Positions 1-64,000 of a stretch of 64,000 bases of DNA are shown in pieces (positions within the stretch are counted from its first letter, which is position 1; every line of letters starts with the position of its first letter). The position numbers were made by a program, and so were the translations under genes. The DNA comes from Pontibacter sp. HSC-36F09 (lineage in GTDB: Bacteria; Bacteroidota; Bacteroidia; Cytophagales; Hymenobacteraceae). Where the stretch lies: contig NZ_JALKAA010000003.1 in NCBI RefSeq assembly GCF_024171605.1, positions 558,001 through 622,000 of the forward strand, written 5' to 3'. The notes beneath the pieces were generated by a model. That model searched no databases. It saw only the letters and a program-made list of their open reading frames with translations, and was not told where the DNA came from.

Positions 1-218
1 TTTTCCTCCCGGTAGGTTTTCACGAAGGTACCCTGTCCTTTGGCGGATACGTGCCAGTCGATTGAGCGCACGTCGTCGCCGTACTGGTAGGCGCGCACGT
101 CATCAAACTCCAGCCCCGTACCTTTAAAAACGGAGTGGAAGTCGCCCTGCATCTGGGTGTTGATGGCTTTGCGTATGCGTATCTCGTACTTGCGCAGCTT
201 TTGAACAAGTTCCTTCAT
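1..218 (-). CDS. DUF58 domain protein, N-terminal part (runs off the window)
   Basis: The first 72 or so codons of a minus-strand gene begin at the ATG at 216-218 and run off the left edge. The peptide starts MKELVQKLRKYEIRIRKAIN and contains the DUF58 signature: a GDFHSVFKGTGLEFDDVR stretch, then YQYGDDVRSIDW and a KTYREE end. DUF58 proteins are cytoplasmic, related to von Willebrand factor A domains, and are usually encoded beside a MoxR-type AAA ATPase and BatA/BatB proteins, which would lie outside this window. The gene diverges from the DUF4296 lipoprotein gene with a gap of about 60 bases. Family assignment is firm; the function of DUF58 proteins is poorly known. Confidence 0.85.
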   Translation of the reverse strand, partial: MKELVQKLRKYEIRIRKAINTQMQGDFHSVFKGTGLEFDDVRAYQYGDDVRSIDWHVSAKGQGTFVKTYREE

Positions 219-277
219 AGGGTAGGGGCTTTGCCTCAGATTTTAAAATTAGGACATATTCCCGTAATATTACATTC

Positions 278-688
278 GTGAAACGATTTTTATACCTACT
301 TTCCTTTGCCGTACTGGCTGGCTGCGGCCAAAGTCCTGAAAAGCGACCTGCTGACTTATTGCCAGAACAAAAGATGGTGCAGATTCTGGCGGATGTGCAT
401 ATCGCTGAATCGCGCATCGAAACGCACGTGATGTACCCGGATACAGCACTGATGGTCTTCAACAAAGAGCAGCAGCAGATCCTGGCGGAGCATGGTGTTA
501 CACAGGAAGACTTTCGCAAGACCTACCGCTACTACCTGAGCAACCTTACACAGATGGATAAACTCTATGAGATTATTCTGGATACGCTGAGCGTTCGCGA
601 GGCCAAACTGCGCGCCACCGATACAACGGGCGTAGCTCCAAGGCAACCGCCGGTGCCTATACTGGAAGGTATGCAGCAGGCTTATTAG
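278..688 (+). CDS. DUF4296 domain lipoprotein
   Basis: 136-residue protein starting with GTG at 278. The N-terminus is a lipoprotein signal: a basic MKR, a hydrophobic stretch and the lipobox LAGC with the lipidated Cys at residue 16. The body has the DUF4296 pattern: a helix with KMVQILADVHIAES near residue 45, then YPDTALMVFNKEQQQILAEHG and a YRYYLSN segment. DUF4296 is found almost only in Bacteroidota and has no established function; envelope location follows from the lipobox. The stop lies one base from the stop of the convergent csaA-like gene, with no clear terminator between them. Confidence 0.85.
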   Translation: MKRFLYLLSFAVLAGCGQSPEKRPADLLPEQKMVQILADVHIAESRIETHVMYPDTALMVFNKEQQQILAEHGVTQEDFRKTYRYYLSNLTQMDKLYEIILDTLSVREAKLRATDTTGVAPRQPPVPILEGMQQAY

Positions 689-689
689 C

Positions 690-1025
690 CTAAATCAGCT
701 TGCTGCCATTCGGCACGGGGCCGGCCGGTTGCGCCAGCACTATATCTCCGTTCTCGTCGGCAAAACCTGTCACCAGCACCTCCGACATATATTTTCCGAT
801 TTGTTTGTTGCCCAGGTTGGTCACACACAGCACCTGCTTTCCGGGTAGATCTTCCAAGGTATAGTGCTTCGTGATCTGCGCGCTTGATCTTTTCAAACCC
901 AGTGGACCCAGGTTGATGAGCAGTTTATAAGCCGGTCTGCGCGCTTCCGGAAATTCTGTGGCTTCTACGATAGTGCCCACTCGTATATCTGTTTGTTCAA
1001 AATGTTGCCATGAAATGGTCGGCAT
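690..1025 (-). CDS. csaA: CsaA-like tRNA-binding domain protein
   Basis: 111-residue protein that is one EMAP/Trbp111-type tRNA-binding OB fold. Diagnostic pieces are FEQTDIRVGTIVEATEFPEARRPAYKL near the N-terminus, SSAQITKHY in the middle, and VLCVTNLGNKQIGKYMSEVL near the end. CsaA proteins are dimers with RNA-binding and secretion-chaperone-like activity in Bacillus; the role in Bacteroidota is not settled. I place the start at the ATG at 1023-1025, which gives the usual family length of about 110. In-frame ATGs at 1046 and 1070 would add 7 or 15 residues that are not part of the fold. Confidence 0.85.
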   Translation of the reverse strand: MPTISWQHFEQTDIRVGTIVEATEFPEARRPAYKLLINLGPLGLKRSSAQITKHYTLEDLPGKQVLCVTNLGNKQIGKYMSEVLVTGFADENGDIVLAQPAGPVPNGSKLI

Positions 1026-1192
1026 GGCTTCTTCGGGTGTATGCATTGTCTGTATGTTTTTCACGCCCAAGTTAAGGAATCTCCTTTAAATTAAGTTCGT
1101 TAAGCCCTCCTGTTGGCCTCTTGGGTAACATTAGGCTTATACCCGCGTATCCTAGGCAACTGACTTTCTTACTGTTAAAAATGCAGAAAGTG

Positions 1193-1200
1193 TAAGTTTG
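1193..1200 (+). promoter_or_regulatory. Candidate -7 promoter element
   Basis: TAAGTTTG matches the Bacteroidota -7 consensus TAnnTTTG exactly and lies 27 bases before the ATG of the FAD/Rieske gene, leaving a leader of about 20 bases. No clean TTTG -33 box is visible at the expected distance, so the call rests on the -7 match and position. Confidence 0.4.
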
Positions 1201-1227
1201 TCGAAGCTATTGCAAAACCTATAAACT

Positions 1228-2772
1228 ATGAAAAGAGAATCTGGAGCAAGTTTACCCGTGTGGGTGGAGAATATATCGATGCCTGTGACCAGTCCCCTAC
1301 AGGACAATATCCGATGTGATGTCTGCATTGTTGGGGCAGGTATAGCAGGAGTTACCACGGCCTACCTGTTGGCAAAAGAAGGGCGCGATGTTGTGTTGCT
1401 GGAGGCCAAAGAAATAGGCGGTGGCGAAACAAGCCGCACGACGGCCCACCTGTCCAATGCGCTGGATGAGCGGTTCGACGAACTGATTCGCCTGCACGGG
1501 GAGGATGGCGCGCGCCTGGCTGCCCAAAGCCATGGAAAGGCAATCGACAAGATCGAAGAGATCATAAAGGATGAAAAAATTGACTGCGATTTTGCCCGTG
1601 TAGACGGCTATCTGTTCGCCACGGACAACAAGCAACAAGATGACCTGATGAAGGAATTAGAGGCGCTGCAGAAAATCGGTTGGCTTGATGTGGTGCTTCG
1701 CAAACGCAGCCCGCTGAGTACGCTGACGGAGTTCCCTTGTCTGCAATACCCCAACCAGGCGCACTTTCACGTTTTGAAATACCTTTCTGCTCTGGCTAAC
1801 GCCTTTATCAAAGCAGGTGGCCGTATCTTCACTAAAACCAAGGTTGAGCGTTTTGAGACCGGCCCGGTTGTATCGGCTGTTTCAAAAGAAGGTCATGCAG
1901 TGGCAGCTAACCATTTGGTGGTGACAACGAACACGCCGATCAACGACATGGTGACGATGCACACAAAACAGGCCCCTTACCGCACCTACGCCATCGGGCT
2001 TGCGGTACGGCAGGGCGAAGTGCCGGATGCGCTTTACTGGGACATGGAAGATCCTTACCACTACGTGCGGTTGATGAAAGGCAAAACAGGCGGTGAGAAT
2101 GCAGAGGACCTCGACCTGCTGATTGTGGGAGGGGAGGACCACAAGACAGGACAGGGCGATCACCTGAGTGAGCGATTTGAGGCCCTTGAGCGCTGGACGC
2201 GCAAGCATTTCCCGATGGCCAAAGAAGTGGTCTACCGTTGGTCAGGCCAGGTGCTGGAACCTGTCGACGGCCTTGGTTTCATAGGACGTAATCCGGGTGA
2301 TTCTGAGAATGTGTACATCGCCACCGGCGACTCGGGCCATGGCATGACAAACAGCACTATTGCCGGTATGTTGATTACCGATCTGATACAGGGAAGGCCA
2401 AATCCGTGGGAAAAGCTCTATGATCCGAGCCGTAAGAACACTCAATCGGTAGGTGAGTTCCTAAAGGAGAACATCAACGTGGCCGCTCAGTTCAAGGATT
2501 TCGTGACACCCGGTGAGGTGAAAGATCCGATGGAAGTGATGCCGGGAACGGGCAAAATCATGCGTAAAGGCATGAGCAAAGTAGCAGTTTACTGCGACCA
2601 AGATGGTGTGCGGCACCAATGCTCGGCAGTGTGTACGCACATGGGCTGCGTGGTGCATTGGAACGAAGTGGAAAGTTCTTGGGATTGTCCCTGCCACGGC
2701 TCCCGCTTTGATCCTTTCGGAAAGGTAATTACGGGTCCGGCTTCCAAAGACCTGGGTCCGGTTGAAGAATAA
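1228..2772 (+). CDS. FAD-dependent oxidoreductase with C-terminal Rieske domain
   Basis: 514-residue fusion. Residues about 30-400 are a DAO-type flavoprotein: the dinucleotide motif CIVGAGIAGVTTAYLLAKEG opens the fold and is followed by LLEAKEIGGGETSRTTAHLS. Near residue 380 is GDSGHGMTNSTIAG, the second FAD contact. Residues about 425-514 form a Rieske 2Fe-2S domain with both ligand pairs: CTHMGC, then CPCHGSRF after a short loop. Such fusions are thought to pass electrons from an amine or amino-acid-like substrate through FAD to the cluster, but the substrate is unknown. It is a single-gene unit: its own -7 element lies upstream and a strong terminator follows within 25 bases. Confidence 0.88.
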   Translation: MKRESGASLPVWVENISMPVTSPLQDNIRCDVCIVGAGIAGVTTAYLLAKEGRDVVLLEAKEIGGGETSRTTAHLSNALDERFDELIRLHGEDGARLAAQSHGKAIDKIEEIIKDEKIDCDFARVDGYLFATDNKQQDDLMKELEALQKIGWLDVVLRKRSPLSTLTEFPCLQYPNQAHFHVLKYLSALANAFIKAGGRIFTKTKVERFETGPVVSAVSKEGHAVAANHLVVTTNTPINDMVTMHTKQAPYRTYAIGLAVRQGEVPDALYWDMEDPYHYVRLMKGKTGGENAEDLDLLIVGGEDHKTGQGDHLSERFEALERWTRKHFPMAKEVVYRWSGQVLEPVDGLGFIGRNPGDSENVYIATGDSGHGMTNSTIAGMLITDLIQGRPNPWEKLYDPSRKNTQSVGEFLKENINVAAQFKDFVTPGEVKDPMEVMPGTGKIMRKGMSKVAVYCDQDGVRHQCSAVCTHMGCVVHWNEVESSWDCPCHGSRFDPFGKVITGPASKDLGPVEE

Positions 2773-2793
2773 CCTGCTTAAAAACTTAAAATC

Positions 2794-2831
2794 AAAAGCC
2801 CTGCTTTGCGATGTCGTAAAGCAGGGCTTTT
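2794..2831. terminator. Bidirectional terminator
   Basis: Perfect 14-base inverted repeat AAAAGCCCTGCTTT with its complement around a 10-base loop. It is A-rich on one side and T-rich on the other, so it can stop the FAD/Rieske gene from the left and the DUF922 gene from the right. Confidence 0.9.
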
Positions 2832-2841
2832 GATTTTTGTC

Positions 2842-3429
2842 TTATTTCCAGGAGTCCAATTCCTGCAGGCGTTGTGTTATCCGCTCATCCCAATCTTGCT
2901 GAGCCTGTGCATCCAGCCCATGGCGGGACAATTTATCGAATTGATCTTGCTCAGCTTTCCAGGCTTTGAATGCGTTACCGACCGTGTTGTTAAGGTTTGT
3001 CTTTAGGTTGCCACAAGACATTCCAAGTTCCTTCAATTCCCGGCGCAGCATACGGGCATGCACCTCCGTGAGGTCAAAATGTAGTTGCTCGTGTGCCAGC
3101 AGCTTCTCCGACTTCTTGTTCTTCGACCAGGACTCTCCCGGAAGAAACACGCACTTCACCTCGTAGTAAAACATATTGTCTTTGCAGCGTGCGTCCACGG
3201 CCAGGTTGGCAGCCGTGAGGGCATGGTGCGGGTTAGTCGATTCAGGTATCCCTCTGAAGTCTTCCCAGTTTAATCTCCGCTCTGCAGACCAGGCCAGTTG
3301 TTCCGTATTAGAAACGGTGTGACTGGCTGAGTTCGGAACATGAATAACGGTCGCCGGCGAACCGGCTGGGGTGGGATATGGCAATAGCAAGCCCACCAGT
3401 AGGCTAAGGAGTAGAGTAATGATAAACAT
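2842..3429 (-). CDS. DUF922 family putative secreted metallopeptidase
   Basis: 195 residues. A hydrophobic N-terminal segment (FIITLLLSLLVGLLLPY) suggests export or anchoring. The DUF922 core has the LNWEDFRG opening near residue 54 and LLAHEQLHFDLTEVHARML near residue 110, where HEQLH fits a zinc-binding HExxH-like site (the Glu is in place). Pfam describes DUF922 as predicted secreted Zn-dependent proteases; activity is not proven. It lies between a terminator and the MATE gene. The next gene upstream on the same strand starts at 4842 and ends at 3502, leaving about 70 bases, so co-transcription with the MATE gene is possible. Confidence 0.8.
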   Translation of the reverse strand: MFIITLLLSLLVGLLLPYPTPAGSPATVIHVPNSASHTVSNTEQLAWSAERRLNWEDFRGIPESTNPHHALTAANLAVDARCKDNMFYYEVKCVFLPGESWSKNKKSEKLLAHEQLHFDLTEVHARMLRRELKELGMSCGNLKTNLNNTVGNAFKAWKAEQDQFDKLSRHGLDAQAQQDWDERITQRLQELDSWK

Positions 3430-3501
3430 CGGCTAAAAGTTTAAAAAGTCTCTATCGGGGCAACACGGTCACGTGTAAATAGGTGCCACTATTGCATTAT
3501 T

Positions 3502-4842
3502 TTATTTACTAAGCCTACTGCTTAGCATTTTAAAGCGCCAGAATAGTAATATAGCGGCTACTGACAAACCGACCAGCAGGCCAGTCCAGACACCGTGCAC
3601 CCCGAAGCCCAGCTTAAAGCAGAGTATGTACCCTACCGGCAGGCCAATCACCCAGTAGGCAATCAGGGAGATAAGTCCAGGTATACGCACATCCTCAAGG
3701 CCTCGCAATGCTCCCAGTCCCACCACCTGTACACCATCCGAAATCTGGAACAGGGCGGCAATAATGAGGAGGGTAGAGGCCAGCTCGATCACCATCGGAT
3801 CGTCCAGGTATAGGGAAGGTATAAAATTTTTTCCGGCTATCATAAGCAGTCCGCTCAGAATCATGAAAAGCACACCCATCATAAAACTGCTATTGCCGGC
3901 TACCTGCATAGCTCTGAAGTTACCAAGGCCCTTCTGGTTGCCCACCCGAATGGTAGCCGCCGCCGCAATGCCGCTGGCCATCATGTAAGTGACTGATGCC
4001 ACGTTAATGGCGATCTGATGTGCGGCCAGTTCGCGTGCGCCCAGCCACCCGATCATGATGGCCGAGAAACTGAAGGCACCCATTTCAAACACCATTTGTC
4101 CGGAGATGGGCAATCCCAGTCGGAAGATGTGGTACACGTGCACAAATGAAAGGTGCCGGAAGGTAAGGAAGCGGTGAAAGGCAGCAAAACGCTTGCCGTA
4201 AAGCACATAGCCCCCCATCATCAAGGCCATGATGACACGCGAGATCAACGTAGCCCAACCTGCACCAACCAGTCCCATCGGTTCAAACCCAAGTTTACCG
4301 TAGATCAGGATGTAGTTGAGCACCACGTTGAGTCCATTGGCAATGATGGAGATGTACATGGCCTGCTTGGTGAGCGAAAGCCCCTCAGCAAACTGCCGGA
4401 ACCCCTGAAACAACATCAGTGGCACCATCGACAGGAACAGGATATTGACGTAAGGTATAGCTTGCCTGACTACTTCTTCCGGCTGGTCGAGCCAGGTAAT
4501 GTATGGTGACAGAAAGTACCCGGCTATGAACAGAATGACCCCAAGCAGCAGGTTGGAAAACAAACCGTTGAGTAAGAGCAGGGAGATGCGGGTATAATTT
4601 CGTCGGCCGTCGGCTGCAGCGATCAGAGGCGTGATGCTGTACGAAACTCCGAGCCCGAACACCATCGTGATCGTGAAAATACTGTTGCCCAGCGAAGCAG
4701 CGGCCAAAGGTATAGTACCGATCTGACCCACCATCATACTGTCAACCACACTCACCATAATGTGCCCCAACTGACTGAGCACCACAGGGTATGCCAGCAG
4801 GAAATTCTTTCGGAAGTGGTCTCGGTATTCTAATGATATCAT
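3502..4842 (-). CDS. MATE family efflux transporter
   Basis: 446-residue inner-membrane protein with about 12 hydrophobic segments in two related halves. Typical MATE features are the opening LLAYPVVLSQLGHIMVSVVD, the MVGQIGTIPLAAASLGNSIF stretch of helices 1-2, and in the second half ELAAHQIAINVASVTYMMASGIAAAATIRVGN. MATE proteins export cationic drugs or metabolites using Na+ or H+; substrate cannot be inferred here. It contains four AGGTATA motif copies (near 3680, 3806, 3817 and 4456) plus one near 4711, a high density. A -7-like element lies just upstream. Confidence 0.92.
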   Translation of the reverse strand: MISLEYRDHFRKNFLLAYPVVLSQLGHIMVSVVDSMMVGQIGTIPLAAASLGNSIFTITMVFGLGVSYSITPLIAAADGRRNYTRISLLLLNGLFSNLLLGVILFIAGYFLSPYITWLDQPEEVVRQAIPYVNILFLSMVPLMLFQGFRQFAEGLSLTKQAMYISIIANGLNVVLNYILIYGKLGFEPMGLVGAGWATLISRVIMALMMGGYVLYGKRFAAFHRFLTFRHLSFVHVYHIFRLGLPISGQMVFEMGAFSFSAIMIGWLGARELAAHQIAINVASVTYMMASGIAAAATIRVGNQKGLGNFRAMQVAGNSSFMMGVLFMILSGLLMIAGKNFIPSLYLDDPMVIELASTLLIIAALFQISDGVQVVGLGALRGLEDVRIPGLISLIAYWVIGLPVGYILCFKLGFGVHGVWTGLLVGLSVAAILLFWRFKMLSSRLSK

Positions 4843-4864
4843 AAAGGGAAAGGAAAAAGGACTG

Positions 4865-4896
4865 CAAAATTAGCCTTTTTTCCTTTCCCTAGCACA
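4865..4896 (-). promoter_or_regulatory. Candidate promoter of the MATE gene
   Basis: Read on the minus strand, TAATTTTG (4872-4865) fits TAnnTTTG exactly, and a near-match to the TTTG -33 box (TGTG at 4896-4893) lies 20 bases upstream. Transcription would start about 15 bases before the ATG at 4842. Confidence 0.4.
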
Positions 4897-4930
4897 AGTC
4901 CAGTTGCATTAGTCAGTTATATCGATCTGC

Positions 4931-5032
4931 TCAAGTGGCTTTTTTTATACCACGTAGCTTTGCTAGAATGGCTTTCGCCGGTATCGGGAGCAGCACCAGG
5001 GCAGCAGTCAAAATGATCTTTTTCGTATTCAT
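4931..5032 (-). CDS. Possible 33-residue hydrophobic peptide
   Basis: A short ORF from ATG at 5030-5032 to TGA at 4931-4933. The peptide is MNTKKIILTAALVLLPIPAK followed by a basic tail ending in GIKKAT. It has a lysine cap, one hydrophobic segment of about 14 residues, and a basic C-terminus, so it could be a small membrane peptide or an orphan signal peptide. It lies 26 bases after the egtD stop on the same strand and therefore could be the third gene of the egtB-egtD unit. I know no family for it. Support is positional and compositional only. Confidence 0.35.
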   Translation of the reverse strand: MNTKKIILTAALVLLPIPAKAILAKLRGIKKAT

Positions 5033-5058
5033 AGGATGATTAGGTCGATCCAAGCAGG

Positions 5059-6066
5059 TTAGATAGCTTTAAAAAGCATGTCCGCAAAGCCACCCTCTTC
5101 GTCAAGGTAGGACGTGACGAATTCAAAGCCAGCTGAGCGGCCCATTTCGGTGGCCTGTTGCAGAGTATATTTGTGCGAGCTCTCCGTATGGATGGCCTCC
5201 CAGGCAGCAAAGGTATACCGCTTCTGGGTAGCTTCCAGGTATACCTCCTGCTCGCGCTGACTTACTAAAAAGCTCTTCATCACGCCCAATTGTGGGTCGT
5301 ATAGCGCAAAGTGTTTGAAAGCATCCAGGTCAAAATTGCCGCCCAATTCCCGGTTGATGCGTTCCAGTAAGTTCAGATTAAAGGCAGCCGTTACACCGCT
5401 TGCGTCGTTGTAGGCTGCCAGAATGGTAGCCGGATCTTTGGCTAAGTCCACCCCTAGCAGAAACAGGTCACCTGGTTTAAGGTGCCGTCTGATCTGGCGG
5501 ATAAATTCCAGACCCTCGTCCCGCTCAAAATTGCCAATGTTCGAACCCAGAAACAGCACTACTTTTCTCTCAGGCAGGTGCTGTTGGAGCCATTGCAGAC
5601 CCGTGATATATTCCGCTACGACTGTCTGTATGAGCAGATCCGGATGTGTTTGTCGCAGGTCTTTGCTCAGTTCCTGCATCGCTGACCCCGAAATGTCCAC
5701 AGGGACGTAATTGAAGGGTTTTTCCTGCTTTACCAATTCGGATAGCAGCAGTTTCGTTTTCATAGCATCTCCGGCACCCAGATCGACCAGATGAAAAAAA
5801 CCACCGGCTGCAAAAGTGCTGACCATGTCCGATCGGTGCTGCTGCATCAGGCTATACTCGGCGCGCGTCAGGTAGTACTCCGGCAAGGCCATGATCTGCT
5901 GGAAAAGCCTGCTTCCGGTGGCATCGTAAAAGTAGCGGGATGATAATTGCTTCGGGTTTTGGCTCAGGCCATCTGCCACATCGTTGGCAAAAGCAGCACG
6001 ATCCTGGCTACCGTCGGTTTTGCGAGAGAGGTCAATCAGTGTATTAGGCGTTGTTTGTAATAGCAT
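5059..6066 (-). CDS. egtD: L-histidine N-alpha-methyltransferase (EgtD)
   Basis: 335-residue SAM-dependent enzyme that trimethylates histidine to hercynine, the first step toward ergothioneine. Family markers are SSRYFYDATGSRLFQQIMALPEYYLTRAEY near the N-terminus, the SAM-binding HLVDLGAGDAMKTKLLL, and GSNIGNFERDEGLEFI, followed by the usual LGVDLAKD segment. I start at the ATG at 6064-6066, four bases after the egtB stop, which gives the normal family length; an in-frame ATG at 6177 would add 37 residues lying inside egtB. The tight spacing indicates an egtB-egtD operon. Confidence 0.93.
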   Translation of the reverse strand: MLLQTTPNTLIDLSRKTDGSQDRAAFANDVADGLSQNPKQLSSRYFYDATGSRLFQQIMALPEYYLTRAEYSLMQQHRSDMVSTFAAGGFFHLVDLGAGDAMKTKLLLSELVKQEKPFNYVPVDISGSAMQELSKDLRQTHPDLLIQTVVAEYITGLQWLQQHLPERKVVLFLGSNIGNFERDEGLEFIRQIRRHLKPGDLFLLGVDLAKDPATILAAYNDASGVTAAFNLNLLERINRELGGNFDLDAFKHFALYDPQLGVMKSFLVSQREQEVYLEATQKRYTFAAWEAIHTESSHKYTLQQATEMGRSAGFEFVTSYLDEEGGFADMLFKAI

Positions 6067-6070
6067 AGTT

Positions 6071-7336
6071 TTATTGTGCCAGTCGAATTCCGGTGAACTG
6101 CCAGCGTTTGTCAGGATGAAAGAAATTGCGGTAGGTGGTTCTGATGTGGTTTTCGGGAGTAGCGCAGGAACCGCCACGCAACACCATCTGGTTGATCATG
6201 AACTTCCCATTGTACTCGCCCAATGCACCGGCAGCAGTTGTAAAGCTGGGATAAGGGTGATAGGCGCTGTAGGTCCATTCCCAGGCATCGCCGTAGAGTT
6301 GCTGCATACCTTTGTTTTGCACAGCTGCTTTGGGTTCGAACAATCCTGATTCCTGAAAGTTGCCCGAAGCGGGCGGGTATACCTGTGTAGCGGCTTCCCA
6401 CTCAAACTCGGTCAGGAGCCGCTTGCCTGACCAGGCGGCAAAGGCCTGTGCTTCGTAAAAGCTGATGTGGCTGACTGGTTTGTGAAAATCCAGTTTTTCG
6501 AGTCCATGTAATGTATACTGGAACCAGTCACCGTCCTGCTCCAGCCAGTACAAGGGAGCTTTCAGATTGTCTTTTCTTACCATAGCCAGGCCTTCGTCCA
6601 GCCAAAACCGAAAATCGCTATACCCGTCGTCCTGCATAAAAGCCAGGTATTCAGCATTTGTCACCAGGCGGTTCATGATACTGAAGTCCGAAAGCAGCAC
6701 GACGTGTACGCCCAGCTCATTGTCGAAACAAAATCCTTCTCCTTGAAAACCAATGCGGTAAATGCCGCCGGGTACCTCCAGGAATTCAGGTTTCCCCGGA
6801 TCCTCAGTTTTCAGTGATTTACTTGTTTTGGTATAGGCCGGTAAAAGCGGATTGGTGCTCAGGATGTATTTGATATCCGTAATGAGTAGCTCCTGGTGTT
6901 GCTGTTCATGCTGCAAACCAAGCTCCAGCACGGGCAACAGCTCTTCTAGTTGATCATCGCTCACGGTTTGCAGTAACTCACCCATGTTTTCGTTCACATG
7001 GCGGCGGTAGGCGTAAATATCCCGGAGCGGAGGTCGGGTGAGGGTGCTTCGTTCTGCCCGCTGCACGCGGTTTCCTACCGTATTGTAGTAAGAGTTGAAC
7101 AGAAAGGCATAGCTAGGATGAAACACCCGGTATTTTTTCAGGTATGGCCCGAGCACAAATTGTTCAAAAAACCAGGTCGTATGCGCCATATGCCATTTTG
7201 GAGGGCTCACATCGATCATCGGCTGCACTACCGTGTCTTCTGGCTCCAGCGGAGAACAGATTTTTTCAGTCTGTGCCCTAATCTGGTTAAATCGCTCAAG
7301 TATGGTCTGGCTGATGGAGGCAGTTATCGTTGTCAT
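6071..7336 (-). CDS. egtB: Ergothioneine-type sulfoxide synthase (EgtB)
   Basis: 421 residues. Residues about 12-170 are a DinB-like domain with the non-heme iron ligands: His52 in KWHMAHTTWFFEQ and the H-x3-H-x-E motif at His143, His147 and Glu149 (LQHEQQHQE). Residues about 190-420 are a formylglycine-generating-enzyme-like domain, ending in VLRGGSCATPENHIRTTYRNFF. EgtB joins hercynine to a thiol donor with O2. The classical partners EgtA, EgtC and EgtE are not in this window; whether the donor is gamma-glutamylcysteine or cysteine cannot be decided from sequence. It is the first gene of the pair, with egtD four bases downstream. Confidence 0.92.
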   Translation of the reverse strand: MTTITASISQTILERFNQIRAQTEKICSPLEPEDTVVQPMIDVSPPKWHMAHTTWFFEQFVLGPYLKKYRVFHPSYAFLFNSYYNTVGNRVQRAERSTLTRPPLRDIYAYRRHVNENMGELLQTVSDDQLEELLPVLELGLQHEQQHQELLITDIKYILSTNPLLPAYTKTSKSLKTEDPGKPEFLEVPGGIYRIGFQGEGFCFDNELGVHVVLLSDFSIMNRLVTNAEYLAFMQDDGYSDFRFWLDEGLAMVRKDNLKAPLYWLEQDGDWFQYTLHGLEKLDFHKPVSHISFYEAQAFAAWSGKRLLTEFEWEAATQVYPPASGNFQESGLFEPKAAVQNKGMQQLYGDAWEWTYSAYHPYPSFTTAAGALGEYNGKFMINQMVLRGGSCATPENHIRTTYRNFFHPDKRWQFTGIRLAQ

Positions 7337-7476
7337 GGGGATGCGCTGGTTGGCAAAATGGTAGAGAAGTAGGTGTTATTGGAAGCTTTAATGTGCTTGT
7401 GACTGTCGTGTTAACTCTTTTTCTACGTACTTTGTTTTCGATAAGCCGAATTTGGAAAGCCTAATTTTACGCCATT

Positions 7477-8556
7477 ATGCCTTTACAATTGTCCGTTACG
7501 CCTCATCAGCTTCAGTTCAAATTCGATGCCCGCACCTCGCGCGGGGCCATGCGCACGCACCAGGTATACTACCTTCAGCTTTGCGATTCTGAGGATCAGA
7601 AGCTAACAGGTATAGGGGAGTGTGCGCCGCTTCAGGGCCTGAGCATTGACGCACGACCTGATCTGGAAGCGAAACTCAAGCAGTTTGAAAAAGAAGTAAA
7701 TGAGAATTTATTTACACCAGACGATTTGCTGCAGTTGCTAAATTCTGAGGATCTGCGCGACTGGCCCGCTATCCGGTTTGCGCTTGAAACGGCGCTGCTG
7801 GACCTGCAGCGGGGAGGCCGTAAAATCCTTTACAAAAACGACTTCAGTCTAGGCAAGGCAGGTATACCGATCAACGGCTTGATCTGGATGGGAGAGAAGG
7901 ACTTTATGCAGGAGCAGATCAGGAAGAAACTGGCAGAAGGCTATACCTGTCTGAAGTTGAAAATTGGCAGCCTGGATTTTGCCACTGAGCTCGAACTATT
8001 GCAACGGATCCGGGAAGTGGCTGGGCCTGAAGACCTGACCATCCGGGTAGACGCCAACGGAGCCTTCGCTCCCGATGAAGCTTTACGTAAACTGGAACGT
8101 CTGGCCAGGTATAGCCTGCATTCCATTGAACAACCCATCCGGCAAGGACAACCCGAGCAGATGCAGCAACTCTGTGCTTATACGCCTATACCTATTGCCC
8201 TGGACGAAGAACTGATCGGCGTGCAGGAAGCGACACAGCAGGTGGACATGTTAAATTTTATAAAGCCGCAATACATCATCCTGAAACCCACACTGGTAGG
8301 AGGACTTCAAGCGAGTGCGGACTGGATTAAGCTGGCAGAGCAACGAAAAATTGGCTGGTGGATGACTTCGGCACTTGAATCGAATATCGGGCTAAACGCG
8401 ATCAGCCAGTTCACGGCTAATTATGACATTCACATGCCGCAAGGGCTCGGCACCGGACAGCTTTACCACAACAACATCGCCTCTCCGTTGCAAATTAACA
8501 AGGGCTGGTTATGGTATAGCGACGGCATCTGGGGTCAACTGCCGGAACAGGCATAA
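7477..8556 (+). CDS. menC: o-Succinylbenzoate synthase (MenC)
   Basis: 359-residue enolase-superfamily enzyme that dehydrates SHCHC to o-succinylbenzoate in menaquinone synthesis. It has the catalytic set in order: Lys pair in CLKLKIG near residue 165, metal ligands in RVDANGAF, IEQP and DEEL, and the second catalytic Lys in ILKPTLVGG. The end GLGTGQLYHNN is typical of MenC. A dipeptide epimerase is the main alternative, but the KLK pattern, length and lack of a lid insertion favour MenC. Four AGGTATA-type sites fall inside the gene (near 7564, 7609, 7860 and 8109). Confidence 0.88.
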   Translation: MPLQLSVTPHQLQFKFDARTSRGAMRTHQVYYLQLCDSEDQKLTGIGECAPLQGLSIDARPDLEAKLKQFEKEVNENLFTPDDLLQLLNSEDLRDWPAIRFALETALLDLQRGGRKILYKNDFSLGKAGIPINGLIWMGEKDFMQEQIRKKLAEGYTCLKLKIGSLDFATELELLQRIREVAGPEDLTIRVDANGAFAPDEALRKLERLARYSLHSIEQPIRQGQPEQMQQLCAYTPIPIALDEELIGVQEATQQVDMLNFIKPQYIILKPTLVGGLQASADWIKLAEQRKIGWWMTSALESNIGLNAISQFTANYDIHMPQGLGTGQLYHNNIASPLQINKGWLWYSDGIWGQLPEQA

Positions 8557-8557
8557 G

Positions 8558-8581
8558 CTATACCTATACCTATACCTATAC
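8558..8581. repeat. Four tandem CTATAC(C) hexamers after menC
   Basis: Four perfect head-to-tail CTATAC units just after the menC stop, in the opposite orientation to the long array at 41.5 kb. They belong to the window-wide AGGTATA/TATACCT family. Confidence 0.9.
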
Positions 8582-8594
8582 TTACCCAAAACCA

Positions 8595-8623
8595 AAAAGG
8601 CCTGCAAATCTTGCAGGCCTTTT
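8595..8623. terminator. Bidirectional terminator
   Basis: Perfect 13-base stem AAAAGGCCTGCAA with its complement and a three-base loop, between the convergent menC and TonB-dependent receptor genes. T-rich tracts flank it on both strands. Confidence 0.9.
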
Positions 8624-8648
8624 CTGATATAAGGAATCATTTCAATAA

Positions 8649-11432
8649 TTACATACCCGGACGACCACGGTGCATTCCCGGACCACGCTGCATGTTCTCC
8701 TCAGGTGTCGGAGCACCTTTAAAGCTGCGGATGTTGTAAGAGAACGTCAGCATGAAGAAGCGCTGCAATACAGTTGACTGCACGTCTTCCACATAAGATT
8801 CTGTGATGTTGCGGCGAATGCTCACGTTCTGGTTCATCAGGTCATTCACGCTCAGGCTAATCTCACCTTGCTTATCCTTGAATATCTTCTTGCCGAGGCT
8901 CATGTTCCAGAGCAGGAAGCTGTTGTCCACGCCGGCTGACAGACCAGAATTATACTGGTGGTTCAGTTCCGTGCGGTATACCAGGTCTTTCCAAAGGATC
9001 CAGTTGTAGCGAACGCTCGTGTTCTGGTTGAAGAAGTTGTTGTTCTGGGTCGTGCGCAGTGTGTTATTCACGATGTTGTAGCTGGAGAAAGTAGACACTG
9101 TAAAGTCTATCTTCTCGCTGATATTGCTGCTGATGTTGAAGCCGGCACCAAGGTTAGTGTTGTTAGCGTAGTTCACCTCCCCATCAATCTTTCCTGGTAT
9201 TCTGGAATATCCCACAGAGCCGTTCACGTTAAAGTTTGAGCTGATGAAGTTAAGCGGCTGTCCGTAGTTGAAGAATGAGCGCACGTTGTAGTAACCGTCC
9301 ATGTTCTCAGGGCGGCTCAGGCGGGCACCCGGACGGAACTCATATCCTTCGGCTATACCTTCCGGTGCACTGGTTGTGTATACACTGTTGGCTACGTAGT
9401 TGTTGGTCATGGTACCGAACATACCAATAAAGAACACGCGGTTGGTTTCGGCATTGAAGTTACGGTAGCGCGCGTTAAAACGAGTCTGGTAATCCTGCTC
9501 CAGATCTGCGTTACCGATACGAGCCTGCAGCGGGTTAGAGATATCGAGTACTTCCTGCAACTGCTCCACAGAAGGAGCGTTGGTGTTGGTTCTCAGGTTG
9601 AGCGTCAGGTTCTGTGATTGAGAAAACTTAAACTCATATTCTGCAGACGGCAGGAAGTTACTGAAGGTACGCTTCAGCGGGCTCAGGTCAACCGGGAACT
9701 GGCTGTCCGTGTCGAGTGTGGCGTACTCGTAACGGGCGTTTACCTGCAATCTGGCTTTGTCGTTACGGTACTGGTAGCTTGGGCCCACGCTTTGCGAGAG
9801 GTAGTCACTCTTGAATGAGCTGCTCAGCGGCATGTTAAAATTGGCATATTCACCGGCGGTCTCTACATAGTCGTAGGTTCTGCGATCTGAGTCGCGCATC
9901 TGGTTACCGATGCTGTACTCCAACTGCCAGCGTGATTTCTCACCCAGGCGCTGCGAGTAGTTGGTGCTACCTGACCAGCTGAAGTTCTTACGGTCCAGGC
10001 GGATGAACTGGTCGCGCAGTACGTTGTTGTCAGAGTTCTCAAAGTTTTGAGTTTGCTCATACTGGAAACCATCACCCTCTACATTGTTAATGCTGGTGTT
10101 GAAGTTCGTCGTCAGGATGCGGCCAGAGTCACCGAATCGCTTGGAGTACAGGATGTTGTTGTTGAAGCTAAATGTGGTATTGTCTGAGCTGGCTCGGTTC
10201 AGAGACTCTGACAGCGTCCCGTTTAAGTCAAAGGTTTGGGCGTTTCTTCCTGTGAAGCTCTCGTCATTCTGAAGTCGGAGGCTTGGCGTTACGAGCAGGC
10301 GGTTGTTTTCGTTGATGTTGTATTGCAGGCGCATGTTCAGACGGTGCCCGTCCTCACGGTCTCTGTTGTTCGAGTCTTCGGTGTACTGCAGCCCTGCTTC
10401 GTCTGATACGAAGTCGCGGAAACGGTACTGATCGTTGACGATGTCGCGGTTGGTATAGTTGTAGTTGGCGCTCACATCCATCTTTTTACCCCACTTGTCC
10501 TGGTAGTTCACACCGAAGTTGTTCGTGTTGATAATACCTGTCGGGGTGCCGCCGCCCCAACCGCCTCTACGGCCGCGCATGCCACCGCCCGGTGTTTCGC
10601 CGATAGAGAAGTCGAACATGTTGATGTTGTTGGTCAGGCCTGTTACCGTGATGCGGCGATCGTTGTTAAAGTAGTTGATGGCTGCACCTGCCATGTAGCG
10701 CTCGTCGGTGCCGTAACCTGCCGAGATCTTGCCGGTATAGCCCTGGCGACGATCTTTACGGGTAATAAAATTGATCGTCTTCAGTCGGTTGCCATCTTCA
10801 AAGCCGCTGAAAGCAGCCTGATCGCTTTGCGCGTCAAATACCTGCACATTCTCAATCATATCAGAGGAGATATTGCGCATGGCAGAAGTCACGTCTTCGC
10901 CGGTATAGCGTTTGCCATCGATCATGACCTGGCGCACTTCCTCGCCCTGCGCCTGAATACGGCCGTCCTGTATCTGTACGCCTGGCATTTTAGTTACCAG
11001 ATCTTCCGCGCTTGCATCCGGAGCTGTTTTAAAAGCTTTGGCGTTAAACTGTGAAGTGTCACCCTTTTGCTCACCGAGTGGCGCGCGACCGATAATTTGC
11101 ACTTCACCCAGACGGGTGTTCTGCTCCTGCATGCTCAATACGCCCAGGTTAACAGGCGCCTGCGCTACCTGAACAGGTCTGGAAAGCAGGTCGTAACCCA
11201 GGTAACGAATTTCTAGGGTATAATTTCCGGAAGGCACCCGCTCAAAGCGGAAGGCACCTTGCACATCGGTCGAAGTGGTTAGAATCGCCTCGCTGGCGAC
11301 ACGTTTCATCACCACGCTGGCGCCCGGCAAACCGCTTTTGTCTGTAGCGCTCTGCACTGTGCCGGATACGGTTTGTGCGTAAACTTGTGAAAAGCCAATC
11401 AGCATGATCAGCAGAGAGAATAACTTCCTCAT
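8649..11432 (-). CDS. TonB-dependent-receptor-like outer membrane barrel (OMP_b-brl_3 type)
   Basis: 927 residues. Signal peptide of about 19 residues ending VYAQ, then a carboxypeptidase-regulatory-like beta sandwich (residues about 22-105, GTVQSATDKSGLPGASVVMK), then a plug-like domain (about 120-230: GEVQIIGRAPLGEQKGDTSQF, then EDLVTKMPGVQIQDGRIQ), then a long barrel rich in alternating aromatic strands. The C-terminus is a Met/Gly/Pro/Arg tail (MQRGPGMHRGRPGM). There is no SusD partner, so glycan uptake is not indicated; iron, peptide or other cargo is possible. It stands alone, with a terminator behind it. Only one AGGTATA site lies in its 2.8 kb, a notable depletion. Confidence 0.88.
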   Translation of the reverse strand: MRKLFSLLIMLIGFSQVYAQTVSGTVQSATDKSGLPGASVVMKRVASEAILTTSTDVQGAFRFERVPSGNYTLEIRYLGYDLLSRPVQVAQAPVNLGVLSMQEQNTRLGEVQIIGRAPLGEQKGDTSQFNAKAFKTAPDASAEDLVTKMPGVQIQDGRIQAQGEEVRQVMIDGKRYTGEDVTSAMRNISSDMIENVQVFDAQSDQAAFSGFEDGNRLKTINFITRKDRRQGYTGKISAGYGTDERYMAGAAINYFNNDRRITVTGLTNNINMFDFSIGETPGGGMRGRRGGWGGGTPTGIINTNNFGVNYQDKWGKKMDVSANYNYTNRDIVNDQYRFRDFVSDEAGLQYTEDSNNRDREDGHRLNMRLQYNINENNRLLVTPSLRLQNDESFTGRNAQTFDLNGTLSESLNRASSDNTTFSFNNNILYSKRFGDSGRILTTNFNTSINNVEGDGFQYEQTQNFENSDNNVLRDQFIRLDRKNFSWSGSTNYSQRLGEKSRWQLEYSIGNQMRDSDRRTYDYVETAGEYANFNMPLSSSFKSDYLSQSVGPSYQYRNDKARLQVNARYEYATLDTDSQFPVDLSPLKRTFSNFLPSAEYEFKFSQSQNLTLNLRTNTNAPSVEQLQEVLDISNPLQARIGNADLEQDYQTRFNARYRNFNAETNRVFFIGMFGTMTNNYVANSVYTTSAPEGIAEGYEFRPGARLSRPENMDGYYNVRSFFNYGQPLNFISSNFNVNGSVGYSRIPGKIDGEVNYANNTNLGAGFNISSNISEKIDFTVSTFSSYNIVNNTLRTTQNNNFFNQNTSVRYNWILWKDLVYRTELNHQYNSGLSAGVDNSFLLWNMSLGKKIFKDKQGEISLSVNDLMNQNVSIRRNITESYVEDVQSTVLQRFFMLTFSYNIRSFKGAPTPEENMQRGPGMHRGRPGM

Positions 11433-11729
11433 TCTAAGTAGTAGTGTAGTAGTTTTGGACTTTAATGTATCGCTTTAATCAGGGTAATACTGAGCCTTCT
11501 GAAAAGTGCTTCCTTGCCTTTCCTGAACCCCTTAGAGCAGGTGGCAGCCGTAAAGGTTTAACCACCCATCAAAAATATTTTCTGGGAATACTCCGATACA
11601 CGCTGGATAGGCTACTGGCAGCGTAAAACGGCTCTATGGCTGAGTGCAGGCCGTTCAGTCACGATATAAAAGGGAGTAATGAGTTTGAGTTGGCTTTGTA
11701 CTAACAGACTTTAGTTAGGAGGTATAGCC
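11433..11729. other. Intergenic stretch without a recognisable gene
   Basis: About 300 bases between the barrel gene and cobB, both on the minus strand. I find no convincing ORF, RNA or strong hairpin. One AGGTATA motif lies at its right end near 11719. It should hold the promoter of the barrel gene but no exact TAnnTTTG is visible on the minus strand. Confidence 0.5.
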
Positions 11730-12428
11730 TTACAGATACCTTTCCAGAAGTAGTGTTTTAACTTTGTCCATACCTGTGCTGGCCTTCTCTTCGAACAGGT
11801 GCAGATTAGGCCGCGGGCGCACATAGGGGAGGTTTGGGTCAACAACCAGAACTGGTGCTTCGTCAGGCACCAGGTCCACCAGTCCGGCAGCGGGGTATAC
11901 AACCAGTGAGGTTCCTACTACCAGAAAAATGTCAGCACTCATGGTATCCTCCATCGCCTTCTCCATCATGGGCACGGGCTCTCCAAACCAGACAATGTTG
12001 GGTCTCAGCTGTGACCCACGTTCGCATTTATCGCCCAGGTTCAGCTGCCAGCCTTCTATCGGGTATATTAATCTTGGATCAAGCGTACTGCGGCTTTCAA
12101 ATAGTTTCCCGTGCAGGTGGATGACGTCGGTAGAGCCCGCTTGCTCGTGCAGATCGTCCACGTTTTGCGTGATGATCTTGACATCGAAGTCCTGCTCCAA
12201 CTCCGCTAGGATCCTGTGTCCGGCATTGGGCTGCACGCTGTGCGCGTTTTTGCGGCGCTGGTTGTAAAAGTCCAGCACGAGTTCCGGGTTTTTGCGCCAT
12301 CCCTGCGGAGAGGCCACTTCCATAACATCGTGCCCTTCCCAAAGGCCGTTCGCATCGCGGAAAGTGGCAATGCCGCTTTCTGAGCTTATACCTGCTCCTG
12401 AGAGCACCACGAGTTTTTTCTTCCCCAT
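11730..12428 (-). CDS. cobB: NAD-dependent deacylase, sirtuin (CobB type)
   Basis: 232 residues. It begins with the Rossmann motif LVVLSGAGISSESGIATFRD, then NPELVLDFYNQRR, where Tyr-x-x-Arg fits the SIRT5-like desuccinylase pattern, the NAD motif TQNVDDLHEQAGS and the catalytic His in IHLHGKLFE. The zinc ribbon is lost: only one Cys remains in the region that normally has four, as in other class III sirtuins of Bacteroidota. It removes acyl groups from lysines using NAD+. The gene shares no operon partner here; topA is 166 bases upstream on the same strand with its own terminator. Confidence 0.9.
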   Translation of the reverse strand: MGKKKLVVLSGAGISSESGIATFRDANGLWEGHDVMEVASPQGWRKNPELVLDFYNQRRKNAHSVQPNAGHRILAELEQDFDVKIITQNVDDLHEQAGSTDVIHLHGKLFESRSTLDPRLIYPIEGWQLNLGDKCERGSQLRPNIVWFGEPVPMMEKAMEDTMSADIFLVVGTSLVVYPAAGLVDLVPDEAPVLVVDPNLPYVRPRPNLHLFEEKASTGMDKVKTLLLERYL

Positions 12429-12513
12429 TTGTAGATGATTGTTCTGTGCTTATTTACTGGCTACGCCCCGAGCAGGTTTAATCCGCTAAACGCAATGCAC
12501 GAAGTTGATGATG

Positions 12514-12545
12514 CCTATACCTATACCTGTTGTAGGCCTATACCT
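12514..12545. repeat. Cluster of three TATACCT motifs
   Basis: Three direct TATACCT copies within about 32 bases, two of them overlapping as CTATACCTATACC, in the spacer between cobB and topA. They carry no ORF. Confidence 0.85.
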
Positions 12546-12559
12546 GCGGGCATAACAGA

Positions 12560-12592
12560 AAGAAGCCGCTCGGTTTGGAGCGGCTTCTTTTT
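12560..12592 (-). terminator. Terminator of topA
   Basis: Stem AAGAAGCCGCTC and its complement (12 bases) around a six-base loop, directly before the topA stop codon region on the minus strand, followed by a T tract on the minus strand only weakly but A/T-rich on both sides. Confidence 0.8.
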
Positions 12593-12594
12593 AA

Positions 12595-14994
12595 TTATTT
12601 CTTTTTCGGCGCTGCTTTTTTTGCCGGAGCCTTTTTTGCAGCCGGTTTCTTCTCGGCTGTAGCGGTTTCCGTCTTTTTCTTGAAGCCACCGCGGCCTTTT
12701 TTCTCCGGGGTCTGCTCCGCCAGATCCAAACATTCCTGCAGGGTCAGCTCCGCCGGCTCCTTGCCTTTCGGGATCTTCACGTTTTTCTTGCCCACCACGA
12801 TGTAGGGGCCATATCTGCCGTTGAGCACCTGCACTTCCGGATTCTCAGGGAATGATTTGATCAGCTTTTCTGCATCTGCCTTACGTTTGGCTTCGATCAG
12901 AGCAATCGCCTCCTCAGCCGTTACCGTCATCGGGTCCATCGTTTTAGGCAGCGAGTAAAACTTGCTGGCATGGCTGATGTAAGGGCCGAAGCGCCCGATG
13001 GCAGCCTTCATTTCCTTCTCTTCATATACACCGACAATGCGAGGCAGTTTAAACAAGTCCAGCGCATCCTCCAGTGTCAGGCTTTCGAGGAACTGGCCTT
13101 TGCGCAAACTGGCGTATACCGGCTTCTCACCGGTTTCAGGGTTTTCCTCACCTAACTGCACATAAGGCCCAAAACGACCCAGCTTAGCGATGATCTGCTG
13201 GCCAGATACGGGGTCTATTCCTATCTCACGCGCCCCGGAAACATCGGCACGGTTGATATTCTCGCTGTTTTCGATGCGCTCATGGAATTTCCCATAGAAA
13301 TTCTCCATCATCTGTTCCCATTCCTGCTGCCCCTGTGCGATCTCGTCAAACTCTGCCTCTACGCGGGCCGTGAAAGAGTAGTCAATCACATTGGGGAAGT
13401 GCTCTACCAGGAAATCGTTCACCACCATAGCCGTATCCGTCGGGAAGAGTTTGTTTTTCTCCGCACCCGTGATCTCGGTTTTGGTCTGGGCTGTGATCTG
13501 GTCGCTTTTCATGGTCAACACGTTGAATTTACGCTCTTTGCCCTCGCGGCTGTCTTTCTCTACGTACCCTCGCTTCTGGATCGTCGAAATGGTAGGGGCG
13601 TAGGTAGATGGTCTGCCGATGCCCATTTCTTCCAGTTTCTTCACCAGGCTTGCCTCGGTATACCTTGGGGCAGGGCGGGAGTAGCGCTGTGTCGCCTGCA
13701 TCTGGCGCAAGCCAAGCGTCTGGCCAATGCTCAGCGGCGGCAACATTCCTTTCACATCCTCGTCACCGCCTTCTTCATCATCCCTCGATTCGATGTATAC
13801 CTTCAGGAATCCTTCAAACTTGATCACTTCGCCGGTGGCCACCAGTTTCTCTGGCTGCGTCGATATATCAATGGTCGCGGTTGTTTTCTCTATTTCAGCA
13901 TCCGCCATTTGGGAGGCAATCGCTCGCTTCCAGATCAGCTCATAAAGGCGCTGTTCGTTGCGGTCGCTGCTGGCAGTCAGTTGCGAGAAGTCGGTTGGGC
14001 GAATGGCCTCGTGGGCTTCCTGTGCTCCCGATGATTTGGTTTTAAAGCGGCGGGTCTTCACAAACTTCTCCCCGAAAGAATCGCGTATCGCGTTGGAGGC
14101 ACCCTGTATTGCTTCCTCGGAAAGGTTCAGGGAGTCCGTACGCATATAGGATATTTTACCGGCCTCGTACAGGCGCTGCGCCACCGTCATGGTCTGAGCT
14201 ACAGAGAAGTACAGCTTGCGGCTGGCCTCCTGCTGCAGGGTAGAAGTGGTAAAAGGAGGAGCGGGGCTACGCTTGAGCGGTTTGGTCTCGAGGTTGCCAA
14301 TGGTATAGCTTGCTCCGATGCAACGCTGCAAAAATGCCTGCGCTTCTTCTTCCGTCTTGAATTTTGTAGGCAGTTCGGCTTCCAGGGTCTTGCCCTGCAC
14401 ATCAAACTGGGCTGTGATCCGGAAAGTCGGTTCGGCGTTGAATTTCTCAATCTCACGCTCGCGCTCCACCACCAGTCGCACAGCCACTGACTGCACACGA
14501 CCGGCGGAAAGACCGGTTTTGATCTTCTTCCAGAGAACCGGCGAAAGCTCAAAACCCACCAGGCGATCGAGCACACGACGGGCTTGTTGCGCGTTCACCA
14601 GGTCCATGTCGATGCCACGAGGAGAACTGATGGCATTCAGGATAGCGTTTTTGGTAATCTCCCGGAAAACAATGCGGCGAGTTTTGGCTACGTTCAGGTC
14701 GAGGGCTTCGGTCAGGTGCCACGAAATGGCTTCTCCTTCCCGGTCGTCGTCCGATGCGAGCCACACTGTTTCAGCTTCCTTTGCCAGTTTCTTTAATTGC
14801 GATACTATTTCCTTTTTGTCGCTCGAGATCACATAAGTCGGTTTAAACTTATTTTTGATATCGATGGCGTTGTTGTCTTTAGGCAGGTCCCGCACATGGC
14901 CGAAACTCGATTTCACCACAAAATCTTTTCCCAGGTATCCTTCAATCGTTTTGGCCTTGGCCGGTGACTCGACTATGACTAAATTTTTTATCAT
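12595..14994 (-). CDS. topA: DNA topoisomerase I
   Basis: 799-residue type IA topoisomerase that relaxes negative supercoils. The Toprim domain opens with LVIVESPAKAKTIEGYLG and has the acidic SDDDREGEAISWHL; the active-site Tyr is in KISYMRTDSLNLS near residue 290. The C-terminal part has no Cys4 zinc fingers but three or four Toprim-C repeats, seen as KLGRFGPYVQLGE, AIGRFGPYISHAS and LNGRYGPYIVVG. It ends in a Lys/Ala/Pro tail of about 25 residues (PAAKKAPAKKAAPKKK), probably for non-specific DNA binding. The ATG at 14992-14994 fits the family start. Confidence 0.96.
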   Translation of the reverse strand: MIKNLVIVESPAKAKTIEGYLGKDFVVKSSFGHVRDLPKDNNAIDIKNKFKPTYVISSDKKEIVSQLKKLAKEAETVWLASDDDREGEAISWHLTEALDLNVAKTRRIVFREITKNAILNAISSPRGIDMDLVNAQQARRVLDRLVGFELSPVLWKKIKTGLSAGRVQSVAVRLVVEREREIEKFNAEPTFRITAQFDVQGKTLEAELPTKFKTEEEAQAFLQRCIGASYTIGNLETKPLKRSPAPPFTTSTLQQEASRKLYFSVAQTMTVAQRLYEAGKISYMRTDSLNLSEEAIQGASNAIRDSFGEKFVKTRRFKTKSSGAQEAHEAIRPTDFSQLTASSDRNEQRLYELIWKRAIASQMADAEIEKTTATIDISTQPEKLVATGEVIKFEGFLKVYIESRDDEEGGDEDVKGMLPPLSIGQTLGLRQMQATQRYSRPAPRYTEASLVKKLEEMGIGRPSTYAPTISTIQKRGYVEKDSREGKERKFNVLTMKSDQITAQTKTEITGAEKNKLFPTDTAMVVNDFLVEHFPNVIDYSFTARVEAEFDEIAQGQQEWEQMMENFYGKFHERIENSENINRADVSGAREIGIDPVSGQQIIAKLGRFGPYVQLGEENPETGEKPVYASLRKGQFLESLTLEDALDLFKLPRIVGVYEEKEMKAAIGRFGPYISHASKFYSLPKTMDPMTVTAEEAIALIEAKRKADAEKLIKSFPENPEVQVLNGRYGPYIVVGKKNVKIPKGKEPAELTLQECLDLAEQTPEKKGRGGFKKKTETATAEKKPAAKKAPAKKAAPKKK

Positions 14995-15161
14995 CCTTTA
15001 TAATTAGGGGCAATTCGTTTGAATTTTGCCCAAAGTTCAAATTTTTTTTCAAACATATACAACCTGAAATTGATAACATAGGTTTAACATGCCAACATTG
15101 TCTTCATTAAAAGGCTGTTTTATTAGCTTAAACTATCTATACGGACCACTTTTATATTTAT

Positions 15162-15650
15162 ATGCAACGATTGTTAGTCATTTGCCGGCACGCTGAGCCA
15201 AATGATCCTTTCCCGCTCCAGCCCGACTTTGAACGGGAACTTACTAAAAATGGGCAACACCAGGCGCGTATCACCGGCAAATGGCTCCGGGATACGTTCC
15301 AGAAGGTCGATGCCATTCTGAGCAGTCCGGCCCCCCGAGCCGGCCTAACCGCCAGGCTAGTAGCTGAAAAACTTTATTTTGATGAAGATCGCATCGAATA
15401 CGAGCCTGACTTTTACAATGCGCGTGAAAGTGTGCTCGTCAACATACTGGCTAAGCTTCCTGACCATCTGACGCGGGTGCTGCTGGTGGGGCACAATCCA
15501 GGTATAACAAGTCTGTCGCGCACCCTGACGGGGGAGCACGTAGGTTACCTGGACCCCGCAGGGGCTTATGCCATAAAGCTGGAGCTCGCCACCTGGCAGG
15601 AACTGCATGTGACAAGCGGAAAGCTGGAGGCTGAGTTCACACAGCCGTAA
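15162..15650 (+). CDS. sixA: Histidine phosphatase family protein, SixA-like
   Basis: 162 residues of the two-His phosphatase fold. The first catalytic motif is ICRHAEPN at residue 7-14, followed by LSSPAPRAGLTARLVAE and the second His in LLVGHNPGITSL. Its small size fits SixA, which in E. coli removes phosphate from His residues of HPt domains or phosphotransferase proteins. It lies about 100 bases ahead of parA and the chemosensory genes on the same strand. A role in draining phosphate from CheA or another His kinase is an inference from position only. Confidence 0.8.
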   Translation: MQRLLVICRHAEPNDPFPLQPDFERELTKNGQHQARITGKWLRDTFQKVDAILSSPAPRAGLTARLVAEKLYFDEDRIEYEPDFYNARESVLVNILAKLPDHLTRVLLVGHNPGITSLSRTLTGEHVGYLDPAGAYAIKLELATWQELHVTSGKLEAEFTQP

Positions 15651-15748
15651 GCCCGGAAACGGCCCAACTGGCATTATTTGTCAATTTTTTTTAATAGCTT
15701 TAAACACTCTTTACTTTTTGCACCTATACCTGATCATCATAAAGCTGG

Positions 15749-16495
15749 ATGAAAACCAAAATAGTAGCCGTTATTAACCAAAAAGGCGGCACAGGCAAAA
15801 CGACTACCACCATCAACCTGGGCAGCGCCTTAAGCAAACAGGGGCACAAAGTCCTCTTAGTTGATCTCGACCCCCAAAGTAACTTATCGTACAGCCTCGC
15901 TGTTTCCTCGCCTGACCAGACGCTGGCCGAAGCCTTTTTAGGGACACAAAACATAAAAGATATCCTTGTCGAAAAAGACGGCCTGTGGGTGGCTCCGGGT
16001 TCCAACGAATTAGTCGACGTGGAGATATCGCTCGTGTCGCAGCCGGACCGGGAACAGTTTCTGAAAACCATGCTGCAGCAGGTCAAAGGCTTTGATTATG
16101 TGTTGATTGACTGTCCACCCTCACTTTCGGTGCTTACCCTTAATGCGCTGACAGCGGCGCATGAAGTACTTATACCTTTGCAGATGGAGGTACTTACCCT
16201 TCAGGGCCTGGACCAGATCATGCAAACGATCGCGAAAGTAAAAAAGGCATTTAACCCGAAACTTAAAATTAAGGGAATCGTAGTGGTCATGTTTGATGTG
16301 CGACGCAAGCTGAGTCAGGAAGTACTCGCCTATCTGCAGGAGAACGTGAAAGAGAAGATTTTTGAAAGTCAGATCAGACTAAATGTGAAACTGGCCGAAG
16401 CACCCTCTTTCGGTAAGAGCGTGCTGGATTATGATAGCTCCTCCAACGGGGCGAAAGATTATGCCGCACTGGCCGCCGAATTCAGTCAAGCATAA
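15749..16495 (+). CDS. parA: ParA/Soj family ATPase
   Basis: 248 residues. Deviant Walker A KGGTGKTTTTINLG at residue 11, with the signature Lys at its start, then LLVDLDPQSNLSY (Walker A') and VLIDCPPSLSVLT (Walker B). These are dimerising, DNA-binding ATPases that place cargo along the nucleoid. There is no parB gene next to it. Instead it is followed, 133 bases on, by a soluble poly-HAMP chemoreceptor and the che genes. In Rhodobacter a ParA homologue (PpfA) in a che operon positions cytoplasmic receptor clusters, so a similar job is a fair inference. It may instead be the chromosomal ParA, but that is usually next to parB. Confidence 0.88.
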   Translation: MKTKIVAVINQKGGTGKTTTTINLGSALSKQGHKVLLVDLDPQSNLSYSLAVSSPDQTLAEAFLGTQNIKDILVEKDGLWVAPGSNELVDVEISLVSQPDREQFLKTMLQQVKGFDYVLIDCPPSLSVLTLNALTAAHEVLIPLQMEVLTLQGLDQIMQTIAKVKKAFNPKLKIKGIVVVMFDVRRKLSQEVLAYLQENVKEKIFESQIRLNVKLAEAPSFGKSVLDYDSSSNGAKDYAALAAEFSQA

Positions 16496-16553
16496 CAGGA
16501 GATTGCATAAAATCGCAATATTTTAAGTAAATTGCAGTAACATTCCCTTTGTA

Positions 16554-16600
16554 CTGTTCAGCCAGTCAGCTAAAACTGATGCTGACGAAGGGCCGAACAG
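16554..16600 (+). promoter_or_regulatory. Hairpin in the leader of the poly-HAMP receptor gene
   Basis: Imperfect inverted repeat of 47 bases: CTGTTC pairs with GAACAG, then GCC with GGC after a mismatch, then TCAGC with GCTGA, closing a 10-base loop. That is 14 pairs in all. It lies 28 bases before the ATG. There is no T tract, so it does not look like a simple terminator; attenuation, RNA stability or a protein-binding site are possible. Confidence 0.5.
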
Positions 16601-16628
16601 TTAACAAACCCTATACAACCCTAAACAT

Positions 16629-19600
16629 ATGGCCTTAGGTAAAAATTTGAAGCTGAGCAAAGACAAGCTCATTAGTGACGTAGAAACCAGCCAACCAGAA
16701 AAGACGACTCCATCGCGTGCGAAAGCGAAACAGCAGATGCCTGCTGCCACTACGACTGTGGAGGAGAAACAGGAGCCCCCTCAATTGAAACAGGAAAGTA
16801 CCAATGCTCCTGCAGCCAGGACGGAAGCCCCTGATACTGCTGCCAGAAAAGAAGCAGGCACTAGTTCGCTTGCTGTGAAAAGCGCACCCAACGGAAAGCA
16901 GAGCCGCAAACAGGTGCTGCCATCCAGCCCGGAATATATTGGCGAACAGCTAAACAAAGTGCTTTATGCCCTTGATGCCTTTAAAAAAGGGGATATCTCG
17001 GTTCGTCTGACCAAACAGAACGACGACATTTTCGCAGAGATCGCCGAAGCCTACAACTCGATGGTGGAAATGATCGGCGGTGTAGGCGGTGAGGTGTCAC
17101 GTATCTCGAAAGTGGCAGGAGTAGAGGGTAACCTGAAAGCCCGTGCCTCGGCCGAGAATGCTTCCGGTTTCTGGAAGGACATGATCAACAACATCAACGG
17201 CCTGGTGGACTCCATTGCGGTTCCGGTACTCGAAGTGGGTAAAGTACTGAAGAACATCTCGCGTGGTAACCTCGACGAAACATTCCAAATCCCGGTATCG
17301 GGTGACTTCAAGGTCATGGCCGAAACTATCAACCGTACCATCGACAACCTGAACCTGTTTGCCGGTGAGGTAACGCGTGTGGCGCTTGAGGTGGGTACCG
17401 AGGGTAAACTCGGTGGCCAGGCATCGGTGCCAAACGTGGCAGGCGTATGGAAAGACCTGACCGATAATGTAAATACTATGGCCAGCAACCTGACCTCGCA
17501 AATGCGTGACATCTCGAATGTGGCGACTGCGGTGGCGAAAGGTAACCTGGCTCAGAAAATATCAGTGGATGTTCGCGGTGAGTTTGCCCAGTTGAAGGAC
17601 AACATGAACCAGATGGTGGACTCGCTCAACATCTTCGCTGACGAAGTGACAAGAGTGGCCCGCGAGGTAGGTACGGAAGGACGCCTCGGTGGCCAGGCCA
17701 AAGTGCCGAACGTTGGTGGTGTATGGAAAGACCTGACCGACAACGTGAACACGATGGCCAGCAACCTGACCTCTCAGATGCGCGACATTGCAAACGTATC
17801 TACGGCAGTTGCGAAAGGCGACCTGACGCAGAAGATCACGGTGAATGTACGGGGTGAGATGGCTGAACTGAAAGATATCATCAACCAGATGGTGGACTCA
17901 CTCAACATCTTTGCCGGTGAGGTAACAAGGGTTGCCCGTGAAGTGGGAACAGAAGGTAAACTAGGCGGACAGGCAGCTGTACCAAATGTTGAAGGTACCT
18001 GGAAAGAACTCACTGACAACGTGAACCTGATGGCAGGCAACCTGACACTGCAGGTACGTGACATTGCAGAAGTAGCGACAGCTGTGGCGAAAGGTGACCT
18101 GACTCAGAAAGTGTCTGTAGACGTGAAAGGAGAGTTAGGTGATCTGAAAGACATCCTGAATGAAATGGTGGACCGACTGAATGTGTTTGGCGCGGAAGTA
18201 ACCCGTGTAGCACGTGAGGTAGGTACCGAAGGTATACTAGGCGGTCAGGCCGACGTGCCGAACGTGGCGGGTATCTGGAAAGAGCTCACCGACAACGTGA
18301 ACTACATGGCTTCCAACCTGACCCTGCAGGTACGTGATATTGCCAATGTGGCAACCGCTGTGGCGAAAGGTGACCTGAGCCAGAAGATCACAGTGAATGT
18401 GAAAGGCGAACTTGCCGACCTGAAGGAGAACCTGAACCAGATGGTGGACTCGCTAAACATCTTCGCTGACGAAGTAACAAGAGTGGCCCGCGAAGTAGGT
18501 ACTGAAGGACGCCTCGGCGGCCAGGCCTCAGTGCCGAACGTTGGTGGGGTATGGAAAGACCTGACCGACAATGTGAACACGATGGCCTCCAACCTGACGC
18601 TGCAGGTACGTGACATTGCCAACGTAGCGACTGCAGTAGCGAAAGGTGATTTGGCGCAGAAAGTGTCTGTGGATGTGAAGGGTGAACTGGGCGAGTTGAA
18701 GGAAAACATCAACCGCATGGTGGACTCACTGAATATCTTCGCCGGTGAGGTGACTCGTGTGGCCTTGGAAGTGGGAACCGAAGGTAAACTGGGTGGACAA
18801 GCTACTGTTCCAAACGTGGGCGGTGTTTGGAAAGACCTGACCGATAATGTAAATACGATGGCCTCCAACCTGACCACACAGGTGCGAGGTATAGCCAAAG
18901 TAGCAACTGCCGTGGCGAAGGGTGACCTTAGCCAGAAAATTACAGTTGAAGCGCGTGGCGAACTTCTTGATCTAAAAGAGAACCTCAACCAAATGGTGGA
19001 CTCTCTGAACGTATTTGGTGATGAAGTAACGCGTGTGGCTCGTGAAGTGGGTACAGAAGGTAAACTGGGCGGACAGGCCAATGTGCCAAATGTAGCCGGA
19101 ACCTGGAAAGATCTGACTGACAACGTAAACTACATGGCTTCCAACCTGACTTCTCAGGTACGTGACATCGCTAAGGTAGCGACCGCGGTAGCGAAAGGTG
19201 ACTTGAGCCAGAAGATCACGGTGGAAGCCCGCGGTGAGATTTTGGATCTGAAGGAGAACCTGAACCAGATGGTGGACTCGCTCAACATCTTCGCTGACGA
19301 AGTAACCCGTGTGGCACGTGAGGTGGGCACGGAAGGTCGCCTCGGTGGTCAGGCGAATGTACCTAAGGTACGTGGTACCTGGAAGGAACTCACTGACAAC
19401 GTGAACACCATGGCCTCCAACCTGACGCTGCAGGTACGCGACATTGCTAAAGTGGCAACTGCCGTGGCGAAAGGCGACCTGACGCAGAAAGTGTCTGTAG
19501 ATGTGAAAGGTGAACTGAACGAGCTAAAGGAAAACATGAACCGCATGGTGGACTCGCTCAACGTTTTCGCCGGTGAGGTAACACGTGTGGCGCTAGAAGT

Positions 19601-21188
19601 AGGTACAGAAGGTAAACTGGGTGGACAGGCCAACGTGCCAAATGTAGGGGGCACTTGGAAAGACCTGACTGATAATGTAAATACCATGGCCTCCAACCTG
19701 ACCACACAGGTGCGAGGTATTGTACGCGTAGTAACGGCCGTATCAAAAGGTGACCTGACCCAGAAACTGACCCTCGAAGCAAGAGGAGAGGTAGCTGAGC
19801 TGGCCGACACGATCAACACCATGGTGGTTGACCTGAACCGCCTGGCGGGTGAGGTTAGCCGTGTGGCGAGAGTAGCTGGTGTGGAAGGAAAACTGACCGA
19901 GCGAGCCACTCTGCAAGGTGTAGGCGGCAGCTGGAAAGAACTGGTGGATACGCTGAACGACCTGCTGGAGTCCATCGTGACGCCGGTACTGGAAGTATCC
20001 CGCGTAGTGCGCGCTATCTCAGAGGGTGATTTGACCCAGAAAGTGGAGGCACATACCGCTGGTGACATTCTGGACATGGCCAACGCCCTGAACCTGGCGG
20101 TTGACAACCTGAACGCGCTTCTTGGTGAAATTAATGACTCATCGCTGGTAGTAGGAAGCTCTTCCGAAGAAATGGCTGACAAAGGCCTTGAAATGAACCG
20201 CGTGACGCTCGATGTGGCACTTGCCATGCAGCAAATGGCGGAAGGTGCCCAGAATCAGGCCCTCAAGACAGACCAAGCCTTCAAGCTGATCGAAGAGATC
20301 ATGAAAACTACGAAGGATACGGCAGCTCGTGCAGAGGTAGTGAACAAATCCGCCACGCTGGGTGAGGAAACATCTCAGTTGGGTCTGAAAACAGTAGCCG
20401 AAGTGGTGAAGAACATGGAAGAGATCTCCAGTTCTGCCTCGCTTACCTCTAAAACAATTGAAGTACTAAGTGCCCGTTCGCAAGAAATTTCCAAATCACT
20501 TGGTGTGATCACCGACATTGCCGCACAAACAAACCTGCTTGCCCTGAACGCTGCCATTGAGGCGGCCCGTGCCGGTGAGGCAGGACGCGGTTTCGCGGTA
20601 GTAGCTGAAGAGATTCGCAAACTGGCCGAGGGATCACGCAAATCTGCTAACGAGATCAACACGCTGGTAGAAGACGTGAAAAAAGATACCGCCTCTGCCG
20701 CAATGGCGATCTCCACCATGGAAGGCCGTGTATTGAAAGGAAAGAATGCGACATTCGAAGCATCCGGTGCCTTCAAAAATATTGCCGCTTCCTCTGGTGA
20801 AACGCTTCGTTCGGCACAGGACATCCTGACAGCAACTGAGGTACAGAAGTCATCGATCGGTGATGTAGTGAAGTATGTGGAAGAAGTAGTAGCCATTGCC
20901 GAGCAAACGGCCTCTGGTACACAGCAGGTGGCGAGCACAGCCAAGCAGCTGTCCGCTTCGATGCAGGAACTTACGTCTTCTTCTCAGAACCTGAACGACA
21001 TTGCCGCTGACCTGCAGATTAGTATCTCCGCCTTTAAACTGGTGGATGGTAACCTGGTGTTTAACCATAGCCCGAATAACCGTCGTCTGGCTTCTATGCC
21101 TGCCAAGCCGAAGCAAAAGCAATTGGCTGGTAACTCACGTCTGAGCTCTGTTAGCTCCAGAAATAAAACCAGCGAGGACAACAAATAA
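16629..21188 (+). CDS. Soluble poly-HAMP methyl-accepting chemotaxis protein
   Basis: 1519 residues with no membrane segment. Residues 1-107 are a polar, Lys/Thr/Ala-rich, probably disordered leader ([14 protein letters not shown] at the start). Then come 23 HAMP-like modules: 12 of the KGDL type ([10 protein letters not shown]) alternating with 11 of the EVTRVA...[10 protein letters not shown]...WKDL type, in 92-residue pairs. From about residue 1170 is the receptor signalling hairpin, with the tip [41 protein letters not shown]. The tail is short and basic. It heads a run of cheW, cheY, cheB, cheA and cheC. It must form a cytoplasmic array; the ligand or input is unknown. No sensor domain is visible. 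Confidence 0.93.
17367..19850 (+). repeat. Nine in-frame 276-bp tandem repeats inside the receptor gene
   Basis: Units start at each EVTRVA codon block (17367, 17643, and so on to 19575) and are exactly 276 bases, or 92 codons, long, so nine units fill the interval without a gap. They are very similar at DNA level, for instance the recurring GTGGACTC(G/A)CT(C/G)AACAT and GACCTGAC(C/T)GA(C/T)AA segments. Each unit encodes one pair of HAMP-like modules. The similarity suggests duplication and ongoing homogenisation; unit number may vary between strains. Confidence 0.92.
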
Positions 21189-21202
21189 ACCGTCCCGAAC
21201 TG

Positions 21203-21802
21203 ATGAAAGAAAAGACGAACAAGAAAGAGGAGCAATCAGCAGCTGAGTCCGTTGCATCCAGAAAGGGTAATACAGCTGAAACTACCGTGGCTCCTGCTAA
21301 AGAAAGTCCGGCCAAGCCTGAAGCAGTGAAGGACGAGATGATTCACCTGATCGTCTTTAAGCTTGGCGCGGAAGAGTACGGGATTAAGATAGATCAGGTA
21401 AAAGAGGTGACGGTAACTCCAAATGTGACCCGTATGCCGCGAACGCCTGATTTTATCAAAGGGGTGGCCAATATTCGTGGTGACATTATCGCTATTATGA
21501 ATCTGGAAGAGCGCTTTGGCATTCGTTCTGTTCCACTGGCCAATGACGTGAATCCACACATTACCTATACCCTGGTAATAGAAGCAAGGGAATACAGTAT
21601 AGGTGTGATTGTGCGCGAAGTTCCACAGTCCCTGAACCTTTCGATGACCAAGATTGACAAGACTCCTTCGTTTTTGCAGGATATCAATATCCACGAAAAT
21701 TACATTGAGGGCATTGCCAAGGTCAATAGCCGCCTGATCATTGTACTGGATATGTATAAAATCCTGACCCAGGATGAGATAAGGGAGCTGAAAAATAATT
21801 AA
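21203..21802 (+). CDS. cheW: Chemotaxis coupling protein CheW with N-terminal extension
   Basis: 199 residues. Residues 1-47 are a charged, Ala/Lys/Glu-rich extension not found in ordinary CheW. Residues about 48-199 are the SH3-like CheW fold: LIVFKLGAEEYGIKIDQVKEV, then VTRMPRTPDFIKGVANIRGDIIAIMNLEERFG, and the end IEGIAKVNSRLIIVLDMYKIL. CheW links receptors to CheA. It starts 14 bases after the receptor stop, so the two are surely co-transcribed. The extension is similar in composition to the receptor's own leader, which might matter for binding ParA or for array packing. Confidence 0.94.
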   Translation: MKEKTNKKEEQSAAESVASRKGNTAETTVAPAKESPAKPEAVKDEMIHLIVFKLGAEEYGIKIDQVKEVTVTPNVTRMPRTPDFIKGVANIRGDIIAIMNLEERFGIRSVPLANDVNPHITYTLVIEAREYSIGVIVREVPQSLNLSMTKIDKTPSFLQDINIHENYIEGIAKVNSRLIIVLDMYKILTQDEIRELKNN

Positions 21803-21837
21803 AGCAATTCATTCAAATTGAAGCTATACTTTAAAGT

Positions 21838-22200
21838 ATGAAAAGAATTCTGATTGTAGATGACTCCTTCTATATGCGCACCATGCTCAAGAACATGCTC
21901 ACAGATGCAGGTTATGAGATAGTTGGAGAGGCTCCAAACGGGCAAACAGCGCTGGAACTGGCTAAGGAAACCAATCCTGACCTGATTACGCTCGATGTGA
22001 TCCTGCCAGACAATACGGGACTTGATGTGCTAAAGGGCATTAAAGCCGAGCAGCCTGAGATGAAAATCGTGATTGTGAGCGCCGTAGGGCAGGAAGTAAT
22101 CGTGAATGAAGCACTGGAGTACGGCGCTCTTTCTTATATCGTCAAGCCTTTCTCAGAAGAGCGGGTGCTGGAGGTTGTTAAGAAAGCGCTGGAAGAATAG
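21838..22200 (+). CDS. cheY: Response regulator CheY
   Basis: 120-residue single receiver domain. All active-site residues are present: the acidic pair Asp8-Asp9 (ILIVDDSFYMR), the phospho-acceptor Asp53 (LITLDVILPDNTG), Ser81 (IVIVSAVGQE) and Lys103 (YIVKPF). It has no output domain. With no flagellar genes nearby, the target is more likely gliding or pilus machinery, or another regulator. It follows cheW by 35 bases. Confidence 0.94.
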   Translation: MKRILIVDDSFYMRTMLKNMLTDAGYEIVGEAPNGQTALELAKETNPDLITLDVILPDNTGLDVLKGIKAEQPEMKIVIVSAVGQEVIVNEALEYGALSYIVKPFSEERVLEVVKKALEE

Positions 22201-22254
22201 CTGTATTCTGACTGTAGGAGTACTTATTGTTGGTAGAAGGAAAGGAGTCGTACT

Positions 22255-23379
22255 TTGAAAGGACAGAATAGCAGGCTGAAAGTCCTGGTTGCTGACGGAT
22301 CAAGTCATGCTCGCCTAGTGCTTGAGAGCATCCTCAGTCATTCACCTGATCTGGAAGTGATAGGTCTTGCTTCTAACGGAGCTCAGGTGTTGGAAACGTT
22401 GCGTCACCGGAAAGCAGACGTCATACTTGCTTCTGTGGATCTTCGGGATAACGAGCATTTACTTGTATTCAAGCAGATCTTCAGTGAGTGCCCGACACCG
22501 ATCATAATGTTGGTGGGGAAAGAACAGCTGAGTCTGGAACTTCTCCAGGAGGCTATCGATCTGGGAGTTTATGGGATGATTCTGAAGCCAGGCCCATTGA
22601 CAAGACCAGCCTATAGAACCATAGCAGAGGAGATCTGCAGGAAAGTAGCCGCAGTACGGGATTCCGAATACTGGGATCCTAAAAAGCGCCTAAGTATGCT
22701 AGGTGAAGAAGCGCAGATTCTGCATCTGACTGAGCAAAAGAGGCACCGGAATGCAACAGCAGACACCATCATTGTGATTGGTGCTTCAACAGGCGGAACA
22801 CAGGCAGTGGAGCAAATCATACGGCAATTAGACCCGAAGCTAAAGGCTTCCGTTTTAGTTGCCATACACATGCCGCCAAAGTTCACGCACAGTTACGCAC
22901 GCAGACTCAAAGGAATGACGGGGCTGACCGTGACGGAGGGCCGTACAGGTTTGATACCAAGACCCGGTCATGTGATTATTGCCCCTGGAGGTAGAAATAT
23001 GATTGTACATACTGTGATGGGAAATGCCTCCAACCTGAAGGTCGGCTTTAATGAAGGCGATGAAGCAGAACACGATCTGCCATCAGTCGATCAGCTGATG
23101 ATGGCGGTCGCGCAAAGCGGCGTACGACGCGTGATAGGTGTCATACTCACAGGTATGGGCAAAGACGGCACCACAGGAGTTATGGCCATATCACAGCGGG
23201 AAGGGGGACATGTTATAGCACAGGACGAGGCTTCGTCGGCCATTTTTGGGATGGCCAAATCAGCCATAGAGAGCGGTAACACCGACAAAGTGCTGCCTTT
23301 GTCAGAAATAGGCCAGTACCTCAACCGGTATGTGGCAGCAGGACAGCAGCAAGTCAGTACAACTGACATTAATTCATGA
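22255..23379 (+). CDS. cheB: CheB-type methylesterase with degenerate receiver
   Basis: 374 residues starting with TTG at 22255, supported by an unusually good ribosome site AAAGGAG seven bases upstream. The C-terminal half (about 170-370) is a CheB esterase with Ser178 in IGASTGGTQA, His205 in VAIHMPPKF and Asp304 in TGMGKDGTTG. The N-terminal half resembles a receiver but has lost the phospho-acceptor: the aligned residue in VILASVDLRD is Ser60, and the acidic pair is reduced to Asp14 (LVADGSS). Lys111 is kept (ILKPG). It should remove methyl or amide groups from receptor Glu residues, with control other than classical phosphorylation. Its end overlaps cheA by four bases. Confidence 0.9.
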   Translation: MKGQNSRLKVLVADGSSHARLVLESILSHSPDLEVIGLASNGAQVLETLRHRKADVILASVDLRDNEHLLVFKQIFSECPTPIIMLVGKEQLSLELLQEAIDLGVYGMILKPGPLTRPAYRTIAEEICRKVAAVRDSEYWDPKKRLSMLGEEAQILHLTEQKRHRNATADTIIVIGASTGGTQAVEQIIRQLDPKLKASVLVAIHMPPKFTHSYARRLKGMTGLTVTEGRTGLIPRPGHVIIAPGGRNMIVHTVMGNASNLKVGFNEGDEAEHDLPSVDQLMMAVAQSGVRRVIGVILTGMGKDGTTGVMAISQREGGHVIAQDEASSAIFGMAKSAIESGNTDKVLPLSEIGQYLNRYVAAGQQQVSTTDINS

Positions 23380-25010
23380 AATCGAGAGAGCAGGAGTATA
23401 AAGAGATATTTATAGCAGAAGCGCTGGAGTATTACGACGCCCTCAACAGGCTCATCAGCGAACTGGAAAAAAAACCGCAGGACGATCAGGTGCTGGCGGA
23501 GATATTCCGTATGCTACATAACCTGAAGGCAAACGCGAAAGCGATCGGTTACCTGCAGATCGCTGACGTATCGCATAAACTCGAAACAGCATTTGGCCTG
23601 ATCCGCAACAAAGAGCTGAGTTTCAGTGATGAAGTGGTAGGCGTTCTGTTTGATGGGATCGACTTGCTCGGTGAACTGATCAAGAACATCGACAGCGAAC
23701 GTCAGGTAGAAATTGACCCGGTTCTAATCCGAAACCTGGATATCGTAGTCGACAGTCTTTCAGATAGCACGGTAGAGTTGGCCAAGGTGCAGAAATTCAG
23801 CACCTCCCGCAACCTGACGCTATCTGATCTCATTTACATTCAGGTCAAAAAGCTGGACCACCTCATGAACCTGGTAGGTGAGCTGATCATTGACCGGGAC
23901 CGTATACTCTCGCTCAGTCGCGAGTTGGACAATGATGAGCTAAAGATGGTGAGTTCACATTTGTACCGCATTACAGAGGATCTGCAGTACAGTGTGATGG
24001 ATGCGCGCCTGGTAAGCATCGGTACATTGTTCAATAAATTTCCGCGAGTTGTACGCGATATTTCAACTGCCGAGAAAAAGGAGGTCAATCTGGAGTTAAG
24101 CGGTCAGGATATTCAGATTGACCGAAATATTCTGCAGATCATAACAGACTCGCTGCTGCACCTGGTGCGCAATGCAATCACGCACGGTATTGAGAAACCT
24201 GAACAGCGGTCGAAGGTGGGTAAAACAAAAGCCGGTTCGCTGCAGCTCTCGGCCCGCAGCGACCGCGAAAGTGTAATTATCACCCTGACAGACGATGGAA
24301 GAGGTATAGACGTCGGAAAAGTGAAGAGAGCCGCTGTTGAACGACATCTGGTTTCAGGGGATGTAGCTGACGGGCTTCCGGACTCAGAAGTGTACTCTTT
24401 CCTGTTTGAGCCTGGTTTCTCGCTGGCCAAGGAAGTGACAGAGTTCTCTGGCCGGGGCGTCGGGTTGGATGTCGTGAAAAATGCGATCGATTCAATTGGC
24501 GGACGCATACGTATAGAGTCAGAGAAAGGAAAAGGGACCTCTTTTATTCTGCAATTACCGACTTCCATTGCCGTTAAGGGAGCCCTTTTATTTGAAATAG
24601 ACAGTATTTTTTATGCCATCCCACTGATCCACACTGATTCCGTGGTAGCGCTGGATAAAGACGAACTCCACGAAGTAGGAGAGGTGCTTGTCGCCGACAT
24701 TAAAGGAGAAACAGTAACGGTCGTATACCTGGACGAGCTCCTGAACATGGAGGAAAGCCAGATGCGTTTGGGTGATAAAACACGGTTAAAGGGACAGGTA
24801 CAGAACATCATTATTGTTACCTACAACAACCGCAAGCTCGGCCTGATAGTGGATAAGCTTTACCGGCAACAGGATATAGTAGTGAAGCCACTTAGCAAGC
24901 CACTGGATAGCATTGATTTATATGGCGGTGTCACGCTGCTCGGCACAGGCAAAGTATGCCTGGTGCTGGACGTGCCTGCTATCACTAAGTACTTTGTGAA
25001 CAAAAGATGA
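23376..25010 (+). CDS. cheA: Histidine kinase CheA without a P2 domain
   Basis: 544 residues; the ATG overlaps the cheB stop (ATGA). P1/HPt domain at about 1-125 with the phospho-acceptor His48 (EIFRMLHNLKANAK). A linker of only 20-25 residues replaces the CheY-binding P2 domain. P3 dimerisation at about 148-215 (KKLDHLMNLVGELIIDRDRI). P4 ATPase at about 216-395: N box HLVRNAITHGIE, G1 LTDDGRGID, and FLFEPGFSL with SGRGVGLDVVKNA. P5 CheW-like domain from about 398 to the end. It is catalytically complete. Loss of P2 is known in short CheA forms and usually slows CheY phosphorylation. Confidence 0.94.
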   Translation: MKSREQEYKEIFIAEALEYYDALNRLISELEKKPQDDQVLAEIFRMLHNLKANAKAIGYLQIADVSHKLETAFGLIRNKELSFSDEVVGVLFDGIDLLGELIKNIDSERQVEIDPVLIRNLDIVVDSLSDSTVELAKVQKFSTSRNLTLSDLIYIQVKKLDHLMNLVGELIIDRDRILSLSRELDNDELKMVSSHLYRITEDLQYSVMDARLVSIGTLFNKFPRVVRDISTAEKKEVNLELSGQDIQIDRNILQIITDSLLHLVRNAITHGIEKPEQRSKVGKTKAGSLQLSARSDRESVIITLTDDGRGIDVGKVKRAAVERHLVSGDVADGLPDSEVYSFLFEPGFSLAKEVTEFSGRGVGLDVVKNAIDSIGGRIRIESEKGKGTSFILQLPTSIAVKGALLFEIDSIFYAIPLIHTDSVVALDKDELHEVGEVLVADIKGETVTVVYLDELLNMEESQMRLGDKTRLKGQVQNIIIVTYNNRKLGLIVDKLYRQQDIVVKPLSKPLDSIDLYGGVTLLGTGKVCLVLDVPAITKYFVNKR

Positions 25011-25022
25011 GGAATTGAGGCG

Positions 25023-25670
25023 ATGGATTACGGAATTTATAACACGATGAACATGATGGATACGCATGTAACCGAGTTGGAAAAGGATATTATCAAAGAA
25101 ATCCTCAATATAGGACTGGCACGCGCCGCCGATTCTTTTGCCACTATCGCCAAAGATAAGGTCATGCTCAAGGTGCCCGATGTGCAGCTGATCGAAGTAA
25201 AAGACCTTATTTCGCTTATCGCCAAATATGAAAACTCACACTTTATCATTCAGTCTGATATAAAAGGTGACTTTAACGGCGCTACGCTCATGCTCTTTTC
25301 AGATGAGCACATCACACTGCTCTCCAACGTGTGCCTCAGCATGTTGAATGTGCAGAAGGGCGAACTGAATGTGATGCAGGAGTCACTGCTACTCGAAATC
25401 AGCAATATTATAACGGGAGCCCTGGTTACCCAGTTGGCTAACATCCTGAAGAGTAACATTTACGGCTCGCCCCCGAAAGCGCCTAAAAGCCACATTGCGA
25501 ACTCACTGAAGGATATCTTGGTACAGCATCCGCTTTTCCAGCCACTTGTGTTCACGGTCATCACCAAGTTCCAGCATAATTCAAAAGATATAGAACTTCC
25601 CTTGCTATTGTTTTTCGATACAGGCACTCTTATCAAGATGCTTGAAATCATCAGAACTTTTAAAGTATAA
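25023..25670 (+). CDS. cheC: CheC-family CheY-P phosphatase
   Basis: 215 residues. Two E-x-x-N catalytic motifs typical of CheC are visible: IIKEILNIGLARAA near residue 25 and LLLEISNIITGALVTQL near residue 125. CheC removes phosphate from CheY and in many species binds CheD; no cheD is present here. It starts 12 bases after the cheA stop and is the last gene of the run, followed by a hairpin terminator built from the AGGTATA motif. CheX is the alternative name for relatives, but two ExxN sites favour CheC. Upstream in-frame ATGs give small start uncertainty (residue 11 is also Met). Confidence 0.88.
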   Translation: MDYGIYNTMNMMDTHVTELEKDIIKEILNIGLARAADSFATIAKDKVMLKVPDVQLIEVKDLISLIAKYENSHFIIQSDIKGDFNGATLMLFSDEHITLLSNVCLSMLNVQKGELNVMQESLLLEISNIITGALVTQLANILKSNIYGSPPKAPKSHIANSLKDILVQHPLFQPLVFTVITKFQHNSKDIELPLLLFFDTGTLIKMLEIIRTFKV

Positions 25671-25717
25671 ACAGCTTGTCGTATACCTGTTTATAACCGA
25701 TTCAAATAAAATAACTG

Positions 25718-25771
25718 ACGAGCTATACCTGTCTGGTTTATCCCCACAGGTATAGCTCGTACGCTTTTTAT
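25718..25771 (+). terminator. Hairpin after cheC made of two inverted AGGTATAG motifs
   Basis: Perfect 15-base inverted repeat: ACGAGCTATACCTGT at 25718-25732 and its complement at 25746-25760, loop of 13 bases, then CGCTTTTTATG. Both arms are copies of the window-wide motif. It sits 47 bases after cheC and 130 before speE. Confidence 0.8.
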
Positions 25772-25891
25772 GCTATCCTGTGCTCGTGAAGGGGACGGCT
25801 CGTACAGTTCTAACTAGATGGCGTAGTTTGATTATAGCGTCAGTTTTCGTTTTTTTGCATTTTTATTTTCAAGAAACCACTAAGTCAATTG

Positions 25892-27223
25892 ATGAACGCT
25901 TTAGGAAGACACATTTTAGTTGAATTTTACGATTGCTCCCCTGAATTAATGAACGATGTGATCCACATCGAAAACAGTATGGTTGCCGCCGCCGAAACGG
26001 CCGGGGCCACCGTCATCAACAGTACTTTCCATCACTTCTCGCCTTATGGTGTATCCGGAGTGGTGGTAATTCAGGAAAGCCACCTGGCCATCCATACCTG
26101 GCCTGAGTATGGCTATGCAGCCGTAGACCTGTTTACCTGCGGCGACTCGGTTGATCCTTGGGTTTCTTATACCTACCTGAAAGAGGCCTTCCAGTCTGGT
26201 CATGGTTCTTCGATGGAGCTGCGCCGCGGCCAATTAAGTCTTTTGAAGCGCAACGACTTCAACCTGGAGTCACTTCGTGACGCGTCTGCCAAAACCATTG
26301 AAGCAGATGGTTCTATTACAAGAGATGTTTGGTTCACTGAGCGTGACGAGAACATCGCCTTGTCGCTAAAGCATACCGGCAATCAGCTTTATAAAAAAGA
26401 CTCAGACTATCAGCGGGTAGAGGTATACGAGACATTGGCTTACGGCAACATGCTGACGCTGGATGGCATGGTGATGTGCACACAAAAGGATGAGTACGTA
26501 TATCATGAGATGATCACGCATGTGCCGATTCTTAGCAACCGCTCCGCAAAGCGTGCATTGGTGATCGGAGGAGGCGACGGTGGTACCGTACGCGAACTAT
26601 TGCGTCACGAGCAACTGGAGGAGGTCACGCTGGTGGAAATCGACGAGCTCGTGATCGAGGCCTGTAAGCTGCACCTGCCTGAAACAGCCGTAGCCTTCGA
26701 TAACCCGCGTCTGAACCTGTTGATTGAGGATGGCATCAAATATATTAAAGAGTGTGCTGATGAGCACTACGACCTGATCATTGTAGACTCTGCTGATCCG
26801 GTTGGGCCGGGTGAAGGCCTGTTTACTGCAGCGTTCTACCAGGAAGTATACCGTTGCCTGACAAAAGATGGTGTGATGATCACGCAAAGTGAGTCTCCAC
26901 GCTTCAACTCGGCTGTTTTTGTTGAAATTTACGATACTTATAAGAAGATATTCGGACAAGATAAGGTATACTGCTACCTGGCGGCTATACCTACTTACCC
27001 GACCGGCACCTGGAGTTTCTCGTATTCAGCAAAAGGTAATGCCAGACCTTTGCAATTTGATGCTGAGACAGCTGCAGCGTTTTCCAAAAAAGAGGGCCTC
27101 AAATATTACAATGAAGAAGTGCATATGGCTGCCTTCGCACTCCCGAACTTTGTGAAGGAGCTTTTAAACACTAAACCTGAACATGTAACTGATGAGTACT
27201 CAGCAGAACCGACCAACCAATAG
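25892..27223 (+). CDS. speE: Fused S-adenosylmethionine decarboxylase - spermidine synthase
   Basis: 443 residues, two enzymes in one chain. Residues 1-about 115 are a prokaryotic AdoMet decarboxylase: the self-cleaving Ser that becomes the pyruvoyl group is Ser63 in [19 protein letters not shown], with Cys83 in LFTCGD. Residues about 145-440 are spermidine synthase: [20 protein letters not shown], the SAM-fold [19 protein letters not shown], and [17 protein letters not shown]. It makes decarboxylated AdoMet and transfers its aminopropyl group to putrescine. I use the ATG at 25892; a TTG directly before it is unlikely. Its 3' end overlaps the agmatinase gene by 32 bases. Confidence 0.93.
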
Positions 27224-28283
27224 CAAACAACAGAAGATCGCATCATTTGACCCGAACGGGGTGGGCGACGTGAATGGTGGCCTTTTCGGTTTGCCATTTA
27301 CTATAGAAGAATCAGAGGTTGTCCTTATACCTGTGCCCTGGGAAGTAACGGTGTCTTACAGTGCCGGTACAGCAGCAGGACCACAGGCCATCAAAGATGC
27401 CTCCCCACAGCTTGACTTGTTCGAACCTGCCATCAAAGACGCCTGGAAACTGGGTATAGGGATGGAGGAAATCTCTGAAGAATGGACAGTAGTAAGTGAT
27501 AACCTGCGCCAGCGTGCAGAGAATTATATCAACTGGCTGGAAGATGGAAGCCCGGAAACGGACAGAGCGGAGTTTGAGAACCTGCCAGCAGAAGTGACTG
27601 AAAAAGGGGAGGAGTTGCTGCAGTGGCTCAAGGCAAAGGCGCACAGCTACCTGGACCAGGGCAAACTGGTTGGCGTAGTGGGCGGCGACCACAGCACACC
27701 GCTTGGACTGATGCATGCGTTGGCCGAGCGCCACGATGAATACGGCATCCTGCAGGTCGATGCACACGCCGATTTACGCGATGCCTATGAAGGCTTTAAG
27801 TATTCGCATGCTTCGATTATGTTCAATGCGCTGCAGCTGCCGCAGGTCAAAAAACTGGTGCAGGTAAGTATACGCGATATCTGTCAGGCAGAGGCGGAAC
27901 TGGCTAATCAGTCAAACGGACGCGTTGCTATTTTCTATGACAGTGTGCTGAAAGAGAATATGTATGCAGGAGACAGCTGGAAAAAAGAGTGTAAGAAAAT
28001 CATCGCCCAGCTTCCGCAGAAGGTATACATTAGCTTTGACATCGATGGACTTGACCCGAAACTTTGCCCTGCCACAGGTACACCGGTGCCTGGAGGTCTG
28101 GAGTTTGAAGAAGCCATATACCTGATCAAAGCGCTTGTGAGGTCAGGGCGTGAGATCATCGGTTTTGACTTATGTGAAGTAGCACCCGGCGACAGTGAGT
28201 GGAATGGCAATGTAGGCGCGCGACTGCTTTACAGGCTGTGTAACTGGATGGCTGTATCTCAAAAGCGACTGGAAGTGCAGTAG
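27192..28283 (+). CDS. speB: Agmatinase / arginase family enzyme
   Basis: 363-residue ureohydrolase. The two-manganese site motifs are all present: [10 protein letters not shown] near residue 158, [11 protein letters not shown] near 180, and SFDIDGLDP near 280, followed by [14 protein letters not shown]. An insertion of about 50 acidic residues lies at about 90-140. Agmatinase hydrolyses agmatine to putrescine and urea. The overlap with the SpeD-SpeE fusion supports the polyamine role: this enzyme would supply the putrescine acceptor. Formiminoglutamase is the main alternative within the family. Confidence 0.85.
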
Positions 28284-28354
28284 TCTTACCTTTATTCCCG
28301 ATTTGCCGTATAGCGGGGTAGAAATAACAATCTATCACTATATATCGAAACAAA

Positions 28355-28687
28355 ATGGGAATCATCATTAAGATCTTACTGACCGGTGTAGCCGCTCTTT
28401 TGGCTGCCTACTTACTGCCCGGTGTACATATTGACGGATTTGTAACGGCTCTGATTCTGGCAGTTGTGCTAGCTTTGCTTAATGCAGTGGTTCGCCCGAT
28501 TCTGGTTATTCTGACTATACCGGTTACAATACTGACACTAGGCTTGTTTTTGCTGGTCATCAACGCGCTTATCATTCTGTTGGCCGACTACCTAATTGGA
28601 GGTTTCGATGTGGATGGTTTCCTGTGGGCGCTTATATTCAGTTTATTGCTGTCTCTTATTTCAGCGATACTAGACATGATCTTTTAA
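28355..28687 (+). CDS. Small membrane protein, phage_holin_4_2 family
   Basis: 110 residues with about four hydrophobic segments and two motifs of this family: YLLPGVHIDGFVTALILAVVLALLNAVVRPIL and the related GGFDVDGFLWALIFSLLLSLISAIL. The name comes from distant similarity to holins, but these proteins are widespread chromosomal inner-membrane proteins with no phage context, and none is present here. It follows agmatinase by 71 bases and ends at a strong terminator. Confidence 0.85.
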   Translation: MGIIIKILLTGVAALLAAYLLPGVHIDGFVTALILAVVLALLNAVVRPILVILTIPVTILTLGLFLLVINALIILLADYLIGGFDVDGFLWALIFSLLLSLISAILDMIF

Positions 28688-28702
28688 ACGCAACTTTACC
28701 AT

Positions 28703-28745
28703 AAACAGAAAAGCTCCTGGTTTAGATCAGGAGCTTTTCTGTTTT
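28703..28745. terminator. Strong bidirectional terminator
   Basis: Perfect 17-base stem AAACAGAAAAGCTCCTG with its complement and an eight-base loop, between two convergent genes, with a T tract on the plus strand (GTTTT). Confidence 0.93.
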
Positions 28746-28758
28746 GATAACTTGGTCT

Positions 28759-29091
28759 TTAGCGTGACATCCAAGCTTCGCAGGCGTCAGCACATTCGCG
28801 GCAGGCGTCAGCGCATTTCTGGCAATGTTCGTGATCGTGCTTGCGGCACTCTTCTTCACACAGACGACAAATTTCTATGCATTCCTTCATTACATGCTTG
28901 GCATGGGCCGAGTCGCGGGCAACAAAACGCGCTGTAAGGGTACAGATGTCGGCGCAATCACGGTCGAGCATGATGCAGCGTACCATCATTTTAACGTCGT
29001 CTTCCTGCAAACAAGCGGTAGCACAGGTCTCGCAAGCGGTGATGCATTTGATCAGCACATGCTCTAGATCATTGGTTCTTTCAGATTTCAT
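28759..29091 (-). CDS. Cys-rich four-helix-bundle copper-binding protein (DUF326 type)
   Basis: 110 residues with 13-14 Cys spaced along four helices: CITACETCATACL, MLDRDCADICTL, CIEICRLCEEECRKHDHEHCQKCADACRE. The pattern fits the DUF326/Csp-like copper-storage family, which stores Cu(I) through Cys thiolates inside the bundle. There is no signal peptide, so it is a cytosolic member (Csp3-like). Start chosen at the ATG at 29089-29091; an upstream in-frame ATG at 29145 would add 18 residues (MNTRNRILKKYELYKPEA) that lack family features. No copper exporter or regulator is next to it. Confidence 0.8.
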   Translation of the reverse strand: MKSERTNDLEHVLIKCITACETCATACLQEDDVKMMVRCIMLDRDCADICTLTARFVARDSAHAKHVMKECIEICRLCEEECRKHDHEHCQKCADACRECADACEAWMSR

Positions 29092-29203
29092 AGCTTCTGG
29101 TTTATAAAGTTCATACTTCTTTAAAATACGGTTGCGTGTGTTCATTGTTGATCTATCCGAAACCTATACCTAAAACATGAACCTATTTCACGCTGATATT
29201 GGT

Positions 29204-29211
29204 TAACTTTG
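29204..29211 (+). promoter_or_regulatory. Candidate -7 element of recQ
   Basis: TAACTTTG fits TAnnTTTG exactly and lies 48 bases before the recQ ATG at 29260. It overlaps a TTG at 29209 that would otherwise extend recQ by 17 codons, which argues against that longer start. The -33 box is not clear (TTTC at 29186). Confidence 0.42.
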
Positions 29212-29259
29212 GGTTCAGGACAGCAAATCTATTTCGCATCGTTACACTTTCTACAAAGC

Positions 29260-31395
29260 ATGAGTTTAGGTATAAGAGAAGCACGTGAGGCATTAAAACT
29301 GTATTTTGGTTATGAGCAGTTCAGGCCTATGCAGGAGGAAATCATCACGAATATTCTGCAGCAGAAAGATGTGGTAGTGCTCATGCCAACCGGCGGCGGT
29401 AAATCAGTCTGCTACCAGGTGCCTGCCGTGGTCATGCCTGGTCTGTGCGTGGTGGTATCTCCTTTAATTGCCCTGATGAAGGACCAGGTGGAGGCGCTTT
29501 TGGCTAATGGTATACCTGCTGCTTTCCTGAACAGCTCTCAGACGGCGGACGAGCAGTATAAGATAGAGGAGAAAAGCTTGGCAGGGCAGATCAAATTGCT
29601 GTATGTTTCTCCTGAGAAACTGCTTTCTGCAGGTTTTTTCTCTTTTTTGAAAAGATTGCAGGTATCCCTTTTCGCGGTAGACGAGGCACACTGTATCTCT
29701 TCCTGGGGGCACGATTTCCGGCCGGAGTACACCCAGCTACGTGCACTCAAGCAGCAGTTCCCGACTATACCTGTGGTGGCGCTCACTGCCACTGCCGACA
29801 AGCTTACTAAAAAGGATATACAGGAGCAGCTGCAGCTGCGACAACCCCAAGTGTTTGTGGCTTCTTTTGACCGGCCAAACATTAACCTCACGGTGCTGCC
29901 CGGGCAGAATCGCTTTAATAAGATCACAGATTTCTTGTCACGCCGCTCCGGACAGCCGGGTATTATTTACTGCCTGAGCCGTAAAGCAACAGAAAGCCTA
30001 TCTGGCAAGCTGCGTGAGAACGGGTATAATGCGACTTTCTATCATGCCGGTATGAACGCACAACAGCGCTCAAAAGCACAGGAGGCTTTTCTGCGTGACG
30101 ATGTGCAGATCGTTTGCGCGACCATCGCCTTCGGTATGGGCATCGACAAATCCAATGTGCGTTGGGTGATCCACTACAATCTGCCTAAAAATGTAGAAGG
30201 CTACTACCAGGAGATCGGACGGGCCGGTCGCGACGGTGCCAAATCGGACGCACTCTTATTCTACAGTTTTGCTGACGTCATGAATTTGCGTTCGATGCTG
30301 TCGGAGAATGACAAGGCTCAGAACGAATTGCAACTGGTGAAACTGGAACGTATGCAGCAGTTCGCCGAAGCCACCTTCTGCCGTAGGCGCATTTTGCTCC
30401 AGTACTTTGGCGAGGGCATGGCTAAGGACTGCGGCAACTGCGATATTTGCCGCAATCCGCCTAGCCGCTTTGATGGTACTCTAATCGCGCAGAAAGCCTT
30501 GTCTGCCATTGCACGTTCGCAGGAAAAACTGAACATGAGCCTCTTGGTTGACGTGCTTCGCGGCTCCCGCAACAGCCAGGTAATGGCCGGCGGATACGAT
30601 CGCATCAAAACCTACGGGGCAGGTCGCGATATTGGCACCCTGGACTGGCACCGTTACCTGCACCAGATGCTCAACGCAGGTCTGGTCGAGTTGGCCTATG
30701 ACCAAAACTATACCTTAAAGTTGACGGAGCAGAGCAAACAGGTACTTTTTGATGGCCGTAAGATTGAGCTTGTTAAGTTTGAGGATGCCAAGCAGCAGAC
30801 CGAAACACTGCAACGGGAAAAACCAAAACGCGAAATCATTAAAGATGCCCTGTTCGAGCGTCTCCGGGCTTTGCGCAAGCGCCTTGCCGATGCGCAGAAC
30901 GTTCCGCCTTATGTTGTGTTCACCGATAGCACACTGCAGGAGATGGCAGCTGAGAAGCCGGCGAATCGTATTGCCATGTTAGCGATCAGTGGGGTCGGAG
31001 CTCAGAAGTTCGAGCGCTACGGTTATGATTTTATAAATGAGATCATTGCTTTTCTGACAGAAGAGCAGGCAAAAGGCAGTGCGATCAAAGGTGCTACGCA
31101 CCTGGTTACCTGGGAGGCATATCAGCAGGGACTAAGTCCGGAGGAAATAGCAAGGCGGCGCAATCTGAATCCTGTGACGATATATTCCCACCTGGCCACG
31201 CTACTGGAACAGGGATACGATGTGCCGGTTCACGATTTTGTATCGAAGCGTGAGTACGAGGCAATTTCAGAAGCGATAGAAAATCTCGGAAAGGATGCCA
31301 AGCTGAAAGATCTGTTTGAGCACCTGGAAGAGCGCTACGAGTACTTCAAGATCCGACTGTCGGTTGCCATGTACAAAATGCAATACGCCTGGTAA
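29260..31395 (+). CDS. recQ: ATP-dependent DNA helicase RecQ
   Basis: 711 residues. SF2 helicase motifs: Walker A MPTGGGKSVCYQVPA, Walker B with aromatic loop AVDEAHCISSWGHDFRPEY, SAT-like LTATA, and motif VI EIGRAGRDG. After the helicase come the RecQ zinc site (CRRRILLQYFG to CGNCDIC), a winged-helix RQC domain and an HRDC domain near 500-590, then a C-terminal HTH-like extension (WEAYQQGLSPEEIARRRNLN). RecQ unwinds forks and recombination intermediates. I use the ATG at 29260 because a promoter element overlaps the earlier TTG. It contains a few AGGTATA sites (29269, 29509, 29766). Confidence 0.95.
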   Translation: MSLGIREAREALKLYFGYEQFRPMQEEIITNILQQKDVVVLMPTGGGKSVCYQVPAVVMPGLCVVVSPLIALMKDQVEALLANGIPAAFLNSSQTADEQYKIEEKSLAGQIKLLYVSPEKLLSAGFFSFLKRLQVSLFAVDEAHCISSWGHDFRPEYTQLRALKQQFPTIPVVALTATADKLTKKDIQEQLQLRQPQVFVASFDRPNINLTVLPGQNRFNKITDFLSRRSGQPGIIYCLSRKATESLSGKLRENGYNATFYHAGMNAQQRSKAQEAFLRDDVQIVCATIAFGMGIDKSNVRWVIHYNLPKNVEGYYQEIGRAGRDGAKSDALLFYSFADVMNLRSMLSENDKAQNELQLVKLERMQQFAEATFCRRRILLQYFGEGMAKDCGNCDICRNPPSRFDGTLIAQKALSAIARSQEKLNMSLLVDVLRGSRNSQVMAGGYDRIKTYGAGRDIGTLDWHRYLHQMLNAGLVELAYDQNYTLKLTEQSKQVLFDGRKIELVKFEDAKQQTETLQREKPKREIIKDALFERLRALRKRLADAQNVPPYVVFTDSTLQEMAAEKPANRIAMLAISGVGAQKFERYGYDFINEIIAFLTEEQAKGSAIKGATHLVTWEAYQQGLSPEEIARRRNLNPVTIYSHLATLLEQGYDVPVHDFVSKREYEAISEAIENLGKDAKLKDLFEHLEERYEYFKIRLSVAMYKMQYAW

Positions 31396-31416
31396 AATAA
31401 TAGTCAGTGAATGGTA

Positions 31417-31456
31417 AAAACGGAAGGCCGCTCTGCAAAGAGCGGCCTTCCGTTTT
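31417..31456. terminator. Strong bidirectional terminator
   Basis: Perfect 18-base stem AAAACGGAAGGCCGCTCT with its complement and a four-base loop, between the convergent recQ and S8 protease genes. T tracts on both strands. Confidence 0.95.
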
Positions 31457-31473
31457 ATTATAAGGTATGAGAT

Positions 31474-33033
31474 TTACTCCACTGAAGCAATTGGATCTGG
31501 CCAGTTGTCTTTGTCTCCATTCACAATACCTTGCGAGATCACTTCGCCACGGAGAAGCAGAATGCCGGCTACGTGCGGTGCTGCGAAGGAGGTGCCGCTT
31601 CCGGCGCTGCCGATACCACCGCCTATGCGCGTAGAAGTTACACTCACGCCTGGAGCAGCGTAGTCAACTGGAGCACCGTAGTTGGAGCTTGACCAGAGAT
31701 TTTGATAGCTATCCATAGCAGAAATTGTATACACACCGGTCGCATTTACACGGGCAGGGGAGTTTACAGAGCAATCTGTAGCGCTATTGCCAGCTGCGAT
31801 GGCAAACAGAATGCCTCTGCTGGCCGCATTCGTCACGGCATTATCCAGCGTGCTGGAGATACCTGATCCGAGGCTCATGTTTACTACATCACCAGGCTTC
31901 GCCATGTTAATCACATAGTTTACTGCACTGATAGCACGCGATACTGTGCCATAGCCTGTGTTATCAAATACGCGAAGGGCCACAATAGTAGCATTAGCTG
32001 CTACACCCACCATGCCGGTGCCATTGTTTTTGGCGGCGATGATACCTGCCACATTCGTGCCGTGACCAAAACCATCCTCAATGGAGGCATCCCCATAGAT
32101 AAGCGATGCGCTGCGCTGAAGGTCAACATTCAGGTCCGGATGATCCGTATCAATACCTGAGTCGATCACCCATACCGTTTTACCGGTACCGTCACCATAG
32201 CCGTTCATCGCAATGTGCCAAGGCAGTGTTTCGCCTGTAAGAGGCGTTATTTTAGCATATGGGCTGTTGGTAGGCTGCTCGGGTTCCGGCTCCGGGCTTG
32301 GCTCTGTAGGAGTAGGCTCAGTTGGAGCAGGTTCTGTTGGCGCTGGCTCAGTCGGAGATGGTTCTGTAGGAGTGGGCTCCGTAGGCGCTGGCTCAGTCGG
32401 CGTAGGTTCGGTTGGCGTTGGCTCTGTAGGAGTTGGTTCAGTTGGGGCTGGCTCAGTTGGTTTTTTCTTGCCGTTACCGTTACCGTTGCCTTTTGTATTT
32501 GTATCCGTGCTGCCGTCTTTTGTTTTGCCATTCCCTTTTGTGGTCGTGTCATCACTCGTATCCTTGGTCTTACCACTGTTACCTTTCGCTGATGTATTAT
32601 CAGTGCCAGGCTTTGCAAGCATAATAATACGGTCTTGCTCAACATAAGCTACCTCGGAGTTTTTGCGCAGTTGCTCTAACTGATTTTTGGTCAGTCGAGC
32701 TGCAAAACCGTTTACATTTCCTTCAAAAGTTTGCTGTATAGCGTCACGCTCTATACCTGAAGCGAGTAACATTCGCTCACGAAGCGCCACTGTGGCAGCA
32801 CGTCCCGCTATGGACATAGCACTCACACCAGTTGCGCTTAAATTGTTGGAACCGTTTTTAAATACTACAATGTATTGGCCAGGTATAGCCTGTCCGTGTT
32901 GCGAGTTTATTTGAACAGAATCTGTTTGAAACTGCTCCTCCATAAAGTCCTCTTTCTGACAGCTGGATAGGGTGAATACGGAAGCCAGTGCTAAACCTGA
33001 CAACGCTTTAAATAGTGTAGAATTGTTCATCAT
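31474..33033 (-). CDS. Secreted S8 (subtilisin) protease, lipoprotein-like, with Pro/Thr/Glu linker
   Basis: 519 residues. Lipoprotein signal with lipobox LSSC (Cys25). Residues about 50-140 are an inhibitor I9 propeptide (GQYIVVFKNGSNN, GFAARLTKNQLEQL, VAYVEQD). Then a Lys/Gly/Asn/Thr linker (150-190), 11 PTEPx pentads (192-246), and the S8 domain with the triad Asp291 (VWVIDSGIDTDHPDL), His324 (FGHGTNVAG) and Ser482 (GSGTSFAAPHVAG), and oxyanion Asn416. The protease probably sits at the outer membrane with the linker as a spacer. It is flanked by a terminator and a long AT-rich spacer, so it is transcribed alone. Confidence 0.92.
   Translation of the reverse strand: MMNNSTLFKALSGLALASVFTLSSCQKEDFMEEQFQTDSVQINSQHGQAIPGQYIVVFKNGSNNLSATGVSAMSIAGRAATVALRERMLLASGIERDAIQQTFEGNVNGFAARLTKNQLEQLRKNSEVAYVEQDRIIMLAKPGTDNTSAKGNSGKTKDTSDDTTTKGNGKTKDGSTDTNTKGNGNGNGKKKPTEPAPTEPTPTEPTPTEPTPTEPAPTEPTPTEPSPTEPAPTEPAPTEPTPTEPSPEPEPEQPTNSPYAKITPLTGETLPWHIAMNGYGDGTGKTVWVIDSGIDTDHPDLNVDLQRSASLIYGDASIEDGFGHGTNVAGIIAAKNNGTGMVGVAANATIVALRVFDNTGYGTVSRAISAVNYVINMAKPGDVVNMSLGSGISSTLDNAVTNAASRGILFAIAAGNSATDCSVNSPARVNATGVYTISAMDSYQNLWSSSNYGAPVDYAAPGVSVTSTRIGGGIGSAGSGTSFAAPHVAGILLLRGEVISQGIVNGDKDNWPDPIASVE
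32296..32460 (-). repeat. Eleven 15-bp units coding for PTEPx in the protease linker
   Basis: Eleven in-frame pentads, Pro-Thr-Glu-Pro then Ala, Thr or Ser, from codons 192 to 246. Units differ at third bases (CAGTTGG versus CTGTAGG on the plus strand), so they are old rather than freshly copied. They could vary in number by slippage. Confidence 0.88.
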
Positions 33034-33505
33034 ATAAGCTTGGTTGGATTGGGTAATTAATTGAAGTTATTTTTTCACAAAGTATCGTAACAACACGTAT
33101 TTTTAAAAAGTTTAAAGCAAGTCAAAAATTGTAAAAATTTAATGATGGCTTCAAATTTAGATGAATAGAAAATTCCTGTCTACATTTTAAAATGTGGATT
33201 CTTGAAGATATAGGTCTCGTAAAGAGAGGGGAGGAATGTAAGGTTTTAGTAGATTTTTATCATATAATACACGTTATCAGTTACTTTTTACGAAAGATAA
33301 TTGGATAAAAAGTAAGAAAGCAAGTTTTTGTGCAACTAAATTTTAATTGCATTATCAGGAGGTATTTTATAAGCAATTAAAATAATTATGCATTAGTAAA
33401 ATTGTACTTTTAAGCTGCGTATAGGTTTTTATAAATATAACTAAAAATTACAACAAATATTTGCTAATAAAATTAGTATAATACGTATAGATTTAGTAAG
33501 TTTAC
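33034..33505. other. AT-rich spacer upstream of two divergent genes
   Basis: 472 bases much richer in A and T than the flanks, with runs such as TTTTTAAAAAGTTTAAA, TGTAAAAATTTAATG and ATAATTATG. It lies between the divergent protease and XRE-S24 genes and has no ORF of note and no AGGTATA motif, unlike the neighbouring spacers. It should carry both promoters. No exact TAnnTTTG is visible on the plus strand. Confidence 0.6.
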
Positions 33506-34336
33506 ATGCCGGCACCAAGCGTGCCCTATTTATTGTCAGGACCCGAAGAAAGAATAATAGTGGAAAAGGTAACATCTAATATAAGGCATCTTCGCAAGCA
33601 CGCTGGGTATACCCAGGCACAGCTTGCCGAAAAGTTAGAGATCAAGCGTTCGTTGGTAGGAGCGTATGAGGAAGGAAGGGCAGAGCCAAAATTAAGTACC
33701 CTTGTGAATGTGGCCCGCCTCTTCGAGGTTTCTTTAGACGAACTCATCACCGCTGACCTGTCAGATCCAAACTATAAACCAGAAGTTGGTCAGTCAGGTG
33801 GTGGCAAACTGCGCGTGCTGGCCATTACGGTTGATCAGGATGATCGTGAAAATATAGAGCTGGTGCCCCACAAGGCGAGCGCCGGTTACCTCAACGGGTA
33901 TGCCGATCCGGAGTTTATTGAGGAGCTTCCTCGTTTCCGGCTTCCTACTTTGGGAAGCGGCGGCACTTATCGCGCGTTCGAGATTAGCGGAGACTCTATG
34001 CTGCCGCTGTCTTCCGGTACTGTCATTGTCGGGAGGTATGTGGAGGACTGGAATACTCTGAAAGACGGAACCCCCTGCATCATCGTGAGTGGCAAGGAAG
34101 GCGTAGTCTTTAAGCGGGTATTCAACAAAGTGAAAGAGGCTGCTACCCTGCGTCTCCATTCTGACAACCCGCTTTATGTGCCTTATGAACTTTCGGTAGA
34201 TGATGTGGTGGAGATCTGGGAAGCCAAATCTTACATCAGCTCTACTTTCCCCATTGCTGACATCTCACTTGACAAATTGTCGTCTATTGTTTTGGATCTT
34301 CAGAAGGAGATGCTCAAGTTGAAGAAAGCCGAATAA
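33506..34336 (+). CDS. XRE-family regulator with S24 (LexA/CI-like) domain
   Basis: 276 residues. HTH_3 domain at about 20-80 (IRHLRKHAGYTQAQLAEKLE, IKRSLVGAYEEGRAEPKLSTL). A S24 fold at about 150-245 with the nucleophile Ser in FEISGDSMLPLSSGTV and the Lys in GVVFKRVFNK. Between them is the conserved KASAGYLNGYADPEF, where Ala-Gly could be a self-cleavage site as in LexA and CI. The C-terminus is a helix (SIVLDLQKEMLKLKK). It may sense damage or stress, but target genes are unknown; the divergent protease gene is a candidate. A strong terminator follows. Confidence 0.88.
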   Translation: MPAPSVPYLLSGPEERIIVEKVTSNIRHLRKHAGYTQAQLAEKLEIKRSLVGAYEEGRAEPKLSTLVNVARLFEVSLDELITADLSDPNYKPEVGQSGGGKLRVLAITVDQDDRENIELVPHKASAGYLNGYADPEFIEELPRFRLPTLGSGGTYRAFEISGDSMLPLSSGTVIVGRYVEDWNTLKDGTPCIIVSGKEGVVFKRVFNKVKEAATLRLHSDNPLYVPYELSVDDVVEIWEAKSYISSTFPIADISLDKLSSIVLDLQKEMLKLKKAE

Positions 34337-34362
34337 CTTGTACCTTTAGGTATAGGAACAGT

Positions 34363-34401
34363 AGTACATCCTGTCTCTAATGAGGCAGGATGTACTGTTT
34401 T
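34363..34401 (+). terminator. Terminator after the XRE-S24 gene
   Basis: 15-base stem AGTACATCCTGTCTC against GAGGCAGGATGTACT (one G-T pair) with a four-base loop and then GTTTTAG, 27 bases after the stop. Confidence 0.88.
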
Positions 34402-34475
34402 AGCGCTGTTTTAATTGGTCCGTTAACTACAAACGGCATTATCCGTAAAGGCATAGCATAAAACAAAAGCGCGAT

Positions 34476-35195
34476 ATGATACGATTAATTACCGATTCCC
34501 AAAGATATGAGGCGCAGGTAGGCGAAGGACTTCGTTCTCACTACCTTTTCTCTTTTGCAGATTATTACGATCCGGAAAACATGGAGTTCGGCCCTTTGCG
34601 TGTCTTCAACGATGACTATATCGCTCCTCGCTCCGGTTTTCCCGCGCATCCCCACTCTGAAATGGAGATCATGACTATAGTGCTCTCAGGTGAACTCACT
34701 CACAAGGATAACATCGGGAATGAAACAACCGTTACGCCGGGCCAGGTGCAGCGCATGACCGCAGGCACAGGGCTCACCCACTCCGAAACGAACGAAACGG
34801 ACGAGGAAATCCACTTGCTCCAGCTTTGGTTTTTGCCGAACAAGCGCGGGCTGGCGCCTTCCTATGAAGTGATGGATGTCGGATTCCTGAAGGCTAAAAA
34901 CGAGCTTATACCTTTGGTGACCGGACAGAAAGTGTTAGAAGATGTGGCTTACATCAACTCTAACTCTACAGTATATTATGGAAGCGTCACGCAAGGAGAG
35001 GAGGTTGATTTCAGAACCTTTAAACTTCGCAGAACTTTGATCTATGTGCTGACAGGCAGTGTGCTGGTCAACAATGTGGAAGCCGATAGGCATGACCAGA
35101 TTAGGTTGGATGACCTGGAGGTTATTGGGATAAAAGCGACAGCCGATGCTACCTTTATCCTGGTAGATGTTCCAGCCGTTGAGGCTAACTACTAA
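34476..35195 (+). CDS. Pirin family protein (YhhW-like)
   Basis: 239-residue bicupin. Metal-binding and fold motifs: HPHSEMEIMTIVLSGELTHKDN with His residues near 62-64 and Glu near 66, then QVQRMTAGTGLTHSETN with another His. The C-terminal cupin is FILVDVPAV-terminated. Pirins include iron-binding quercetinase-like proteins (YhhW) and redox-responsive partners; the substrate here is unknown. It stands alone between two terminators. Confidence 0.9.
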   Translation: MIRLITDSQRYEAQVGEGLRSHYLFSFADYYDPENMEFGPLRVFNDDYIAPRSGFPAHPHSEMEIMTIVLSGELTHKDNIGNETTVTPGQVQRMTAGTGLTHSETNETDEEIHLLQLWFLPNKRGLAPSYEVMDVGFLKAKNELIPLVTGQKVLEDVAYINSNSTVYYGSVTQGEEVDFRTFKLRRTLIYVLTGSVLVNNVEADRHDQIRLDDLEVIGIKATADATFILVDVPAVEANY

Positions 35196-35210
35196 TCGAA
35201 ATTTTCGAGT

Positions 35211-35250
35211 AAAGGCAATGGGCTAGGCTATAGACTTGCCCACTGCCTTT
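35211..35250. terminator. Bidirectional terminator
   Basis: 13-base stem AAAGGCAATGGGC against GCCCACTGCCTTT with one mismatch (a G-U pair in the minus transcript), between the convergent pirin and rmuC genes. Confidence 0.85.
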
Positions 35251-35258
35251 GCTTTTTA

Positions 35259-36590
35259 TCAGTCGATGTCCTCCCCGGGAACAGCGATAGCTTCCTGCAG
35301 GAGGTGTTCATCCAGTTGCTTGCTTGTTTTAGCGCCAAGTTCACGCAGTATCTCCACTTTGCGTATCAGGTTACCCTTTCCTTCGGTGAGTTTGTTCATG
35401 GCACCATTATAGGCGGTCTGGCTTTGCTCCAGATGGCGGCCAACCATTTTGAGGTCTTCTACAAATCCTACAAACTTATCGTAGAGTTTTCCGCTTTCCT
35501 CTGCAATCCTGAGTACGTTTCTTTTCTGGTCTTCCTGGCGCCACACGCCGGCAACGGTACGCAAAGTAGCCAGTAGGGTAGAGGTGGTCACGAGGACAAT
35601 GTTCTTGTCAAAGGCATCCGTAAAAATGTTCTGGTCATGCTGTAGCGCCAGGTTAAAGGCCGGCTCAATGGGAATGTACATTAGCACAAAATCAGGGGAA
35701 TTGATGCCGCTCAGGCGGTGGTAGTTCTTGCGCCCCAGATCCGTATAATGTGTCCTGATCGATGTGATGTGACTGCGCAGGTATGTCTCCAGCTGTGAGT
35801 CATCTTCGCAGCTGCAATAAGCTTCATAGGCGACGAGCGAAAGCTTAGAGTCGATGACCAGGTGCTTAGTATCTGGTAAGCGAATGATCACATCTGGGCG
35901 GTATACCTTTTGCTCATCGTTCTGCCATACCTCTTCACGCTCATAATGCACTCCTTTTCTTAAACCGGATTTTTCGAGCAGACTCTCCAACAAATATTCA
36001 CCCCAGTTTCCTTGTGTTTTGTTTTCACCTTTCAGGGCCTTGGTCAGGTTAAGCGCATCCTGGCTCATCTGCTGGTTCAGGGCCGATAACTGCGTGATCT
36101 GTTCTTTTAGTGAGATGCTATCCTTAAGTGTTTTCTCGTAGGTCTGGTCGACTTTGGCTTCGAACTCGCGGATGCGCTCTTTCAAAGGAGACAGGATGCG
36201 CTCTAGGTTTTCAGAAGAAGCTTTGTTGAAGTGCTCGGCATTCGTCATCAGTACCTGGTTGGAGATGTGCTGAAACTGCTGCAGAAATTTTTCGCGGAGT
36301 TGCTCCAGTTCTTTTGCCTGCTCGTGCATCCGCTGGCGCAGGTGTTCGTAGTCAGATTCGGTCTTGGTCAGCGCATTGGTCAGTTCCATGGTCTCGGACT
36401 GCGCATCCCGCAATTGCCCTTTAAGCGCTTCGGCTTCCTGCGCCTGGTGCCTCGCCTGTCCCTCCAAAACACCCTGTGCCACGACTGCCTGGTTGAATTT
36501 GTCCTGCAGTGCGCTTATTTTTCCTTTCATAGCCAGAAAGGCTATCACGAGCCCTACCAGAAATGCCGCTATACCTACTATGATCTCCAT
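35259..36590 (-). CDS. rmuC: DNA recombination protein RmuC
   Basis: 443 residues. One N-terminal membrane segment (IIVGIAAFLVGLVIAFLAM), a long coiled coil at about 25-190, and the conserved RmuC nuclease-like domain at about 200-400: KGENKTQGNWGEYLLESLLEKSGLRKG, RPDVIIRLPDTKHLVIDSKLSL, LMYIPIEPAFNLAL. RmuC limits DNA inversions at short inverted repeats in E. coli. Given the many short inverted AGGTATA pairs here, a link is tempting but only a guess. Confidence 0.94.
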   Translation of the reverse strand: MEIIVGIAAFLVGLVIAFLAMKGKISALQDKFNQAVVAQGVLEGQARHQAQEAEALKGQLRDAQSETMELTNALTKTESDYEHLRQRMHEQAKELEQLREKFLQQFQHISNQVLMTNAEHFNKASSENLERILSPLKERIREFEAKVDQTYEKTLKDSISLKEQITQLSALNQQMSQDALNLTKALKGENKTQGNWGEYLLESLLEKSGLRKGVHYEREEVWQNDEQKVYRPDVIIRLPDTKHLVIDSKLSLVAYEAYCSCEDDSQLETYLRSHITSIRTHYTDLGRKNYHRLSGINSPDFVLMYIPIEPAFNLALQHDQNIFTDAFDKNIVLVTTSTLLATLRTVAGVWRQEDQKRNVLRIAEESGKLYDKFVGFVEDLKMVGRHLEQSQTAYNGAMNKLTEGKGNLIRKVEILRELGAKTSKQLDEHLLQEAIAVPGEDID

Positions 36591-36645
36591 ACAGTAAAGG
36601 TATGTTTTTTTAGCATTTCAAACCAGATGCTAACCATTTTAGTTT

Positions 36646-37317
36646 TTAGGGATTCTCCGTATTGTCTTTTGCTTCCCACTCTGCATAGAACTGGCTCAGA
36701 AAATCCTCCATGTACTGGTGGCGCTTTTCGGCCATGGAGCGGGCCGTCGAGGTGTGCATCCGGTCTTTTAAGAGCAGCAGCTTTTCATAAAAGTGGTTGA
36801 TGGTCGGCGCCGTGCTTGATTTGTAAGCCTCGAAATTGTCGTGCAGCACAGGTGCTATACCTGGGTTGTAGAGTTCTCTTCCCTTATGACCCCCGTAGGC
36901 AAAGGTGCGGGCAATGCCAATCGCACCGATGGCGTCCAGACGATCCGCATCCTGCACGATACGGCCTTCTAGGGTAGGCATGGCAGAGGAGGTACCGGCT
37001 CCTTTATAAGAAAGACCGCTGACGATGTCACACACTGTGGCAATGAACACTTCATCGAATGGTTTTTTCTCCAGCCATTCCCGCACCAGGCGCGGTCCTA
37101 CGGTTTCGTCTCCGTTATGAAACTTGTGATCCCCAATGTCGTGCAGCAGCGCCGCCAGTTCAACAGTGAACAGGTCGGCGCCCTTCTCCTGTGAGGCAAT
37201 GTAGCGTGCGTTCTTCCAGACCCTGAAAATATGCCACCAGTCGTGACCGGAGCCTTCGCCCTCCAATTGCTCTCTGACATAGCGAGCGGTTTCGTCAATA
37301 ATAGCTTGTTGCTGCAT
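36646..37317 (-). CDS. HD domain phosphohydrolase
   Basis: 223 residues. HD motif set: EGSGHDWWHIFRVWKNARYIA with the first His, LAALLHDIGDHKFHNGDE with the His-Asp pair near residue 60, and DADRLDAIGAIGIARTFAYGG with the last Asp. This pattern matches the YedJ/YpgQ type of HD hydrolases, some of which act on nucleotides. I start at the ATG at 37315-37317; an upstream ATG at 37338 would add seven residues. The gene ends 55 bases from the rmuC start and may be co-transcribed with it. Confidence 0.88.
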   Translation of the reverse strand: MQQQAIIDETARYVREQLEGEGSGHDWWHIFRVWKNARYIASQEKGADLFTVELAALLHDIGDHKFHNGDETVGPRLVREWLEKKPFDEVFIATVCDIVSGLSYKGAGTSSAMPTLEGRIVQDADRLDAIGAIGIARTFAYGGHKGRELYNPGIAPVLHDNFEAYKSSTAPTINHFYEKLLLLKDRMHTSTARSMAEKRHQYMEDFLSQFYAEWEAKDNTENP

Positions 37318-37374
37318 AATAACAGGTATAAGCTCCAAAACTGCGAAATATCCCGCTAAGCCGCAACGTTATGA

Positions 37375-37845
37375 CTATACCTTTATACCTGTTCCAAGCG
37401 CTTCTATACCTTGCATTGATGGCAGCTGGACTAAGTCGAGTTCGAGCAGAGCGGCCCATGTGTGCAGGTATAGGACCACATCATCACGCAGGTTGTGTTT
37501 CAAATAGCGCCTATTGGGTGGAAGTGCCTCAGTCACTTTTCTATCGGAGAGACTCTCCAGGTGCGCCAGGTCATCCCTGGTAAGACCCCAGGAAAGCATC
37601 TGATCGATGATCTCATCCATAGGCAATCCACTTTGGGGGCAGTAATCGCGCAATTGTTCACTCCAGTCGCCGTGCCGCCACATGGCCGCCCCGTGTATGT
37701 GCCCTTTGTCGAGTTGGGTAATGGTTTGGGCCAGGTGGCCGCAGTTGCAGCTGCCCATGTGTCCCCACTGGTAATTGGCGCCTTGTGCCAGTCGGTCGGC
37801 TGTCTGGCGTATAGCCGTCACCAGTTGTGCTGAACTTCTTGCCAT
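37375..37845 (-). CDS. Uncharacterised protein with Cys-x-Cys and His pattern
   Basis: 156 residues from the ATG at 37843-37845; a longer in-frame ATG at 37989 adds 48 residues that overlap a promoter and lack conserved look. I do not recognise a named family. Seen in it: an N-terminal helix (ARSSAQLVTAIRQTADRL), the motif HMGSCNCGHLAQTITQLDKGHIHGAAMW with two Cys and several His, which could hold a metal, then a region rich in Leu/Asp (GLTRDDLAHLESLSDRKV). The 3' end carries AGGTATA copies (two TATACCT in a row at 37375-37393). Its strand matches the HD gene, which starts 57 bases downstream of its stop. Confidence 0.65.
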   Translation of the reverse strand: MARSSAQLVTAIRQTADRLAQGANYQWGHMGSCNCGHLAQTITQLDKGHIHGAAMWRHGDWSEQLRDYCPQSGLPMDEIIDQMLSWGLTRDDLAHLESLSDRKVTEALPPNRRYLKHNLRDDVVLYLHTWAALLELDLVQLPSMQGIEALGTGIKV

Positions 37846-37940
37846 AAGCTTTATTCTTAAAGGTGATTGTGATAGTGGAGGTATAAGCCTCTCTTGATAT
37901 AAAACGGCTGAGACGCCAAATGTTATGAAAAGGGGCCTTA

Positions 37941-37972
37941 TTTTCATACCTCCCCCGGGCTTTATACCTTTG
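37941..37972 (+). promoter_or_regulatory. Candidate promoter of the DUF481 gene
   Basis: TACCTTTG (37965-37972) fits TAnnTTTG exactly; TTTT at 37941-37944, a near TTTG, lies 20 bases upstream. The leader to the ATG at 38002 would be about 23 bases. The -7 element overlaps a TATACCT motif and abuts the palindrome GCAGGTATACCTGC. Confidence 0.45.
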
Positions 37973-37985
37973 CAGGTATACCTGC
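37972..37985. repeat. Palindrome GCAGGTATACCTGC
   Basis: Perfect 14-base palindrome made of two back-to-back copies of the window-wide motif, just downstream of a -7 promoter element and 17 bases before the DUF481 ATG. It would be a good operator-like site for a dimeric protein. Confidence 0.7.
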
Positions 37986-38001
37986 TCACCCTGCTAAGCC
38001 T

Positions 38002-38835
38002 ATGATCATGCGTACTATACCTGCCGTCGCCCTTTTAATGTTGATTTTGTTCGTCAATACTGCACCGACTGCAGAGGCTCAGATCCTCAATATTGAAAGG
38101 TCCAGGATCGAGCGTGATACGGCAGATTTTGTAACAGGCAATGCTGGGCTTAACTTTTCGATGTTCAACCGCAATGCAGGGCGAAACAATCCTAATAATT
38201 TTCTGCAGCTGACCTTTAACGGCGATCTGGCTTATATTTCAAAACAGCATACCTATCTGTTTCTCAACTACTATAACTACCTGCTTGTAAACTACGACTC
38301 CCGTGAGTTGCGCAATACGGTAGCCAGCAACGGCTACTCCCATTTCCGAGTAAATCTACTTAGTCGTCGAAAGGTGTCGTATGAGTTGTTCACGCAGTAC
38401 CAGGCCGATATGGCCCGCGGACTGGAGCGGCGCATTCTGACGGGAGGAGGCGTGCGCTGGCTGCTCTATCGCACGGACAATACCTCGTGGTTTGCGGGCA
38501 CGGGCCTGATGCACGAGCACGAGCGTTGGAAAGACCCGGAGCAAGAGGGAGTGACCCGTGTATCGGATCTGTTGAAGTCTTCCAATTATGTGAGTCTCCG
38601 CTCAAAACTTTCGGAGCACGTAGAGACGAATAACATCGCCTATTTCCAGACAGGATATGACCGCAACATCAGCCGTTTTCGTAACCGCATCAGCGGGGAT
38701 CTGGGCCTGACCGTGAAATTGATAGGCCGGGTGTCCATGCGCACGAATTTTAACTTTACATACGAAGACAAACCGATTGTTCCGGTTACCCGCTTTATCT
38801 ATGCGATTACGAACGGATTGCAGGTGGATTTTTAG
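38002..38835 (+). CDS. DUF481 domain outer-membrane barrel
   Basis: 277 residues. Signal peptide ending near TAEAQ (residue 26), then a small beta-barrel with short amphipathic strands: QLTFNGDLAYISKQHTYLFLNYYNYL, HFRVNLLSRRKVSYELFTQYQADMARGL, WFAGTGLMHEHERW. It ends with aromatic Phe (QVDF), as barrels inserted by the Bam machinery do. DUF481 proteins are salt- or alkaline-induced outer-membrane proteins in other phyla; function here is unknown. A candidate promoter lies directly upstream. Confidence 0.85.
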   Translation: MIMRTIPAVALLMLILFVNTAPTAEAQILNIERSRIERDTADFVTGNAGLNFSMFNRNAGRNNPNNFLQLTFNGDLAYISKQHTYLFLNYYNYLLVNYDSRELRNTVASNGYSHFRVNLLSRRKVSYELFTQYQADMARGLERRILTGGGVRWLLYRTDNTSWFAGTGLMHEHERWKDPEQEGVTRVSDLLKSSNYVSLRSKLSEHVETNNIAYFQTGYDRNISRFRNRISGDLGLTVKLIGRVSMRTNFNFTYEDKPIVPVTRFIYAITNGLQVDF

Positions 38836-39106
38836 CCTGCCTGACTGTCCGTAACAACAAATGCAGTATTTGCACTGCTTGATAATGGATTTATATCAAA
38901 TTTTTTTAATATAATTTGCACTGAACCGAACAATGGAGTCAACTTTGGCGTAAGCTGCGTCATAGGATTAAGTTGCAGGCACGTACCTGACCTGCATTTC
39001 AGTAGATATTCTGAATCCGGAACGCTCAATCCCGGTCAATAACGTTTAATTAAATAACTGGTAAGTCCAGCGCGCTTATAGGGCGCATATTTGTACTTTT
39101 TTATCG

Positions 39107-40042
39107 ATGGAAAAAACTTCTAAAATTTACATTGCTGGCCACCGGGGCATGGTAGGCTCTGCCATTCTGCGCCAACTCGAGGCCAACGGTCACACCAACA
39201 TCATCACCAGAACCTCTTCGGAACTGGACCTGCGCAACCAGCAGGCCGTGCAGGATTTTTTCGAAACCGAAAGGCCCGACTACGTTTTTCTGGCAGCTGC
39301 TAAAGTAGGGGGGATTCACGCCAACAACACTTTCCGGGCTGAGTTCCTGTATGACAACCTGATGATCGAGGCCAACATCATTCACGCTGCCCACGTGACG
39401 GGGGTGAAGAAGCTGATGTTCCTGGGCTCTTCGTGCATCTATCCGAAGATGGCGCCACAGCCGCTTGAGGAAGAGTACTTGCTGACTGGGCCGCTAGAGG
39501 AGACAAACGAGCCTTATGCCATTGCCAAGATTGCGGGCATCAAGCTGTGCGAATCTTACCGCGACCAGTACGGCAGCAATTTCATCAGCGTGATGCCGAC
39601 TAACCTTTATGGGTATAACGACAACTACGACTTGCAGAACTCGCACGTGCTGCCGGCCCTGATCCGAAAAATACATGAAGCGAAAGACAACGGCGCACCC
39701 ACTGTTACCGTATGGGGTACGGGTAGTCCAAAACGCGAATTCCTTTTCGCAGATGATCTGGCAGCTGCCTGCTTATACCTGATGGACAACTATGACGGCC
39801 GCGAGTTGGTGAATATCGGAACCGGAGAAGATATTTCTATCAAAGAGCTGGCCATGCTAATAAAGGACGTGATCGGCTATGAAGGAGAGCTGGAGTTCGA
39901 CACCACCAAGCCAGACGGCACGCCCCGCAAGCTCATGGACGTGAGCAAGCTTCACAGCCTCGGCTTTAAGCACAAAATTGAACTCCGTGAAGGTATAGCA
40001 CTCGCCTATGCCGATTTTAAAGAAAAATACGTGACAGCCTAG
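39107..40042 (+). CDS. fcl: GDP-L-fucose synthase
   Basis: 311-residue short-chain dehydrogenase. NADP-binding [15 protein letters not shown] near residue 13, catalytic [20 protein letters not shown] (Tyr-x3-Lys) near 140, and the family [25 protein letters not shown]. It epimerises and reduces GDP-4-keto-6-deoxymannose to GDP-fucose. The next gene, gmd, makes its substrate; the order is fcl then gmd, 53 bases apart. The 270-base spacer before it holds AT runs and no gene. One AGGTATA lies near 39992. Confidence 0.96.
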
Positions 40043-40095
40043 TCATACATTCTATACAACCATAAAAAGAGAATTACATTAAAGAAGTATATCAC

Positions 40096-41208
40096 ATGAA
40101 GACAGCCCTTATCACAGGCGTAACCGGACAGGACGGCGCATATTTAGCTGAATTATTGCTTAGCAAAGGATATAAAGTACACGGCGTGAAGCGTCGTAGC
40201 TCCATGTTCAACACCGAGCGCATCGACCACCTCTACCAGGACCCGCACGAGAAGAACATTAACTTCAAGCTCCATTACGGTGACCTGACCGACTCCACTA
40301 ACCTGATCCGCATCATCCAGGAAACTCAGCCCGACGAGATCTATAACCTGGCCGCCATGAGCCACGTGAAGGTAAGCTTCGACACGCCCGAGTACACGGC
40401 CAACGCCGACGGACTGGGCACGCTCCGCATCCTGGAGGCCATCCGTATTTTGGGCTTGACAAAGAAGACGAAAGTATACCAGGCTTCTACTTCAGAACTG
40501 TATGGTTTGGTGCAGGCAGTTCCGCAGTCAGAGACCACGCCATTCTACCCGCGTTCGCCGTACGCAGTGGCCAAACTATACGCTTACTGGATCACGGTTA
40601 ACTACCGCGAGGCTTACGGCATGTTCGCCTGCAACGGCATCCTCTTCAACCACGAGTCCCCGCTCCGTGGCGAGACCTTCGTGACGCGCAAGATCACCCG
40701 TGCTGCCGCCCGCATCGCCATGGGCCTGCAGGACGGTCTGTATTTGGGTAATCTGGACGCCAAGCGCGACTGGGGCCATGCCAAGGACTACGTGGAGGCC
40801 ATGTGGCGCATCCTGCAGCAGGACGAGCCGGAGGACTTCGTGATCGCTACAGGTGTAACAACAACTGTTCGTGACTTCATCCGCATGGCCTTTGGCCACG
40901 TAGGTATCGAGCTTGAGTTTAAGGGCGAGGGCGTAGACGAGAAAGGTTATATTGTAGCCTGCAACAATCCGGAGTACCAACTGGAAATTGGAAAAGAAGT
41001 GGTGTGCGTGGATCCGAACTACTTCCGTCCGACAGAGGTGGAACTGTTGATTGGTGATGCTACCAAGTCGAAGGAAAAGCTGGGCTGGGTGCCGAAGTAC
41101 GACCTGCAGGCGTTAGTAACGGATATGATGCAGAACGATATCGAGCTCTTCAAGCGCGACACTTACCTGATGGAAGGCGGTCACCGCATCCTCAACTACC
41201 ACGAATAA
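40096..41208 (+). CDS. gmd: GDP-mannose 4,6-dehydratase
   Basis: 370 residues. [20 protein letters not shown] near the N-terminus (NADP fold), then [19 protein letters not shown], and the catalytic [20 protein letters not shown], then [17 protein letters not shown]. It converts GDP-mannose to GDP-4-keto-6-deoxymannose, for fucose in capsule or LPS. Codons are markedly C- and G-ended (many GCC, CGC, CTG), richer than most neighbours, and there is no AGGTATA motif. A strong hairpin terminator follows. Confidence 0.97.
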
Positions 41209-41226
41209 TCGCTTATACTTTAAACA

Positions 41227-41421
41227 AGGTATAGCTCAGATAGAAAACGGCAGTCTCACTTTGGTGGGGCTGCCGTTTTTTTATCCGAACCAGTTAGTTT
41301 GGTATTTTAAAATAGGGAATTCACTGATAATAGGTATAGCTCAACTGATGACAGGTATAGCTCGGTAGATAATTTTAGAAGTAAAAAGTTGAGCGTGATA
41401 GGGGAGTTAACTCAGGTATAG
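41227..41421 (+). repeat. Four dispersed AGGTATAG(C) motifs downstream of gmd
   Basis: Direct copies at 41227, 41332, 41353 and 41414, three of them as AGGTATAGCTC. All point the same way. This is the head of a repeat-rich spacer that ends in the long array. Apart from the gmd terminator and these copies I see no gene in 41209-41500. Confidence 0.85.
41244..41283 (+). terminator. Terminator of gmd
   Basis: Stem AAAACGGCAGTCTCAC against GTGGGGCTGCCGTTTT (10 perfect bases plus wobble pairs), four-base loop, then a run of T. Confidence 0.9.
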
Positions 41422-41502
41422 GCTAATTCTGGCAATAACTTAAGGAGTCTGATAGTGTGAGCGTCCTAGCTCGTGTCTTCTATGGTGAGACCTCTGGCCC
41501 AA

Positions 41503-41601
41503 GTATAGGTATAGGTATAGGTATAGGTATAGGTATAGGTATAGGTATAGGTATAGGTATAGGTATAGGTATAGGTATAGGTATAGGTATAGGTATAGGT
41601 A
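41503..41601 (+). repeat. GTATAG tandem array, 16.5 copies
   Basis: A perfect hexamer array, GTATAG repeated 16 times plus GTA, 99 bases with no mismatch, ending where TACGGC begins. It is the pure tandem form of the window-wide AGGTATA motif. It lies between the gmd terminator and the tRNA-Asp cluster. It encodes nothing: the open frames through it (Gly-Ile repeats on one strand, Tyr-Thr on the other) are artefacts. Its perfection suggests slippage-driven growth. Confidence 0.97.
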
Positions 41602-41629
41602 CGGCAGGGGAAGGGAGGTCTATATACGC

Positions 41630-41658
41630 AAAAAGCCCTTGCTTTCGCAAGAGCTTTT
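41630..41658 (-). terminator. Terminator of the tRNA-Asp cluster
   Basis: On the minus strand, AAAAGCTCTTGC and GCAAGGGCTTTT pair around a GAAA loop with one G-U, followed by a T run. It lies just after the last tRNA read on that strand. Confidence 0.88.
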
Positions 41659-41661
41659 AAG

Positions 41662-41735
41662 CGGTCTGGACGGGACTCGAACCCGCGACCTCCGCCGTGA
41701 CAGGGCGGCATTCTAACCAACTGAACTACCAGACC
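41662..41735 (-). tRNA. tRNA-Asp (GUC), copy 1
   Basis: 74 bases including the discriminator G. Cloverleaf on the minus strand: acceptor GGTCTGG/CCAGACC, anticodon stem-loop CCGCC-CTGTCAC-GGCGG with anticodon GTC, and T loop GGTTCGAGTCC. CCA is not encoded. It is the last of three copies on the minus strand and ends at a hairpin terminator. Confidence 0.97.
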
Positions 41736-41793
41736 AATACTTAGAAAAGATCAGAGTCATCTACTCTGAAAAATAAACCGCAGTTTAATTCTG

Positions 41794-41867
41794 CGGTCCG
41801 GACGGGACTCGAACCCGCGACCTCCGCCGTGACAGGGCGGCATTCTAACCAACTGAACTACCGGACC
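41794..41867 (-). tRNA. tRNA-Asp (GUC), copy 2
   Basis: Same body as copy 1 with a compensated acceptor change (GGTCCGG/CCGGACC). Right after the acceptor the minus strand forms CCGCAG-AATTAAA-CTGCGG, a hairpin that overlaps the 3' end of the tRNA and is followed by a T-rich tract. Confidence 0.97.
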
Positions 41868-41927
41868 AAAATTTTAAAAACAGTAAAACCTGTTGCTTTA
41901 CTACTAATAACCGCAGGGGTTAAGCTG

Positions 41928-42001
41928 CGGTCTGGACGGGACTCGAACCCGCGACCTCCGCCGTGACAGGGCGGCATTCTAACCAACTGAACTACCAGAC
42001 C
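41928..42001 (-). tRNA. tRNA-Asp (GUC), copy 3
   Basis: Identical body to copy 1, anticodon GTC. A similar CCGCAG...CTGCGG hairpin (41911-41929 on the plus strand) overlaps its 3' end. It is the first copy transcribed on the minus strand. The three copies are 58-60 bases apart. Confidence 0.97.
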
Positions 42002-42193
42002 AAACTGTATTTCCTTAACGCTATCCGTTAAAGTGTCACAAATGTAGACGGTAAATTTCGATTCTGCAAGACCAATGCTATATTTTACCCCTATATTTTT
42101 AGCCTGAAACCGTAAGTCGCTCAAAACCAAATATTCTTTTTTTGCAATGCACGATAAATTTCGAATAATAGCCATTCCATATTCCGAAACTGT

Positions 42194-42201
42194 TAAATTT
42201 G
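42194..42201 (+). promoter_or_regulatory. Candidate -7 element of accA
   Basis: TAAATTTG fits TAnnTTTG exactly, 25 bases before the accA ATG at 42226. No clean -33 box at the expected distance. TGAGGA at 42217-42222 is a weak ribosome site. Confidence 0.38.
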
Positions 42202-42225
42202 TGATTCAATCAGCAATGAGGATTT

Positions 42226-43176
42226 ATGCTTTTGGATTTTGAGAAACCTATAGCGGCCCTGGAGGGCAAACTGCAGGAAATGAAAAAGCTGGCCAATGAG
42301 AGCCAGGTAGACGTTTCGGAAGCAGTCAAAGCGCTTGAAGAAAAAATAAAGACGCTTAAGAAAGAAACCTATGCCAACCTGACCCGCTGGCAGCGTGTGC
42401 AGCTTTCGCGCCACCCGGACAGACCGTATACCTTAGATTATATTGCAGGCATCACTTCTAAGTTCGTGGAGTTGCACGGCGACCGTACCGTTAGCGATGA
42501 CAAAGCGATGGTAGGTGGATTTGGTGAAGTAGATGGCCGCAGTATCATGTTTATCGGGCAGCAGAAAGGCCGCAATACCAAGCAGCGCCAGATGCGCAAC
42601 TTTGGTATGGCCAACCCCGAAGGATACCGTAAAGCACTCCGACTGATGAAAATGGCTGAGAAGTTTGGCCGTCCTATCGTTACTTTCATCGATACCCCGG
42701 GTGCTTTTCCGGGACTGGAGGCTGAGGAGCGCGGACAGGGCGAGGCGATTGCCCGCAACCTGAAAGAGATGTTCATGCTGAAAGTTCCGGTAATCTGCAT
42801 TATCATTGGAGAGGGAGCTTCTGGCGGTGCCCTGGGTATAGCCATCGGCGACCGTGTAATGATGCTGGAGAATACATGGTACTCGGTGATTTCGCCTGAA
42901 TCCTGCTCGTCTATCTTATGGCGCAGTTGGAACTACAAGGAGCAGGCAGCCGAAGCCCTGAAGCTGACTGCTACTGACATGCTGCAAAATAAACTGATTG
43001 ACGGTATCATCAAAGAGCCACTGGGGGGAGCGCACACAGAACCAGATAAAATGATGCGTGCACTCAAGAAAGAGATTTGTAAAATGCTGGATGAGTTGGA
43101 AGGTATAGCACCTGAAGACCGCATCATGCAACGCATCGAGAAGTTCTCTGCCATGGGCGTGGTACAGGAAGGCTAA
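42226..43176 (+). CDS. accA: Acetyl-CoA carboxylase carboxyltransferase subunit alpha
   Basis: 316 residues. N-terminal coiled coil ([24 protein letters not shown]), then the carboxyltransferase fold: [61 protein letters not shown], and [21 protein letters not shown]. AccA with AccD transfers CO2 from biotin to acetyl-CoA, the first step of fatty-acid synthesis. accD is not nearby, as is common. It is the only gene in its unit; a weak terminator follows. Confidence 0.97.
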
Positions 43177-43236
43177 TTAGAGTTTAGGAGTTAACGCAAT
43201 CCTGAACATAGCGAATTAGCTTCTCAACTATATAAG

Positions 43237-43272
43237 AGGTGGCGGGCCGGACAGGCTTTGTCACCTTTTTTT
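43237..43272 (+). terminator. Probable terminator of accA
   Basis: AGGTG at 43237 pairs with CACCT at 43262, with GGGCC/GGC pairing inside, followed by TTTTTTTG. Weaker than the other terminators of the window. Confidence 0.55.
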
Positions 43273-43382
43273 GTTTTGGTAACTTTAGGCAGCTCACGAT
43301 AACAAAAGAGGACGCTGCTAGTAAAGAGTGGTAATCATTTCTCTAATGCTAAATAGATCAAATTCCCTAACGAGATATAATT

Positions 43383-44225
43383 ATGAAACTGCATGTAATT
43401 GATACCGGGTTCTTTAAATTGGATGGTGGTGCCATGTTTGGGGTAGTGCCCAAATCACTTTGGCAGCGAACTAACCCGGCCGATGAAAATAATTTATGTA
43501 CATGGGCGATGCGCTGTCTCCTGATCGAAGATGGTGATCGTCTCATTCTGATCGACAATGGCATTGGCAACAAACAGGATGCTAAGTTTTACAGTCACTA
43601 CTACCTCCACGGAGAGGCCACGTTGGAGAAATCTTTGCATGCGGCAGGCTTTTCGCATCAGGATATCACGGATGTTTTTCTGTCCCATCTTCATTTCGAC
43701 CATTGTGGAGGAGGCGTAAAGTATAAGAACAGCGAAGGCGCCCTGGAACTGGTTTTCCCGAATGCTACTTACTGGTCTAATCCCGACCACTGGAAATGGG
43801 CAACGCAGCCTAACGCACGAGAAAAAGCCTCTTTCCTGAAAGAGAACATCCTGCCCATGCAGGAGAGCGGTCACCTGCAATTTATTGATCCTACCAAGCC
43901 ATCCCCTTTCCCGCAATTCGACATCTTTTATGCTGATGGCCATACAGATAAGATGATGGTACCGATTATACCTTACAAAGAACGTAAAGTGGCCTTCATG
44001 GCTGATCTGCTGCCTTCCACAGGTCATATTCCGCTGCCTTATGTGATGGGCTATGACACGCGCCCCCTGCTGACGATGGATGAAAAAGCCCGTTTTCTTA
44101 AAATGGCAGCCTACGAGAATTTTGTGCTATACCTGGAGCATGATGCCGTAAATGAGTGCTGCACGGTACAATATACCGAAAAAGGGATCAGGCTGGATTC
44201 AACCTTCTCACTTAGCGAACTTTAA
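43383..44225 (+). CDS. Metallo-beta-lactamase fold hydrolase
   Basis: 280 residues. Zinc-site motif LSHLHFDHCGGG near residue 105 (H-x-H-x-D-H), an Asp in YADGHTDKMM and a late His in LYLEHDA. This is a class of Zn hydrolases of unknown substrate; lactonase or ribonuclease-like activity cannot be told apart. Its stop overlaps the start of the patatin gene by one base (TAATG), so translation is coupled and the two probably work together. Confidence 0.92.
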   Translation: MKLHVIDTGFFKLDGGAMFGVVPKSLWQRTNPADENNLCTWAMRCLLIEDGDRLILIDNGIGNKQDAKFYSHYYLHGEATLEKSLHAAGFSHQDITDVFLSHLHFDHCGGGVKYKNSEGALELVFPNATYWSNPDHWKWATQPNAREKASFLKENILPMQESGHLQFIDPTKPSPFPQFDIFYADGHTDKMMVPIIPYKERKVAFMADLLPSTGHIPLPYVMGYDTRPLLTMDEKARFLKMAAYENFVLYLEHDAVNECCTVQYTEKGIRLDSTFSLSEL

Positions 44226-44989
44226 TGAAGAAAATTGGGCTGGCACTGTCAGGAGGCGCCGCCAGGGGGATTGCCCATTTAGGTGTGCTGAAGGCCTTTG
44301 ACGAATTAGGTATAAAGCCGGCCATACTTTCCGGTGTAAGTTCAGGGGCTATTGTGGCGGTGTTCTATGCTGCAGGCTATAAACCAGATGACATTCTGCG
44401 CCTTATAAAAGAGCTACGTATTTACCGCATCATGCGGCTGGCTATCGGGCAGGTAGGTATCCTACACCTTGATGCGGTTGAAAAGCTGTATTTCCGTTAC
44501 CTGGGTGAGCAAGCCTCTTTCGAAGACCTGAGCATACCCGTTATCATCGGAGCAACCGATATGCATGCCGGAGTCACAGTAAATTTTTCGAGTGGCGAAC
44601 TGATAAAACCTTTGATTGCCTCTTCTGCAGTGCCTATTCTGTACAGGCCCGTGCATTTTCAGGGTATGCTGCTTAATGACGGCGGTCTGCTCGACAATCT
44701 CCCGATCGAAGCCCTGTCAGGAAAGTGTGATGTTAAGATTGGCGTGCATAGTAACCCGATAAATCATGATGCGCGCATCACCAGCCTTCGGAGTATGATA
44801 GAACGCACGGCGCACCTGGCCATTAATAACAACGTGCAACTCCGCCATCATCTTGCTGATTTTTTCATGGAACCGCCCGAGCTAAAACATTACAGATTAA
44901 TGAGTTTCAGTAAGGCAGATGAACTTTTTGAAATAGGCTACAATTACACTATAAATATTAAAGAGCAATTACTGCAGGTAACTACTTGA
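44225..44989 (+). CDS. Patatin-like phospholipase family protein
   Basis: 254 residues. Oxyanion loop LALSGGAARGIAHLGVLKAF, nucleophile elbow SGVSSGAIVAVFYAAGY (G-x-S-x-G) and catalytic Asp in LNDGGLLDNLP. The enzyme is probably cytoplasmic, hydrolysing lipid esters. It overlaps the MBL hydrolase by one base. There is no signal peptide or barrel, unlike PlpD types. Confidence 0.93.
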   Translation: MKKIGLALSGGAARGIAHLGVLKAFDELGIKPAILSGVSSGAIVAVFYAAGYKPDDILRLIKELRIYRIMRLAIGQVGILHLDAVEKLYFRYLGEQASFEDLSIPVIIGATDMHAGVTVNFSSGELIKPLIASSAVPILYRPVHFQGMLLNDGGLLDNLPIEALSGKCDVKIGVHSNPINHDARITSLRSMIERTAHLAINNNVQLRHHLADFFMEPPELKHYRLMSFSKADELFEIGYNYTINIKEQLLQVTT

Positions 44990-45110
44990 GCATAAAAGAA
45001 AAAGACAAAAATAAATTCTTTTTCTCATGTACTTTTGTTAATATTAGAAGATGATTTTGATCTTATTTTAATATTCATCGTAAAACCTGCATATACAACC
45101 CAAACCCACT

Positions 45111-45761
45111 ATGCTACAACGCACCTTTACCCTTATTGTAGCCCTATTTCTTATTGGAATCTGTTCTCTTAGGGCCCAGGAAAACGAGAGTTCACTTATC
45201 AGAGCCAAAATCAAGCATGGCTCTTTGCTATTAGGCGGTAATCTCCAGGGGAGTTACCAGGTCACATCCAGCGAATTAAACAGCACGGGCCAGAAAGTAG
45301 ATGGGCGCCGCATCGATTTTAATTTGCGCAGTAAGAATGGTTATTTCGTTCTCGAAGATTTAGTGGTAGGTCTCGATCTGAGCGTACTGCACCAGAGCAA
45401 CAAATTAAACGATGTTTCAGATAGGGTGAGCGAGCCACGCAGGGAGACGTTTGTCATGGCTGGTCCTTTCGTGAGATACTATATGCTCAATGGTGTCTTT
45501 GGCGAACTGACCATGCTGGCAGGTCTTCATAACTTCAATGATGTTGGCCAGAAGTATAAAGCCCTGGAAGGTGGGGTAGGCCTGGGCTATGCCTTCTTCC
45601 TCAACAAACAGTTTTCTTTGGAACCGGTACTCTCCATGCGCTACTTCCGGAAAGTTGACAGAGATGGAAGAGCTTACAGCGAATTTGGCCCTATGATCGG
45701 CTTCGGTTTGCAGGCTTATTTACTACGTCAGAAATCCCATGTGATCAAACGCGCTCTCTAG
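45111..45761 (+). CDS. Small outer-membrane beta-barrel protein
   Basis: 216 residues. Signal peptide ending LRAQ near residue 22, followed by amphipathic strands: GSLLLGGNLQGSYQVTSS, RIDFNLRSKNGYFVLEDLVVGLDLSVL, FVRYYMLNGVFGELTMLAGL, and EGGVGLGYAFFLNKQFSLEPVLSMRYF. It resembles the outer membrane beta-barrel (OMP_b-brl) group. Function unknown. Upstream, TACTTTTG at 45030-45037 fits a -7 element at 74 bases from the ATG. Confidence 0.82.
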   Translation: MLQRTFTLIVALFLIGICSLRAQENESSLIRAKIKHGSLLLGGNLQGSYQVTSSELNSTGQKVDGRRIDFNLRSKNGYFVLEDLVVGLDLSVLHQSNKLNDVSDRVSEPRRETFVMAGPFVRYYMLNGVFGELTMLAGLHNFNDVGQKYKALEGGVGLGYAFFLNKQFSLEPVLSMRYFRKVDRDGRAYSEFGPMIGFGLQAYLLRQKSHVIKRAL

Positions 45762-45793
45762 GTTCAGATTTAACAGAGAATATACTATATTTG

Positions 45794-45850
45794 AAATGCT
45801 AATCCAGTCGCTCTGATCGAGTCGTGGATTAGCATTTTTTTATAGCCTTT
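45794..45850 (+). terminator. Terminator after the barrel gene
   Basis: Perfect 13-base stem AAATGCTAATCCA against its complement around a longer loop, followed by T-rich sequence, just before the PlsC-like ATG at 45853. Confidence 0.85.
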
Positions 45851-45852
45851 TT

Positions 45853-46404
45853 ATGTTAGCAAAAGCGATCTCTAAACTTATTTTCAAACTTGCAGGCTGG
45901 AAGTTGAATGGCAACCTGGCGCCTGACCAGCGGCGCTGTGTGATGGTGGCTGCGCCCCATACCAGCAACTGGGATTTCATTTTCGCCCGCGCAGCCTTTT
46001 ACATGATGGAAGCCCCCATTCGCTTCACGATTAAGAAGGAATTCATGCGATTTCCTTTTGGCGGCCTTCTCAAATCGATGGGGGCCCTGCCTATCGACCG
46101 TTCTAAAAATACCCGAATGGTGGACGCCATGATCAAGATCATTAAAGAAACTCCAGGTGATATGTGTGTGCTCGTAACACCAGAAGGCACGCGCAAATAC
46201 CAGCCGCGCTGGCGTTTGGGCTTTTATCATGTAGCGATAGGTGCCGGAGTGCCCATTGTGCTTGGCTATGTCGACTATGCGAAGAAGGAGGCAGGTATAG
46301 GACCATCTATTTATCCGACAGGAGATGTAGAAGCGGATCTGGAGAAAATCAAAGCATTTTACCGCACCAAGCAAGGCAAGTTTCCAGAAAATGGCGTGCT
46401 GTAA
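45853..46404 (+). CDS. Lysophospholipid acyltransferase family protein (PlsC-like)
   Basis: 183 residues. Acyltransferase motif I PHTSNWDF (His-x4-Asp), motif II KKEFMRFPFGGLLKSMGALPIDR, and motif III VTPEGTRKYQPRWRLGFY. Shorter than classical PlsC (about 240) and without a clear membrane segment at the N-terminus. It probably acylates lysophosphatidate or an aminolipid; the acceptor is unknown. Confidence 0.85.
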   Translation: MLAKAISKLIFKLAGWKLNGNLAPDQRRCVMVAAPHTSNWDFIFARAAFYMMEAPIRFTIKKEFMRFPFGGLLKSMGALPIDRSKNTRMVDAMIKIIKETPGDMCVLVTPEGTRKYQPRWRLGFYHVAIGAGVPIVLGYVDYAKKEAGIGPSIYPTGDVEADLEKIKAFYRTKQGKFPENGVL

Positions 46405-46433
46405 CGCGCACAATTTTAAAAGCTGATCTTCTG

Positions 46434-46781
46434 ATGAATATAGAAAAATTAAGGGCCTACTGCCTGAGCCTGAAAGGTGTGACAGAAGACGTGAAATGGG
46501 GAAATGACCTCTGTTTTCTGATCGGTGGCAAAATGTTTTGCGTGACAAGTCTGGACGGGGAACCAAGCGTATCCTTTAAGGTGGCGGATGATGCTTTTGA
46601 TGAACTGGCTACCTCAGCAAGTATAATTCCGGCTCCCTACATGGCGCGAAACAAATGGGTGCAGGTTCAGACCTGGGATCGCCTATCTGTGCAGGAGTGG
46701 GAAAGTTATGTTAAGCAGTCTTATGAACTCGTTAAGTCAAAACTTACCAAAAAGATGCAAAAAGAAATAGAGGCTGCTTAG
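46434..46781 (+). CDS. MmcQ/YjbR family protein
   Basis: 115 residues from ATG at 46434, 29 bases after the PlsC-like stop. Fold markers: LRAYCLSLKGVTEDVKWGNDLCFLIGGKMF, then VSFKVADDAFDEL, IIPAPYMARNKWVQV and the helix SYELVKSKLTKK. This small CyaY-like fold binds DNA in some cases. A longer upstream frame (from 46164) is overlap inside the acyltransferase gene. Confidence 0.88.
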   Translation: MNIEKLRAYCLSLKGVTEDVKWGNDLCFLIGGKMFCVTSLDGEPSVSFKVADDAFDELATSASIIPAPYMARNKWVQVQTWDRLSVQEWESYVKQSYELVKSKLTKKMQKEIEAA

Positions 46782-46865
46782 GTATAGCATGGCCTTTCGC
46801 AATCTTGTTGGTCACGTATAAGGTATACCAGATATAGCTGATTGGATCGAATAACATTTTCGCTA

Positions 46866-46912
46866 GAAACATAAAAGGAGCCGTTTGTTAAGACCGACTC
46901 CTTTTATGTTTC
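46866..46912. terminator. Strong bidirectional terminator
   Basis: Perfect 15-base stem GAAACATAAAAGGAG with its complement, between the convergent mmcQ-like gene and smc. Flanked by AGGTATA copies on both sides (46782, 46819, 46914, 46952). Confidence 0.9.
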
Positions 46913-46928
46913 AGGTATAGCCAATCGG

Positions 46929-49900
46929 CTAAGCGATTTGTCTTAAGTCTACAGGTATAACCCTGGATATACCTGCCTCAATCATAGTGATGCCGTACAT
47001 CACGTCTGTAGAGGCCATAGTGCGCTTGTTGTGCGTTACCACAATGAACTGCGATTCGTTCGAGAAGGTACGGATGATGTTGTTGAACTTGTCAATGTTC
47101 GCATCGTCCAGTGGTGCATCCACCTCGTCGAAAATACAGAACGGTGCCGGCTTGAGCAGGTAAATGGCGAAGAGCAGGGAGATAGCCGTCAAAGTCTTCT
47201 CACCACCCGACAACTGGTTGATCGTCAGCGGTCGCTTGCCTTTTGGTTGCGCCATGATCTCGATACGCGAGTCCAGTGGGTTCTTCGGATCTGTCAGTAC
47301 CAGGTCGCAATTATCTTCTTCGGTAAACAGGCTGCGGAATACCCGGATAAAGTTCTGCTTGATCTCATTAAATGAGGACAGAAACTTCTCTTTTGCCACC
47401 GTGTCGATCTCGTTGATCGTATCGATAAGCGCATTCTTGGCGTTAACCAGGTCATCCCGCTGCTCTGTGATAAACCTGTTGCGCTCTTCGATCTCCACAT
47501 AAGCTTCGGCCGCCATGGCATTCACCGGGCCCATTTTATCCAGCGATGTTCTGATCTCACTGATGTTCTTATTCAGCTCTTCATTACTCAATTGGAACAG
47601 TCCATCGTGCTCCAGCTCAGGTATAGGTTGCTCCAGTTCTTCGGTTGCAATATTAAATTCAGCTCCCAAACGCTCCTGTACTGACACCAGTTTAATGCGT
47701 GTATCATTAATGGTCTGCTGCATCCGCATCAGTAGTTCATCCGCATTCTGACGCTTGCGTTGCAGCTCGCGTATGGTTTTGTCTTTCTCGTCGAGCTCGC
47801 CTCGCATACTGAAGTATTTCTTTTCTACAGCATCCAGTTCATAGCCAAACTCGCTGCGGGCTTCCACCATAGACTGAACCAGCGCCTCGTTCTTTTCTAT
47901 AAAATCAGTAGCTTCAACTGTTTCTTCCTCTGATTTCTCCAGTTCCTGGCGCAGACCGGCGATACGCTCCTGGTTCGTCTCTACTGTCTTCTGCTTATAG
48001 CTGATTTCCTGCTGCAGAGAACCAAAGCGGTTCTTGAGTTGGTGAAACTGGATGTTCTCCTGGTTGTACATACCTGAGATCACCGTAATCTGCTCTTGCT
48101 GTTGGTTAATCTGCGAATTGAGTACAGCCATTTGCTCCTCCAACTGCTTCAGTTCCTGCATGTCCTCCTCAGCCTGTGGCGAAATCTGCTGACTCTGCAC
48201 GTATAGATCGTCAAGGCGCTGTTGCAATTCCTGTTGCTTCTGATCGAAGTTTTTGCGGTTCTGCTGGTGCTGCTCGTTTTTAATGCGAACCGTGAGTAGT
48301 TCCTGCTGGAGTTTTGCCACCTCTTTTTCCAGCTGCTTGATCGCATCTTTCTGTGACTCGCTACGGTAGTTGAGCAGAATCTGCTGCTGTGCGTTAATAC
48401 GGCTTTGCATCAACTCTACGCCCTGTTGCAGTTTCTCCAACTCTTCGGACAGTTGCTCCAGGTTTTGCTTGCGCCCCAAGCGGCTGCCATCAAACAGGCC
48501 TACCGAGCCTCCTGAAAGACTGAGCGGCTTCTTAATAGCGGAACCGTCTTTTAGGATGATCGTGCGGTAGTCTTCTGCTGAAAAGTCTTCTTCAGTTTCG
48601 TCGCTGATGTACACATTGCGCAACATGTACTTGAGCAGGTTGCTATATTTCTTATCAGCTTTTACGACCTCAAAAGCAGCCTTCAAAGCTCCCTCACTAA
48701 AGGTAGCTGTCGGCTCCAGTTCTTCAATTTCGGAGAGGATAATAAAGTTTGCACGGCCCTTGTTGTGCTGCTTGAGCAAGGCGATAGCATCTACGGCATC
48801 CTGCAGTTCCTCTACCACAAAGAAGTTCATGTAGGGCTCGAGATAGCTTTCGATAAGCGACTTATAATCAGGCTCACAGACAATGATATCTGAAAGGAGT
48901 GGAGCTGGATTTTTCCAGTCTTTCGACTGCGCCAGGTACTTGATCGCCTCCGGAAAACCTTCCATATTTTCGACCAGTGATTTGGTCAGGTTGTACTGGT
49001 TCTGACGAGCGTCACGTGTTCGGTTTAGCGCTACCAGCTGTTCTTTCAGCCCTTCAATATCAGTTTCTGTTTTCTCAATATTCTGTAGCAGCGACTCTTC
49101 CTTAGCCTGCAAACTCACAAGGGTAGAGGTCCTGTCTTCCAGCTCGGCCTGTGCCTCCTGTAGTTGCTCCTGCAGCAGGGCTGCGTCTTCGTCGGCTGTC
49201 AGTTGTTGCTGTCTGAGTTGCTCCAAATCCTGTGTCAGGTTATGAATCTGAACCTGGCTGATCTCAAGAGATTTATTCAGTTGGAATACGGCATTCTGCT
49301 TGATTCGCTGTTCCTGCGACAATTCTTGGGAAGCTTCCTGCAGGCTGAGCTTTTGTTCGTTCGCCTCCTGCAGCTGCTCTTTTAATGCATTCACTTGTTC
49401 TTCGGCACCTGCAAAACTGTCCTGTACCTGTATCAGTTCGTCACGCAGCTCTACAATACTCTCCTGTGTATGCTCCAGGTTGGCAGTATCCTGACTGATC
49501 TGCTGCCGAAGCTGCGTCATTCGCTCTTTCAGGAAATTGCTGCGTTCCGATTTAAGCTTGATATCATTCTCCAGTTGGCGCAGTTTGGCTGTCTGCACCT
49601 GCATGGTTTTCTGCATCTCGGCCAGCTGCTCCTGTGTCAGGTTCAGTTCGGATTTCTGGTCGGCAATAGCGTCTTCAGCTTCTGTTACAGCCAGCACATA
49701 ACTCTCTTTTAGCTCAGTTTCGCGCTGCACATCCTGCTCCAGCCGCTCCAGCGTTTGCTGGTACTGGTTGATGTTGCGGCGGGCAAACTCCAGACTGAAT
49801 TTCTTGTAGTCATCCTTTAACTGGAAGTACTTAATCGCCTGTTTTGCCTGGCGTTCCAATGTTTTCATGTTCTTGCCGATCTCGAAGAGTACGTCTTCTA

Positions 49901-50471
49901 CACGCTCCAGGTCGGCATCAGTTTCTTCCAGCTTCTTGAGCGTCTGCTTTTTGCGCACACGGAACTTGGATATACCAGCAGCTTCTTCAAATAACAGTCG
50001 ACGGGAGTTTTCCTTATCGTTCAGGATCTCATCTACCATCTTCAGCTCAATAATGGCGTAACTGTCAGATCCTATACCTGTGTCGAGGAAGAGCTCATTG
50101 ATGTCTTTGAGTCGGCAGGTTACGCCGTTGAGCATATACTCGCTGTCGCCGTTGCGGTAGTACTTGCGCGTAACGGTTACCTGGGAGTACTCGGTCGGGA
50201 GGATGCCCTTGTTGTTGTCGAAGGTAATAGACACTTCGGCCATCTGCACCGGCTTGCGGGTTTTGGAGCCGTTGAAGATCACGTTCTCCATTTTGTCGGA
50301 GCGCAGGTTTCGGGTCTTCTGTTCTCCCAACACCCAGCGTATAGCATCCACAATATTGGATTTGCCGCAGCCATTCGGGCCCACTATACCTGTAATTCCT
50401 TCATCAAAATTAATGACGACACGGTCGCCAAAACTCTTGAATCCTTTAATCTCTAATCTTGATACTTGCAT
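46929..50471 (-). CDS. smc: Chromosome segregation protein SMC
   Basis: 1180-residue SMC. N-terminal Walker A GPNGCGKSNIVDAIRW, then a long coiled coil, a hinge near residues 510-640 (GFPEAIKYLAQSKDWKNPAP, FNFFVVEELQDAV-type region), a second coiled coil and the C-terminal signature LSGGEKTLTAISLLFAIYLL with Walker B CIFDEVDAPLDDAN. It condenses DNA with ScpA/ScpB. The gene stands alone. The AGGTATA motif is rare inside it (about three copies in 3.5 kb). Confidence 0.96.
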   Translation of the reverse strand: MQVSRLEIKGFKSFGDRVVINFDEGITGIVGPNGCGKSNIVDAIRWVLGEQKTRNLRSDKMENVIFNGSKTRKPVQMAEVSITFDNNKGILPTEYSQVTVTRKYYRNGDSEYMLNGVTCRLKDINELFLDTGIGSDSYAIIELKMVDEILNDKENSRRLLFEEAAGISKFRVRKKQTLKKLEETDADLERVEDVLFEIGKNMKTLERQAKQAIKYFQLKDDYKKFSLEFARRNINQYQQTLERLEQDVQRETELKESYVLAVTEAEDAIADQKSELNLTQEQLAEMQKTMQVQTAKLRQLENDIKLKSERSNFLKERMTQLRQQISQDTANLEHTQESIVELRDELIQVQDSFAGAEEQVNALKEQLQEANEQKLSLQEASQELSQEQRIKQNAVFQLNKSLEISQVQIHNLTQDLEQLRQQQLTADEDAALLQEQLQEAQAELEDRTSTLVSLQAKEESLLQNIEKTETDIEGLKEQLVALNRTRDARQNQYNLTKSLVENMEGFPEAIKYLAQSKDWKNPAPLLSDIIVCEPDYKSLIESYLEPYMNFFVVEELQDAVDAIALLKQHNKGRANFIILSEIEELEPTATFSEGALKAAFEVVKADKKYSNLLKYMLRNVYISDETEEDFSAEDYRTIILKDGSAIKKPLSLSGGSVGLFDGSRLGRKQNLEQLSEELEKLQQGVELMQSRINAQQQILLNYRSESQKDAIKQLEKEVAKLQQELLTVRIKNEQHQQNRKNFDQKQQELQQRLDDLYVQSQQISPQAEEDMQELKQLEEQMAVLNSQINQQQEQITVISGMYNQENIQFHQLKNRFGSLQQEISYKQKTVETNQERIAGLRQELEKSEEETVEATDFIEKNEALVQSMVEARSEFGYELDAVEKKYFSMRGELDEKDKTIRELQRKRQNADELLMRMQQTINDTRIKLVSVQERLGAEFNIATEELEQPIPELEHDGLFQLSNEELNKNISEIRTSLDKMGPVNAMAAEAYVEIEERNRFITEQRDDLVNAKNALIDTINEIDTVAKEKFLSSFNEIKQNFIRVFRSLFTEEDNCDLVLTDPKNPLDSRIEIMAQPKGKRPLTINQLSGGEKTLTAISLLFAIYLLKPAPFCIFDEVDAPLDDANIDKFNNIIRTFSNESQFIVVTHNKRTMASTDVMYGITMIEAGISRVIPVDLRQIA

Positions 50472-50612
50472 TCGCGTTTGCGGAATCTATTCAAACTAAA
50501 CTCAAAAATAAGACTAATTTGTTTACCATATCACAAGGGAGCGGTATAAATATGCAGGTAGTATACCGGTGGAATACATTATTTATGCTATATTTGATAA
50601 GAGACCGAGAGC

Positions 50613-51191
50613 ATGGAAGATTTTAAACTGATTCTATACATACTGGCCATTGTGGCTTATTTCATTTACACGGCCTGGCGCAAAGCCTTTAAGACGCCTG
50701 ACGAAGATGGCCGGCCCCCGGCACCGCAGGAGCGTCCATTGGAAGAACGACCAGCGAGGAACCGTGCAGACCAGGAGCGCCCTACACCACGACCTATACC
50801 TGCCTCCCCATCACAGCCACGACAGCAAAGACCGGCAGCCCCTGCTACTTCATTTGAGGATATTCTGCGGGAGATGCAAAGTAAAATGGAGCGGGCTAAT
50901 GAGCAGAATAGAGCCCCTGTAGAAAAGCCCAAACCAGTCTTGCAACCAATCACGAAGGCGGTAACCAAAGAGCGGACACCTAATCGTGCGCTCTCGCTGG
51001 AAAATCCGGAACAAGCCCGACTCTATAACCAGCAAAGGAAGGAGCGCATTGCTGCAGCGGATGCCCTGTACGAGACAAAGAAGCTGGAGCGTAAGGCAGT
51101 GCCGAATGTTTATGGTGAGCTGCTGCACAATCCGCAGTCTGTTCGCCAGGCATTTATACTTTCAGAGATTTTTAACCGGAAACAGTACTAG
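50613..51191 (+). CDS. Uncharacterised membrane-anchored, Pro/Arg-rich protein
   Basis: 192 residues. One N-terminal membrane helix (FKLILYILAIVAYFIYTAW), then a long disordered Pro/Arg/Gln stretch (RPPAPQERPLEERPARNRADQ), then a conserved-looking end: ARLYNQQRKERIAAADALYE and LLHNPQSVRQAFILSEIFNRKQY. I know no family for it; this pattern is seen as hypothetical proteins in Cytophagales. It is divergent from smc and followed by a short spacer. Confidence 0.75.
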   Translation: MEDFKLILYILAIVAYFIYTAWRKAFKTPDEDGRPPAPQERPLEERPARNRADQERPTPRPIPASPSQPRQQRPAAPATSFEDILREMQSKMERANEQNRAPVEKPKPVLQPITKAVTKERTPNRALSLENPEQARLYNQQRKERIAAADALYETKKLERKAVPNVYGELLHNPQSVRQAFILSEIFNRKQY

Positions 51192-51309
51192 TTATACCTT
51201 AGTCTTTAATAGATTGTGCGATATGCGCTTCTTATCTGGGCGAATCAAGATTGAAGAGAATACTTCTTCGCGATAGATTGGTAAAGATTAGTCTCAGGTA
51301 TAGAATCAA

Positions 51310-51975
51310 CTACAAATACTGCGTGAGGGCATAGGCCAGAATATTGGTGCCCATCTGAAGTGCTTCCTGTCTTTTATTTTCGGGATCGTTGTGTACTTCT
51401 GCATCCTCCCAACCATTGCCTAAGTCTGTTTCGTAACTATAAAAGCAAACCAACCTGCCTTTGTGGATGATGCCAAAGCCCTGTGGCGGCTTGTTGTCGT
51501 GCTCGTGGATTTTAGGCAGGCCGTTTTTGAAGGTATATTTCTGATTGTAGATCAGGTGATCAAAAGGCAACTCAACAAACTCATATTCCGGAAATACCTT
51601 CTTCATCTCTTTCCTGATGTACTGGTCCATCCCGTAGTTGTCGTCGATGTGCAGGAAACCGCCGCTGATCAGGTAATTGCGTAAATTTTGTGCTTCTGCA
51701 TCTGAAAACACCACATTGCCATGCCCTGTCATGTGCACAAAGGGATAGGTGAAGAGTTCAGGGCTTCCGACTTCCACCACGCCTTCTTCCGGCGCGATGT
51801 TCATGTTCAGGTTTTGATTACAGAATTTGATCAGGTTTGGCAAGGAAGTTTTATTCGCATACCAGTCACCACCTCCATTATACTTCAGTTTGGCTATTTT
51901 AAAGCTATACTTCTGCTGTGCAGCCAGTGTACCACAAAACAGCATCAGGTATAGGAATAGGAGGGAGCGCTTCAT
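51310..51975 (-). CDS. DUF4159 domain protein
   Basis: 221 residues. Signal peptide ending LAAQ (residue 19). The DUF4159 body is KFCNQNLNMNIAPEEGVVEV, FVHMTGHGNVVFSDAEAQNLRNYL, LHIDDNYGMDQYIRKEM and PFDHLIYNQKYTF. It is a periplasmic or secreted protein of unknown function, typical of Bacteroidota. Eighteen bases upstream lies rsmE on the same strand, so the two are probably one unit. Confidence 0.88.
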   Translation of the reverse strand: MKRSLLFLYLMLFCGTLAAQQKYSFKIAKLKYNGGGDWYANKTSLPNLIKFCNQNLNMNIAPEEGVVEVGSPELFTYPFVHMTGHGNVVFSDAEAQNLRNYLISGGFLHIDDNYGMDQYIRKEMKKVFPEYEFVELPFDHLIYNQKYTFKNGLPKIHEHDNKPPQGFGIIHKGRLVCFYSYETDLGNGWEDAEVHNDPENKRQEALQMGTNILAYALTQYL

Positions 51976-51993
51976 AAATCAGAACTTATAAGT

Positions 51994-52710
51994 TTATAAC
52001 GGGGCGTAGATATCGTGTAGTACGTGTAAGGTATGGCAGGCAACCAAGGCGGCTGTTTCAGTGCGTAACCGACTCTGACCCAGCGTAACGGGCTTTATAC
52101 CTGCTTCATAGGCAGCCGCAATTTCGGTGATAGAAAAGTCACCTTCCGGACCGATCAGAATACAATGCTGGCGGTTAGGCTTGTAATGATCTTTAATCGA
52201 TTTGGTCGCATCATCTTCCAGGTGCGCAATAAAGGTATCCTCAGGTATACAGGTCTTGATGAAGCGCTGAAATGGAGTTAGTTCGTTCAGAAACGGTAGG
52301 TAACCCTTCTGCGATTGTTTCATGGCACTAACCGCTATTTTTTCAATGCGGTCGAGGCGGAGCTGCTTGCGTTCGGAGTGCTCACATTCCAGAAAAGTGA
52401 TCGCACTGACCCCAATTTCAACAGCTTTTTCTACAAACCACTCAATCCGGTCCATGTTCTTAGTCGGTGCCACGGCAATGTGCACGTAATAAGGAAGTTT
52501 GCCATATTCGAGCTGCTTGTCTATTATCTGCAGCTGACAGCGCTTCTGGTGTGCATCCTGAATGATGGCTGTATACCTGCCACCCCGCCCGTCCACCAGG
52601 TATACGGTGTCGCCCTGGTGCAAGCGCAGCACACGGGTACAGTGCTTGGATTCGTCTTCGGCCAGGGTATAGATGTCAGAACTGATGTCGGGGGTATAGA
52701 ATAAGTGCAC
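51994..52710 (-). CDS. rsmE: 16S rRNA (uracil-1498-N3)-methyltransferase RsmE
   Basis: 238 residues. N-terminal PUA-like part, SPOUT fold at the C-terminus with the knot motif CILIGPEGDFSITEIAAAYEAGIKPVTLGQSRLRTETAAL. It methylates U1498 of 16S rRNA. Further markers are KHCTRVLRLHQGDTVYLVDGRGG and APTKNMDRIEWFVEKAVEIG. Several AGGTATA motifs (52238, 52573, 52599) lie in it. Upstream, TATACCT-type copies and a terminator separate it from pckA. Confidence 0.94.
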   Translation of the reverse strand: MHLFYTPDISSDIYTLAEDESKHCTRVLRLHQGDTVYLVDGRGGRYTAIIQDAHQKRCQLQIIDKQLEYGKLPYYVHIAVAPTKNMDRIEWFVEKAVEIGVSAITFLECEHSERKQLRLDRIEKIAVSAMKQSQKGYLPFLNELTPFQRFIKTCIPEDTFIAHLEDDATKSIKDHYKPNRQHCILIGPEGDFSITEIAAAYEAGIKPVTLGQSRLRTETAALVACHTLHVLHDIYAPL

Positions 52711-52797
52711 GGTAGTATCGGTTGAATTACAAAGCCTGCTACAGGTATACGAATGTAGTCATTTTAGTAACAAGGAAACAGACTGACTTGCATAAAA

Positions 52798-52827
52798 AAA
52801 GCCTTCCCACTTAAGCAGGAAGGCTTT
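52798..52827. terminator. Terminator of pckA
   Basis: Perfect 10-base stem AAAGCCTTCC with its complement, loop of 10 bases, A run on the plus strand (T run on minus). It lies 20 bases after the pckA stop. Confidence 0.88.
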
Positions 52828-52846
52828 CTTAGACGATAATTTTATC

Positions 52847-54463
52847 TTAGTTGATAGAAACTTCTACCTGTGGCGCACCAGCCAGGATGTCTTCGCTGGC
52901 ACCATCTGCATACTTGCTGAAGTTCTTCACAAACTTAGAAGCAAGGTCAGTGGCTTTCGCATCGTACTCTTCCTTGTTAGACCAAGTGTTGCGTGGGTTC
53001 AGGATTTCTGCCGGAACGTTCGGACAGGTGTTTGGCATTTCTACACCGAATATTGGATGTTTTGTATATTTCACGTTGTCAAGCTCACCATTCAGGGCTG
53101 CTGTGATCATGGCACGGGTAAAAGGCAGTTTCATGCGAGAGCCTACACCGTAAGCACCACCTGTCCAGCCTGTGTTTACCAGCCAAACGTTTACGTTGTT
53201 CTCGTTCATCTTCTGTCCGAGCATTTCCGCATACTTAGTAGGGTGCAATGGCAGGAAAGCAGCTCCAAAACAAGCAGAGAACGTAGTCTGTGGCTCTGTT
53301 ACGCCTACTTCAGTTCCGGCAACCTTCGCTGTATAGCCAGAAATAAAATGGTACATGGCCTGGCTGGTGTTTAGCTTCGAGATGGGAGGCAGTACACCAA
53401 AAGCATCAGCCGTCAGGAAGAAAATGTTCTTTGGAATGTCAGCTCTGGATGGTTCTACCGCGTTATCAATATGGTTAATTGGATAAGCTGTACGCGTGTT
53501 TTCCGTAACAGATTTGTTCTCGTAATCTACTGTGCGTGTGCCTTCAATAAAGCGCGTGTTTTCTACGATAGACCCAAACTTAATGGCATCCCAGATCTGT
53601 GGTTCTTTTTCGCGGCTCAGGTCAATTACCTTGGCGTAGCAACCGCCTTCGAAGTTAAACACGCTGTCTGAAGTCCAACCGTGCTCATCGTCACCGATCA
53701 GTCCACGGTTAGGGTCAGCAGACAAGGTAGTTTTACCTGTACCTGACAAACCGAAGAAGATAGCCGTATCGCCGTCTTTGCCAACATTGGCCGAACAGTG
53801 CATAGACAAGGTGTTTTTCTCCTCAGGCAGGATGTAGTTCAACACGCCGAAGATACCCTTCTTCATTTCACCTGCATAGCCAGTGCCACCGATCAGGATG
53901 ATGTTGCGGGTAAAGTTGATGATCGCGAAGTTAGCCTGACGTGTGCCATCTACTTCCGGATCAGCTTCGAACTCAGGAGCGCAGATGATCGTGAAGGCAG
54001 GGTTGTGGTCTTTAAGCTCTTCTTTGCTAAGACGCAGAAACATGTTGTTGCAGAAGAGGTTATGCCAGGCCTGTGTGTTCACGATGCGCAAATCGAGACG
54101 GTAGTCCGGGTGAGCGCCTGCATACGCGTCGCGTACGTACAGACGACGGTCTTTCAGGAAGTCAACCATTTTGTCGTAGAGTCTGTCGAACTTCTCGGGA
54201 TCGAACGCTATGTTGATGTCGCCCCACCAGACAGTGTTTTCAGTTTTGGCGTCTTTCACCACAAAGCGGTCCTTCGGAGAACGACCTGTAAACTTGCCTG
54301 TGTCACACATCAGGGCGCCAGTGTCAGTGAGTACGCCTTCGCCATTTTTCAGAGCCTCTTCCACTAGCTCGGCAGGAGTGAGGTTCCAGAGCACTTCTTT
54401 CGCTTCTTTAATGCCCAGGCTCTCCAGACCTACTTTGCCTGATTTATTACCAGATTCTTTCAT
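52847..54463 (-). CDS. pckA: Phosphoenolpyruvate carboxykinase (ATP)
   Basis: 538 residues. Kinase 1a loop GLSGTGKTTLSADPNR, metal/substrate site GDDEHGWTSDSVFNFEGGCYAKVI, and the end LVNTGWTGGAYGVGSRMKL. It makes PEP from oxaloacetate (gluconeogenesis) with ATP. No AGGTATA copy occurs in 1.6 kb. Upstream a TATTTTTG element lies at 54514-54521. It stands alone and diverges from the POT gene. Confidence 0.97.
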   Translation of the reverse strand: MKESGNKSGKVGLESLGIKEAKEVLWNLTPAELVEEALKNGEGVLTDTGALMCDTGKFTGRSPKDRFVVKDAKTENTVWWGDINIAFDPEKFDRLYDKMVDFLKDRRLYVRDAYAGAHPDYRLDLRIVNTQAWHNLFCNNMFLRLSKEELKDHNPAFTIICAPEFEADPEVDGTRQANFAIINFTRNIILIGGTGYAGEMKKGIFGVLNYILPEEKNTLSMHCSANVGKDGDTAIFFGLSGTGKTTLSADPNRGLIGDDEHGWTSDSVFNFEGGCYAKVIDLSREKEPQIWDAIKFGSIVENTRFIEGTRTVDYENKSVTENTRTAYPINHIDNAVEPSRADIPKNIFFLTADAFGVLPPISKLNTSQAMYHFISGYTAKVAGTEVGVTEPQTTFSACFGAAFLPLHPTKYAEMLGQKMNENNVNVWLVNTGWTGGAYGVGSRMKLPFTRAMITAALNGELDNVKYTKHPIFGVEMPNTCPNVPAEILNPRNTWSNKEEYDAKATDLASKFVKNFSKYADGASEDILAGAPQVEVSIN

Positions 54464-54513
54464 TTGAAAATAAAGGGGTTTTTAAGTGAACTGTTTGTTT
54501 CACAACGGTGCTA

Positions 54514-54521
54514 CAAAAATA
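54514..54521 (-). promoter_or_regulatory. Candidate -7 element of pckA
   Basis: On the minus strand TATTTTTG fits TAnnTTTG exactly and lies 50 bases before the pckA ATG. A -33 box is not clear in the AT-rich sequence upstream. Confidence 0.4.
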
Positions 54522-54686
54522 TAAAATATTAGATATTAAAATAAGATTAGTCGCTATAATTAAAAAAGAGGTCTGCTAATGGCGTTCCACCAAAAAAATT
54601 TGTCAGTAAGTGTTTAAACCGATATATTTACCTTCTTTGTATGCTAAACTGAACAAAACTAACTCAACAATCAACTAACAAACCCT

Positions 54687-56273
54687 ATGTCTTATCAAGA
54701 TCATACGCTTACTGACCAGGTAAGTGAGCAAAATGCACCGATTGGCGCTGACCCTACCGGACCGGAAATGTTCGGGCATCCGAAGGGGCTTTTCTACCTT
54801 TTCTTTGCCGAACTCTGGGAGCGTTTCAGCTTCTACGGCATGCGCGCCCTGTTGGTGCTTTACATGGTAAACAACCTGTTTCAGTCATTTGCCAACCGCG
54901 ACGAGATCGCAATTGGTATCTACGCAGCATACGGAGCCTTAGTTTATGCCACTCCGGTGATTGGCGGTATGATTGCCGATAGATTGCTGGGCTACCGCAA
55001 AGCTATTATGCTGGGTGCCGTGCTGATGGCGCTGGGCCACTTTGCACTAGCCATTGAGCATCCTGTTTTCTTCTACGGTTCTCTTGCCCTTTTGATTGTA
55101 GGTAACGGTTTTTTCAAGCCAAATATTTCAACAATGGTAGGTACTCTTTACAAAGAGGGTGATACGCGCCGCGATGCAGGTTTCACGATCTTTTACATGG
55201 GTATCAACATTGGCGCCATGGTGGCACCACTTATTTGTGGTTGGTTAGGTATGACTTACGGCTGGCATTTCGGCTTCGGCGCCGCCGGTGTTGGTATGTT
55301 GCTTGGCCTGATCATGTTCTGGCAAGGTGGCCGTAGCGGCGTATTCGGTAGCAATGGTCTTCCGCCGGAGCCGGCTGTTATCAAGGAGCGTGTGGCAGGC
55401 GTTACAAAAGAAGCCTGGATCACGATTCTGAGCTTCCTGTCGCTTCCAGTTTTCGGTCTGCTGCTGTTCAATGGTACGCTTGATCTGCCTGGTTTTGGCG
55501 AAACGATTTTTGATGGTTCTATCATGCACATCGTGATGAACTACATCCTGCTGCCAGTTATTGCTCTTGTTTTGATTTACAACCTGGTGAAAGTAGACAG
55601 TGTAGAACGTCAGCGCCTGTTTGTGGTGATTCTACTTACCTTTTTCATCACGGTTTTCTGGTCATTCTTTGAGCAGGCGGGTTCTTCACTCACACTATTT
55701 GCTGAGCGTAACGTGAACCTTACCTTCATGAACGCGGCTCAGACCAACTCGATCAACCCTTTCTTTATTATCCTCTTCGCCCTACCTTTTTCGGCCATGT
55801 GGGTGTTCCTGTCCAAGCGTCGTGTTAATCCATTCACGCCGGTTAAGTTTGCGCTGGGTATAGCACAGCTTGGTCTGGGCTTCCTGATCTTTGCCTGGAG
55901 TGCTAATTATGCCGACGCTGATGGCAGAGTGTCTATTTGGTTCCTGATCCTCGGTTACATGTTCATCACGACAGGTGAGTTGTTCGTATCGCCGGTGGGT
56001 CTTTCAAAAGTAACGGAGCTTTCTCCAAAGAAGATTGTAGCCTTTATCATGGGTATCTGGTTCCTGTCATCTTCTTTTGCACACTATATAGCAGGTCTTA
56101 TCGCCAAGCTGACCGCCGTAAGCGGCACCGAAGGCGAGGCTGCTACAGGTATGGCTTCTCTGCTGGTTTACACAGGCGTGTTTGAGCAAATTGCTTATGT
56201 GGCCTTTGGTTTTGCTGTCCTAGCGCTGTTGCTGACTCCCATCATGCGTAAGTGGATGCACGGTATTCACTAA
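54687..56273 (+). CDS. POT family peptide transporter
   Basis: 528-residue MFS protein with about 14 hydrophobic segments. Motif ELWERFSFYGMRALLVLYMV near residue 35 (ExxERFxYY type), FKPNISTMVGTLY and SFFEQAGSSLTLFAERNVN. POT proteins import di- and tripeptides with protons. The opening HPKGLFYLFFAELWERFSFYG is a typical start. No AGGTATA except one GGGTATAG variant. It ends at a strong terminator. Confidence 0.95.
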   Translation: MSYQDHTLTDQVSEQNAPIGADPTGPEMFGHPKGLFYLFFAELWERFSFYGMRALLVLYMVNNLFQSFANRDEIAIGIYAAYGALVYATPVIGGMIADRLLGYRKAIMLGAVLMALGHFALAIEHPVFFYGSLALLIVGNGFFKPNISTMVGTLYKEGDTRRDAGFTIFYMGINIGAMVAPLICGWLGMTYGWHFGFGAAGVGMLLGLIMFWQGGRSGVFGSNGLPPEPAVIKERVAGVTKEAWITILSFLSLPVFGLLLFNGTLDLPGFGETIFDGSIMHIVMNYILLPVIALVLIYNLVKVDSVERQRLFVVILLTFFITVFWSFFEQAGSSLTLFAERNVNLTFMNAAQTNSINPFFIILFALPFSAMWVFLSKRRVNPFTPVKFALGIAQLGLGFLIFAWSANYADADGRVSIWFLILGYMFITTGELFVSPVGLSKVTELSPKKIVAFIMGIWFLSSSFAHYIAGLIAKLTAVSGTEGEAATGMASLLVYTGVFEQIAYVAFGFAVLALLLTPIMRKWMHGIH

Positions 56274-56292
56274 TCTGAATATTCTCATATAA

Positions 56293-56331
56293 AAAGAGCC
56301 CGCACTTTAACAGGTGCGGGCTCTTTGTTTT
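56293..56331 (+). terminator. Terminator of the POT gene
   Basis: Perfect 13-base stem AAAGAGCCCGCAC with its complement, eight-base loop, then GTTTTT. Confidence 0.93.
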
Positions 56332-56443
56332 TAAAGTGCTATTCGTGATATTGCGAAAAATTTCGGATCAGCGCTGAACTGCCTGTTAGCTAGTGGCTTG
56401 GTGTTTATCTATAATTACAATTTTTAGCCACATTACTATTTAC

Positions 56444-57049
56444 ATGCATTTATCGATCAGGCGCTTTTTTTTAGCCGCCTCCATTATGTTTGTAGCTGTC
56501 TCATGCGAGGTAGAGACAACTACCACTACCACCACTAATACTGATTCTCCTGTACCAGAGCCGGCGAACACTACTTTTACCATCAAAAAGGGCGGGCACA
56601 CGACTCAGAACCCATTGAAGTTTGTCGATACCTCTTCTATTCGCTTTGAGGCGACCTTCGACAGTACCGCTATTTACACGACCAGTGTACCGGGCAATCA
56701 GGCTGACATCAACAAGCTGTACGGCCTCTCTGATTGCGAGACAGACCACCACACTAACAGTGCGCGCTTTGGTTGGCGCTGGTACGATGGGCGTCTGGAA
56801 ATTCACGCCTATACCTACAGTAACAAGAAACGTAACACAGCCTATATCACTTCGGTGCAGCCTGACCAGACAAACAGGTATGAACTTGTGTTAGGGGAGA
56901 AGGCGTATACCTTTAAAGTAAATGATAAACAAGTATCATTGCCACGACACTGTAGCACGGCGGGCAGCCATTACCAGCTTTACCCATACTTCGGGGGTGA
57001 CGAGACGGCCCCACATGATATCACCATCCAAATCCGCGATTTGCAATAG
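56444..57049 (+). CDS. Uncharacterised lipoprotein
   Basis: 201 residues from the ATG at 56444; a longer frame from 56393 adds 17 residues. A lipobox VAVSC is near residue 21, followed by a Thr-rich linker (ETTTTTTTNTDSPVPEP). The body has alternating beta-like strands (SIRFEATFDSTAIYTTS, GRLEIHAYTYSNKKRN). Two Cys (SDCETDHH, RHCSTAGSHY) may form a disulfide. I do not recognise a family. It stands alone between a terminator and the motif-built hairpin. Confidence 0.75.
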   Translation: MHLSIRRFFLAASIMFVAVSCEVETTTTTTTNTDSPVPEPANTTFTIKKGGHTTQNPLKFVDTSSIRFEATFDSTAIYTTSVPGNQADINKLYGLSDCETDHHTNSARFGWRWYDGRLEIHAYTYSNKKRNTAYITSVQPDQTNRYELVLGEKAYTFKVNDKQVSLPRHCSTAGSHYQLYPYFGGDETAPHDITIQIRDLQ

Positions 57050-57085
57050 GGCCTAATCCCGTATTGATAACTCGTCAATAGGTAT

Positions 57086-57114
57086 AGGTATAGCAGGGAT
57101 ACATGGCTATACCT
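57086..57114. repeat. Inverted AGGTATAGC pair with extra direct copy
   Basis: AGGTATAGC at 57086-57094 and its complement GCTATACCT at 57106-57114 form a nine-base stem with an 11-base loop. A further direct copy begins at 57080. It lies between the lipoprotein stop and the bidirectional terminator, so it is not needed as a terminator. Confidence 0.75.
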
Positions 57115-57120
57115 AAAAAC

Positions 57121-57155
57121 ACAAAGCCCCAGGCCTATTGGCCCGGGGCTTTGTT
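57121..57155. terminator. Bidirectional terminator
   Basis: ACAAAGCCCC pairs with GGGGCTTTGT and a GGCC/GGCC core closes the loop, between the convergent lipoprotein and groEL genes. Confidence 0.9.
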
Positions 57156-57175
57156 ATATAGACTATGGGAGTCGA

Positions 57176-58831
<1,656 letters not shown>

Positions 58832-58849
58832 TTAATTAAATGGAAAAAA

Positions 58850-59140
58850 TTAAAGGATAGCCAGAATATCTGACTCACGCATGATCAGGTAATCGCTTCC
58901 GTCGATGGAAATCTCGGTACCTGCATACTTGCCATACAACACCTGGTCGCCAACGGCAACCTGTGGCTTCATCAGAGCACCTTGCTCAGATACTTTGCCC
59001 TCGCCTACAGCTACGATCTCGCCGCGCTGTGGCTTCTCTTTAGCAGTGTCCGGAATGATGATACCAGACTTCGTTTTTTCTTCTGCTGCAGCAGGAGCTA
59101 CAATCACTCTGTCTGCTAATGGTTTAATGCTGATTGACAT
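58850..59140 (-). CDS. groES: Co-chaperonin GroES
   Basis: 96 residues. [33 protein letters not shown] with the mobile loop, then [34 protein letters not shown]. It caps GroEL. First gene of the groES-groEL unit; its promoter should lie within 59141-59340. Confidence 0.98.
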
Positions 59141-59345
59141 AGTTTGTTATGTTTTTAGTTTTTGTGGTTAATGATATAACGTTGAAACCATACTGTCCCT
59201 ATCATTTCCTGTGCCAAGGCCGTTTCTCTGCCAATTTGAGCCATTTTAGCAGCTTTCGGCCACTTGCTGACTGACATTTCTGTCAGGCTATGTCAGGTAT
59301 GCATGAACTGGCAGGAGGGAGTGACAGGGAGCGAGGTGCGAAAAC

Positions 59346-59376
59346 AAAAAAGCCGGCTTTAAAGGCCGGCTTTTTT
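59346..59376 (-). terminator. Terminator of secG
   Basis: Perfect 12-base stem AAAAAAGCCGGC with its complement, seven-base loop, T run on both sides. It lies 16 bases after the secG stop on the minus strand. Confidence 0.92.
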
Positions 59377-59391
59377 AGGTATAAGTTAATG

Positions 59392-59772
59392 CTACTTGGC
59401 AGTGTCTGTCATAGTAGGGATCTCAGCTGCGTCAGGAATCGACATGTCACCTTCAGACTCAGCTCCTGGCAGAGCCGGAGCAGCTGGAGTACCCATCTGG
59501 CGGGCACGCTCTTCGTTTACGCTGCGGATGGTTGTATCAGCACTGGTGTCGATCATCATGTGTGTACCAAGCGTCAATACTACCAACGCAATGGCGAAAC
59601 CCCAGGTTAGTTTCTCAAGCAGGTCGCCTGTGCGCTTCACGCCCATCAGCTGGCTGGCACCACCGCCGCCAAACTGGCTTGAAAGTCCACCACCTTTAGG
59701 GTTTTGAGCAAGTACTACTAATATAAGAAGTACGCAAATGAAAAGAATGATACTGATTAGGGCGATATACAT
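59392..59772 (-). CDS. secG: Preprotein translocase subunit SecG
   Basis: 126 residues. Two membrane helices: IALISIILFICVLLILVVLAQ and LEKLTWGFAIALVVLTLGT, joined by the conserved NPKGGGLSSQFGGGGASQLMG. SecG assists SecYE. A C-terminal extension (residues about 85-126) is polar and found in other Bacteroidota. One base separates its ATG from the TPR protein stop, so they form one transcript. Confidence 0.95.
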   Translation of the reverse strand: MYIALISIILFICVLLILVVLAQNPKGGGLSSQFGGGGASQLMGVKRTGDLLEKLTWGFAIALVVLTLGTHMMIDTSADTTIRSVNEERARQMGTPAAPALPGAESEGDMSIPDAAEIPTMTDTAK

Positions 59773-59773
59773 T

Positions 59774-61102
59774 TTATGTTATGTTTTGTAATTTCTCGAT
59801 CTGTTCGGCAAAGTAAGACTTTTTTTCCGGATATTTCAAAATAAGCTGTTCATAAATTTTAGCAGCTTTTTTGGGCTTTCCTTGTTTAATAAAGATGTTG
59901 GCCAGGCTTTCAGTCGCCATCCCTTTCTTTATTTTAGAGCTCTTGAGGGATAAATCTTCCTGTGGCTCAGGCTTTAGCTTCAGGCTGGCCATGGTCTTGA
60001 GCCTCGGGTTGAGCTTAAGAAACTGGTCGATAATGTCAAGTTGTTTGCTGAGCACATGTGCTGTAGGCTGGATTGCTTTTTCGAGCTCGTGGGTTTTGCT
60101 GTACTCTAAGATCAGTTCCGGGTGAAAGCCTAGGGGACGTGTTCGGGTATAATCGTCCTTTAGCTGCAGCACTTCACCCAGGCGGCTGGAGCCCATCCAA
60201 TAGCCAAGGGCATCTTCGGCGTACAGGCGGTCAATTTCGTCAAACGAATAGTTGATCTCCGCATCTTCCGCATTTACCTGTGCCGGCTCATCTTCTTCAT
60301 CTAACAGCTCAACACTGGTCTCTGAAGATTCAGTTAGCGGTGGTTCCTCTCGAAGTTCGTCCTCCAGATCCGGCTCTGACTGCAACTCGGGTATAGTCTG
60401 CGCCTCAGCGTCTGGTTCATTAGGCTGCTCTTCTTCCAGGTCATGCAGTGCTTCGGCTGCTTCAGAGAGGTATGCGTATTCAGATTCCTGTGCCGCCTCT
60501 TCAAGGTTTTCCTCTTCTCGTTGACTCAGCAAGTCAGTGGAAGAGGAGCTGATGCTGTTAAAAGTAAACAGCAAGGCAAGCTCTGAATCTATTTCTGCAT
60601 CAGGGGTTTCTGTGTCAGATTCAGTTGTAGCCTCGGCTAGGTATACGCTCTGGTCGGCAGGGGCAGGGCTGTATACCTGCTCCAGCGTTTCTTCCTGTAC
60701 AATCTCTTCCTGATCAGGTATGGCAACTGTTGTTTCAGCATCCGCTATAACGGATTGTTCAGCCTTCACTGTAGTTTCTGTTTCAGCGGTGACAGCATCC
60801 AACGAGGTTGTCTCTGTTTCCTCTGAAATTAGCTCCTCGTGTTCCTCGGCATAAACCGGTTCCAGTACGGGAGCGGCGTAAATGATGCGCTTGAGCAATT
60901 GACGGTCTGTTGCATAGGCCGAGGCCCGGCGCAGGCGCTGTGTTGAGAGCATGCTGCCTCTGTCATAAGCTGACTTTGCCAGCAGCAGATGGGCCGTCTG
61001 GCAATAAGGGAAGGTGGCCGCCACCTGCTCCAGCTCATTTTGCTGCTGGTCAGAAATGTCGGATACCTGCTTGATCAGTTTAAGAAAGGCAGATTTATTC
61101 AT
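59774..61102 (-). CDS. Acidic TPR-like protein
   Basis: 442 residues. N-terminal helices (FLKLIKQVSDISDQQQNELEQVAATFPYCQTAHLLLAKSAYDRG) and a C-terminal TPR (ESLANIFIKQGKPKKAAKIYEQLILKYPEKKSYFAEQI) frame a very acidic, Glu/Thr/Ser/Pro-rich middle (about 90-300) that is probably disordered. It is widely conserved before secG in Bacteroidota; function unknown. It sits between lptE and secG and is surely co-transcribed with them. Confidence 0.85.
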   Translation of the reverse strand: MNKSAFLKLIKQVSDISDQQQNELEQVAATFPYCQTAHLLLAKSAYDRGSMLSTQRLRRASAYATDRQLLKRIIYAAPVLEPVYAEEHEELISEETETTSLDAVTAETETTVKAEQSVIADAETTVAIPDQEEIVQEETLEQVYSPAPADQSVYLAEATTESDTETPDAEIDSELALLFTFNSISSSSTDLLSQREEENLEEAAQESEYAYLSEAAEALHDLEEEQPNEPDAEAQTIPELQSEPDLEDELREEPPLTESSETSVELLDEEDEPAQVNAEDAEINYSFDEIDRLYAEDALGYWMGSSRLGEVLQLKDDYTRTRPLGFHPELILEYSKTHELEKAIQPTAHVLSKQLDIIDQFLKLNPRLKTMASLKLKPEPQEDLSLKSSKIKKGMATESLANIFIKQGKPKKAAKIYEQLILKYPEKKSYFAEQIEKLQNIT

Positions 61103-61135
61103 GTAAGGGTTAAAGGTAATGGTGCTATGTAATGA

Positions 61136-61660
61136 CTACCAGTTTGCAACCGACTTGTTAAACACATCGGCTACCAATCGCTCAGTCATGCGGTCGATGG
61201 CAGCGGGTGGTATGCTTGTAATGTCCACGGTCGGAGGGAACTCCTCAGTGATCGTAAACTGCTGATCAAAATCCTGCTCGGGATCCTTCGCGTTCGTAAA
61301 GCGGATTTGAATGCCCATCGTGAGGCGGTTCAGCGTGGCCTGATCAATATTCCCATCGCGCTGTACCGCGTTTGGCGTCAGCGTAAAAGTAATGATCTGT
61401 CCCTCTAATTGCAAATCGCCATCGCGCTGCAAAACAGTCAGGTTTGTGTTGCGCTGATAATAGTTTTTGAAGCTGTTGGTGACCACCTGCGAGAGGTTGG
61501 AGGGGCCTTCGCCGGCCGTGTTCTCGATCGTCTGGATCGAGATGGTCTTGATATCAGGGGAGATGGAGGTGCCTGTAAAAGAATAGACCCCGCAGGCATT
61601 GCAGCACAGGGCTACCAGCACAGTCAGACACAGGACAAGGGTTTTAGTTCTCAATATCAT
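61136..61660 (-). CDS. lptE: LptE-family lipoprotein
   Basis: 174 residues. Signal with lipobox LCCNAC (Cys near residue 23), then GVYSFTGTSISPDIKTISIQTIENTA and FKNYYQRNTNLTVLQRDGDLQLEGQIITFTL. It is the Bacteroidota LptE-like protein that should plug LptD for LPS export. It starts inside the 3' end of the sigma-54 activator gene (17-base overlap), which suggests translational coupling. Confidence 0.88.
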   Translation of the reverse strand: MILRTKTLVLCLTVLVALCCNACGVYSFTGTSISPDIKTISIQTIENTAGEGPSNLSQVVTNSFKNYYQRNTNLTVLQRDGDLQLEGQIITFTLTPNAVQRDGNIDQATLNRLTMGIQIRFTNAKDPEQDFDQQFTITEEFPPTVDITSIPPAAIDRMTERLVADVFNKSVANW

Positions 61661-62918
61661 ATTGCTTCAGTTTGCGGTACAGCGTTCTTTCCGAAATACC
61701 CAGATCATTGGCCGCGTATTTCCGTTTGTTGTTGTGCTTTTTAAGCGCTTTCAGGATCATCTCCTTCTCCATTGACTCCAGCGACAGGCCTTCTTCCTCA
61801 GTTTCATGAGAGATGTCTTCTACACGCTCATCATATTCTTCATCATCACGTGGCTGCTGCACAGGCAGGTAGTAAGGCTCGGGTTTCTCAGCGCTCTTGT
61901 AAGGGCGCACATGATTTACCTGCTCAATGTTCTCAAACAAGTGACTGTGCTCTTTCAGCAGTTCGTTGTCGCCGGACTGCCGTGTCATGAGTTCGTATAC
62001 CAGTTTTTTGAGATCCGACACATCGCGCCGCATATCAAAGAGTACTTTGTACAGCAGATCACGCTCAGAGAAAGAGTGGTCCGCACCGTTCTCTCTGGCC
62101 AGCAAAGCCGGAACCTGACTGCCACCCTGCTCACGGGGAAGGTAGTGTCTTAGCCTGGCTGCGTCGAGCTCACGTTCGTACTCCAACACCGATATCTGCT
62201 CGACAATATTTTTCAGCTGACGGATGTTACCCGGAAAACGGAAACTCAAAAGCTCCTCCACCGCATCTGGCGTAAGCGTAATGGATTTAACGCGGTAACG
62301 TTCCGCAAAGTCAGAGGCAAACTTTCTGAACAGCAGGTAAATATCCTCGCCACGTTCACGCAAAGGTGGAACTGTGATTGGCACCGTGTTCAGTCGGTAA
62401 TACAGGTCTTCCCGGAAACGGCCTCTTTCCACGGCATTGATCAGGTTTACATTGGTAGCAGCCACTACCCGTACATCCGTCTTCTGTACTTTGGAAGAGC
62501 CAACTTTGATAAACTCACCGTTTTCGAGCACGCGAAGCAGACGAGCCTGTGTGGCAAGAGGCATTTCACCAATCTCATCGAGAAAGATTGTGCCACCGTC
62601 CGTTACTTCAAAATAGCCTTTGCGGGTATCTGTGGCGCCAGTAAATGAACCTTTTTCGTGACCGAAAAGCTCCGAGTCGATGGTGCCTTCAGGTATAGCG
62701 CCGCAGTTAATGGCAATGAACTGTCCATGCTTGCGCGGACTCAGTTGGTGTATGATCTTGGAAAAGGACTCCTTGCCGCTGCCGCTCTCACCCGTAATCA
62801 GCACGGTCATTTCGGTTGGGGCCACTTGGGCAGCCACCTGTATGGCGTAGTTAAGCAAGGGTGAGTTGCCAATAATGCCAAAACGCTGTTTTATGCTCTG
62901 TATATCGATGTTGCGCAT
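61644..62918 (-). CDS. Sigma-54-dependent transcriptional activator
   Basis: 424 residues. AAA+ domain with Walker A VLITGESGSGKESFSKII, GSFTGATDTRKGYFEVTDGGTIFLDEIGEM (the sigma-54 loop is GSFTGA rather than GAFTGA) and RFREDLYYRLNTVPITVPPLRER. C-terminal Fis-type HTH: MILKALKKHNNKRKYAANDLGISERTLYRKLK. There is no receiver or sensor domain before the AAA+ part, so regulation must come from elsewhere. It lies between miaB and lptE, a place it holds in many Bacteroidota. Confidence 0.93.
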   Translation of the reverse strand: MRNIDIQSIKQRFGIIGNSPLLNYAIQVAAQVAPTEMTVLITGESGSGKESFSKIIHQLSPRKHGQFIAINCGAIPEGTIDSELFGHEKGSFTGATDTRKGYFEVTDGGTIFLDEIGEMPLATQARLLRVLENGEFIKVGSSKVQKTDVRVVAATNVNLINAVERGRFREDLYYRLNTVPITVPPLRERGEDIYLLFRKFASDFAERYRVKSITLTPDAVEELLSFRFPGNIRQLKNIVEQISVLEYERELDAARLRHYLPREQGGSQVPALLARENGADHSFSERDLLYKVLFDMRRDVSDLKKLVYELMTRQSGDNELLKEHSHLFENIEQVNHVRPYKSAEKPEPYYLPVQQPRDDEEYDERVEDISHETEEEGLSLESMEKEMILKALKKHNNKRKYAANDLGISERTLYRKLKQYDIEN

Positions 62919-62934
62919 GTCTTAAGATTTGAGG

Positions 62935-63024
62935 ATTTGGAGATAAGCAGATTTGAAAATGGTTTAGAAGAGCAAAGTATACGTTTCGTCATCTTCAAAT
63001 TTCCAAATTTTCAAATCTCCAAAT
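62935..63024. repeat. Degenerate AT-rich inverted repeat
   Basis: ATTTGGAGAT (62935-62944) is the complement of ATCTCCAAAT (63015-63024), and ATTTGAAAAT (62951-62960) of ATTTTCAAAT (63007-63016). These arms could fold into a long AU-rich hairpin over the spacer between miaB and the sigma-54 gene; the right arm reaches the miaB stop codon. It is unlike the AGGTATA family. Confidence 0.6.
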
Positions 63025-64000
63025 TAATCAACCGCCTCGCCGAAGAGGGTGCCTACGGAGCAATCGTTAACAAATACGTTCACGTAGTCGCCTTTCTGGT
63101 AATGCTTCTTGTCGAAGATCACAACTTTGTTCTGGTCATTGCGTCCGCTCAACTGCTGGTCAGATTTCTTGGAGAATCCTTCTACCAGCACGCGGTGCAT
63201 GCGCCCTATATCGCGCTTGTTGCGGTTCAGGGAGCACTCGCGCTGCTTTTCGATGATCTCGGCCAATCGCCGTTTCTTTACTTCCAGCGGAATGTCATCT
63301 TCCAGTTTACGAGCAGCCAGGGTGCCTGGGCGCTCGGAGTAGAAGAACATATAGGAGTAGTCGTACTGCACATAATCCATCAGCGAAAGCGTATCCTGGT
63401 GCTCTTCCTCGGTTTCGGAGCAGAAGCCGGCGATCATGTCGGAAGAGATGCCACAGTCTTCACCCAGTATGGCACGGATCGCATCCACACGGTTCAGGTA
63501 CCAGGCACGGTCGTAGGTACGGTTCATCAGTTCCAGCACACGGGAATTACCGCTCTGCGCTGGCAGGTGAATGTATTTGCAGATGTTGTCGTACTTTTTC
63601 ATGGTATACAACACCTCGTCTGTAATGTCTTTGGGGTGGGAGGTAGAGAACCGAACGCGCATCGTCGGGTTGAGTTTCGCCACCATTTCCAGCAGTTGGG
63701 CGAAGTTTACACTTTCTGTGCCGTCTTCTGAAGCCCATTTGTAAGAGTCTACATTCTGGCCCAGGAGAGTGACCTCTTTATAGCCTTGTGCCACTAGCGC
63801 TTCAGCTTCACGTACGATCGAGTGGGCGTCACGCGAGCGCTCACGACCGCGGGTGAAGGGCACCACGCAGAAAGAGCACATGTTATCGCAACCACGCATG
63901 ATCGAGATAAAAGCACTCACGCCGTTGCTGTTCAGACGGATTGGGTTGATATCGGCATAAGTTTCTTCACGGGAAAGCAGCACGTTCACCGCTTTTTGTC
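63024..64000 (-). CDS. miaB: tRNA 2-methylthio-N6-dimethylallyladenosine synthase MiaB (C-terminal part)
   Basis: The last 325 or so codons of miaB; the gene runs off the right edge. Radical SAM site [22 protein letters not shown] (C-x3-C-x2-C), then [21 protein letters not shown], and a C-terminal TRAM domain ([19 protein letters not shown] to [18 protein letters not shown]). MiaB adds the methylthio group to i6A37 of tRNA. The frame continues to base 64000 without a start, so the GTG at 63987-63989 is not the start. Confidence 0.95.

Follow-up and report, generated by a model that had tools for sequence, protein, structure and literature searches.

Within the 64,000-bp stretch of Pontibacter DNA analysed here (the window), the heptamer AGGTATA (TATACCT on the opposite strand) occurs at 122 sites dispersed over positions 1..64000, of which 68 lie on the plus and 54 on the minus strand, as determined by site listing and a specificity count. 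A preliminary description of the window had arrived at about 120 sites by eye, on both strands and in genes as well as spacers, and our count agrees with it.

Repeat analysis revealed a tandem array on the plus strand (41503..41601) made up of 16.5 copies of the 6-bp unit GTATAG. It contains 15 overlapping AGGTATA words, so that the array described previously stands, while its reported number of 16 sites does not. The array lies just past a cluster of three tRNA-Asp (GTC) genes (41661..42001, minus strand, tRNA annotation), beyond their 3' end, and the equivalent spot is occupied by arrays of 6 to 20.8 copies in 8 of 11 loci of the clade. The site listing further shows a small array of three overlapping words with period 6 (8559..8577, minus strand) and five words inside the SMC gene (46929..50471, minus strand), which served as the anchor for fetching named relatives. 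Tandem arrays with periods of 6, 13 and 20 recur, and of the exact tandem arrays in loci of AGGTATA-bearing (AGG) species, 10 of 11 hold AGGTATA, compared with 0 of 9 such arrays elsewhere in Pontibacter and 0 of 29 in outgroup loci.

Two spacers carry hairpin-capable arrangements. An inverted word pair with extended arms follows the ORF ending at 25670 (25724..25754) and is a putative terminator, and two tandem words plus one inverted word occupy a convergent spacer (57080..57114), where a hairpin is predicted. Genomes with the DNA uptake sequence (DUS) of Neisseriaceae or the uptake signal sequence (USS) of Pasteurellaceae frequently contain inverted pairs, which have been proposed as terminators. 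A termination role for uptake words is also mentioned in PMC1939737. Here, inverted pairs at 15-40 bp number 37 (26.3 expected) and same-direction pairs 54 (25.8 expected), and a search for inverted pairs with gaps of 3-12 followed by a T-run, a pattern that leaves smaller gaps outside, returned none. That pattern search gave 20 + 22 inverted pairs, each pair being counted on both strands, and 84 same-direction pairs, a figure inflated by the arrays, so that the 15-40 bp counts are the ones used here. With no enrichment of inverted over same-direction pairs and no T-run behind them, inverted-pair terminators were rejected as a general role.

A specific, genome-wide word

The excess of AGGTATA is real and genome-wide. 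Across the 4.43-Mb genome, the word occurs 9,282 times (4,719 + 4,563), compared with 278 occurrences (132 + 146) of the reversed word, and it is thus not confined to the window. In 464 kb of this genome, a sample that includes the window, 998 sites were observed against 84.5 expected under an order-2 Markov model. Four short contigs of the genome lacked readable letters and contributed nothing to the counts. Scaled to 64 kb, this model predicts about 12 sites per window; the earlier expectation of about 8 holds for equal base use. The word is also as specific as had been claimed from the rarity of GGGTATA and TGGTATA: outside the array, these two occur 19 and 12 times, and the 21 one-mismatch forms 2-22 times each, against 104 copies of AGGTATA. 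Inside the window, a Markov model of maximal order masks the excess because its own 6-mers already hold the signal (AGGTAT itself, 168 vs 119.7 expected), and models of order 2 and of masked order 3 were used in its place. Counted outside the window array and contig C15, the density in this genome is 2.04/kb, and the strand bias, for which a check had been proposed, is small, with 1037 sites (52.4%) on the G-rich strand and 941 on the C-rich strand. Conversion of one neighbouring word into AGGTATA by mismatch repair was rejected as a source, as none of the one-step neighbours shows sufficient depletion to supply it.

AGGTATA acts at the DNA level, since all six coding frames are enriched with the protein held fixed (5.2-28.2 fold over synonymous-codon shuffles). 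These shuffles rule out a codon or dipeptide artefact; the word is present at 225 of 719 Gly-Ile pairs and 144 of 432 Ile-Pro pairs. Based on greedy longest ORFs rather than curated genes, the density reaches 4.23/kb in spacers vs 1.71/kb in ORFs. Convergent spacers are the densest (6.84/kb) and divergent spacers the sparsest (3.09/kb), which speaks against a promoter role. In genes and spacers alike, C is preferred before and G after the word; no wider flanking motif was seen around it, and the dispersed sites have unrelated flanks.

Dialects, conservation and depletion among relatives

Among 50 Pontibacter genomes, 12 carry AGGTATA, 28 carry AAGTATA and/or AACTATA, and 10 carry neither at that level, as classified by our own cut-offs. 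The words of related species differ from AGGTATA by one or two letters, and the genus-wide word A[G/A][G/C]TATA has AGGTATA as one of its dialects. The AGG genomes are monophyletic in the SMC tree (SH-aLRT 100). The dialects follow phylogeny, as compared in pools that leave out Botryobacter (L056), and AGGTATA marks one clade, around Pontibacter roseus. One locus is mixed, with AAGTATA at 1.49/kb together with AACTATA at 1.40/kb. In other genera of the family, a survey of 40 stretches of 20 kb gave weak hints of such words and nothing stronger; from a separate set, one 2.5-kb stretch was omitted. The dialects are the strongest clue obtained, and they go beyond what a single window could show.

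Aligned sites show that the dialect can be switched in place, AGG turning into AAG and AAC likewise into AAG. More specifically, of 26 distinct AGGTATA sites, 13 read AAGTATA in some AAG species and 4 the next one-step variant, and AACTATA corresponds to AAGTATA at 10 of 38 sites vs 2 of 30 in wordless species. From AAG to AGG, the swap is not clear for P. chinhatensis: at its AAGTATA sites, AGG species have AGGTATA in 7 of 30 cases and wordless species in 5 of 24.

Conservation between strains, which the preliminary description had proposed to examine, proved pronounced. AGGTATA is retained in 59.6% of pairwise comparisons free of gaps; the figure for a set of 60 anagram words is 30.1%. Of 94 site groups, 34 were viewed, and in these the differences between species are mostly substitutions or shifted positions. 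Furthermore, the word is depleted around four of the five integrases examined, as would be expected of recently acquired DNA. Around these four, windows of 16 kb contain 60 sites, where the null model averages 115 (P=0.009); the fifth region, cut by a contig end and outside this test, has normal density. Another low-density stretch (L116) was wrongly read as an island. Six of its ORFs encode ribosomal protein L2, EF-G, RpoC, RpoB, ribosomal protein L1 and EF-Tu, and its low density therefore more likely reflects coding constraint.

Competence genes and candidate readers

ComEC, DprA and HHH_3 are each found in 50 of 50 Pontibacter genomes. The comEC and dprA genes are broken in the same two genomes (G167 and G187), which suggests that they form one trait. 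The 10 genomes without strict words retain comEC, dprA and the double-HHH gene with no stop listed, and these genes therefore fail to predict the word. G187 holds 9,303 AGGTATA sites at full density, with 25 unique gains vs 15 unique losses; the predicted decay was not seen, although a recent break could account for its absence.

No reader of AGGTATA was found among the candidates examined, namely the DUF5689 protein, three methyltransferase families and the type IV pilus ATPase. The pilus was assessed by the ATPase family PF00437 alone, whose matches span no more than 66 of its 370 positions in any of the 50 genomes and barely exceed the cut-off in three. As no full ATPase of this family was found, the type IV pilus was rejected as uptake machine, and a ComP-type minor pilin is not expected. 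DUF5689, a domain of a Riemerella transformation protein (PMC8459023), occurs in 22 of 50 genomes, including 5 of 12 AGG genomes and not the present one; it does not track word status and was rejected. Among the three N6/N4 methyltransferase families searched, PF01555, PF07669 and PF02384, no enzyme is common to all word-bearing genomes. N6_N4_Mtase is absent in 2 of 12 AGG genomes, a full-length N6_Mtase match is absent in five word-bearing genomes (by best E-values), and strong Eco57I matches are scattered, leaving a methyltransferase reader unsupported for these families. In the literature, the three dialect words matched, by title, only work on rice or insect transposons, and Pontibacter with transformation and competence matched, by title, only work on LexA.

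Possible functions of the word

The preliminary description had likened AGGTATA to both HIP1 and uptake sequences. Of the two, the uptake sequence fits better, on the grounds of dialects that track the phylogeny, depletion in most integrase regions and the presence of competence genes. There is about an even chance that AGGTATA is a self-recognition word working like a DNA uptake sequence. In such a system, a surface DNA receptor, independent of the type IV pilus, would prefer fragments bearing the word, and DNA of kin would be taken up and recombined. Each uptake event would slightly favour word-bearing alleles, and the genome would fill with the word wherever protein and codon constraint allow; a drift in receptor specificity would then be followed by point substitutions at the sites, giving rise to dialects. 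We infer that uptake is sequence-biased, that this bias drives accumulation and that a receptor exists. More tentatively, and with somewhat less than even probability, a Bacteroidota receptor of a new, pilus-independent kind may read the seven-letter word, its specificity having drifted through three dialects at the least, AGGTATA, AAGTATA and AACTATA, with a relaxed GGTATR as a possible fourth. Such drift would re-label whole genomes and create barriers to recombination from clade to clade. Several observations count against uptake: no receptor was found, wordless genomes keep competence genes, G187 shows no net site loss, and the evidence for a change of AAG into AGG is equivocal. Uptake alone also leaves the long tandem arrays unexplained.

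AGGTATA resembles the DUS of Neisseriaceae, which likewise occurs in thousands of copies, with dialects a few letters apart that follow phylogeny, one species holding two dialects together and relatives without the word. The 5,918 copies of kingDUS in 2.4 Mb given in PMC3630211 amount to a density similar to that of AGGTATA. In contrast, DUS has 10-12 letters and the word of Pontibacter, a member of the Bacteroidota, 7-8, and this genus differs further in that no full pilus ATPase was found, in its unenriched inverted pairs, its long tandem arrays and an uptake that is a prediction. The USS of Pasteurellaceae (1,471 copies in H. influenzae; PMC1939737) is also a short, non-palindromic word in large excess, although its sequence and lineage are unrelated, its machinery differs and Pontibacter shows no wider flanking motif. 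Within Bacteroidota, transformation of Riemerella requires ComEC, DprA and an HHH protein (PMC8459023). All three are encoded here, the HHH proteins as putative counterparts, unlike the DUF5689 domain, which is not found in this genome; the term 'uptake sequence' gives no hit in the Riemerella paper (PMC8459023).

Other functions would also leave a short, abundant word. AddAB or RecBCD might stop degrading self DNA at a Chi-like recombination or repair word, dialects then marking changed enzyme specificity. AGGTATA is short, asymmetric, frequent in resident DNA and depleted at four of five integrases, and its share of the G-rich strand has the right sign if that strand is leading. Chi, however, is strongly biased to the leading strand, while the polarity here is very small, and the word is A+T-rich. 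E. coli Chi, at 1,008 copies in ~4.64 Mb (PMC1939737), is also about tenfold sparser. Chi and uptake words are named together as over-represented oligomer classes in PMC4390886, but on balance we consider this role unlikely. Alternatively, an abundant protein that organises the nucleoid or chromosome might bind the word, with selection at thousands of places. This would suit a word retained at twice the rate of control words, an array that holds its position across most of the clade and a competence-broken genome that keeps and gains sites. Letters that changed between clades, partly in place, are hard to reconcile with selection on each site, and some Pontibacter lack the word; this, too, is unlikely.

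Biased gene conversion, a mutational process or array slippage might instead seed copies of no use to the cell. The recurring arrays and the confinement of the word-holding ones to AGG loci argue for such a drive; the unrelated flanks, the substitutions and shifted positions between species and the shared preference for C before and G after argue against it, making it rather improbable. Still less probable is a HIP1-like word that a methyltransferase, together with mismatch repair guided by methylation, would maintain. With HIPs, which are GC-rich palindromes tied to methyltransferases (PMC4390886), AGGTATA shares its high density and the use of alternate words in related genomes. AGGTATA, read directly, is neither palindromic nor GC-rich, the three families yielded no common enzyme, and no neighbour could supply the excess.

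If the uptake reading is true, self-labelled DNA uptake extends beyond the pilus-bearing Neisseriaceae and Pasteurellaceae to a separate origin in Bacteroidota with other machinery, pointing to a novel sequence-reading DNA receptor. Within a single genus there would be several dialects, a species that mixes two of them, lineages lacking the word and two genomes with broken competence genes, a set sufficient to address the long-open question of uptake bias versus selection as the genome-filling force. Should that reading be wrong, a word covering about 1.5% of the genome, with a letter changing between clades, still needs a reader.

Abundance and placement of AGGTATA

The window carries 122 AGGTATA sites over the two strands together, close to the roughly 120 of the preliminary description. 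The array reported there is present at 41503-41601, with 15 overlapping sites rather than 16. Across the 4.43 Mb draft genome, in which the window is C3:558001-622000, AGGTATA occurs 9,282 times against 278 for the reversed word, and 464 kb of this DNA holds 998 sites against 84.5 expected (order-2 Markov). Under the same model and in the same 464 kb, AGGTATAG was observed 570 times against 15.9 expected. Each one-mismatch variant is far rarer than AGGTATA, which upholds the view of a specific word.

Tandem arrays of periods 6, 13 and 20 are present. The array beside the tRNA-Asp genes recurs at the corresponding position in eight of the 11 clade loci, its copy number ranging from 6 to 20.8; of the remaining loci, one lies on a contig that stops at this point, another has one copy and the third none. 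Two contigs of the genome, C4 and C6, start inside a tandem array of 13-bp units that contains AGGTATA (L181 1-110 and L183 1-100), at which the assembly probably broke. A further array of 11 overlapping tandem sites (L197 9580-9646) lies about 0.4 kb beyond the comEC 3' end, a proximity that may be chance. In stretch L049, directly after the last tRNA-Asp gene, an inverted AAGTATA pair forms a hairpin followed by a T-run.

AGGTATA lies in genes and spacers, as first described, at 1.71/kb in greedy ORFs and 4.23/kb in spacers. Relative to shuffles that preserve the protein and the codon pool, it is enriched 5.2- to 28.2-fold at all six frame/strand positions, and it occurs at 225 of 719 Gly-Ile pairs and 144 of 432 Ile-Pro pairs. 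The flanks favor C before the word and G after it, then C or G, and they avoid T after it; beyond these preferences they showed no motif. Both strands are used, with 1037 sites on the G-rich and 941 on the C-rich strand (window array excluded), a small strand bias. Convergent spacers are densest (6.84/kb), followed by same-direction (3.81) and divergent ones (3.09), a pattern that argues against a role in promoters. The density is 0.5/kb in the rpoB/rpoC, ribosomal and elongation-factor region, and 0.17/kb in a 5.7-kb contig that is, judged from its size, a candidate rRNA contig. Within the window, a 276-bp repeat of 8.5 copies (17370-19711) lies inside a 1519-aa ORF (16629-21188) near a CheB methylesterase gene.

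Word dialects in Pontibacter and their history

The SMC protein encoded in the window is 100% identical to that of Pontibacter sp. HSC-14F20 and the surrounding DNA 88.7% identical, which places the genome in Pontibacter near HSC-14F20. Among 80 SMC loci retained for comparison, AGGTATA reaches at least 1.49/kb in 11, namely those Pontibacter whose SMC is at least 90% identical, and at most 0.58/kb in the remaining 69. In the pooled word ranking of 26 other Pontibacter loci AAGTATA came first (709 vs 121); AACTATA topped four single loci, and several had no such word. The 42 outgroup loci, pooled, gave none.

Whole genomes of relatives extend the picture, with 5,748-9,303 AGGTATA in 12 of 50 Pontibacter genomes, 720-3,132 in the other 38, and counts within about three times the reversed control in 154 genomes of five other genera. 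AASTATA, which cannot separate AAGTATA from AACTATA, lies at least 2.9-fold above its reversed control in 28 of the 50 (weakest in G163). Ten genomes have neither word at such levels, AASTATA there reaching at most 2.1-fold. One of these, G188 (taken for Pontibacter sp. E15-1), carries in L141 and L142 a relaxed GGTATA-type word with a free first letter (GGTATA 79 vs 19.7 expected; GGTATG raised too), possibly a fourth dialect. Genome G184 holds 2,116 AGGTATA against 544 reversed, and 40 kb of it showed no top word. In other genera of the family, AACGCTA occurs 18 times against 2.1 expected in 20 kb of genome G010 (L222, genus g3), perhaps a sister-genus genome word; in 20-kb stretches of genus g4, ACCTAGGT occurs 10-14 times (L155, L204, L214) and ACCTAGCT 12-13 times (L155, L204), each against about 1 expected.

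In an SMC tree of 43 rows, a single gene with 11 of 40 inner branches left open, the AGGTATA species form one clade (SH-aLRT 100), AACTATA falls within a clade holding a mixed AAGTATA/AACTATA locus, and wordless species stand inside or beside AAGTATA groups. With HSC-14F20 as reference, at least one of 14 AAGTATA species has AAGTATA at 13 of 26 distinct alignable AGGTATA sites, the next one-step variant appearing at 4; in seven wordless species, at 19 sites, AAGTATA is absent among the eight variants listed. The signal is weaker with P. roseus as reference (AAGTATA at 6 of 20 sites, next variant 4). Three AACTATA species show AAGTATA at 3 of 16 AGGTATA sites; against the P. roseus reference it is absent among the eight variants listed. 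AACTATA sites of P. burrus correspond to AAGTATA at 10 of 38, vs 2 of 30 in wordless species. From AAGTATA to AGGTATA, P. chinhatensis (7 of 30 vs 5 of 24 in wordless species) is indistinct from background and P. arcticus (6 of 25 vs 2 of 19) weak. Counts made instead at the level of species pairs are non-independent.

Sites are conserved more often than control words: a 12-way alignment spanning 23.5 kb shows AGGTATA retained in 59.6% of ungapped pairs vs 30.1% for 60 anagram words, and gapped cases make up 25% vs 11%. Of 94 site groups, 34 were viewed; in these, sites in genes change by substitution and spacer sites shift.

Proposed self-labeling, competence and foreign DNA

We give even chances to a reading of AGGTATA as an uptake-like self-label, which would presuppose a receptor, DNA uptake and a sequence bias of that uptake. 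Whole genomes are re-lettered between Pontibacter clades and one locus holds two dialects, a pattern that resembles the DNA uptake sequences (DUS) of Neisseriaceae (PMC3630211) and is hard to reconcile with a local job for each site. Unlike in Neisseriaceae, the pilus feature was looked for in Pontibacter, by way of the T2SSE ATPase, and not found; this ATPase gave fragments only, none covering more than 66 of 370 positions, and barely passed the cut-off in 3 of the 50 genomes. AGGTATA is therefore not to be classed as a DUS. The literature searched, with most subscription journals outside it, yielded no earlier report of AGGTATA in a bacterial genome and, by joint-term search, none of an uptake sequence in Bacteroidota.

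Riemerella transformation requires ComEC, DprA, ComF, RecA and an HHH protein, as well as a surface protein with DUF5689, a protein with DUF1343 and an outer-membrane protein (PMC8459023). ComEC, DprA and HHH_3 were each found in all 50 Pontibacter genomes, and 49 of these encode a double-HHH protein of 304-346 aa, which is fragmented in G167. The two genomes with a disrupted comEC, G167 (L255, L256) and HSC-14F20 (G187; L257, L258), are also the two with a disrupted dprA, and the double-HHH gene of G167 is likewise in pieces. This looks like repeated competence loss. Poor assembly is unlikely, since mean ORF lengths elsewhere in G167 and G187, taken from four and two stretches, are near ordinary (310 and 312 aa, against 329-338 aa in three others).

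If uptake drives the word, HSC-14F20, with its broken comEC and dprA, should be losing sites. Across six anchor regions in four species, gains instead outnumbered losses there: unique presences numbered 25 in HSC-14F20, 11 in BT731, 6 in amylolyticus and 4 in HSC-36F09, and unique absences 15, 18, 17 and 6, respectively. The contrast between HSC-14F20 and the others is significant and runs opposite to the prediction (Fisher p=0.008 with these four species, 0.01 with three and 0.03 with five). For eight control words, too, HSC-14F20 leads both in gains (69 of 226) and in losses (20 of 50), so part of its excess reflects branch length. A recent break of comEC and dprA could reconcile the uptake model with these counts; the prediction nonetheless failed.

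The genome contains seven integrase-family genes, two of which were set aside as being of XerC/D size, the sole criterion. The 16-kb windows around four of the others hold 60 AGGTATA vs a mean of 115 in random windows of the same stretches (P=0.009). The fifth, at the end of contig C9, has a window of just 10.4 kb, outside that test, with 1.84/kb; pooled, the five give 79 sites in 74 kb, or 1.06/kb vs 2.04/kb overall. Despite the A+T-rich word, 2-kb bins below 45% GC hold 1.6-1.8 sites and those of at least 48% GC 4.4-4.8. A C9 stretch with glycosyltransferase genes has 0.70/kb.
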